Positions 1 through 36,563 of a stretch of 36,563 nucleotides of DNA are shown in pieces. The translations under genes were made by a program, and so were the position numbers. The notes under the pieces were generated by a model. It searched no databases and was not told the DNA's origin. It was given only the letters and a program-made list of their open reading frames with translations. The DNA comes from an uncultured bacterium (GTDB lineage Bacteria; Patescibacteriota; Gracilibacteria; BD1-5; UBA2023). The stretch lies in the NCBI GenBank assembly GCA_903908595.1, contig CAIVSN010000153.1:1-36563 (forward strand), in the 5' to 3' direction. Numbering within the stretch: the first letter of the stretch is position 1; each line of letters begins with the position of its first letter.

Positions 1-780
1 GTACGCGAACGTGAACAGCGACCCCGTGTATGCCCCCGTCCCGCTCGTGGGGAGCGTCGCGGTGGAGTCGGTGCCGGAGAACCCCATCGCGTACCCCGAC
101 CCGCTCGTCGTCTTCGCGAGGTCCATCCCCGTGAAGCCCAGTTCCTGCACCGGCTGGTTCACGTTCCCTCCCGTATTCGACAGGACTATCCCCAAGGCGT
201 CCCCCTTCGACACCGGGGTCCTCGCGGCATAGCTCGACCCTCCCGCCCACGCCTCGTCCACCCCGGGAATCCCCGGAACCATCCCGATTCCCGTGGCCTT
301 GCTCCCGTCCTCCAGGAACGCCATCGCCTGCATTTTCGTCTGTCCCGCGTTCACCGCGTACGTCGTATGCATTCACGAATCGAGCGGATCCCGAGTCGAA
401 CCCGGAGACAGTTTCGCGAGTCCCGCCACCCGGTCCCTCGCGAACCCTTGGTACCCGATAATCACTCCCGAAGCCGTCAGCGTCACCGCGTCCTCCGGCA
501 TCGGGAACGTTCCCGCCACTACCTTCCACAGGGTCAGCCCCTTCTGCAGGTTCGACAGGTTCGATATCCTCGACCCGTCCCGTGCCGAAGCCGAGTACCC
601 CTGGATGGAAAGGAAGCCGATGGTGCCCAGTATGGCAAGTATCGTGATGACGACCACAAGTTCAACCAAAGTGAACCCGAGCAGCTTCTTACTGGAAGGA
701 ACGGATGCGGGATGGGAAATCCGAAATTCCCCGGTTTCCCCGGACGTGCGAGCCGTATTTGGATTGGTTATGCGAGCCAT
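1..780 (-). CDS. Type IV prepilin-like protein, LamG-type paralogue 1 (C-terminus cut by window edge)
   Basis: Surface or pseudopilin-type protein carrying a class III prepilin signal. The motif KKLLG|FTLVEL lies at about residues 31-41 (cleavage after G35, Glu at +5) and is followed by a hydrophobic helix. The next part, with YSASARDGSRI and GYQGFARD, is almost identical to the two genes upstream. One in-frame UGA (near position 372) reads as Gly in DSGMHTTYAVN, matching the paralogues. The start is the ATG at 780, giving a long 35-residue leader. The stop of the upstream paralogue lies only 33 bp away, so the three are probably one operon. The window ends at SLFTFAY, just where the LamG-like half begins in the complete copies, so the C-terminus is not visible. 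Function in adhesion or pilus assembly is inference from the family. Confidence 0.85.
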
Positions 781-813
781 ATGTAGCAAGGTTAAAAATG
801 TAAAAAAGAATGC

Positions 814-2373
814 TTACTTCGTGGCGTTGTATAGAGTGGATATCTCGGAGTCGGAAAGGGCGCGGTTGTATACGCGGACTTCGTCGATGGTTCAATCCAT
901 TCCCCATGATCAGTTGTAATCAGCGTCTCATCATATTCAGAAACTTCCAGTATTATTTATGGATCAATTAAAAGTTCACTCTGAAATTTTATTACCATTT
1001 ACAAAGAATTCCATTGTCTTTTTTCCAGCTGTGTACTTGATAAGTAAAAATTCATAAGAGCCGATATTTGGCTTTATTCAATAATTTTGAATCGTGTAAC
1101 CAGCATTGTCCAACATTATGTATTCATAAACATTCAATGATCAAGACCAATTGTCGTATCTTAGAGTAAAGCCATTGTTATCTGTCGGACTTGCCCATCT
1201 TAATTTTGATGCAAATGTGCAATAATTTGATGTCGGAGGGGATGATTTGCATTTTTCTGTCATTTTTCAATGTGCAGAGACTGTAAAGTCGGTATTTAAT
1301 TTTAGAGATGTACTATCAGGAATTTTGACATAGTTATAATTTGTGGCTGAAAAACTCATTGCTTTGCCATTTTTTCCATCTACGAACTGTGGTCAGATTG
1401 TTCAGCATGCACCGCTCGTAGACCAACTGTAGCACGTTCCATAATTTCCTTTTCCGCTCAGATCTTTCAGTTTCCCATCATTTCAAGCCCCGCACGATTC
1501 CCCCGCGCATACCGTCTCCATGTCCCAGTACCCCACCAAACTACTATTACTACTTGCCAAAGCCTTTTCCTTGATCAGATCCTCCCGCTTGTTGTACGCG
1601 AACGTGAATAGACTCCCCGTATACGCCCCTGTCCCGCTCGTCGGGACCGTCGCGGTAGAGTCTCCCGCGGCGAATACCATCGCGTACCCCGAACCGCTCG
1701 TCGTCTTCGCGAGGTCCATTCCCGTGAAGGTCGCCGCGTTGTACAGCTCCTGTACCGGCTGGTTCACATTGCCTCCCGTATTGGAAAGGACTATCCCCAA
1801 TGTGTCCCCCTTCGACACCGGAGTCCGAGCCGAATAGTTCGATCCCCCAGCATACGCCGTTTCCAATCCAGGTCCCATCCCGATCCCCGAAGCCTTGCTC
1901 CCGTCCTCCAGGAACGCCATCGCCTGCATCTTCGTCTGGTTCGCGTTCACGGCGTACGTCGTATACATCCCCATGTCCACCGGATCCCGAGTGGATCAGG
2001 GCGACAGCTTCGCCATTCCCGCCACTTGGTCCCGGGCCGAGCCCTGGTACCCAATCGTGACCCCCGAAGCTGTGAGCACGACCGCGTTCTCCGGCATCGG
2101 GAACGTACCGGCCACCACCTTCCAAAGTACCAGCCCCTTCTGCAGGTTCACGAGGTTCCCGATCCTCGAACCATCACGTGCCGAAGCCGAGTATCCTTGT
2201 ATGGAAAGGAAACCTATGGTGCCAAGGATTGCCAGTATCGCGATAACGATAACGAGCTCCACGAGCGTGAACCCGGGGAGGAGCTTGCGGGAAGGAACGC
2301 AGGTCTTTGAAACCGCTAATAATGGACCTTCCTTTTTCGTTTCGGCGGCGTTTGCATGGGATAGGGAAGTCAT
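814..2373 (-). CDS. Type IV prepilin-like protein with C-terminal LamG-like domain, paralogue 2
   Basis: 519 residues with UGA read as Gly. The prepilin motif LLPG|FTLVELVIVIAILA lies at about residues 31-48 (cleavage after G34), followed by the conserved pilin-like region. The C-terminal half looks like a concanavalin/LamG jelly-roll domain: it begins at SLVGYWDMET and ends in GTIDEVRVYNRALSDSE, the usual closing strand of that family. UGA codons are rare in the GC-rich N-terminal half (one at about position 1996) but number more than a dozen in the AT-rich stretch 905-1440. The last approximately 90 bp are GC-rich again and match paralogue 3. Start ATG 2373; the in-frame region upstream overlaps the end of the preceding gene and has no better start. 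Likely an exported carbohydrate- or surface-binding pilin (inference). Confidence 0.85.
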
Positions 2374-2404
2374 ATATAACAAGGTAAAAAATGATAAGAA
2401 ACGC

Positions 2405-3892
2405 CTACTTCGTGGCGTTGTACAGCATTGAGATTTCGGAGTCGGAGAGGGCGCGGTTGTAGATGCGGACTTCGTCGATGGTACCATTCATTCCATTCCA
2501 GTCGCCGCCTACATATAGATACGCAGCCATATTTAGAGGTGTATCAAATGAAGTGTCATAATTCTTAATGCTGTCTGCGTTTCAGTCAATAAAGTATTTT
2601 GTCGTGAAATTATTTCGATTTACCACTATATAAATGCTTGTATTTTTATTCAATTCAATTTTCCCAGTACTGCTTGTCGCTCCATTCCCTGAACCCTGAA
2701 GGCTTCACTCACCCATTTCCATTTCTATGCTTCAATTGTATATCATATCAATGACATACCAATTTCCCGTTGGATAGTCACTTCTTCAAAAAAGGCGAGT
2801 ATTGCTATGACTTACGAATTCGGATCCAGTAAAAGTGGAAAGATTGACTTTTAGTCAAATTGTATAGCTATCTTTTCAATGGTTGTACCCAGTCGTTCGC
2901 AAGTAATCTCTTCAAGCGAGCACGATAGATTTTCAATTTGACATTGATATGCAATTTGTCAAACTTCCCGAACTATAGCAACCCCCGTGGTTCCCATACC
3001 CGCTCAGATCCTTCAACAACGCCTGGCTCCCGCTCATTACCGTCGTCTCCATGTCCCAGTATCCCACCAGGCTCGCGTCGCTTACCGCCAGTTCCTTCCT
3101 CGCTATCAGGTCCGCCCGCTTGTTGTACGCGAACGTGAACAGCGACCCCGTGTACGCTCCCGTCCCGCTCGTCGCTACCGTCGCGGTGGAGTCGGTGCCG
3201 GAGAACACCATCGCGTACCCCGACCCGCTCGTCGTCCTCGCCAGATCCAGCCCCGTGAAGCTCCCCGCGCTATAGAGCTCCTGCACCGGCTGGTTCACGT
3301 TGCTCCCCGTGCTCGACAATACTATCCCCAAAGCGTCCCCCTTCGACACCGGGGTCCTCGCGGCATAGCTCGACCCTCCTGCCCACGCCGTCTCCGCCCC
3401 GGGAAACCCCCCGGTACCGCCCCCGCTCCCCATCCCGATCCCCGAAGCCTTGCTCCCGTCCTCCAAAAACGCCATTGCCTGCATCTTCGTCTGGTTCGCG
3501 TTCACCGCGTACGTCGTATACATTCAGGTGTCCGCGGGATCCCTCGTCGATCCCAGAGACAGCTTCGCCATTCCCGCCGTCCGGTCCAGCGCGGATCCCT
3601 GGTACCCGATGACAACCCCCGAAGCCGTCAAAGTGACAGCGTTCTCCGGCATAGGAAACGTTCACGCCACGACCTTCCACAAAACGAGTCATTTCTGCAA
3701 ATTCACTAAATTCCCAATGCGAGAGCCATCCCGGGCCGAAGCCGAGTATCCCTGGATGGAAAGGAACCCTATGGTGCCGAGGATTGCCAGTATAGTGATG
3801 ACTACTATGAGCTCAACTAGAGTAAAACCGAGGAGCCTTTTCCGCCGGGGCAATTTTATACCGGAAAATTCGCTTCGTTCGGCTTGGTACAT
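2405..3892 (-). CDS. Type IV prepilin-like protein with C-terminal LamG-like domain, paralogue 3
   Basis: 495 residues with UGA read as Gly. The prepilin motif RKRLLG|FTLVELIVVITI is at residues 17-34 (cleavage after G22). UGA codons fall at conserved glycines, for example NLQKGLVLWKVVAGTF, where the paralogue has a GGN codon at the first Gly. The pilin-like half is nearly the same as in the two genes downstream. The second half starts at SLVGYWDMETT and ends GTIDEVRIYNRALSDSE, a LamG-like ending. Between them, 2500-2955 is AT-rich, UGA-rich and unlike the corresponding part of paralogue 2. This is the first gene of the tandem array and has a good promoter 25 bp upstream of the ATG. The leader sequence differs from those of the paralogues. 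Confidence 0.87.
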
Positions 3893-3916
3893 TGGGATTT
3901 TGGTTAAAGTGGGGGA

Positions 3917-3945
3917 AGCATAACCTATTCTGGGGGGAGGGTCAA
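3917..3945 (-). promoter_or_regulatory. Sigma-70-like promoter for the pilin array
   Basis: On the minus strand, TTGACC (3945-3940) and TATGCT (3922-3917) are separated by exactly 17 bp, and the ATG of the first pilin gene follows 24 bp later. It is the only convincing promoter in the 188-bp gap 3893-4080, and no comparable promoter occurs in the 31-33 bp gaps between the pilin genes. This supports co-transcription. Confidence 0.6.
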
Positions 3946-4080
3946 TATATTCTGAGCCTATTTTCGCAGAGGATATGCCACATTTGGGCTAACACGGAAA
4001 TTTCCCCCACGCATGAACGTACGTAGATGGGTTTCGTCTCATAATTTTCCTAGATCGTTTACTATGGGGCTCCCCCGCCG

Positions 4081-6456
4081 TTAGTACTTTTTCTCCACCT
4101 TCGTCCCGTTGAGATAATAGGGGATAATCGTCTTATAATCCCACTTCTTGACGGTCGCGAAATACGTCGCTCCGATACCGGAAATCCCGACCCCGTGTCA
4201 GGCTTGAGCCTTGCCTTCGCCACCCGGATCCGCGACGGATTGGAGGTAGGCGATATCCTGGCAGGTCGTCGTGGCGGGCAGCTCTTTCTTCGCGACCCGG
4301 GCGTTGCAGTATTCGAGCGCGGAGAGGGTCCTTCCGCTCGATTGGCTGAAATACCATGGCTTGATGGGTTTTCCCTGGTACGTGATGATTTCCCCTCTGG
4401 TTTCCTTCGCGTACTGGATCGTGGAATCGGAGCGTTTTTCATACCCGTATCCGAGATATTTCTGGAAAACGTCCGGATCGTCCGATCCGTCGTAGGGTTT
4501 TCCGGGAAATTTGCGGTAGTCCGGACTCGTGTAGAACATGGCGTAGCTCCGGGCGGCGACGAGGATGGTTTTGGCTTTCTCGGCGTTTTCCCCGTTGCTG
4601 AATTCCGCGAGGCCCCGGAGATAGAGTTCGAGCGGGATCTCGTTGATGGCGATCAGCTTACCGTCTTCGACCCGGATTTCGATTTTCCCCCGGAATTCGT
4701 TGTCGTTATATTTTTTCTCCTTGTCCCAAGCGGGTATCCGTATCCAGTTGTTGATCCGGACGACCGTGGCACCGAGGGAAACGGTCTCGGTCCGGTATTT
4801 TTTGCCGCCCATGGTGGTCTCTACCTTGTTTCCGACTTTCTTTACGGATATTTTGTCGAATGCCACTTTTCCGGATTTTTTGTCCCAGCCGAGCACCGGG
4901 TTTCCTTCGACGGCTTCCAATTCTATTTTTTTCAGGACCGGTACGGAGAGCTTGATTCGGATGTTCGGTCCGTCGTTTGTGGCGACGTTCGGGGTCGCGG
5001 GATTGGTTTTGGGATCGGTTCTCGGGTTCACTATTACGATCGGTTTGGCCTTCTTGATGGTTTCCGGCCGGATCGTCGGATTGGCGTTGACGAGGTATCC
5101 TTTCGACGAAGCGTTCAGTTTTGGCAAGAGGCGGTCGTTGATTTCCGCGTACAGGTTGGCTCCGGGGCACGAGGTGAAGCCGACGTCCCGATGTCCCACG
5201 AGCCCCTTCATCTCATAATCGTGCGTCATGCATTCCTCGTCTACTTTGCAGGCTTTGTGCCCCGTCAGCGTGGTATTGGTATCGATCCCGTATTTTTTGG
5301 AAAGCGCGGTAAGGAATTTTTCGAGCGTCGCTTTCTGTTCCTTGACGAGTTTGTCCTTTTCGTAATTCCCGATGACGCTCACGCCGACCGTCCCCCGGTT
5401 GTTCCAGCTCGCGTGGGCGCCGACCGCGTAATCTCCGCCGGCCCGTCCCTCGTATACCACGCCCCGCTGGCCCACGACGAACTGATAGCCGATGTCTCCC
5501 CAGCCGCGAACGATGGTATGGTAATAATAAAAGGACCGTATGAGTTCCTCGTCGGAGAGCGATTTGACGTTGTCTTCCGCGGTATGGTGCACGACCATCT
5601 GCCGGACGCTCGCGGCTTTCTCTATCGGCCAGACGAGATCGTGGCCGTTTTCTTTCCAGATGATTTCGCTGACCCTGGATTGTTCGGGGAATTTTTCTTC
5701 GAGGCTGGCTTCGATCGCGATATTTTTCGCCAGTTGTTTTTTGGCGGCCTCGGTCGGCTTGGCAGCGGATTGTTTCTTAAAAATGTTTTTCCAGATTTCG
5801 CTGTCGGCATACCGGAGGTTTTCGTCCGCTCCCCATTCCGCGCGAGATACGATCGGAAACGCGCTTGGCGCGGCATGGGCCGTTTTCGCGAAGGCATCGG
5901 GATCGTAGGCGATTTTGCCGACGGAGCTCCGGGTATCGAGCGAGACCAGGTGGAGAACGGGATGGGTCAGGGTTTCGCAGCCGGAGCATTCTACCCGGAT
6001 TTCGTCGGTCGGTTCGAAGTGGATTGGCGCCGTGAAATAGGCTCCCCGTTCGGTTTCGTCGCCGGAGAGTTCCAAATCGGCATGTTTTTCCGTTCCGTTC
6101 GAGAAGATGGCGAAGGTTACGGCGTCTTCGCGGTCGATTTGGCTTTCCGTCTCCAATTCCACGACGAAGCTGTTCTTCGGGGATTCCAGTTTGACCGACG
6201 TAGCGAGCGCCAGTTGGCGGTATTCGTTCGCGTAGGTGTATTGGGTTTTCCATTCGATGGAAGTCGCGACGGGGGAGAGGTAGGGGGCGAGCAATACGGC
6301 AATCACGAATTTCGCGAGAAGCCCGTAAAAACGCGAACTCCTCGCCGATTTTTCCGCTCCTCGTTCAACGTGCGGATGCACGCCTCGCTTCGGTGCTCAA
6401 AATCGGCTTCGGATTTCATCGTTTTTACGGGCTTCTCGTTTTACAGGGGTTTTCAT
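4081..6456 (-). CDS. N-acetylmuramoyl-L-alanine amidase (PGRP/Amidase_2) fused to SpoIID/LytB domain
   Basis: 791 residues, predicted exported cell-wall enzyme. A hydrophobic signal/anchor helix is at about residues 46-62. The PGRP/Amidase_2 domain runs from about 204 (SRAEWGADENL) to 445, with zinc-ligand motifs VVHHTAED (about 288-295) and GHRDVGFTSCPG (421-432). The SpoIID domain covers about 605-780 (LYLRGLAEF, AARSYAMFY, FSQSSGRT). Under the standard code the protein would stop inside the SpoIID hallmark GHGVG; here that first Gly is UGA (4198-4200) and the protein ends at TAA 4081-4083. SpoIID proteins cleave denuded glycan strands, so one chain joins stem-peptide removal to glycan cleavage. 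Residues about 7-47, before the signal helix, are encoded by palindromic element copy A1. The ATG at 6456 is only 27 bp from the start of the divergent gene, so a later start is possible. Confidence 0.9.
6315..6438 (-). repeat. Palindromic element A, copy 1 (in-frame in the amidase/SpoIID gene)
   Basis: A 124-bp element with perfect 19-bp terminal inverted repeats (cgagaagcccgtaaaaacg and its complement) around an 86-bp core. The core has its own nested dyad ending in a tip hairpin, cgtgc-ggat-gcacg. It is read in frame with the host gene as NDEIRSRFGAPKRGVH followed by VERGAEKSARSSRF, including one UGA. Five further copies lie in the window. The strand given is the strand on which it is translated. 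Confidence 0.9.
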
Positions 6457-6483
6457 TTTGCAAAGGGGGGTGAGTTGAATAGT

Positions 6484-7347
6484 ATGCAGGCAGTAGTAAT
6501 ATCGAATTATATGGCACTCAAGTCCGAAATCAAAGACTTTGTTCGAAAAGTCCTCTTGCTTTGAATCCTGCTTTCCTGTGTAATCAATTTCTTGTTTACC
6601 TATTTTTCCAGTTTTTCGGATTGAAACGAAGCATACGCAAACCAGAACGAATTACAATTTCGAAAAGCCGACGTTCCGTATCTTGGAAACGTCGGGGTGG
6701 CGCTCTCGCTCAATGTCGGGCTCTCGAAAACCGTAAAAGACGGCGCCCCGGTCCGGCTTTTTTCCGACGTGATCCCGCTTTCCAGCATACTTGCCGACAA
6801 GACGACCGGACGCGACAAGATCATCGCGTCCCACATGATCGCCGCGCAGGAATACATCAACGTGCTCCAGATGGACGTAGGCAAGACCCTCGATCAGTCC
6901 GTCGACCGGGGAGCCATGCTCGAAAGCATCATCGACGGCCTCAAGTACCGGGGCAACAAGACCAACGAATACCTGAGCTCCCTCGTCAGCCAGCGCGCGG
7001 AACTCCAATCGGCGCTCGACGCTTCCACCAAGAACATCAATACGCTCAAGTCACAGCTCTCGGCCAGCTATCAAAAAATGGATTACGACGGTACCCAGAC
7101 GTCGCTCGACGCGTACTTGGTCGAGAAGAACAACGAAATCTATGCCCGGTCCTACATCGTGTTCCTCGACAAATTTTCCGCGATGTATACTTCGCTCAAC
7201 GCCTACAACCGCAAATTGCTCGACACGCTGACCAACAACAAGGAAGCGCTGATCAAGAACGTCACCGTCGTGATGCCGGACAGCGGAGACGAGTTCCTGA
7301 ACAAGCTGGAACTTCTCAAGCAGGAAGGGGATCTTCCGGCCAACTAG
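6484..7347 (+). CDS. Exported or membrane-anchored protein of unknown function, mostly alpha-helical
   Basis: 287 residues with two in-frame UGA codons read as Gly near the N-terminus (LLLGILLSC and FSDGNEAYA). A hydrophobic segment (about residues 22-42, VRKVLLLGILLSCVINFLF) looks like a signal peptide or anchor. The rest is polar and probably helical (SASYQKMDYD, VEKNNEIYARS, NRKLLDTLTNNKEAL), without a family motif I recognise. The start ATG 6484 is preceded by a strong purine-rich ribosome-binding site (AAAGGGGGGTGAG, about 9 bp away), which is unusual for this window; ATG 6511 is an alternative. It ends in TAG and is followed by a clear terminator, so it is probably monocistronic. It is divergent from the amidase gene, which may hint at an envelope role, but that is only inference. 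Confidence 0.8.
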
Positions 7348-7384
7348 TATCGGGACCGTTGCCTATTGACAATTCCAAATTTTT

Positions 7385-7415
7385 AAAAAAATCCGGGTAA
7401 ATTCCGGATTTTTTT
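7385..7415 (+). terminator. Rho-independent terminator after the exported protein gene
   Basis: Stem AAAAAAATCCGG, loop GTAAATT, stem CCGGATTTTTTT: 12 paired bases with a terminal T run, 37 bp behind the TAG stop. The A/T-rich flanks could make it work in both directions. Confidence 0.85.
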
Positions 7416-7442
7416 GGAGAAATTCCGTGACGGTCGTATAAT
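7414..7442 (+). promoter_or_regulatory. Promoter for the desaturase gene
   Basis: TTGGAG at 7414-7419 and a perfect TATAAT at 7437-7442, 17 bp apart, lie directly behind the terminator and 25 bp before the ATG. Confidence 0.6.
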
Positions 7443-7467
7443 CCCCGCGTTTTTAACGCACGAACCC

Positions 7468-8676
7468 ATGAACCTCTCGAAATACCATCTCCCCGTGTGA
7501 ATCTACCTGGTGCTCAACCCGCTGATTTCCGTCTTGTTGGCTGCCGCGTACTACCATTACGTCGGATTTCATGCCGGAATCCTCGTCTTCGCCTTCGTTT
7601 TCGCGGCGCTGACCAACCTGAGCATTACCGTCGGATACCATCGCCTGTTCTCCCACCGGAGTTTCGAGGCGCATCCGGCCGTGAGATTTCTCCTCCTGCT
7701 CGTGGGGACGAGCGCCTGGCAGTGACCCGTGCTCAAGTGGGCGAGCGACCACCGGATCCACCACCACCGGATCGATACCGCCGGCGACCCGTACGACATA
7801 GGCCGGGGATTCTGGCACGCGCACATGGGCTGGATGTTCCTCCGGGAATCCATCGATCTTCCGATACGCGCGCCGGATTTGCAAAAAGACGCCATGCTCC
7901 GTTTCCAAGAACGGTACTATGTCCCGCTCGCGATTCTCACGGGATACCTGCTACCGGCCCTGCTGACCTGGCTCATGTTCGGGGATTTTTTCGGGGGACT
8001 GATCGTCGCGGGAGGCATCCGCATCGCGCTGACGCAGCAGAGCACGTTTTTTATCAATTCGCTGTGCCACTATGTCGGCTCCCGTCCGTACGACGCGACG
8101 ATTTCCGCGCGCGATTCCTGGCTCATGGCCATCCTGACGCACGGGGAAGGGTATCATAATTTCCATCACGCGTTCCAGTTGGACTACCGCAACGGCATCC
8201 GGTGGTACCAGTGGGACCCGACGAAGTGGACCATCTACCTGCTATCGATTGTCGGAGCCGCCAAAAATCTCCGGACCATTCCCGCGGAAGCCATACTCCG
8301 GGCCCGGCTCCAGGTGGACGAGTCCGTCATCGCGAAACGCGGACAGATTACCGATTCGCTCAAGGGCCTCAGGGACAAGATCCTCGGCGCCCAGAAGCAG
8401 CTGGCGAAACTCACGAACGAATATTCTCGAATCAAATCCGAATACCGGGAACGGAAACTCCAGATCGAGCGGGACTACCGAAATCGGAAACTGGCCCTCG
8501 GAGCGGCGTATTCGTCAAAAAAAATCGAACTGCAAGCGGAATACCGGAGGATTTCCGAAGAAATTACCGACTGCCGGAACCGGAAAATCGCGGAAATCCG
8601 CCGGGATATCAAGCTCACGAGGATAGAATTGTCCGGGATGCTGGCACAATGGAAAGTCCACCGTTCTTTCGCGTAA
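7468..8676 (+). CDS. Acyl-CoA/fatty-acid desaturase (delta-9 type) with a C-terminal coiled coil
   Basis: 402 residues. Membrane di-iron desaturase that would introduce a double bond into an acyl chain. The three histidine boxes are present: HRLFSH (58-63), HRIHHH (95-100) and GYHNFHH (228-234), with hydrophobic segments between them. Two UGA codons read as Gly: residue 11 and residue 86 in SAWQGPVLKWASDHR, where Gly is conserved in the family. Under the standard code this would look like a broken gene. From about residue 281 the chain becomes a long charged coiled coil (AKLTNEYSRIKSEYRERK, EEITDCRNRKIAEI) that ordinary desaturases lack. Start ATG 7468, 25 bp behind a TATAAT promoter. Stop TAA, then a hairpin. 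Confidence 0.9.
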
Positions 8677-8689
8677 AAACGGAAAATTG

Positions 8690-8706
8690 ACGCATTTTGC
8701 GTTTTT
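8690..8706 (+). terminator. Probable terminator after the desaturase gene
   Basis: Small hairpin acgca-ttt-tgcgt followed by a T run, 13 bp behind the TAA. It is nested in a wider imperfect dyad (ttgac...gtcaa). Confidence 0.5.
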
Positions 8707-8882
8707 GTCAACGCACAAGGTTTGCATTGGAAAGAAAAATATGGTGCAATGGGTACATGAACTTTTGCAAATTTGCCCCTATGCTTGCCCGAATCTTCCC
8801 TGCATTCTCCCAGTTTCCCCGAGAAATAGCGTTTTTTTTGAGAAATTGCTTCGTACGGACGTCTCCCGTGACGCTTGCGAAA

Positions 8883-11204
8883 ATGAATTTTTTGAGGATA
8901 TTCGTCCTCGTTTTGGTGGCAATGGTAGGATGGGCGGGGATTTCGGTGGGGTATCATGGGGACGGGGAGGTCGGAGATGGCGGCAATGTGGTGAAGGAAT
9001 TGGCGTTGGGAGATTCGGCTTGGGCGGTAGAACCTGGTACGGGAACCACTACCAAAGGAGCTACAACCCCCGACAAATCCAGTTCCAGCCTCGTCGTCGT
9101 TCTCAACGCCCTCCTCAACGTGATGTACGCCCTCCTGACTCCGCTCTTGTTGCTTGCCGGCTGGCTCCTGACGCCGGACTGGGCGTTCGGGGAAATATTT
9201 GGATTGCGGCCCGTAATCCACGATCTCTGGATCCTGATTTCCAATATCGTCTACATCATTTTCGCGTTTCTCCTCGTAACGATGGCGTTCATGAACATTT
9301 TCGGGGCGGAAGGGAATACCTGGGCCATCCGGGCAAAGCTCCCCAAACTGATCGTGGGGATCATCAGCGTCCCGTTCACGTGGTTTTTCGTCAGCGCCAT
9401 CGTTTCGCTGTCTTCCATTTTGACCGCTTCCGCCATCCAATTGGCCGGAGATCTCGCCCCGACGGACAGTTCGGAACTGGAATTGTCCATACCGAAGAAA
9501 TGTACCATCAATTTTGAGGCATCCGTGTCCGGTACTGCGGCAACCCCTGCCGCCGGCGGAGCCGCCGCCAAACCCGGATCAAAATTTTTGGATTGTCCCC
9601 CTTCGACGGAAAAAAAGCCTTTCAAGGAGCTTTTCAAGTCAAGCGATGCCTTCGGTATCGTGAGCTACTACGCGTACGGGGTATTCAAAATCGACAAGTA
9701 CAAGGAGATCACCTGATTGAATCTCGGTTCCATCCAAAGCGTCGTGAGCCTCGGGGTGAACATGATCATCGCCATACTGATGTTCGTCATGTTTTTCCTG
9801 ATCATCATCGCATTGGTGTTTGCGCTATTCACCCGGGCGCTCTATTTCTGGGCGATCGCGGTATTTTCCCCATTGCTGTCGCTCAGGTATTTTTTCGATG
9901 GGAAACTCTGAGTGGGGGACAGTTGGCTGTCGGTGACGAAAATTATCGGCTTGGCCATGGTTCCGGTATACGTCGCCGCCGCGCTGTCGTTCGGATTGCT
10001 GTTTACCGCGATGGTCTCTTCCGCGACCTTCCAATCGGGTACGACGCAAAAGAGCGATTACATAGAAATTAAGGACAATACCATAACGATGTTCGGTACG
10101 GAATTCACGGTGGTAGGCACTCCGGTAGGACCCACCCCGGTCGCGGATCTCAAGAAGCTCGGCGGCGGATTCATCGGCCAGCTCGTCATGCAGATGGCCG
10201 CACTGGGAATCCTGTGGTTTGCCGTCATGGCCGCGCTCAAGAGCAGTGAGGTCACCGCGGAAGCCGCGAAGCCGGTATCGGAGTTCGGAGGCCAGATCGG
10301 GGGACTGATCAAGAGTTTGCCGAAGTATGCTCCGATTATTCCGACGTGACATGGGATGGCGTCGATGGAGTCGATGTCGCGCATACCTCGAGGCATAACT
10401 TCTGCACTGGAATGAAATGCTATGACACAGGGCAATAAACTATCAAAAAGCATTAATGATGCATTACATATCTCAGATAAGTCTTCGCAAAAAACAACTG
10501 AAGCACTAGAGTATTTGTCAAGACTGCCGAAACCGGCTTCAGCACCTGCTTATATTGAAGAATTGAAAAAAGTAACGGCAATGGCCGGATCTACGATTGC
10601 TAATTCTTGAGAAGAAAATCAAAAAAATGTTTATCGAGCCATGGTTAATAAAGCAGACCATCTTACAAAAGAACAGCAAAAATCTCTTCAAGATAAAATT
10701 ACGGCACTCAATGGCACGGATCCAAATATGACTAATTTTTTGAAGGAGTATTCACATGTGCTTGGTGGTGATCATGCTCATTTCAATGAGGGGAGAGAAC
10801 TTGATGCGAACACTAAGGCGAGCGAGGCAGCCAAGGCCAATGGACAGGCCGCTCCTGCGTCTCCGGCAGCTGCTCCAGCTCCGGTAACCGCCTTGAATGT
10901 AACCGTAAACAACAAACCGATCGAAATGCATTCGTTGACACCTGCCGCTGGCGCTCCGGTAACGCAGTTGACCAAAGAATCCATGGATAAGCTTAGTACT
11001 GAAGTGTCTGCGGCTACTTCCGGATTGGCGGCAGGCAGCGAAAGCATGAAAGCGGAATTTTCGAAAATCCAAGCCGCACTCAAGGAGGGGCTCACCAAAG
11101 TTGGAATAACGAGCTCGGACCAACAAAACGCGATTCTCAATCAGATAAAGCCGGGATTGGGATTGCCACCAACCGTAGCCAACAGACCTCTGCCCAAAAG
11201 TTAA
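8883..11204 (+). CDS. VirB6/TrbL-like polytopic membrane protein (type IV secretion/conjugation family)
   Basis: 773 residues from ATG 8883; an in-frame ATG at 8757 would add 42. Five UGA codons (for example KEITGLNLG, DGKLGVGDS, IIPTGHGMAS, ANSGEENQK) join what look like five separate fragments. Start 8883 gives a signal-like helix (FLRIFVLVLVAMVGWAG). Then come several transmembrane segments, including LLNVMYALLTPLLLLAGWLL, SNIVYIIFAFLLVTMAFMN, IISVPFTWFFVSAIVSL, a very hydrophobic MFFLIIIALVFALFTRALYF, and VPVYVAAALSFGLLFTAMV. This order of helices resembles the VirB6/TrbL channel subunits often seen in CPR genomes; the assignment is by pattern only. The C-terminal third (from about 10420) is soluble, partly AT-rich, and has an Ala/Pro-rich linker. 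No other secretion genes are in the window. Confidence 0.75.
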
Positions 11205-11221
11205 ATCCCTAGGCTACCACC

Positions 11222-11857
11222 ATGACCCCATTAGCCCATCCTAACGATTCCCACCGGAACCCCTCCCTCGATCTCATCCTCTCTCGAACGCCTCCAACCT
11301 TCCCCGAAGCCACTGTAACGCTCCTTGAAGGTCTCCGCAACGAACGACTCAAAACCGGAACCCCCAACGTCTCCGACCGCACCGGAAGATTCCTGTACCA
11401 CCTCTGCCGCGACCGCGGGCACTCCCATATCCTCGAACTCGGCACGGCGAACGGATATTCCGGCATCTACCTTCTCGAAGCGATTTCGGGTTCGAAGTCG
11501 GGCCATCTGCTCACCATCGAAATCGACCGAGACGATTACCTGAATGCCAAGCGCAACCTCCATCCCTACCGCGACCACGTCACGCTCGTCCGCTCCGACG
11601 CGACCGAGTTCCTGCGGTCCGCGGGGGACATGCGGTTCGACCTGATCTTCATCGACGCCCTCAAATCCGCCACGCTCGGGCATTTTCTCCTGGCCCGCAA
11701 ACTGCTTAATCCCGGAGGCACGATCGTCGTTGACGACGTAGTCAAGTACTCGGGGAAAATGTCGGATTTCTACGCGTATCTCGAAGCGAATGCCATCCCG
11801 TACGCCATCGTCATGACGGATCCGGACGATGGCGTCATGGTTCTGGAACCCCGTTAA
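11222..11857 (+). CDS. SAM-dependent O-methyltransferase (class I, Methyltransf_3/24 type)
   Basis: 211 residues. Rossmann-fold methyltransferase with motif I HILELGTANGYSG (about 69-81), an acidic residue at the end of strand 2 (LTIEID), motif DLIFIDALKS (about 140-149) and LLNPGGTIVVDDVV (about 160-173). This pattern is typical of catechol/caffeoyl-CoA-type O-methyltransferases, where DALK and DDV contribute to metal and substrate binding. The substrate cannot be told from sequence. It starts 17 bp behind the VirB6-like gene. Its last codons and TAA stop lie in an extra left arm of palindromic element copy A2. Confidence 0.85.
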   Translation: MTPLAHPNDSHRNPSLDLILSRTPPTFPEATVTLLEGLRNERLKTGTPNVSDRTGRFLYHLCRDRGHSHILELGTANGYSGIYLLEAISGSKSGHLLTIEIDRDDYLNAKRNLHPYRDHVTLVRSDATEFLRSAGDMRFDLIFIDALKSATLGHFLLARKLLNPGGTIVVDDVVKYSGKMSDFYAYLEANAIPYAIVMTDPDDGVMVLEPR

Positions 11858-11867
11858 AACGCGAACT

Positions 11868-11989
11868 TGAACCCCGTTAAAACGTGAACTCCTCGTCAAA
11901 TTCTGCGTTCCTCGCTCAATGTACCTACCGGTACACCTCGCTTCGGTACTCGAATTCGACTTCGGATTTCATCGTTTTTTCGGGGTTCA
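11868..11989 (-). repeat. Palindromic element A, copy 2 (intergenic, with a duplicated arm)
   Basis: Arms tgaaccccgttaaaacg and cgttttttcggggttca (two mismatches in 17) flank an 88-bp core. The tip hairpin is tgtacc-tacc-ggtaca. A second copy of the left arm (gaaccccgttaaaacg plus cgaactt) stands just before it at 11846-11867 and supplies the TAA stop of the methyltransferase gene. It lies on the side of the gene where a terminator would be. Confidence 0.88.
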
Positions 11990-12056
11990 CGGGGTGGGTG
12001 GGGACCGAATATCGCCCCTCACGAATATCGAACGATTTTTCGAAAGACCTACCCCT

Positions 12057-12138
12057 CGAGACGGGGAATGGATTAGGTATTCCCGAGCTTGTCCGGCGCG
12101 GTATGGACCGAGGGAATTCATAATCCATGCCCGTCTCG
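12057..12138. repeat. Palindrome family B, copy 1
   Basis: Outer arms of about 27 bp (starting cgagacggg and ending cccgtctcg, with a few mismatches) enclose the 28-bp centre at 12084-12111, which begins gagcttgtccggcgcggt. The centre differs from copy 2 by one base, while the arms are unrelated in sequence. Confidence 0.8.
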
Positions 12139-12190
12139 CACGCCGCACGCCCGGAACCATCGAATGATTTTTCGAAACATAAACCTCCAG

Positions 12191-12267
12191 CGAGCCCATG
12201 GATATTGGGTTTCCCGAGCTTGTCCGGCGCGGTCTGGACCGAGGGAAACCCAATATCCATGGGCTCG
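12191..12267. repeat. Palindrome family B, copy 2
   Basis: Perfect 25-bp inverted arms (12191-12215 and 12243-12267; the left arm starts cgagcccatggatattggg) surround almost the same centre as copy 1 (gagcttgtccggcgcggt, then ctggaccgag). Confidence 0.88.
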
Positions 12268-12316
12268 CCCGAACCGCACATCCCCGAAAAATCCCCACCG
12301 ATTTCCCAATTCCAAT

Positions 12317-12343
12317 TTGAGAATTTCGCATTTCCCCTATAAT
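12317..12343 (+). promoter_or_regulatory. Probable serS promoter
   Basis: TATAAT at 12338-12343 with TTGAGA at 12317-12322. The spacer is short (15 bp). The leader before the serS ATG is about 50 nt. Confidence 0.45.
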
Positions 12344-12402
12344 TTCCCCGTGTTTCACCGCAAGTGCCTCATCCGAGACAACATTCTCCTATTTTTTCCA
12401 CC

Positions 12403-13665
12403 ATGATCGATATCAAAATCCTCCGCTCCCATCCCGAGCTCATCCGCGATTCCATCGCCAAGCGAAACCTCAAGGTAGACCTCGACGCGTTTTTGGCGCT
12501 CGATGCCATGCGCCTCTCGGAACGGCAGCAGATGGAGGACCTCCAAGCCCTCCGCAACCGGGTTTCCAAAGAAATTCCCACGATAGCGGATACCGCTCAG
12601 AAGCAGGCGAAAATCGCGGAAATGAAGGCCGTTGGAGAGCGGATTGCCACTATCGAAAGCAACCTCGCGTTCACGGAAGAAACGTACAACGGCATGCTCT
12701 ACAGCATCCCGAACTTCCTGGATCCGACCACCGCCATCGGCGCGGACGAATCCGGGAATACCGTGGAATCCAAATTCGGCGAACCGACGAAGTTCGATTT
12801 CGTGCCGAAGGCGCATTACGACATCGGGGAAGCCCGAGGGTGGATCGACATCGAGAAGGGCGCGGAAGTCTCCGGGGCGCGGTTCTGGTACCTCAAGGGG
12901 GATCTGGTATTGCTCCAGTTCGCCATTCTCCAATACGTCATGCAGGTTATGGTCGCAAAGGGCTTCCTACCGGTAATTCCTCCGTTCCTCGTGCGCGAAC
13001 CCGCGATGTACGGCACGGGATTTTTCCCGGCGGACCGGGCGCAGATCTACTCTGTCAACCCCGGGGAAGACAACCTGTTCCTCATCGGGACCTCCGAAGT
13101 CTCGCTCACGAGCTACCACGTCAAGGAAACCGTCAATGTCGATGCTCCGATCAAATACGTCGGGTATTCCCCGTGTTTCCGTCGCGAAGCCGGAACGTAC
13201 GGCAAGGACATGAAGGGAATCCTCCGCGGCCACCAGTTCGACAAGATCGAGATGGTCTGCTTCTGCAAGCCCGAAGATTCCCAGAAACTCCACGACGAAA
13301 TGGTCGCCGTCGAGGAATCCATCTGGCAGTCGCTCGGCATCCCGTACCAGAAGATCAACATCTGTTCCGGCGACCTCGGCAACCCCGCCATGAAAAAATA
13401 CGATCTCGAAGCCTGGATGCCCGCGCAGGAACAATACCGGGAAGTCACGAGCTGTTCGAACATCGGCACGTTCCAATCCCGTCGCCTCGAAATCAAGTAC
13501 CGGAAGGCCGACGGTTCCAGCGATTTCGTCCACACGCTCAACGGCACGACCATCGCCTTCTCCCGATGCCTCATCGCGATCATGGAAAATTACCAGAACG
13601 AGGACATGACGGTAAGGATTCCGAAGGTGTTGCAGCCGTTCATGAGCGGAAGGGAGGTGTTGTAG
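12403..13665 (+). CDS. serS: Seryl-tRNA synthetase
   Basis: 420 residues, the normal length for bacterial SerRS. It charges tRNA-Ser and tRNA-Sec. The N-terminal coiled-coil arm that clasps tRNA (LSERQQMEDLQALRNRVSKE and following) is followed by the class II core: motif 2 with CFRREAGTYGKDMKG and motif 3 with NGTTIAFSRCLIAIMENYQ. The ATG at 12403 fits the family start (MIDIKILRSHPELIRDSI). No in-frame UGA is needed. Stop TAG at 13663-13665. Palindromic element copy A3 begins six bases behind the stop and could end transcription. Confidence 0.97.
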   Translation: MIDIKILRSHPELIRDSIAKRNLKVDLDAFLALDAMRLSERQQMEDLQALRNRVSKEIPTIADTAQKQAKIAEMKAVGERIATIESNLAFTEETYNGMLYSIPNFLDPTTAIGADESGNTVESKFGEPTKFDFVPKAHYDIGEARGWIDIEKGAEVSGARFWYLKGDLVLLQFAILQYVMQVMVAKGFLPVIPPFLVREPAMYGTGFFPADRAQIYSVNPGEDNLFLIGTSEVSLTSYHVKETVNVDAPIKYVGYSPCFRREAGTYGKDMKGILRGHQFDKIEMVCFCKPEDSQKLHDEMVAVEESIWQSLGIPYQKINICSGDLGNPAMKKYDLEAWMPAQEQYREVTSCSNIGTFQSRRLEIKYRKADGSSDFVHTLNGTTIAFSRCLIAIMENYQNEDMTVRIPKVLQPFMSGREVL

Positions 13666-13671
13666 AGACCT

Positions 13672-13799
13672 CGGAAAATCCCGTTAAAACGATGAAATCC
13701 GAAGTCGAATTCGAGTACCGTAGCGAGGCGTACCGGCAGGTACGTTGAGCGAGGAACGGAAAATTCGACAAGGAGTTCGCGTTTTAACGGGATTTTCCG
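13672..13799 (+). repeat. Palindromic element A, copy 3 (intergenic, directly behind serS)
   Basis: Perfect 20-bp arms (cggaaaatcccgttaaaacg and complement) around an 88-bp core with tip hairpin cgtacc-ggca-ggtacg. The frame used by the intragenic copies is closed here by TAA in the arm and TAG in the core, so this copy could not sit in a gene. It probably acts as the 3' hairpin of serS. Confidence 0.9.
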
Positions 13800-13807
13800 C
13801 AAAATAT

Positions 13808-13836
13808 TTGCCCGAAGTGGAAGCTTCGGGTATACT
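13808..13836 (+). promoter_or_regulatory. Promoter with an internal dyad (possible operator) for the TIM-barrel gene
   Basis: TTGCCC (13808-13813) and TATACT (13831-13836) are 17 bp apart. The spacer is almost filled by an inverted repeat, cccgaag-tggaag-cttcggg (13811-13830). A second AT-rich tract (ctatatacttataaat) lies before the ATG at 13862. Confidence 0.6.
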
Positions 13837-13861
13837 GTCACTATATACTTATAAATAAGAG

Positions 13862-14611
13862 ATGCTTCTCGTTTCTACATCGAGTTTTCGAGGCTATGGC
13901 CTGCACAAGATTTTCGAGCTGGTAGCCCAGTCGGAATATGACGGGGTCGACATCGTTCTCTCTTTGGTCGATTTCGATACCATGGATACCGACTACCTGC
14001 TGCACCTTTCCGAAATAACCGGGGTAAAAATCGGATCCATTACCGCCTTCGAGCGAAAAATGGACTCGAAGACCTTGGAATCCATCGTGGAAATCGCGCT
14101 CAAGCTCAAAGTATCCCTCGTGAACATATATCCGCCGTATCGGCTCGATAAGGACGGCGCTTGGTTCAACGACGATCTTCCGAATTTTAAGAAGAGATAT
14201 CAGTCTATCCAATTCGCGGTTATCAACGTCGAGCCCAAGACGTTCCTGTTTTTCATTCCGGAATACAAGGACGCAACGCTAACCAGCATCAAGAAGCTCA
14301 CCGGGGATACGGCGCTCCACATTTCCAATATCGATTCCGGCAGCGGGGTCGATCTTATCAAGACTTTTACCATTCTCGGAAGCTCGATCGTGAACGTACT
14401 CCTGTCCGATAAGACGGGTTCCAAGGAAGAATTGCTGCCCGGCAAAGGGGAAATGCCGCTCGAAACCCTGCTCATCCGGCTCAAGGAAGGCGGATACAAA
14501 CGGCATTTTACGCTCAAGGTCGATCCGAAGGCACTCGGGGTGGGGGATGACAAGGCCGTGCTCAAACGCATGGCGGATTCGAAGAAATTTTTGGAGAAAT
14601 ATTATGCCTAA
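13862..14611 (+). CDS. TIM-barrel protein, sugar-phosphate isomerase/epimerase (AP endonuclease 2) family
   Basis: 249 residues. The start MLLVSTSSFRGYGLHKIF, then the segment EYDGVDIVLSL, fits the first strands of xylose-isomerase-like TIM barrels (AP_endonuc_2 superfamily). Further strand-like segments are KIGSITAF, VSLVNIYPPY and TALHISNIDSGSGVD. A late acidic pair and the loop PGKGEMPLETLLIRLKEGGY match the usual G-G-x-P region of these enzymes. The metal ligands are not clear enough to name a substrate, and an endonuclease IV role is unlikely at this length. It is preceded by its own promoter and converges with the next gene. Confidence 0.6.
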   Translation: MLLVSTSSFRGYGLHKIFELVAQSEYDGVDIVLSLVDFDTMDTDYLLHLSEITGVKIGSITAFERKMDSKTLESIVEIALKLKVSLVNIYPPYRLDKDGAWFNDDLPNFKKRYQSIQFAVINVEPKTFLFFIPEYKDATLTSIKKLTGDTALHISNIDSGSGVDLIKTFTILGSSIVNVLLSDKTGSKEELLPGKGEMPLETLLIRLKEGGYKRHFTLKVDPKALGVGDDKAVLKRMADSKKFLEKYYA

Positions 14612-14661
14612 TCAGATCCGCTTAAGTCTCTAAGCATACAATTAGGACCGTATTTGACTGG

Positions 14662-15300
14662 CTATTCCCCGAGTTTCAGCCCTTTTTTCTGCATACGGGT
14701 GTCGACGATTTCTTGGATTCCGAGCTTGTCCTTGAGAAAAAGCGTGTTTTTTTGGCTCAAAATCGAGAGGACGAGCTTGTCGTTGAATTCCAGCCGGTCC
14801 AAGAAGTCCGTTTCGCTCATGATGGCGTATTTGATTTTTCTTCCGAAAAATACCCGTTCCAGGAAGTTGTTGAATTCGATGCGGTCCACGTCTCCGATAA
14901 TGAAGATGTCGACGATCTGGTTCGACGGTTCCGAAAGGAGGTCGCGGATTTTGCCGGAAACGGTGATGAGTCATACGGATTTCTTGCCTTTGAAGAACTC
15001 TTCTATCGGCCCGACCGGGTCGTAGGTCTTCATGAACATGTCCAACAGCTCGTGGAAAATGACGCAATTCTTGTTTACAATGTAAAATTTCTTTTTGTCA
15101 TGTTCTCGGGATTTGCAAATCCCGAGTTCCTCCAGATTGATCAATTCCCGTCGGACGGAGTTGATTTGCTCCCCGAGGTCGCGGCAGAGTTCGCGGATAA
15201 AAAAGCCGGTTTTCCCGTTACCAGTGGCATGTTCGATGAAGAATTTTTCGAGCAGCTTGGTGCGGCAGTTCGATCAGAAGAGTTTGGTAAGACTGGACAT
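14662..15300 (-). CDS. Winged-helix DNA-binding protein with a C-terminal nucleotidyltransferase-like domain
   Basis: 212 residues. Residues 1-95 form a likely ArsR-type winged helix (MSSLTKLFGSNCRTKLLEKF, then FIRELCRDLGEQINSVRREL and a wing with KKKFYIVNKNC). Two UGA codons read as Gly (LFGSN and KKSVGLITVSG). The C-terminal part, VDIFIIGDVDR...RKIKYAIMSETDFLDRL, resembles the minimal nucleotidyltransferase domain found fused to such helices in archaea and CPR bacteria. The usual catalytic GSxxxxxxD is not evident, so it may be inactive or purely regulatory. It lies alone on the minus strand between two plus-strand genes. A perfect 22-bp palindrome (15105-15126) lies in the wing-coding region. 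Confidence 0.7.
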
Positions 15301-15356
15301 ATTGACCCATATAATATGAGTATTTACCGGTTTCCAAAATGATTTGCAATTTCTAT

Positions 15357-15384
15357 TTGCCAAGCGCGCTCACTTTTATATAAT
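15357..15384 (+). promoter_or_regulatory. rplY promoter
   Basis: TTGCCA (15357-15362) and a perfect TATAAT (15379-15384) with a 16-bp spacer, 31 bp before the ATG. The short leader shows no Shine-Dalgarno sequence. Confidence 0.65.
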
Positions 15385-15414
15385 TCCCCGGTCTAAATTC
15401 TCGTTTTTATATAT

Positions 15415-16059
15415 ATGGAAAAATTTGTCCTTACATCCGAATCCCGCGATACCGCCGTCAAGACGAGCGAAATCCGCCATTCGAAAAGAATCCCTGCCGT
15501 GGTATACGGTCACGGTTTCAAACCAACGGCGGTCAGCGTCGACAATTCGGAATTCCTCAAGGTGTTCCGAAAAGCCGGCGGTACCCACCTCGTGGAACTT
15601 TCCATCGACGGAAAGGTTCAAACGGTGCTGATTCACGAAACGCAACGCGACCCGGTCCGTGGCGATTTCTGGCACATCGACTTTTTCGCGGTCAACGCCA
15701 AGGAAAAGATCCACGTCCAGATTCCCGTTGCCCTCATCGGCAAATCACAAGCCGTGATCGAAGGGGCCGAAGTCATCCAAAACCTCCACACCATCGAAGT
15801 AAAGGTGCTTCCTGCCGATTTGGTCGACGCGATCGAAGTCGACATCGCGGCATTGGTCAAAGTGGGGGACACGGTTCATGTCTCCGACATCATCGCCAAC
15901 TACCCAAAATTCGAAATCCTCACCCCGGAAACCGAATCCATCATCAGCGCCGGCGCGCCGAAGGAATATTCCGACGAACTCCACCAGGCGGACATTGCCG
16001 ACGTGGCCACCGTTCAGGATGCCAAGGCTGCCGAAAAAGCCGCGGAAACCAAGGAATAA
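15415..16059 (+). CDS. rplY: Large-subunit ribosomal protein L25 (CTC/TL5 type)
   Basis: 214 residues. Binds 5S rRNA in the central protuberance. The N-terminal L25 domain begins FVLTSESRDTAVKTSEIRHS and contains KRIPAVVYGHG (about 25-35) and the VLIHETQRDPVRGDFWHIDF segment. The C-terminal TL5/CTC beta domain follows (KIHVQIPVALIG, LPADLVDAIEVDIAALVKVG). It ends in an Ala/Lys/Glu-rich tail. ATG 15415 is directly behind an AT tract and gives the canonical start. It has its own promoter and terminator, so it is probably monocistronic. Confidence 0.95.
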   Translation: MEKFVLTSESRDTAVKTSEIRHSKRIPAVVYGHGFKPTAVSVDNSEFLKVFRKAGGTHLVELSIDGKVQTVLIHETQRDPVRGDFWHIDFFAVNAKEKIHVQIPVALIGKSQAVIEGAEVIQNLHTIEVKVLPADLVDAIEVDIAALVKVGDTVHVSDIIANYPKFEILTPETESIISAGAPKEYSDELHQADIADVATVQDAKAAEKAAETKE

Positions 16060-16072
16060 TTCCCGATTTACG

Positions 16073-16104
16073 AAAAAGGGAGTCAATTCGACTTCCTTTT
16101 TTTT
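16073..16104 (+). terminator. Rho-independent terminator after rplY
   Basis: AAAAAGGGAGTC-aattc-GACTTCCTTTTTTTT: about 11 pairs with one G-T pair and an eight-base T run, 14 bp behind the TAA. Confidence 0.85.
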
Positions 16105-16113
16105 GGTTTTGCA

Positions 16114-16119
16114 TATAAT
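16114..16119 (+). promoter_or_regulatory. -10 element before the thioredoxin-fold gene
   Basis: Perfect TATAAT, 25 bp before the ATG at 16145 and just behind the rplY terminator. No convincing -35 hexamer can be seen at the right distance. Confidence 0.4.
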
Positions 16120-16144
16120 CCCGAGTTACCCGTTAACTGCATTT

Positions 16145-16480
16145 ATGATAATCAAACTCGTCGGCGAAGGCGTCGAACTCGCCAATCTCCAAGAACTCGT
16201 GAACCGTTCGCTCGCCGAGCTCGGGCTTCTCGAACTCGTCACGCTCGAAACCACTGCGGATCCCGCGTACAAGATGGAACTCGGGATTACCCAGAATCCC
16301 GCCCTCTGCATCGAAGAATCTTCCATCGACTTCAAGGATATGATCTTTGAGGGGGTCGTGCCGGAGAAGTCCGAGCTCGTTTCGATGTTCGCGTCGATTC
16401 TCGGCAGTCCCGAGTCCGAGGGGGGAAGCTGTGGCAGCGGCGGTGGCTGCGGAAGCTGTTCGACGGGAGGCTGCCATTAA
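16145..16480 (+). CDS. Small thioredoxin-fold protein lacking CXXC, with a Cys/Gly-rich tail
   Basis: 111 residues. The pattern MIIKLVGEGVELANLQELVNRSLAELG, ending with ITQNPALCIEE and SELVSMFASILG, follows the small Thioredoxin_3-type proteins (strand, helix, then a cis-Pro loop before a strand). The active-site CXXC after the first strand is replaced by VELANL. In contrast, the last 20 residues are very rich in cysteine and glycine (SCGSGGGCGSCSTGGCH), with a CGSC pair and a terminal His. This looks like a relocated redox or metal-binding site. It ends 18 bp before htpX and is probably transcribed with it. Confidence 0.65.
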   Translation: MIIKLVGEGVELANLQELVNRSLAELGLLELVTLETTADPAYKMELGITQNPALCIEESSIDFKDMIFEGVVPEKSELVSMFASILGSPESEGGSCGSGGGCGSCSTGGCH

Positions 16481-16498
16481 TTTTTAATATTTCTCACT

Positions 16499-17416
16499 AT
16501 GACCATGTTCAAAAGAATCGCGTTTTTCATGCTCATCAATATCGGATTGATGGTGGGTATCGGGATATTCGTTGCCGTGCTCGAATGAGTTTTCGGAATT
16601 CGGATCACGCCGAGCTTGAAGAACGGCTATACGTCGCTCGCGATATATTCGGCCGTCTACGGATTTTCCTCCGCGTTCATTTCCCTGGCGATTTCCCGGA
16701 TGGTCGCCAAGTGGATGTACAGCATAGAGATTGTCAAGGGAGAACGATTGATAGACTGGGGGCCAAAAGTCCAAACCGTCTACGCGACGGTGGACCGGTT
16801 ATCCCAGAGTCATGGCATCAAGATGCCGGAAGTCGGGGTATACGATTCCGCCGAACCCAACGCCTTCGCTACGGGACCGACCAAAAACCGCGCCCTCGTG
16901 GCAGTTTCCCAAGGATTGCTGGATACCATGTCCCAAGCCGAAATCGAAGGGGTTATCGGACACGAAATGGCCCACGTGCTCAACGGCGACATGGTGACGA
17001 TGACGCTCCTTCAAGGGGTGCTCAACACGGTCATTATTTTCGCATCCCGAATCCTCGCGAACATCATCGCGGGAATGATAAAATCCGAAGGCGACACCAC
17101 GTGGATCGAAATGATCGTGAATATCGTGTTGCAGATAGCGTTCGGATTCCTCGCGATGATCGTCATGTCGGCCTATTCCCGGCATCGGGAATATCGGGCG
17201 GACGAGGACAGTTCCAAAATGCTCGGTAAGAAGAGCATGATTGCCGCGCTCAAGCGGCTCCAGACCCTCCACGACGATCTGGCTGGGTCGATCAAGGGCG
17301 ACGACCGGATTGCGGCGATGCAGATTTCGACGTACAAGGTTTCGAAATGGTTTTCCACGCATCCCGCGCTGGAGGATCGGATCGCGGCTTTGGAGAAGCG
17401 GTATGATCTGGCGTAG
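16499..17416 (+). CDS. htpX: Membrane zinc metalloprotease HtpX (M48B)
   Basis: 305 residues, the usual size. Integral-membrane protease involved in quality control of membrane proteins. Two N-terminal transmembrane helices (FFMLINIGLMVGIGIFVAV and YSAVYGFSSAFISLAISRM) are followed by the catalytic HEMAH at 155-159 (H155, E156, H159) and the downstream glutamate segment REYRADEDSSKML. Two more hydrophobic segments lie between. One in-frame UGA reads as Gly (VAVLEGVFGIR), joining the first helix to the rest. The start ATG 16499 (MTMFKRIAFF) lies 18 bp behind the upstream gene. Confidence 0.95.
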
Positions 17417-17533
17417 TGGCGGATTATGGAAAACTCCTGGCGAATCGGGTGTTTTTTCTATGACCATGGCATGAATCTTCTTCAGATTTGCACAATCCTT
17501 GGATTTACCTCAATTATTTTCAACAACACCTAT

Positions 17534-18049
17534 ATGAACACCCAAAGACCTCAGGAATCCACTGATGACGGTTCCATCGTGCTTCCCGCCGGAAATCAGG
17601 TACCGAAAGTCATTTCCGAAGTGAATGAATGAATGAAAGCCGCCGTGAGCGAGCTCATTCCCGTTTCGAATTCGCGTGCGGATTCCATGGACGATACGAT
17701 GCTGCCTCAGACGCTCCTTGCGGCCGTTTCGAACGTTACGGATACCACCGTTTCGTTTTCCGTGATGGTCAATGAAACGTGCACGGGATACCGTTTCATT
17801 CAGGATGCCGACGATCAGGTTCCGGATATCCGTTCGGTAATGAAAAAAGGGACTCGGATGATTTTGATGCCACGACAGGAAGAATCCATACGAATTGGCG
17901 GATTGACTCAGGATACAACCTACAGGGTGCATTTTGTCCCGATGGATAGGGCGGGAAACGTCGGAAAATTGGAAACGGTCAGTTTTATTACGAAATTGCC
18001 TATCGCAAGGGAGAATGCAGTGGATACTGCATGGCCGGAAACGCCGTAG
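17534..18049 (+). CDS. Small protein with a fibronectin type III-like region
   Basis: 171 residues; one UGA reads as Gly (SEVNEGMKAAV). Residues about 60-155 have the look of a single fibronectin type III domain: VTDTTVSFSVMVNETCTGYR at the front, then the typical LTQDTTYRVHFVPMDRAGNV followed by ETVSFITK. The function is unknown; such domains usually serve binding at the cell surface. The start is uncertain: ATG 17534 gives a soluble protein, whereas in-frame ATGs at 17471 or 17426 would add a short hydrophobic segment (MNLLQICTILGFTSIIF) that might act as a signal. A weak promoter-like pair (TTGCAC and AATTAT, 18 bp apart) lies between htpX and the gene. Confidence 0.6.
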
Positions 18050-18144
18050 ATGGGAGTCAGGCATTGCCGGCACGAGCGCCATTCTTTCCGTGACCTGTTT
18101 TTTTTCGTAAGATATCCCTAACCAAATCTGGTCCGGCATATTCC

Positions 18145-19638
18145 CTACAGCGTCCCCTGCACCAAATGATCCACCGGCGCGTAATCGTCCGTCAACGCCG
18201 GAATATCCCGGTCAATCGGCTTCGTCCACAAGTTCTTCAGCATTCCCGCCATTTCCGGATCTCCGCTCGTGAAATCCGGTTTCTTCTTGGATTTGAGCGC
18301 GACGAGCATGACGTTCTGTACCTTTTCCCCATTCTCCGCGAAGTGTACCGGAAACACATAGGTTTGAGGGAAAATGCCGGCATACGTCGCGTATTCCGCC
18401 CGGAGGAATTTTCACTTCTCACCTTCGATGGCAGAGATGATATTGAGAATCACGATCCCGTCATCGTTCAGGATATCGTATTTCCGTTGGACGGCTTCGG
18501 CCGTCGTGAGCTGGTAGGGGATGGAAAATTGCGAGCTGAACGCGTCGCCGAAAATGACGTCGTACCCTTTTTCCGACCGGTTGAGGAACATCCTGCCATC
18601 CTCGTGGAGGATGGTCAGACGCGGATTGTCTCTAAGCCGGAAGTACTTTTTCGCGAGTTCGGTGATGCCCGGGTCGATTTCCACGACTTCCATGGTGGCT
18701 TCCGGGTATTTCCCCAAGAAATCTTTCGGGAACGAGTATCCGGCACCGCCGAACATGACGGTTTTTTGGAATCCGGGATCGAAGTGTCGGGCGAGGTGGT
18801 AGAATTTGGTATAGGGATGGACCAGCTCGTCGTCGTCCAGGTACATGGCGGAACTGTTTTCGTTGTTGATGCTGAACATGCGCACGGCTTTTCCGGTGGA
18901 TTTCTGGACGCCTTCGTGGATCCAGACCCGGTTATACGCGGTATCCACGTCCGCGAGCACGCCCGGCCGCTCGCCCTGGACGAACGGTACCGAGACGCCG
19001 GCAATAATGAACAGCCCAATGATCGTCGCGGCGGATCGGTCGCTTATCGCGCCTCATTTCGCGGAGAGCAGGAGCATGGCCGAAATCCCGGCAAGCAGTA
19101 TCGCGAGTACCAGCAACAATTGGTTGGTTCCGAACTTCGGAATCAGGTAAAATCCCGACAGGAACGTCCCGACAATGCTCCCGAGCGTGGAGAGGGCGTA
19201 GAGGTTGCCGATGGTGGCTCCCGAACTTCCCAGGTCCGTCATCCGCAGTTTCGCGGCGAACGGGGAGACCATTCCCAAAAAAATGCTCGCGGGCAGGAAA
19301 AGTACCGTCGCGGCAAATACCGAGTTGAAGCGAAGGCTCGGGGATAGGCTCACGAGCGTCGAGAGTATCGGCTCCTTCCCGAAGAATACGAAAACGACGG
19401 CAACCGAAGCCGCGAAGACGATGCTCGCGAGAAGCCGTTGATCGGGCTTCCGGTCCGCCAGTTTTCCCCCGAGGGCGTACCCGAGGCTGAGTCCGCCGAG
19501 GATGATCCCGATAAGGCTGGTCCAGACGAAAATCGACGTCCCCAAATACGGGCCGACGACCCGTGAGCCGACGAGCTCGAATATCATCACGATGCCCCCG
19601 CAGAGGAATACGGAGGCTTCCAAAATATATTTTTTCAT
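18145..19638 (-). CDS. Membrane-bound spermidine synthase-like protein
   Basis: 497 residues. The N-terminal half (1-200) has about six to eight transmembrane helices of the type seen in membrane aminopropyltransferase-like proteins (FLCGGIVMIFELVGSRVVGP, LIGIILGGLSLGYALGGKLA). The C-terminal half is a spermidine-synthase-like Rossmann domain: SSAMYLDDDELVHPYTKFYH, motif I VMFGGAGYSFPKDFL, VEIDPGITELAKKYF and VIFGDAFSSQFSIPYQLTT. Three apparent fragments join through two UGA glycines (LLSAKGGAISD and EGEKGKFLRA). The Tyr and Asp after the second strand agree with the superfamily, but whether it makes polyamines or methylates something cannot be decided. It ends in TAG and lies 35 bp behind the DUF58-transglutaminase gene. 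Confidence 0.85.
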
Positions 19639-19673
19639 GGGAAATTATCGAACGGTTGCCCCCAATATACTCC

Positions 19674-22337
19674 CTAAGCGTTTTTTGCATAAGCGATTTT
19701 CCATTCCGCGAGGAGTTTTTCGTATTCCGCTTTCGTCATTTTCTCCCGGCCGTAGAGGATTTTTCGCGTTCGCTCTACCAGATCCGAGTGGTGGGACCGA
19801 TAATCGAGGAGGGCGAATTTCATTTTTTTCTTCCCGCCGAGGAAACGTTCCAGCCGGGTTTCGTAATCTTCCGCGAGATAGGCTCGCAGCTTCCGGTATC
19901 CGAATCGAAGGGGTTGGAGCGAAAACGCGAGGGCGATCGAGACGAACACGAGCGGCAAGTACGGAACCGCTTTTTGGAAAAGCGCCCGCTGTGCGGTTCA
20001 GCTGTAGTTCGCGACGTACGTGTACCAGCTGATATCCAGGTAATCGTACGTCTCGACGAGCCGCTGTTTCAGGTTCTTCATGCTCAGAATTTCCGACAGT
20101 GCCGATTGGGTCGGAGTCGCGTCGAGAACGGCCCAGGTATTTTTTTCGGGATCGTAGACTTCCGTCCAAGCGTGGGCATCCTGTCCCTGGATGACGAGGG
20201 CTTTGGCCAGTTCGTTCCATTTCCCGCCCTGGAATCCGTTCACGATGGTGGCCTGGTATCCGAAATGCTGCAAGGTAAGCGTCAGGACCGTCGCGAAGTA
20301 CTCGCAATGCCCTTTTTTGGTGCCGTAGAGAAAGGATTCGAGCGTAGGCGCGGGTTCCTCGATGGAGTAGGAGAATCCCGCGCGGTTCTTGATGTAGAGC
20401 GCGAGTCACGAAGGGTTTTTTTGCAGTTTCGGGTCGATGGAATCCCAGAATTTCCGGAAGAGTTTTTCGGTTGCCGGCTCGATTTCGATCTGGAACGGAG
20501 TGAATGACGTGCTGGCATCCGAAAGCTTGTTCGTGCTCGTCGACCGCTTGATGGCAATATCCAGCGTGACCGGCACATTCGGAGCCGGAGTGAGGGAAAA
20601 CAGGGAATCGTCCTTTCTCGAAACGGTGAGGTTCGCGAAACCGGAACGGTTCGGAAACGAGAGGGAATAGGGCGTTTTGGGAAAGAAGAGATTCTGGGTC
20701 CCGAGCGTATAATACGTGACGCGGAGGTTTTCCAAGTCTTCCCATCGGCCCAGTGTGGATCCGCTACCGACATCGTGGTTCCGGGTGAGGGAATTCCAGC
20801 CCAATCCCTGGATATTCGCGCTTCCGGAAGCGGAAACCGCGATGTTTTTTTGGGCGGTAAATTCTGGATTTTCCCATTTGTCAGCCAAGAATTTCGTATA
20901 TCGGTTTCCCCTCCAATGATACGTTCGGAGTTCTTCCGCGCGGTTTTCCCCGATGCCGGAGACGACGATTTTCTTGCTCGTGTCCTTGCTGATTCCGGAG
21001 ACGTTTTGCAAGTTGATCTCGTTGCTGAAACCGGTCACCGTTTCGTTCGTTTTCTGGGCGGGAAAGGTGGAACCTTTCTCGATGGCTTCCCCGTGCGGTA
21101 TGACGAAAAACAGCGCCGTCATCATCGCGAGAATCGCGAAGAGCGAACGCAAATACGAAGTGGCGCGGATTTGAGTCCCGATGGCGGAATTGATGGGATC
21201 CTTGTAGCCGTAGCCCGAAACCGTGGACAGGAGCAGGATGGCGAGTATGAGATACGCGAGGAAAAACAATACGAACCAGAGCGCGGTCGATGTGATGGCT
21301 ACCGCGACGAACACGAACAGGGAAAGGAAAATATAAAGGAAGCCGTCCTCCTTGTTGTCGGGAAACAGTTTTTTCACCACGAGGATTTGCGTGAGGAACA
21401 CGCTTCCGGGCAGTCCCATGTTCCTCTCGATACTGGACAATGCGAACATCATGAAGAAGAGTCAGATCAGGGTGGAATCCCGGTATCTGTTTTTTTTGCC
21501 ACCGGGGAGCTTGCCCGTCTTTACGAGCGCCGCGACGACGGCGATCGTGGCGAGCAGATAGCTGCTCATCAGCAGGCTTTCCCATTGGACGGATATGACC
21601 GTAAAATTCAGGAGAATGAGGCAATTATGAATGAATCCCGCGCGTTTCAGGTCGTTCTTCCGGCCGATGGGAAATTTGGATTCTATGGAGATTTCCCGTT
21701 CTTTCCATTCCGTTTCCCGTTGTTGGTTCCCGGTTTCATAATGCTCGATCGATTTGACATACGGGATATTCCGCACCGACGATTTGATACTGTCGATCCG
21801 GTCGGTTCGGTCGCCCGTTTCGTAGGGTTTCACGAAAATGAAAAAATTCCCGTCCGAGTCGGATGCCCGCCGGATCGTATCCCCGTCGTCGGCGAAGCGG
21901 TCGATGGCAATGAGCGGCACGATGTGGCGAACGAGATCGAACGAACCGGTAAAGAACACGACGATGTTCCCCGTAACGTCCCTGGGAATGCCAAAACGGA
22001 TTCCGGTATCTTTCGGAACCAGCATCGTGATGCCCCGTTCGCCGGAAATCCCGATCCGGAAGCTGAAATCACGGACGTTTTCGCCGCGAAGGACGATGCG
22101 GTACCCGTTTTTCTCCCGGATGCCGTAGGCTCGGACTTGCTTCCCGATGCGGGAGATTTCCCAATAGGAATAGAGGAACAGCGCCAGTACGAGGGCAGGA
22201 ATGAAAATCATGATTTGGATACCCTTGGCGTACGAGACTATCGCGAGGAAGGCTCAGATTCCGACCATCGCGAAACCGACGCGGGAGAGCGTCGATTTGT
22301 ACGTGAGGAAGTTTTTGAGTCGTACCGGGAAGATCAT
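19674..22337 (-). CDS. Fusion of DUF58 protein and TgpA-like transmembrane transglutaminase
   Basis: 887 residues; several UGA glycines join what appear as four pieces. The N-terminal part has two transmembrane helices (about 17-60) and a DUF58 region with the typical YETGDRTDRIDSIKSSVRN (about 172-190). A block of transmembrane helices follows (FLYIFLSLFVFVAVAITSTA, LWFVLFFLAYLILAILLL), then a periplasmic transglutaminase domain with the catalytic triad Cys678 (KKGHCEYF), His722 (DAHAWTEVYD) and Asp739 (VLDATP), one more helix and a charged C-terminus. DUF58 and TgpA are usually separate genes beside a MoxR ATPase, which is exactly what lies upstream here (22427). Start ATG 22337 (MIFPVRLKNFLTYKS). 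Probable envelope protein-processing or assembly system (inference). Confidence 0.88.
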
Positions 22338-22426
22338 CGCAGGTAAGGATTATCCGAATTTGCACAAAGTATTTCAACGGGCGTGACTGGAAAAACCGGG
22401 AAACCGATTCCTATTGGGCATAACCT

Positions 22427-23356
22427 CTATCCGAGGAATTCCGCGTATTTTTCCCGGAGCAGTTTCCGGATCATTTCGGGGGTTCCCAGCTCTTTCTTAA
22501 GGGAAATCCGGTGAAAGAGAAAGGGGACGACCAGGTCGATCCCGTCCTCGGGAATCACGAAATCCCGGTCCGCCAAATATGCGTTCGCCTTCATGGCCCG
22601 AACGAAAATATCGAGCCCGCGCGGGGAAATCCCGAAATGGAAGCTCTCTTCGTTCCTGGACCAGTCCGCGAACTTGATGAGCTTTTCGAGGAGGGAATCC
22701 TTCACGAAAATCTGCCTCGCTTCCAGTTGCACCTGGGTCAAGGTATCTTTTCCAATGAGCGGCTTCAGGCTTTCGATGGTGGTTTCCAGGTCGGTTTTCC
22801 CGCCGTTTCGGAGCATGTCCAGTTGGACTTCGTCGGCGGGATATCCCACCTTGACGAAGCAGCAGAACCGATCCCGCTGCGCTTCCGGAAGGGGAAAGGT
22901 CCCATGGTATTCGATCGGGTTCTGCGTGGCGATGATGAGGTGGTGCCGGGGGAGTTCGTATTCGACCCCCGAAAGGGAAATTTTCCGTTCTTCCATGCAC
23001 TGCAGGAACGCGCTCTGGGTCTTCGGGTGCATCCGGTTGATCTCGTCGATGAGCACGAGCTCATTGAAAATCGGGCCCTTCCGGATGGAAAACGATTTCT
23101 GCCCGAAGTCGTAGACTTCGCCGCCGAGAATGTCCTGCGGCAGGCTGTCCGAGGTCCCTTGGATGCGCGAAAACGAGTATCCGACCAGTTTGGCGAACGC
23201 TTTCGCGATGGTGGTTTTCCCGATGCCGGGGAAGTCCTCGATGAGGATGTGCCCGTGGATGAGCAAGGCGATTTCGAACGGCCTCGCCACCTCCGGCTTA
23301 TGGAAGACGAAGGGGAGGAACGCGGTTTTGAAGTCCTGGAATTCTTGGTGGATCAA
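22427..23356 (-). CDS. MoxR-family AAA+ ATPase
   Basis: 309 residues. Chaperone-like ATPase of the MoxR group. Walker A is DFPGIGKTT (41-49), Walker B is LVLIDEINR, followed by the sensor 1 segment IIATQNPIEY and LPEAQRDRF, and a C-terminal lid with FGISPRGL and DFVIPEDGIDLVVPFL. The start is a TTG at 23356; no ATG or GTG lies between it and the upstream in-frame stop. It sits 24 bp behind a methyltransferase gene and 89 bp before the DUF58-transglutaminase fusion. The MoxR/DUF58/TgpA combination is a known conserved module. Confidence 0.93.
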   Translation of the reverse strand: MIHQEFQDFKTAFLPFVFHKPEVARPFEIALLIHGHILIEDFPGIGKTTIAKAFAKLVGYSFSRIQGTSDSLPQDILGGEVYDFGQKSFSIRKGPIFNELVLIDEINRMHPKTQSAFLQCMEERKISLSGVEYELPRHHLIIATQNPIEYHGTFPLPEAQRDRFCCFVKVGYPADEVQLDMLRNGGKTDLETTIESLKPLIGKDTLTQVQLEARQIFVKDSLLEKLIKFADWSRNEESFHFGISPRGLDIFVRAMKANAYLADRDFVIPEDGIDLVVPFLFHRISLKKELGTPEMIRKLLREKYAEFLG

Positions 23357-23380
23357 GGGGTGGGGGGTTGGAAGGTCTCT

Positions 23381-24262
23381 TTATGACGCAAAACGATTAT
23401 ATGGAAACGGGCCAACTGGCAAAACGTTAACGTAATTATGGGTTTTCCGGAGTTCGGCGACAAAAAACCGCCCCGTTTCGAGAAACAGTATATCCCAGTT
23501 CTCCTCGGCATATTTCATAATCTTGCTGATGCTGATTTTTTCTTCTTCGTCGTTCACGTTGCACACGAATACCCGGCCTTCCGGAGCGAGCACGCGTCCG
23601 ATTTCCGTGAAGAGTTCGGGAATCCGAACCGTGTCCTTCGTGATGATATGATTGAGGAAAATCACGTCTTGGGATGCGTCAGCGATACCTTCCAGATATT
23701 CCCCGAACGAAGGATTCCGACGGATGTGGGGGTGTTTTTTTTCGTCGAAACCCCTCCAAAGTATGGTGTCGGCGTAGATTCTTTCCGATTGTAATCCGTT
23801 TTTTTGGAGCAGGATCCGGATCCGTTCTTCGAGGTTCGGAGTCTTGAGGCGTTCTTCTATGAAATCGATCCTTTCGGCAATCCGCAGGAGGTTCTGATCG
23901 AGATGGGCATCATGGTACCCATCCGCGAAAATGGGATCGGCGACGGTAATGCGTTTCGCATAAAATTCGAGCAGCCAAGGGAGACCGCCGAATCCGCCGC
24001 CGAGGTCGAGGACGGTTTTTCCTCAGAAATGGCGTCCCCGCAATTCCGGATTTCACTGGTCGATGAACGAAAGGAATTCATTGGCCGTAATGCTGGGGGC
24101 GACGTGCAGTTTTTCTCGTATGGCTTCTTGGCGTGGGTCGAGGAGGGAAGATACTTTGCGTTGGTTTTCTGGGATATTGAAAGCGATTCAGAACGGGAGT
24201 CCGGTAGGGGGGAGTCCGGTTTGCAGGTCTTGCGGAGCGGTATTCATTTGTGCGTGATCCAT
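23381..24262 (-). CDS. Class I SAM-dependent methyltransferase
   Basis: 293 residues from ATG 24262 (a second ATG is at 24247). Motif I is GGKTVLDLGGGFGGLPWLL, with the first Gly from UGA, followed by RITVADPIFADGYHDAHL. Later come FLNHIITKDTVRIPELFTEI and VLAPEGRVFVCNVND, the usual strands 4 and 5. Several UGA glycines in the N-terminal half (LPFGIAFNIP, IDQGNPELRG, HFGGKT) hide it completely under the standard code. The substrate is unknown. It is the first gene of a probable operon with the MoxR ATPase, the DUF58-transglutaminase and the spermidine-synthase-like gene. Confidence 0.8.
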
Positions 24263-24345
24263 GGAGGGCGAGGGGTTGGAGAAATGGGTGGGATGGGTTT
24301 TTCCATCTTAGTCTCCAAACAAAAATACGTTGCATCTTTTCCTCG

Positions 24346-24433
24346 TACGTATGAGGTATCAGGCAAGGCGGCTCTTACGCAGTGGAGTAGGCTCCACAAG
24401 TATGAGGCAACGATGTCTGATGGCCCATACGTA
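24346..24433. repeat. Imperfect long dyad with an inner hairpin
   Basis: Arms tacgtatgaggtatcag and ctgatggcccatacgta (13 of 17 pairs) enclose a centre with a perfect hairpin, gtggag-tagg-ctccac (24382-24397). It could be a small structured RNA, a 5' leader of the methyltransferase operon on the minus strand, or a worn palindromic repeat. No T run follows. Confidence 0.45.
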
Positions 24434-24516
24434 TGATGGGAAAGTGTAAGTTATTTTTGATTGGAGACTTGGACACTCTACTAGGAATTCGTGCTAATTT
24501 CCAGTTGGATTTAGAA

Positions 24517-24632
24517 ATCTCTGCAAAATGCGAACCCCTTGTCAATTTTCCCGCTCCTCGTGCGACGTACTTGCCAGCATGCCTCACTACGGTGCTCGAA
24601 ATTGACTTCGGATTTCATCATTTTGCCAAGAG
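24517..24632 (-). repeat. Palindromic element A, copy 4 (degenerate, behind the GHMP-like gene)
   Basis: The core is recognisable (cgctcctcgtgcgacgtac and cttcggatttcat) and 88 bp long between gcaaaatg and cattttgc, but the arms and the tip hairpin have several mismatches. It ends one base before the TAG of the upstream minus-strand gene, the same placement as copies 2 and 3. Confidence 0.75.
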
Positions 24633-24633
24633 G

Positions 24634-26331
24634 CTAAATCCCCCCGATTTTTTGAATGCTGAACAATTCAAAGTCCACTTCCCCGAATTTGATGACGAAA
24701 TCCACTGCCGAACCTTGGCAATGCATCCTCAGGTTGCTTCCGAGCCTCCGATTCACGGTCCGCATGAGCGGGCTGAGGATTTTGGACATCATTTCGCTTT
24801 TACTCTGGGTATAGCTCGAAGTCGGAAGGTCCGAAGCCGAGATTTCCCGTGCTCCCGTACTGATGAATTTGTCGAGGATATCGATGGTGAGCTGCTGTGA
24901 GAGAATCTCTTTGGAACTCACCTTTTCGCCGTCAATGTAGATTTTCCTGGCTATCTGATCCAGGAGGAGCCGGCCTTTGGAAAGCCCGTTCGAGTCGTAT
25001 TTCCGAAGGACTTCCCGGGAATCCGCCGATCGGAACAGATAGCCTTCCGCTACCGAGTGCTTTGCCACGTATTTCTGCCGGATATCCTGTTCGATGCTGA
25101 CTTCCGCCTTGAAGTTGGTTGGAACGATGGCTCCGTCGAACACGATATTGAGTTCGGGATACCGTTTCTGGGCTTCGCGCATGGCGAGATAGAGATTTTT
25201 CCGAGCGACTCCCCGCCGCCCGTACCAAATGTACGATCCGCCGTTCGTGGTACTGTAGAGCGGAAGAATCGCGATGTCCTGGATATCGAGCAATTCTCGG
25301 GAAATGAGGATTTTCCACAGGTGCGCGAGAAAGTCCGATTTCCCGTCCAATTTTTCAAAGGAATGGGCCAGCTCGTTGCCGTATTTGAGGAATTCCCCGA
25401 TTTCGGGCGAATTGTGGACGTCGAACAGGTTGTCGAGCTGCGAGAGGAAGTGGGCGTTTTCCAGGGCCAGGACCTGTTTGAGAGAATCGGAATAGTTCTT
25501 GCTGGAAAGACGGATGCCGAGTTGGTTCGCGCACCAGAGGGAACCGTTTTTGGCTTCGCTCTGCCCGGCCTTGAGTTCCGCTTTGCGGTGGACCATGGGA
25601 ATTCCCGAATAAATGACCCCGTAGTCGAGCGTATCCCGGAGATTCTTTTCTATTCCCGGCAATTTCCGCAGCTGGCGATCCTTGCCATTGCGCCCGTTCC
25701 GGAATACGAATACGCTCGGCGCCGCTTCCGCATAGAGGGTTTGGTACGAATTCTGCCCGTTGGACATGGGGGATTTGAGGATGGATTCGATATTTTTTCC
25801 GATTTCCGCGATTTCGCCCCGGTCATCGCTCATGAAACCGTGGGAAAGGGGAGAAGCCGTGTCGTTTTTGAGATAGTGGATCATGTATCCGAGCACTCCC
25901 GAGAACGTCCCCGAAAAGCCGAGCGAATATCCCCGGGGCGATTCGGACAGCACGTCGATGGTGACCCCGTTGGTTTCCAGGATCGGATGCAAGTAGCCCT
26001 TGAGGTATAATAAAAGCTCTTCGGCGTTATCGATGAGGTGTTCGAGTCATACGGACTCGAAATCCTGGGATTCGAACGTGAAGAGCTTAGCGGTTCCGAG
26101 GCTGACGGTACCCGGATTGCCAGTGAGCCGAAATCCAACCAGGCATTGGAGGTTGATTTTTTGCCGGGCGACGATATTGTCGCCGATTTTTTCGGATTCC
26201 AGTATGGGATTGAGGGGGATGGAGAATTTTCCCGAGCCGACGAGCGAATGCTCCCGATAGAATTCTTCGTAGACCCTGGGGGAGTCCGCCACGAAATTTT
26301 TCGTGGCAAGGGGCGAGAACGGTTGTAACAT
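24634..26331 (-). CDS. Possible GHMP-family small-molecule kinase
   Basis: 565 residues with one UGA Gly (DFESVGLEHL). The pattern ESPRGYSLGFSGTFSGVLGY (about 128-147) looks like the P-G-x-G-L-G-S-S phosphate-binding loop of GHMP kinases, though the Ser-Ser is altered. A second segment, KSPMSNGQNSYQTLYAEAA, resembles the S-G-x-Q-D region, and LYSTTNGGSYIWYGRRG could be the C-terminal glycine-rich motif. An extra approximately 150-residue C-terminal part has no motif I know. The assignment is tentative: no single signature is canonical. Start ATG 26331 (MLQPFSPLATKNFV); TAG stop at 24634, next to element A copy 4. Confidence 0.5.
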
Positions 26332-26537
26332 AGATGAGATAAGAATGTTACAATGTATGCTATAGCCTTTTCGGGATATCCAATATTTTCTTGCGTGCCG
26401 ACGGGGGGTCGGATTGCGAGGCATAGGGGAGATTCTTTTCGGAAACCGCAATGCATAGCAGTTGTTATCGTATAAAAATGTCAAGGCGTTTTCTTTTTGA
26501 AATATGGCGATTTTAGGAAAATACCATGGAAATCCGG

Positions 26538-26568
26538 CATTCTTGAACACATAATTTGTTCAAGAATG
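26538..26568. repeat. Perfect 12-bp inverted repeat
   Basis: cattcttgaaca and tgttcaagaatg with a 7-base loop. No T run on either side, so it may be a protein-binding site or an RNA hairpin rather than a terminator. Confidence 0.55.
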
Positions 26569-26608
26569 GGGGAAATTCGGCAGGGAAAGCATATAATTTT
26601 AGATTGAA

Positions 26609-26636
26609 CTGCCGAAATCCTATCGATTTTCGGCAG
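26609..26636 (-). terminator. Possible terminator of the nusA-to-RNA-methyltransferase gene run
   Basis: Stem ctgccgaaa / ttttcggcag with an 8-9-base loop. On the minus strand it is followed by an A/T-rich stretch with only a weak T tract. Confidence 0.4.
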
Positions 26637-26696
26637 TATGTTTGTCAAATTGCCCGGTGATATTTTCCCGTAGTGACGTATCGGCTTTACCCCGTT

Positions 26697-26768
26697 TGAA
26701 CGCTTTCATGGGATCGCGTTAGGCGGACACGGATGGGTCCGTGATTCGGAAGCATAAGCGCCCGTTCA
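26697..26768. ncRNA. Candidate structured RNA (unknown)
   Basis: Outer pairs tgaacg / cgttca enclose the perfect hairpin cacgga-tggg-tccgtg (26728-26743) and smaller dyads. The length (72 bases) recalls a tRNA, but the central loop is 4-6 bases and no T arm exists, so it is not one. Either strand could be transcribed. Confidence 0.25.
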
Positions 26769-26803
26769 GGACCTCAACATACAAGCTCTAGGGCATATCG
26801 GTT

Positions 26804-28264
26804 TTACTTCCAATACATGTACTTCGGCAGCTGCGATTTCAGCAATCCGTTATGAACCGTTCCGAATCCCAGCGGAGCGCCGTTCCAGAGGACTTGGACC
26901 ATTCCAGACTCGTCAGTATCGCCGGTCGCGACCGGTAGCCCGCGGAGGAAATCCCGTAACATGTCCGGTTTCAGTTCGATTTTTGACAGGTTCCGGTGAA
27001 CGAAGTGGACCCCGAGCGGCGCTTGCGGTTCGAATACGTTCCCTTCGATCCGCCCGATGCGCATCCCGAACCGGATGGCGTATACCCGATCCAGTATCGG
27101 CGCGATATCGCCGGTCGATCGGATGAGGAGGATATCGTTCTTGTAGCGGTAGAGCTTCGCATCGGCCGGGAGTTCCGTACCGAGCGTTTCCAGGGCTTTT
27201 TCCACGGTTTCCAGGGCACGGTCGCACAGTACGCCAATGTCGCGATTCGGCTTGAAGGAAACCTCGCCAAAACGCGAACTCCTCGCCGAATTTTCCGTTC
27301 CTCGTTCAACGTACGAATGTACGTTTCACTTCGGTACTCAAATTCGGCTTCGGATTTCATCGTTTTGGCGAGGTTCCGGGGTGTATGCAATTATTTTTTT
27401 TGAAATCTTCGCGACGAAAAATCCTCCGGCGATTTCGGTGTGGGGCCAGAACCGTTTGGAGAAAACGACTTCGATGTCGTCACCGAATTCTTCCTTCGCG
27501 GCTTCGAGGACTTCTTCATTCTCCATCCGGTTGAGGGTACAGGTGGAATATACGAGCATGCCGCCCGGCTTGAGCGAGGTCAGTCCCGCGATGAGGAGCT
27601 TTTTTTGGAGCCGGGCAATCGTTCGGACGTTTTTGACGTTCCAATACCGGAGGCTTTCCGCGGCCTTGTAGCCGATGCCTTCGCCGGAGCAGGGCGCGTC
27701 GAGCAGGACGAGGTCGAAGCATTCCGGGAGCTCCCGGAACTGTACCCCGTTCATGTTGGTGACCGCGATATTGAGGAGCCCCATCCGCTCGATGTTTTCG
27801 AGGAGCGGCACGATGCGTTCCTTATTGAACTCGTTCGCGAAAACGAACGCGTTCGGGTAGTGTTCCGCGATTTGCGTCGTCTTGCCTCCCGGACTGGAAG
27901 CGATTTCGAGGATGCGGTGGGGTTCCGGATGGACGGCGCCGTCCGCGAGCAGCCAGACCGACATCGAGGCCGAGAGTTCCTGGATATAATAGTCTCCGCG
28001 CAAGTGTTCCGGGTTGGATCCGAGCGCGATGGTCGTGTCCTCCCGGTCGACATGGAACACGTGGCCGTTCGGCGTCGGTCCGAATTTCCACCCGACGGTC
28101 TCTTTATCGCTGACGAATTCGCCGATATCCCGCTTATTCGTGTTGATCCGGAGGGTTTTTTTTAGCGGGCGGAGCAGGCTTTTTTGGAACGCCCCGAATC
28201 CGTCCGCGTCCTCGCTGAAAAATTCGTTTTTGAAATATTCGAGGAACGCGGGATTGATGGACAC
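26804..28264 (-). CDS. RNA m5C methyltransferase (RsmF/NOP2/Sun family) split by an in-frame palindromic element
   Basis: 486 residues if UGA is Gly. The catalytic domain (1-296) has the SAM loop EIASSPGGKTTQ, the motif IV cysteine C192 in LLDAPCSGEG and the motif VI cysteine C242 in YSTCTLNRMENE, the pair diagnostic of m5C RNA methyltransferases. It ends with GGFFVAKISKK. Residues about 297-335 are element A copy 5, read in frame through two UGA codons. The C-terminal PUA-like RNA-binding part follows (EVSFKPNRDIGVL to PKYMYWK), with the typical GVHFVHRNLSK and APLGFGTVHNGLLKSQLP. Without recoding, the gene would look split into two. The start is GTG 28264, 13 bp behind smpB. It probably modifies rRNA or tRNA. 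Confidence 0.88.
27260..27375 (-). repeat. Palindromic element A, copy 5 (in-frame inside the RNA methyltransferase gene)
   Basis: 15-bp perfect arms (aacctcgccaaaacg and complement) and an 86-bp core with tip hairpin acgtac-gaat-gtacgt. It is translated as NDEIRSRIGVPKGNV followed by HSYVERGTENSARSSRF, two of the glycines from UGA. It sits exactly between the catalytic and RNA-binding domains. Confidence 0.92.
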
Positions 28265-28277
28265 GGGAAGGGAGAGG

Positions 28278-28736
28278 TTATATGTGGACGCGCATTGCGG
28301 AGCGAGCCTCTTTTTCGAGGGTCCGGTTCTTGAGCACGTTCCGCTTGTCATGCTCCGCGCGACCGCGTACCAGAGCGACTTTGACCTTGATGAGCGTGCC
28401 CTTGAAGTAGAATTCCGTCGGGACGATCGTAAGCCCCTTTTCTTTGACCTTGAGCGAGAGCCGGAGGATATCCTTCCGCTTGAGGAGGAGTTCCCGGTCG
28501 CGCGTCGGCGTTTGGTGAAGGCCCTTGGTTTCCCCCTTGTAAGGACTGATGTGGGCTCCAAGGAGGATTGGCCGTCCGCTCGTGAGCGAGACGTGGGACC
28601 CCTTGAGATTGACCCCGCCGGACCGAACGCTTTTGACTTCCGCTCCGTTAAGAATGATTCCCGCTTCGAAGTTCTCCAGGACTTCGTAGTCGAAGAGGGC
28701 TTTTTTGTTTTGCGCGATAGTGGAAGTGGTCGCCAT
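28278..28736 (-). CDS. smpB: SsrA-binding protein SmpB
   Basis: 152 residues, normal length. Binds tmRNA and carries it to stalled ribosomes. Typical segments: NKKALFDYEVLENFEAGIIL near the start, GAEVKSVRSGGVNLKGSHV, and ISPYKGETKGLHQTPTRDRE followed by LLLKRKDI. The C-terminus has LVRGRAEHDKRNVLKNRTLE, the basic tail that enters the mRNA channel. ATG 28736 gives the family start. It lies 36 bp behind uppS. The tmRNA gene itself is not in the window. Confidence 0.97.
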   Translation of the reverse strand: MATTSTIAQNKKALFDYEVLENFEAGIILNGAEVKSVRSGGVNLKGSHVSLTSGRPILLGAHISPYKGETKGLHQTPTRDRELLLKRKDILRLSLKVKEKGLTIVPTEFYFKGTLIKVKVALVRGRAEHDKRNVLKNRTLEKEARSAMRVHI

Positions 28737-28772
28737 GATGGTAAAAATATTTGGTTTCGCCGGTCGGAATGC

Positions 28773-29591
28773 CTATTTCCCGAAGTTCCGTTTGGCGCTT
28801 CGCAGGGATTTCAGCGAGGCGTCGAATTCGGCTTCTTGGAAGTCCGGCCAGAGCGTGTCGGTAAAATAGTACTCGGAATATTCCGCTTGGTAAAGGAAAT
28901 ATCCGGAATGCCGGATGTCGCCACCGGTCCTGACGATCAGGTCGGGAGGCGGGAACGCGCCGGTGTCGAGGTATTTGAGGAAGGATTTTTCGTCGAGCGT
29001 ATCGGGATCCGCTCATTCTCGGATGGCTCGCTTCACCGCTCGTACGATTTCGTCCTGGCCGCCGTAGCCGATCGCGAGGATGAGGATCATTTTGTCGAAG
29101 GAGGCGGTGCGGTCGCGGAGTTTGCGGAGGGAATCTCGGAGGGTCTGCGGCAAGAGTTCCTTATCGCCGACCATCTCGAACCGGATGTTGTTTTTGACGC
29201 AGCTCGCCTCGATTTTTCCAAGGAATTCCTCGAATAGGGCGTAGAGATAATTCAATTCCTGTTGGCTCCGTTCCAAGACGTTCTTTTTCGCCAAGGCCCA
29301 GAAACTGACGATTTCGATTCCGTTTTTTACGCAGAGTTCCACGATTTCTTCGGTGGTTTCGGCTCCCCGATGGTGTCCGAGGTTCTTGGCGAGATTTTTG
29401 GCGGTGGCCCAGCGGCGGTTTCCGTCCATTATAAATCCAATATGCCGGGGAACTTCGTCAAAACGCGAACTCCTCGCCGAATTTTCCGTTCCTCGTTCAA
29501 CGTACGGAGGTACGTTTCACTTCGGTACTCAAATTCGGCTTCGGATTTCATCGTTTTTACGAAGTTCCGGGATTTTCGATGAAGTATTCAT
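28773..29591 (-). CDS. uppS: Undecaprenyl diphosphate synthase with an inserted palindromic peptide near the N-terminus
   Basis: 272 residues. Makes the C55 lipid carrier for peptidoglycan synthesis from isopentenyl and farnesyl diphosphates. The hallmark PRHIGFIMDGNRRWA is at about residues 49-63, with the catalytic Asp in MDGNRRW. GHHRGAE, FEMVGDKELLP, AIGYGGQDEIV and DLIVRTGGDIRHSGYFLYQ follow, ending near LWPDF. One UGA reads as Gly near the C-terminus (AIREGADPD). In most UppS proteins this hallmark lies some 40 residues nearer the start; here residues about 8-48 are element A copy 6. ATG 29591 (MNTSSKIPELR) lies 2 bp behind the stop of ruvX and is the only good start upstream of the element. 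Confidence 0.95.
29449..29568 (-). repeat. Palindromic element A, copy 6 (in-frame in uppS)
   Basis: Arms ggaacttcgtcaaaacg and cgtttttacgaagttcc (one mismatch) around an 86-bp core with tip hairpin acgtac-ggag-gtacgt. Translated NDEIRSRIGVPKGNV followed by PPYVERGTENSARSSRF. The core is nearly identical to copy 5, so the insertions are probably recent. Confidence 0.92.
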
Positions 29592-29593
29592 AA

Positions 29594-29980
29594 CTAATTT
29601 TTATCGAGGTAGTCTTGCAGGATGATGGCGGCCGCCTGATCGTCAATCTGGCCGTCCGAGGGAAGTCCCGCGGCTTCGAGCTCGTACCGGGCCTGTTTGG
29701 AGCTGAACCCTTCCGGGCTCATGACGATTTGGCATTCGGGAAATTCCCGTCCGAGGACGGTGACGAAATCTTCCTGGATTCCTTGTTGCCTGCTGCGTTT
29801 GCCGTCCAAGTGGGGCGCTTTGCCGATAACGATGAGCTTCGTGCCGTATTCCGCGACCAGCTTGTGGAGCGCATGGAGCACGAGGCCCGTCGGGACGATG
29901 TCCTTCGGGAACGCGACCCCGGCGATTTCGATGGCGATACCGCAGCGTTTGGTGCCGTGGTCGACGCCGATTACGCTCAT
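29594..29980 (-). CDS. ruvX: Putative pre-16S rRNA nuclease / Holliday junction resolvase RuvX (YqgF)
   Basis: 128 residues. RNase H-fold protein of the YqgF family, thought to process the 5' end of 16S rRNA. The first strand MSVIGVDHGTKRCGIAI carries the catalytic Asp, KLIVIGKAPHLDGKRS follows, and the end SDGQIDDQAAAIILQDYL has the conserved acidic pair. The start ATG 29980 overlaps the last codons of rplI, and the stop TAG is 2 bp before uppS. This is tight operon packing. Confidence 0.93.
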   Translation of the reverse strand: MSVIGVDHGTKRCGIAIEIAGVAFPKDIVPTGLVLHALHKLVAEYGTKLIVIGKAPHLDGKRSRQQGIQEDFVTVLGREFPECQIVMSPEGFSSKQARYELEAAGLPSDGQIDDQAAAIILQDYLDKN

Positions 29981-30438
29981 ACGCGGACTTCTACCGTCAT
30001 TCGGATGTAGGTATCTTCGGAAACGTGGATCTTGAAGTCGGTACGACCGGCCTTTTTGATGTGGTGGCCTTCGGGAAGGAGGATATTTTTCTTCTCCAGT
30101 TCGACCTTGAATTCCTTCTTGATGGCTTCGATGATTTCGTGTTCGCCGATGCCCCCGAAAATCTTCTCGCCGTGCCCACGGAGGGTAAAAGCGATTTCTT
30201 TCATGTGCAGGATTTCCGCGAGTTTCTGGCGTTCTTCGATATTGGTGACGCGGTTCAGGGATTTTTTCTTCTTGTCGAGCTCTTCCTGGACGAGTACCTG
30301 TTTGTTGACTTCGATGGCAAACCCCTTAGGAATCAGGTAATTCTTCGCCTGGGAATGGCTTACGGATACGATTTCTCCTTCCTTGCCGATGCCGGCAAGG
30401 CGTTTGAGAAGCTTCACGAGGATTTTTTCTCCGGCCAT
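29971..30438 (-). CDS. rplI: Large-subunit ribosomal protein L9
   Basis: 155 residues. The N-terminal domain begins EKILVKLLKRLAGIGKEGEI and has VSHSQAKNYLIPKGFAIEV, the rRNA-binding signature. A long helix and the C-terminal domain (FGGIGEHEIIEAIKKEF, LPEGHHIKKAG, EDTYIRMTVEVRV) follow. Under the standard code it would end at UGA 29979-29977; with UGA as Gly it gains Gly-Ala and ends at TAA 29973-29971, overlapping ruvX by 10 bp. Start ATG 30438. Confidence 0.95.
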
Positions 30439-30579
30439 GGGATGGGGTGGTTTAGGGATAGTTTTTTTCTTTTGAAAATTCTGGAATATGGAAGCGCGAT
30501 AATGATATTGCGTACCGACCTTCGGAAACAATGGAAATTCGCAAGGAAGCAAGATCCGAATCGAAGTCCGTTTTCCTTG

Positions 30580-31710
30580 CTATTGGTTCGCCGCCGGTGC
30601 CCCGATGGTTTCGGAAACCGTTTCATAGGATGTAGTGACGATGGGATCGTCGACTTCGAGGATGATCTTGTAGCCGAGGAGGTCGGACGCGAGGTTGATG
30701 TTGACGCCGCCCTTGCCGAGAACCTTCGGTTTCTCTTCGCTGGTCACCATGGCGGTAATCGTCTTGGTGGCTTCGTCGATGGTCACTTTGTGGACTTCGC
30801 CCGGAACGAGCGCCGCTTTCGCGAGGTCGCGCATGTCGGGAGTATAGTTGATGATGTCGATTTTTTCCCCGAAAAGTTCGTCCACGACCGCGCGGACGCG
30901 GACTCCCTTCGGTCCAATGAGGGATCCGGCCGGATCGACTTCGTCGTATTCGGTGGCGACGACGAGTTTGGTCTTGACTCCGGCGACTCGGGTGAGCGCG
31001 ACGATTTCGACGGTTCCGTCTTCGAGTTCCGGTACGTTCATTTCGAAGAGCTTGTTGACGAGTTCCTTGTCCTTGCGGGTGAGGGTGACGCGGGGTCCCA
31101 TGATGCCGTCGGCCTCGACTTTGGCAACGTAGAGGTACATCCGGGCTCCCGGAGTATACCGGTCCTTGGAATTCTGCTCGGATTTCGGAAGGACGACCTG
31201 GTTGCCGTTGTAGTCGAAAATAACGCGGTTCTTCTCGACGAGCTCGATGCGGAGGCTGACGAGATCGCCTTCCTTGTCGCGGAAGAGGTTGTAAATTTTT
31301 TCTTTCTCGGTTTCCTGGATTTTTTGGATGATGACCTGGCGAGCCGCCTGGGAGGCGATGCGCCCGAAGCCTTCGGAGTTCTTGACTTCGTCGGTCACGT
31401 CGATTTCGACGCTTTCCCCGATTTCGAATCCGGAGTCTTCCCCGAGTTCGGAGAGGGCGATTTCCGTTTCTGGATTTTCCACGGTTTCGACGATGGTTTT
31501 CTCGATCCCGATTTCGAAGTCTTCTGCCGCAAGGTTGATTTTGACGTTCACTTCGGAATCCTTATTCCCGAAGTCTTTCTTATAGGCGATGGTAATGGCG
31601 GCTTCGATGATGTCGATGAGCTTTTCCTTGGAGATTTTTTTCTCCGCGCCGATCTGGTTGATGGCGGTTTCGATTTTCTTGATATCGATGATTTTCTTGA
31701 GATCGATCAT
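30580..31710 (-). CDS. nusA: Transcription termination/antitermination factor NusA
   Basis: 376 residues. The N-terminal RNA-polymerase-binding domain (about 1-140) is followed by the S1 domain (GDLVSLRIELVEKNRVIFDY), then the two KH domains: DPAGSLIGPKGVRVRAVVDE with GEKIDIINYTPD, and KPKVLGKGGVNINLASDLLG. It lacks the C-terminal acidic repeats of longer NusA proteins. Start ATG 31710 (MIDLKKIIDIKKIE); stop TAG. A strong hairpin with a T run lies about 20 bp upstream of the start codon. It heads the run nusA, rplI, ruvX, uppS, smpB, RNA methyltransferase. Confidence 0.96.
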   Translation of the reverse strand: MIDLKKIIDIKKIETAINQIGAEKKISKEKLIDIIEAAITIAYKKDFGNKDSEVNVKINLAAEDFEIGIEKTIVETVENPETEIALSELGEDSGFEIGESVEIDVTDEVKNSEGFGRIASQAARQVIIQKIQETEKEKIYNLFRDKEGDLVSLRIELVEKNRVIFDYNGNQVVLPKSEQNSKDRYTPGARMYLYVAKVEADGIMGPRVTLTRKDKELVNKLFEMNVPELEDGTVEIVALTRVAGVKTKLVVATEYDEVDPAGSLIGPKGVRVRAVVDELFGEKIDIINYTPDMRDLAKAALVPGEVHKVTIDEATKTITAMVTSEEKPKVLGKGGVNINLASDLLGYKIILEVDDPIVTTSYETVSETIGAPAANQ

Positions 31711-31730
31711 AATAGGTGGGGATATGGGAT

Positions 31731-31764
31731 AAAAAAAAGAATCTGTACTGGCCAAATTCTTTTT
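31731..31764 (-). terminator. Terminator/attenuator just upstream of nusA
   Basis: On the minus strand: aaaaagaat, a loop of about 13 bases, attctttttttt. Nine pairs and a T run. It ends 20 bp before the nusA ATG and about 85 bp behind the ABC permease stop. Confidence 0.75.
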
Positions 31765-31848
31765 CACAACGGGGTTATGATATGGAAAAAAGGAGGAAAT
31801 TCAAGTTGGAGTTGGGGGAATTTGCCCCGAACCCCTCAGCGAAGCGAT

Positions 31849-33033
31849 CTAGCTCCTCAGCGCGTCCACCGGATCGAGCTTGCTGGCCTGGTACGCCGGA
31901 TAGTATCAGAAAAATACCCCGACGAACAACGCGAAGAAAAATGCGAGGACATCCCCCGGGAGGCTCGATACCACGGAGAGCAGGTCGAAGCGGGAAATGG
32001 CCAGCATGGCTCATTCTCAGAGTCACACGCCCACGATGCCCCCGGAGATGCTGAGGATGACCGATTCATATAGGAATATGTTCAGGATGTCGCCCGTCTT
32101 AATCCCGATGGATCTCAGTATCCCGATTTCTTTCGTCCGTTCCGCCACGCCCGCGAACATCACGTTCATGATTCCGATTCCCGAAACGACCAGGACGATG
32201 ATGGCGACTCCGGTAAGCAGCAGGGTCATGGTCGACGAGGATGCTTTTGCGGCCACCACTTTGGATCCTTGGTCGACGGCGCGGAAGTCTTCGATATCGC
32301 TCGGCTTCAGGCGGTGTGCCTCCCGCAGGATATCGCCGATTTCCGCGATGGCCGAACCGATGCTGTCGATGTCTTTCGCGAGCATGACGAGCCGCGGCGT
32401 CGAAGCGGACCCGATGATTTGCTGCGTCGTTCCATACGGCAGAAAAATCGTGTCGTCGTAGGTAATCGGTCCCAGGGAAGTTCCCGATTTCCCGAAAATC
32501 CCGATGATTTCCACCTTCTTCTTCCCGATGTTTACCGTTTTTCCCACGACGTCCTGAACGGTTCAGAAAAAATCGAGGCAGGCGCCGTTTCCGATGACGG
32601 CGTATTTCGCTTTTTCCTCGCTATCGCTTTCCCCGAAGTATTTCCCGTGCTCGATCCTGAGGCTGGAAATCTCCAAAAAATCGTTTCAGACCCCGAGAAT
32701 CCCCAGTGACAGCGAATTCGAAGAATCGGAAACGATCATTTTGGATTGCAGGACCGCCGTGGCCTTGGCTACATGCAGGGATTTTTCCCGTATCGCCGTC
32801 AGGTCTTCTTCGCTCAGCTTCGATATCCGTCACTCCGTGCTTACGGGATTTACCATGATCGAGGTAACCGCAAGATTCGCGTATTGCGCCTCTATGTCCC
32901 GCTGCGCGCCGAGCCCTATGGCGATGACGAGCACGATGGTCGCGACTCCGATGATGACCCCGAGGGAACTGAGAAAGCTCCTCAGTTTGTTGTTGTAGAG
33001 GGACTGCACCGCGATTTTGAGGATTTCGTACAT
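31849..33033 (-). CDS. MacB/FtsX-type ABC transporter permease
   Basis: 394 residues. Begins MYEILKIAVQSLYNNKLRSF, the standard start of MacB_PCD/FtsX permeases, with helix 1 at about 17-42. A periplasmic domain follows (about 45-265). The last part has helices LLTGVAIIVLVVSGIGIMNV, SRFDLLSVVSSLPGDV and AFFFALFVGVFFGYYPA, and ends YYPAYQASKLDPVDALRS, the family hallmark. Many UGA glycines are used (STEGRISK, LGVGNDFLE, IVGVGLGEGAM). It starts 3 bp behind the ATPase gene. Confidence 0.94.
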
Positions 33034-33036
33034 GGG

Positions 33037-33744
33037 TTATTCGGGTGAGCGGAGTTGGTACTGGCAATCGACGACCTTGCCGTCTTTCAGAAAAATGATC
33101 CGATCGGCGAATTTCGCGACGATCGGGGTGTGCGTGACCATGACGATGGTCTTTCATTCGTTTTTCAATTCCGTCATCAGCTCCATGATTTCCACCGAGG
33201 TCTCCGAATCCAGGGCTCCGGTCGGTTCGTCCGCCAGGATGAGCTCCGGGTCGTTCATCAGGGATCTCGCGATGGAGACCCGCTGCTGCTGTCAGCCGGA
33301 GAGTTCCCCCGGGCGGTTCCCCATGCGGTCCCCGAGTCCGACCTTGCGAAGCAACATGGTGGCCCGTGCTTGCTTTTCCGCTTGGGAGAGGGGAAGATAC
33401 AGGCTCGGCAAAATGACGTTCTCCAGGGCGGTGAGTTTCGGTATGAGGTGGAACTGTTGGAAAATGAACCCGATTTTCCGGTTCCGGATATGGGAGAGGA
33501 TTTCGTCGTCTTTCAGATCCGACAGGTCTTCCCCCTCGAATTCGAACTTGCCCGAGTTGGAATAGTGGAGGCAGCCGATGATATTGAGCAGGGTCGATTT
33601 TCCGCTTCCGCTTTCTCCCATGAGCGCCACGAATTCCCCGGCCTTGATGTCGAGGCATATTCCTCGCAATACGGAAATCTCCTCGCGGTTCGTGAGGTAG
33701 TAGGATTTTCGGATATCCCGCATGAGAATCATGGATTTCTGCAT
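33037..33744 (-). CDS. MacB/LolD-type ABC transporter ATP-binding protein
   Basis: 235 residues. Energises the permease encoded next to it. Walker [10 protein letters not shown] (43-51), Q-loop [10 protein letters not shown], signature [15 protein letters not shown] (G151 is UGA), Walker [14 protein letters not shown]-loop VMVTHTP. A second UGA is in LKNEGKTIVMV, also a conserved Gly. Start ATG 33744 ([10 protein letters not shown]) follows the membrane fusion protein by 20 bp; a longer frame from 33786 would overlap that gene. Under the standard code it would end inside the signature motif. Confidence 0.95.
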
Positions 33745-33764
33745 AGGTTTCGGGGGTTGGAAGA

Positions 33765-35783
33765 TTAGTACGTTATCGTTTCTCATTTCTTCAGTCAGGA
33801 AATCGCCTCGACCATTTTTCCGTCGGTAAATCCGGTGACGACTTCGCGGATTTCCCCGTTTTCGAGGATGACCGTCGCTTTCCCGTTGCGGTTTTTGACG
33901 GACTGCACGGGGATGGCGAGCACCCCGCTCACTTCTTTGGTGATGAAATCTACGCTGGCGGTCAGTCCGTCGCGGATCCTTGGATCGGTATTGGCAAAGA
34001 GTACCTCCACCCCGTAGGATACGATCCCGTTGGCATCGATATCGGCTTTTTCGTTGACGTAGATGACCGTTCCGGTCAGCGTCAGCGATTCTATCGCGTC
34101 AAACGAGATACGGACGGACTGCCCGTTCTTTACTTTCACGATGTCGCCTTCTTCGACGGAAGCCTCGACGTAAAACGCGTCCGTGTTGATGATGGTGACG
34201 AAAGGCGCTTTCAGGGACGCCGTGTTTTCTCAGATTTTCCCGTTGATTTTTGCGATTTTCCCGTTCATGGGAGCGACGAGTTCGCTGTCGCTCTTCTTCT
34301 TTTTCGCTTCGTCGTAGGTCTTCTGGGCCTGTAGTATCGCCATGTAGAGCGGTTCGAGATCCCGGCCGTCCACCTGTTTTTTGTCCTTCAGCGCCGCTTG
34401 GGAAATGTTCACCTGGGATTGGGAAAGCGCCAAAGCGGTGGTGCGTTTCGTTTCCAGCGTTTGTACGTCGAATTCCAATGCGAGTATTTTTTCCCGTGCC
34501 GCATCTATGGACAATTCGCCCTGAAGAACGGTTTTTTGCAGGGAAGTCCGGGCAATGTCCAGTTTTCCGGACGAGGTCAGGACCAGGTTCTCGGCCGTAT
34601 CGATCTTCGCTTCCATCGCCGTCTTTGCCTCCGACATGGATTGCAACGTCAGCATATAGTTCGCTGCGCTGTCCTTGGAATTCGCCAGGGCGTTCTCGAA
34701 ATTCGCGAGATACGAATCGATGGCCGTTTGCGAAAAATTGGTCGCGGAAATGGAATTTTTGACCGCTTCGGCCGAGTAGGAGAGGGTCTTGTTCAGCAGG
34801 GAAACGACGTTTCTCAATTCGTACGCGTGCTTCGAAAGGTCCTCGTAGTTTCAAATCGCCGGCAGATCGCCGTTTTTTTGCCGTTCGGACCATTTCGCGT
34901 GGAATTCGTCGAATTTTTTCCGCGTTTCCCGATACCCGGTTTCCGCCAAAGTCTTGGAAGCGGTATTTTTCGCCGACAGATAGCTTTCGAAGGCATCGTT
35001 CTTGTCCCGGTTGGTATCGCTGACTCACAACAGCGAATCCACGTCGTGAAGGTATTTTTCCACGTTCGCGATCATTTGCCCGGTTTCCATGATCAGCTTG
35101 TTGGCCGCGTCAACGTATTTTTCGCGCTCTTGCTTCTTGGTGAATTCCGAACTCGAAAGGGCATTCCGATAATCCGATGTCGTGAGGCTGATGGCGTTTT
35201 TGCTTCAGAGCTCGTCGATTTTCGCCTGCTTTTCCATGCCCGTTTTGATTTTCCGGGCGGCCACGAGCGCGCGCTTCGCGGATTCGATATCGGAATCCGT
35301 TTCCTTTTTGGAACCTTCCAGGGAGACCAGGTCCCGATCGACCTGTTTTTGGGAAATGTCCAATTCGGTCGCCGAAGCCCCGTTTTTCTTGATTTCGTAA
35401 TTCAGCCTGGCGGTATCCAGGGCGATTTTGGCCTTTTCCAGGGCGATTTCCAGATAGGAGGCGTCCAGGTTGGCTATGACGGTTCATTTTTCGACCGGGT
35501 CTCCTTCTTTCCGTTGGAGCTTTTGGATGATTCCGGCGTTCGCGAAATCGAGGTTCAGTTCGTCTTTTAGGGCGACCCTGCCATCGGATTGGATGAACGT
35601 TTTGATATTCCCGACGGATACGGCGAATTTCTTCGGATCGGAAACCGGAGTACCCGTGGTATTTTTCGAAAAAAATACCACGTACGAACCGTACAGGATA
35701 CCTCATGCCGCCAGCGCGAATATCGTGAATTTCCGCAAGGTTTTCCGCTTCGAATCCGCTTCGATTTCTTTGGACAATGACAT
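33765..35783 (-). CDS. MacA/HlyD-type membrane fusion protein
   Basis: 672 residues, longer than usual. A short cytoplasmic start and one transmembrane helix (FTIFALAAGGILYGSYVVFF, about 21-40) are followed by a first half lipoyl domain (IIQKLQRKEGDPVEKGTVIA), a very long coiled-coil hairpin (about 110-450, for example AKIALDTARLNYEIKKNG and LQSMSEAKTAMEAKID), the second half lipoyl (SELVAPMNGKIAKINGKIGE), and the beta-barrel and proximal domains (GTVIYVNEKADIDANG, VLAIPVQSVKNRNGKATVIL). Several UGA glycines. It connects the MacB-like ABC pump with the outer layer of the envelope. The unusually long hairpin suggests a wide space to span. It lies 21 bp behind the lipoprotein gene. Confidence 0.92.
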
Positions 35784-35804
35784 GGGAATTGCTTTAATGG
35801 GAGA

Positions 35805-36305
35805 TTATTGGGGGAAGGCGATTTTTACGAATTCCGCGACTTTCTTCTCTCCGGCTTGCGCGTTGAGCCAAATTGACACGTACATTCCCGGCTTCAGATC
35901 CGCCAGGCTCGCTTCCGCGTTCGGGGCGGTCGGTCATTGGGCCGTTTTTTTCACCATGCCGATTCCCACGGGAACCGTGATGCGGATTTCGCCGAGCGTT
36001 GCCGCGTTAATTTCGGCCTTCAGGGCCATTCTGGCCGATTCGTCCAGCGCCGACATGTATTTTTTCTTTTCGTCGGGAAGCATGTTGAACGTCGGATCCT
36101 TTGACGTATCGGACTGCAAGAGGGTAATCTCGTTTCCTTCCATGGAGAGGATTTTCCCGTAGATGTCCGTCTTTTTTTCGGGCTGTACGGGAATGTTGAC
36201 GGCGTTCGTCGCGCTAGGAGCGTTCGTCGCGCTTGGAGCGGTTCCCGTGGAACAAGAGGCAAGCAACAAGGCCGAGGCGATGATCGGCACCAATAGGTTT
36301 TTCAT
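35805..36305 (-). CDS. Small lipoprotein of the export operon
   Basis: 166 residues. Lipoprotein signal peptide MKNLLVPIIASALLLASCST with lipobox LLASC (Cys18). A Thr/Ala/Asn-rich linker with two tandem APSATN repeats and then a small domain (KTDIYGKILSMEGNEITLLQ, GEIRITVPVGIGMVKKTAQ, KPGMYVSIWLNAQ) follow. One UGA Gly (TAQGPTAPNA) extends the reading frame by about 44 residues compared with the standard code. The folded part resembles the small beta domains found in metal/RND-type export operons, but no family is certain. First gene of the operon with membrane fusion protein, ATPase and permease. Confidence 0.85.
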
Positions 36306-36563
36306 AAAAAAAATTGTAACTATCAACCCCTCCGCCACCACCAAAAACTTTTCCGCTTGACACGTTTTTCCATAAAAACCTGCCCCATTCACCTGCCCCT
36401 CCTTCGTTTTTTACCGCGTTCCCGCCGGAAAAAAGCGGGAGGAACCCTTTCGTGCCCGCGTACGGCACCGGCACCCATCCCCCTCCGCCATGGTTTTTCC
36501 AGGCTCGGGATCCCGAAGTATATTATGCCATTCCCGCCTTTCGGGAAGCCGAAAACGGGTGGA
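36306..36563. other. Upstream region of the export operon
   Basis: No gene is evident in the last 258 bp. It has a small hairpin (tcccgc / gcggga, about 36410-36450) and AT-rich stretches that could hold the operon promoter (tacaat and a T run before the lipoprotein ATG, and taatat near 36520), but no clear pair of promoter hexamers. Confidence 0.35.

Follow-up and report, generated by a model that had tools for sequence, protein, structure and literature searches.

The window analysed here, a 36,563-nt stretch of DNA from an uncultured member of the Gracilibacteria, carries copies of a dispersed hairpin repeat which we consider likely to be a non-autonomous element of these bacteria that normally lies at gene ends, and whose stray copies inside genes survive as translated segments. 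The earlier note had described copies inside proteins; the usual site is instead the stop codon of a gene, in a fixed orientation. Copies within genes are a small minority of the family: the element is primarily a gene-end element, and the proteins hold strays.

Copies in the window and anatomy of the element

The copies in the window, with the hosts of those lying inside genes, are as follows.

A1, 6316..6437, minus strand: 99-nt core flanked by arms GAGAAGCCCGTA and TACGGGCTTCTC; lies in frame close to the N terminus of the amidase/SpoIID protein; one in-frame TGA
A1 host, 4081..6456, minus strand: N-acetylmuramoyl-L-alanine amidase plus SpoIID (Pfam Amidase_2 and SpoIID)
Partial unit before A2, about 11846-11870: provides the TAA stop of gene 11242-11854
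A2, 11869..11989, minus strand: 101-nt core; downstream of gene 11242-11854, usual orientation
A3, 13674..13797, plus strand: 101-nt core; about 8 nt past the stop codon of gene 12390-13662, rarer orientation
A4, 24513..24626, minus strand: 101-nt core; located at the stop of gene 24636-26322, rarer orientation
A5, 27260..27376, minus strand: 99-nt core flanked by arms GGAACCTCGC and GCGAGGTTTCC; lies in frame within the methyltransferase-PUA linker; two in-frame TGA
A5 host, 26804..28264, minus strand: RsmF/NOP2-like rRNA methyltransferase (Pfam RsmB-F, 3.6e-37; PUA, 2.4e-6, only slightly above the curated cut-off)
A6, 29449..29568, minus strand: 99-nt core flanked by arms GGAACTTCGT and ACGAAGTTCC; lies in frame close to the N terminus of UppS; two in-frame TGA
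A6 host, 28773..29591, minus strand: UppS, undecaprenyl diphosphate synthase, 272 aa (Pfam Prenyltransf/UppS, 5.5e-64)

Alignment, open reading frames and Pfam matches confirmed what the earlier note had described, namely, three palindromes in frame in an amidase/SpoIID protein, an RsmF-like methyltransferase and UppS, read in one common frame (NDEIRSR...SARSSRF) with one or two UGA codons per copy. The places given for these copies were confirmed, and the limits of their complementary arms were refined to about 6316-6437, 27260-27376 and 29449-29568. A1, A5 and A6 share 81 to 94% identity along an alignment of 124 nt. Chance is excluded as the source of this likeness: the genome contains 61 dispersed matches to the element, of which the best one apart from the self match has an E value of 2e-37.

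The element is a hairpin repeat of about 124 nt, with at least 131 cores in the approximately 1.14 Mb examined of the 2.4-Mb genome, a sample made up of stretches mainly selected for containing element matches. Its conserved core, AAAACGATGAAATCCGAAG...GGAGTTCGCGTTTT, measures 99 to 101 nt and is enclosed by outer arms of 10 to 12 nt, which follow a loose R4-Y4-G-K pattern, vary among copies and are complementary inside each copy. In 96 of the 132 copies examined, relatives included, 8 or more of the 10 arm positions are paired; these 96 copies display 80 distinct arm sequences, with at least two standard pair types at each position, and swapping arms among copies lowers the pairing from 10.0 to 7.5 of 16. 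Judged from these sequences, the arms look like a part of the element that is maintained as pairs. A derivation of the copy-specific arms from an inverted target duplication was rejected for UppS, where the arms resemble neither flank of the empty site. The predicted RNA fold of A6 reaches -57.3 kcal/mol, compared to -28.8 kcal/mol in shuffled sequences (z = -8.6). Arrays also occur, their unit consisting of core, arm and a short tail.

Screened with an exact pattern, strict enough to miss distant homologues, about 85,000 species genomes yielded the element in metagenome-assembled genomes of "Candidatus Gracilibacteria" only, and the homologues belong to the same genus and mainly to one further genus within the family. 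Some copies occupy orthologous positions in two species (G000 and G001), and others are lineage specific, with empty sites. The search of viral contigs, phages and plasmids gave no match to the element, and an origin in any of these was rejected on this basis; similarly, no Rfam family matches the window, and identity with a known RNA family was rejected. A separate MITE-like repeat with a TA target is also present in the same genome.

Placement at stop codons

About half of the copies in this genome begin no more than a few bases from the stop codon of a neighbouring gene. In the direction AAAACGCGAACTCC...GGATTTCATCGTTTT, 53 copies start between -10 and +3 nt from the stop of a coding ORF, versus 3 in the opposite direction (P = 8e-13), and the same rule of stop codon and orientation is obeyed by 14 of the 15 copies in relatives; the exceptions to the orientation rule in the window are A3 and A4. 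Furthermore, two comparisons with empty sites (L058 versus L087 and L086 versus L177) placed a native stop where the element begins.

It is quite possible, while short of probable, that this one-orientation hairpin is kept by selection as a terminator or as a protection of the mRNA 3' end and is harmful inside genes, so that only reversed copies survive there. The reversal of the orientation bias between gene ends and gene interiors is consistent with this explanation, as are the copies retained at orthologous positions in two species and the remaining downstream spacers, which are mostly at least 60 nt long and not tight operon junctions. However, no U-tract follows the element, so that an intrinsic terminator of the standard kind is not suggested; moreover, a terminator scan called neither A2 nor A3, convergent gene pairs are not enriched in the element, and the orientation bias inside genes could also stem from the more hydrophobic peptides encoded by the reverse frames.

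Possible as well, if doubtful, is a mobile element that targets stop codons, inserting at T-A-R stops in one orientation and restoring the stop with its leading purines, which by design would make its insertion harmless; in this case, the genic copies would be off-target events. The strict orientation and the tight spacing (-8 to +3 nt), compared to the start of ordinary terminator hairpins of the same genome at 0 to 27 nt past the stop, argue for such targeting, together with the excess of TAG at the stops beside the element (38:15 versus 250:279, P = 8e-4) and the acquisition by gene 11242-11854 of its stop codon from a partial unit. Against it, neither a target duplication nor an enzyme was found and there is no fixed target motif (GTAG occurs in just 19% of the copies), and selection for gene-end hairpins could yield the same picture.

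As for the means of movement, target-site duplications showed no clear enrichment over swapped flanks, although old copies could have lost them. No mobilizing enzyme was found. A Y1/RAYT transposase (PF01797) is missing from G000 and is matched in 5 of 14 control genomes; mobilization by RAYT/IS200 was rejected, the genome having no Y1 transposase. Half-elements flanking an ORF were not noticed among the repeat matches of about 30% of the genome. We also considered an attC-like recombination site for the placement at stop codons and set it aside: the core is conserved while the arms vary. The order of AAC and GTT in the element is the reverse of that in the attC consensus.

Copies within genes

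Seven copies form the robust genic set, namely, A1, A5 and A6 of the window and four from elsewhere in the genome:

L039 (9804): copy between the two domains of a GT-B glycosyltransferase, whose halves are almost contiguous in relatives
L060: copy internal to an unknown protein, for which no orthologue was found
L166: copy after the N-terminal domain of an AMP-binding enzyme, compared with one relative
L220 (9974): copy after the matched domain of a ParA-like ATPase

Six further candidates were left out as ambiguous, the start possibly lying after the element or the gene being incomplete. Of these, L071 and L050, which likely have a native ATG downstream of the element, and L065, a PriA-like fragment behind nrdR, were dropped as unproven, and so were L044, L070 and L040. 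We found no copy clearly disrupting a gene out of frame: the out-of-frame copies with coding sequence on both flanks resembled convergent genes, arrays or spurious core matches.

The core measures 99 nt in all seven genic copies, versus a multiple of three in 35 of 111 others (P = 5e-4), and all seven (7:0) have the orientation opposite to that at gene ends (3:53, P = 2e-7). Every genic copy that uses the NDEIRS frame has it open, versus 27 of 103 other copies, in which TAG or TAA usually breaks it; this statistic is partly circular, given that openness helped to choose the genic copies, and those of length and orientation are less affected. Most of the genic copies are located at N termini, linkers or domain boundaries, and the tolerant places that had been pointed out for the window, the N termini in A1 and A6 and the methyltransferase-PUA linker in A5, were recognized again.

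Orthologues of the A1 host occur in 34 of 40 relatives, and the A5 host was found in 40 of 40. Orthologues without the insert are available for UppS, RsmF, the GT-B glycosyltransferase and the AMP-binding enzyme. The amidase orthologue of G001 lacks the element and conserves the start context (CCCCCCTTTGCAAA(A)TGAAA). In the RsmF-like protein, 48 residues of the interdomain linker correspond to 14 in G001. UppS in relatives begins with M-HIGFIMDGNRRW or similar; here, 47 residues separate M1 from the conserved HIGFIMDGNRRW (HIGF). The whole insertion in UppS relative to its orthologues amounts to 141 nt (47 aa) and comprises more than the palindrome. No in-frame ATG, GTG or TTG occurs within the element or from the element to HIGF, and therefore, given ordinary start codons, the translation of UppS must start upstream of the element.

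An excision of the element from the RNA, as for an intron, or its bypass by the ribosome, as in byp-like elements, would leave the peptide out of the protein. The strength of the hairpin is in favour of this reading, and known bypass elements are likewise short hairpins within genes. However, the preserved threefold length of the genic cores and their frame without TAA or TAG, neither of which would be needed if the RNA was excised or bypassed, argue against it, as does the lack of an Rfam match in the window, and we regard it as very unlikely. That the insert is a native part of the host protein fold is practically untenable, with the same DNA at more than 130 sites and orthologues devoid of it; for UppS and the GT-B enzyme, these comparisons already refute it.

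Glycine at UGA and the openness of the frame

The reading of UGA as glycine in this genome is well supported by its sequence. A tRNA with anticodon UCA (L176, 9555-9633) adjoins tRNA-Gly(GCC), which it resembles in its acceptor (GCGG...CCGC-U-CCA); TGA occurs at the glycine of the AGHGVGISG motif in the SpoIID part of the A1 host and, in the UppS of relatives, at a conserved glycine (MHIgFIMDGN), and its frequency in the predicted genes here is about 5 per 1,000 codons.

UGA is required as a sense codon in five of the seven robust genic copies. The earlier claim that the frame is open only because UGA is glycine holds for these, that is, A1, A5, A6, L060 and L166, and fails for L039 9804 and L220 9974, which use a UGA-free frame. 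Since two of seven genic copies are read in this way, the recoding aids in-frame insertion and is not a requirement for it. Under code 25, 4.4 of 6 frames per copy are open, whereas the standard code leaves 2.5 of 6.

Proposed history of the element

We favour a non-autonomous hairpin of the REP/RPE kind, either targeting stop codons or retained as a 3'-end structure. Its normal place would be the 3' end of a gene, at the stop codon or a few bases from it, in a fixed orientation that leaves the protein intact. The gene-end copies would most likely be kept as harmless or mildly useful REP-like hairpins, with a role at the mRNA 3' end or in termination. The element would have multiplied in the present genome, with a small fraction of copies landing in coding sequences, where survival would demand a length that keeps the frame, the absence of TAA and TAG, the orientation opposite to that of gene ends and a position at an N terminus, linker or domain boundary. 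In such genes, transcription and translation of the hairpin DNA most likely add about 35 to 47 hydrophilic residues to the protein, UGA being read as glycine by tRNA-Gly(UCA). The sequence, position, orientation and frame of the copies, their absence from orthologues and the tRNA are what we observed; the translation of the insert, the function at gene ends and the mode of movement are what we infer.

It is also conceivable, though rather unlikely in this full form, that these repeats represent an undescribed class of mobile palindromes which land on stops in a fixed orientation and rebuild the stop, and whose off-target copies persist as translated segments since UGA is glycine, so that codon reassignment would have widened the habitat of selfish DNA.

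Comparison with known systems

GC clusters and double-hairpin elements of fungal mitochondria are mobile palindromes of genomes whose code is altered, and some of them are inserted in a protein gene with the frame kept. They differ from the present element in the type of genome and in the code change.

Bacterial MITEs (ERIC, Correia and others; PMC10969869) are likewise non-autonomous, short, palindromic and present in high copy number. Different from them, our element shows no clear target duplication, no matching autonomous element was noticed among the repeat matches of about 30% of the genome, and its terminal sequence is copy specific.

REP/BIME sequences are palindromes tagged with GTAG and CGTC, and REPs sometimes provide the TAG stop of a gene (PMC3733652). 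The element shares with them a dispersed palindromic nature, the placement beside gene 3' ends, the occasional supply of a stop codon, the presence of some copies in ORFs and the occurrence of arrays. However, it measures about 124 bp versus 20 to 40 bp, the genome has no Y1/RAYT transposase, and there is no conserved GTAG/CGTC tag: GTAG marks the end of 19% of the copies versus 7% of shuffled ones, which falls short of a REP tag.

The Rickettsia palindromic elements (RPEs) are palindromes found in frame within unrelated protein genes (Ogata et al. 2000, 2002, as summarized in PMC10969869 and PMC3767692); one of their ends carries CGTC (Di Nocera 2013, PMC3733652). Both families consist of multicopy palindromes of about 100 to 150 bp, some lying in unrelated protein genes at tolerant sites, with the frame intact and a recurrent peptide. 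The likeness to RPEs that the earlier note had drawn remains the closest comparison for the genic copies, while it missed the stop codon placement of most copies, and the CGTC end tag occurs in 2% of element copies, not above shuffled sequences. The two also differ in phylum, in the location of most of the present copies at stop codons in one orientation, in a frame that often needs UGA as glycine and in the copy-specific arms. Membership in the Rickettsia/Wolbachia sequence family is not indicated, since the strict scan, which covered about 85,000 species genomes and would miss distant homologues, matched Gracilibacteria only.

For Gracilibacteria or other CPR bacteria, the literature searched yielded no description of elements of this kind. 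The stop codon rule with its single orientation, for which that literature likewise gave no description in a gracilibacterium or other CPR bacterium, is a sharp and testable regularity. In-frame palindromic insertions have so far been described chiefly in Rickettsiales, and the element adds a second example, from a remote lineage in which UGA is glycine; it offers an independent test of how selfish hairpins create protein segments and of whether codon reassignment raises the tolerance to insertion (4.4 versus 2.5 open frames per copy).

Partial units and tandem arrays of the element

The element is also found in partial form: the TAA stop of the window gene at 11242-11854 is supplied by a partial unit (window 11840-11880), and a shrunken remnant with its centre deleted (L077 5826-5883) lies at a position where the related genome G001 carries a full copy (L081 1599-1698). 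Tandem arrays of the element occur as well, the following being examples to which others could be added:

L051, 10800-11340: tandem array of the element
L045, 9176-9453: tandem array of the element
L063, 8581-8948: tandem array of the element
L077, 7978-8274: tandem array of the element

The tails in the L051 array alternate in the order A-B-A, and the arm adjacent to the stop codon is paired by the arm of only one tail; the array looks as though it had gained units originating at other loci.

Within window 1-3990, a gene region of ~1.55 kb is present three times as tandem near-copies of about 76-92% identity. The source genome measures 2.4 Mb versus 0.7-1.5 Mb in 39 relatives, which may represent a real expansion or a mixed bin; its contamination estimate is 5%.

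Other repeats

The orthologous RsmF-like protein of G010, a relative from another genus (L103), carries a different insert, SPLSGGQNDITPLTRGDEGGF, at nearly the same linker, and its sequence looks like that of another repeat translated in frame.

A second palindromic repeat, distinct from the element and ~170 bp long (TATACCCA...TGGGTATA), sits nested within copies of the element, whose other end it also often adjoins. The two occur together at:

L067, 4280-4542: second palindromic repeat with the element
L074, 12506-12769: second palindromic repeat with the element
L072, 5999-6268: second palindromic repeat with the element
L042, 13182-13435: second palindromic repeat with the element

Like those of the element, the arms of this repeat pair within a copy and vary from copy to copy. 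With an apparent TA duplication, the repeat resembles, in look, an IS630-type MITE.

Follow-up and report, generated by a model that had tools for sequence, protein, structure and literature searches.

The palindromes upstream of the seryl-tRNA synthetase gene serS in the window (the whole stretch of 36,563 nucleotides analysed here) are two of about 24 related hairpins in the same draft genome, and these are probably the centre of MITE-like non-autonomous transposable elements, with a tip that is recognised and arms that are kept paired. The hairpin consists of a left foot GCGAGC (in most copies), a variable stem of 20-30 bp and a near-constant tip of ~27 nt. It is probably a selfish repeat in which the tip matters to spread and the arms need only pair, and the pair in the window goes back to an ancient tandem duplication of such a unit, located upstream of serS.

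The hairpin pair upstream of serS

The palindrome pair described in a sequence-only reading of this DNA is real, and both members could be placed within the following arrangement.

12027-12158, + strand: duplication unit 1 (~131 bp), which holds hairpin W1; global alignment with 12159-12290
12027-12045, + strand: copy 1 of a 19-bp direct repeat, ATCGAACGATTTTTCGAAA; repeat search
12057-12138, + strand: hairpin W1, with imperfect arms of its own sequence; RNA fold and DNA fold, z=-5.6
12085-12111, + strand: core (tip) of W1, GAGCTTGTCCGGCGCGGTATGGACCGA, within the 29-base pattern that recurs with <=3 mismatches at 22 genome places
12159-12290, + strand: duplication unit 2 (~131 bp), which holds hairpin W2; global alignment with 12027-12158
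12159-12177, + strand: copy 2 of the 19-bp direct repeat, ATCGAATGATTTTTCGAAA; repeat search
12190-12215, + strand: left arm of W2, 26 nt, pairing with the right arm at every position and starting with the foot GCGAGC
12216-12242, + strand: core (tip) of W2, GAGCTTGTCCGGCGCGGTCTGGACCGA, the same sequence as the core of the MITE copies
12243-12268, + strand: right arm of W2, 26 nt, pairing perfectly with the left arm
12403-13665, + strand: serS, the downstream context; PF00587 2.5e-39, PF02403 2.5e-22

Hairpin W2 spans 12190-12268, with 27 nt between its two 26-nt arms; the mismatch-free pairing claimed earlier for this copy holds, over 26 bp instead of 25 bp. The longest perfect close inverted repeat observed (26 bp) compares with a best of 13 bp in 60 first-order Markov surrogates of the window, and the folding z-scores (-5.6 for W1, -9.3 for W2) were equalled by none of the shuffles. 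The centre is shared as proposed, yet the common stretch extends beyond the 28 bp given for it, to 37 nt of which 36 are identical (12080-12116 compared to 12211-12247). Upstream of both hairpins the 19-bp direct repeat was recovered as well, with 18/19 positions identical.

The arms of W1 and W2, said to be different sequences, have indeed diverged, but homology between the two units has not been lost. To the right of the core, the flanks align better than 99.9% of permutations (p=0.0005), which implies that the arms were not built independently; alignment in the left arm region is weak (permutation p=0.06). Judged from these alignments, the pair is an old tandem duplication of the whole ~131-bp unit, as opposed to two separate insertions. 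Homology along the whole unit suggests a single ancestral hairpin for W1 and W2, in which the tip has since changed less than the arms.

Genomic copies, arm groups and MITE context

The host assembly is a draft MAG of 2.41 Mb in 186 contigs, with 5.02% contamination. Its size of 2.4 Mb compares with ~1 Mb in most relatives; the excess may owe something to the expansion of repeats, to a mixed bin, or to both. Based on pattern searches and on a covariance model built from nine lineages of the hairpin, the centre is far from confined to the window: the 29-base pattern that includes the tip recurs, allowing <=3 mismatches, at 22 genome places, of which 20 lie beyond the window, and the covariance model adds two further diverged places, C60 and C142, to give a family of ~24 copies. 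By eye, these two resemble old MITE elements in which the tip has decayed. The genes beside the hairpins (serS, a TetR-like gene and others) are unrelated to each other.

The search in relatives, suggested along with the original observation, returned no copy of the tip from 146 relatives or from 287 other genomes of the class. Neither was the tip found in the other 26 genomes of the family with the covariance model, nor in GTDB genome contigs or viral contigs with a strict pattern. Phage sequences returned nothing by blastn, and the single 25-bp match in the plasmid collection (E=0.8) is at chance level. We found no description of this hairpin family in the literature.

Private arms for each copy, as the sequence-only reading expected them, fail for most of the family. 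Arm type CAGGTGAACGTATTTTTCGTTTTCC is common to 14 copies, all of them centres of one MITE family; arm type GGGAGGATGGCGTTTTCGTTTCC occurs in 4 copies (one degraded), which are the centres of a second, related MITE; and arm type GGGATTCGTNTTTTCATCCTCC is found in 2 copies, C94 and C57. Arms of their own are present only in the window copies and in two decayed MITE fossils. The opposite outcome considered in that reading, arms shared among the other copies, therefore describes most copies and not all of them.

Eighteen of the hairpins lie inside MITE families. The MITE copies are ~160 bp long and lack a transposase gene; both related families read TAATACCAAATT... at the left and ...AATTTGGTATTA at the right, and terminal inverted repeats TACCAAATT...AATTTGGTA are present on the MITE-borne copies. 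Among the elements with both outer flanks readable, six (L003, L015, L016, L019, L042 and L052) have a 3-bp target duplication, with the same TAA or TTA on both sides, and two (L004 and L009) have outer flanks that are not identical 3-bp TAA/TTA. Two of the six, the hairpin-less L042 and the deleted element L052, thus show the duplication too. Recognisable MITE ends were found neither at W1 and W2 nor at C94 and C57, and these four might be free-standing hairpins or elements with a function for the host.

The foot motif GCGAGC stands at the left start of most hairpins, W2 included, and is also seen in the MITE copies. At C103:4426-4492, a MITE copy is without the central hairpin precisely at the GCGAGC motif, perhaps because the site never received one or because it was lost by deletion between flanking GCGAGC repeats. 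No inversion of the spacer relative to the MITE ends was seen.

Regarding the enzyme of mobilisation, the terminal repeat of the MITE is carried by two IS-like fragments (C152:9600-9837 and C172:1-126), where a 56-aa open frame beside the matching end runs off the contig end; this frame has no Pfam match, and no relatives of it were found. A decayed relative is located at C161:17850. The sole DDE_3 gene was rejected as partner transposase, being without the MITE ends.

Covariation, element A and the explanations weighed

In the alignment of nine lineages, 87% of the stem cells pair, and sliding the structure by one column lowers pairing to 60% or less. Both sides have changed in 16/27 stem pairs (as good in 0/500 shuffles), a count that rests on nine lineages only and on an alignment that was not fitted to the structure, although the structure was derived from that same alignment. 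With DNA energies, the tip adopts a T shape with two mini-hairpins in most copies tested, whereas RNA energies mostly give one stem; the two mini-hairpins are favoured by a single compensated pair, seen in one fossil, but 101/500 shuffles score equally. In the 14 recent copies the arms differ little and all differences are one-sided, from which compensation appears to come later and not instantaneously.

MITEs do not usually have a conserved tip. That the tip has stayed the same among lineages with diverged stems suggests that it is recognised in its folded state. It would be kept since some trans-acting factor, required for the element to move or persist, recognises it as folded DNA (or RNA). 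The stem would be constrained only to pair; selection, template switching between the arms during replication, or both would restore pairing after mutation. The enzyme of mobilisation is likewise a presumed component of this scheme.

Element A forms hairpins of ~125 bp at five places in the window.

6315-6438, 11868-11989, 13672-13799, 27260-27375 and 29449-29568: copies of element A

A direct repeat of 23 bp, 91% identical, lies at the left edge of one of these copies (11843-11888), and its copy 1 includes the stop codon of an O-methyltransferase gene (11222-11857). Another palindromic repeat, with ends AGTCTCCAAGCAAAAATAA, is present at L041/L042 and at L062, where it interrupts an element A copy; it looks like a third MITE family.

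The likeness to element A noticed in the sequence-only reading is borne out by a common pattern of fixed centre and differing arms that pair, found for element A at 160 places in the host genome and 6 in the same-genus genome. The general process deduced from this likeness, in which the host inserts a fixed core and, site by site, copies the flank in inverted orientation to make the second arm, would agree with arms that vary between lineages around a fixed core, with the left arms of element A (distinct in 24/24 sampled copies) and with the rarity of G-T wobble in its arms, where most differences are compensated and 4 G-T cells and 27 mismatches occur among 287 cells. It fails for most copies, however, as their arms move along with the element. 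The arm pairs common to 14, 4 and 2 copies speak against it, and for the MITE copies it is refuted; the two window copies stem from a tandem duplication whose flank still aligns; and the arm columns of element A, in 24 aligned copies, hold an ancestral consensus (majority residue frequency of 0.68 compared to 0.39 expected). These columns are homologous, hence the arms of element A are diverged descendants of one ancestral arm and not copies of local flanks. Private-looking arms, therefore, need not imply a new insertion process, and we regard flank copying as very improbable. The strong compensatory change in element A involves the arms and part of the core, and the scarce G-T intermediates fit a maintenance that acts on DNA, for example template switching. 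A mechanism for both families, with the centre passed on faithfully and the arms re-synthesised by snap-back or template-switch copying at mobilisation, so that each insertion would receive a freshly matched stem and the T-shaped tip would be the recognised substrate, has a slim chance of being correct.

A structured RNA or regulatory leader (of serS and other genes), with a tip that binds a ligand or a protein and arms that covary as RNA helices, would be in keeping with the fixed tip on a covarying stem, the intergenic location upstream of serS and the high stability of the hairpin as RNA. Opposed to it, both DNA strands of the hairpin fold about equally well, the window contains no Rfam match at gathering score, and promoter- or terminator-like sites were not found nearby. 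Neither the same-genus genome nor any other relative searched contains the tip, the position upstream of orthologous genes is not conserved, the neighbouring genes are unrelated and the majority of copies reside in MITEs, all of which makes an RNA function unlikely. A serine or aminoacyl-tRNA leader was dropped as a candidate, for other copies adjoin unrelated genes. That the repeat is instead REP-like, with a Y1 (HUH) transposase moving its foot GCGAGC and hairpin in folded single-stranded form, draws on the conserved foot beside a palindrome, which is the plan of REP elements (PMC8266576), and on the T shape with two mini-hairpins that the DNA fold of the tip assumes in most copies; yet Y1_Tnp (PF01797) had 0 matches in the draft genome in a search that was positive in 5 control genomes, and most copies possess DDE-type terminal repeats together with a 3-bp target duplication, leaving this explanation with little probability. 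Insertion of the core alone, as a mini-element entering the loops of pre-existing palindromes, would explain why the core ends abruptly at an identical boundary in different stems. The old MITE fossils L110 and L113 have diverged cores, though, which makes the core as old as the elements, and no core-less stem was present among the loci retrieved; we consider such an origin extremely unlikely. The MITE-centre reading, with a recognised tip on a stem kept paired, is thus the one we favour.

Relation to known repeats and significance

Prokaryotic MITEs have been reviewed (PMC10969869), and the present family resembles them in being short, non-coding and bounded by terminal inverted repeats with a short target duplication, as well as in being intergenic, strongly folding and restricted to one genome that has related ends on IS-like fragments. 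It differs in the central 27-nt tip, which is near-constant between families with diverged stems, and in having some solitary hairpins that lack the ends. REP elements have a conserved foot motif adjoining a palindrome (PMC8266576), and the likeness to REP/TnpA-REP (RAYT) systems extends from the foot before the palindrome and the many intergenic copies to a stem that is freer to vary than the recognised bases (PMC8266576). In contrast to these systems, the foot is GCGAGC and not GTAG, the hairpins measure ~80 nt, a Y1 transposase match is lacking and most copies reside in DDE-type MITEs. Template switching during replication homogenises the arms of inverted repeats and offers a known route for two arms to co-change and stay complementary (PMC8604942, PMC8794818). 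It is, however, a mutational process and not an element, and the recent copies analysed here keep uncorrected one-sided changes.

If the proposed reading is true, two unrelated repeat families in one genome constitute a natural data set in which the tip is constant and the stem is free to change while pairing is retained. The importance of sequence would then be separable from the importance of pairing in small mobile elements. The dozens of copies bear on selection as opposed to replication template switching, a distinction debated for the evolution of hairpins.
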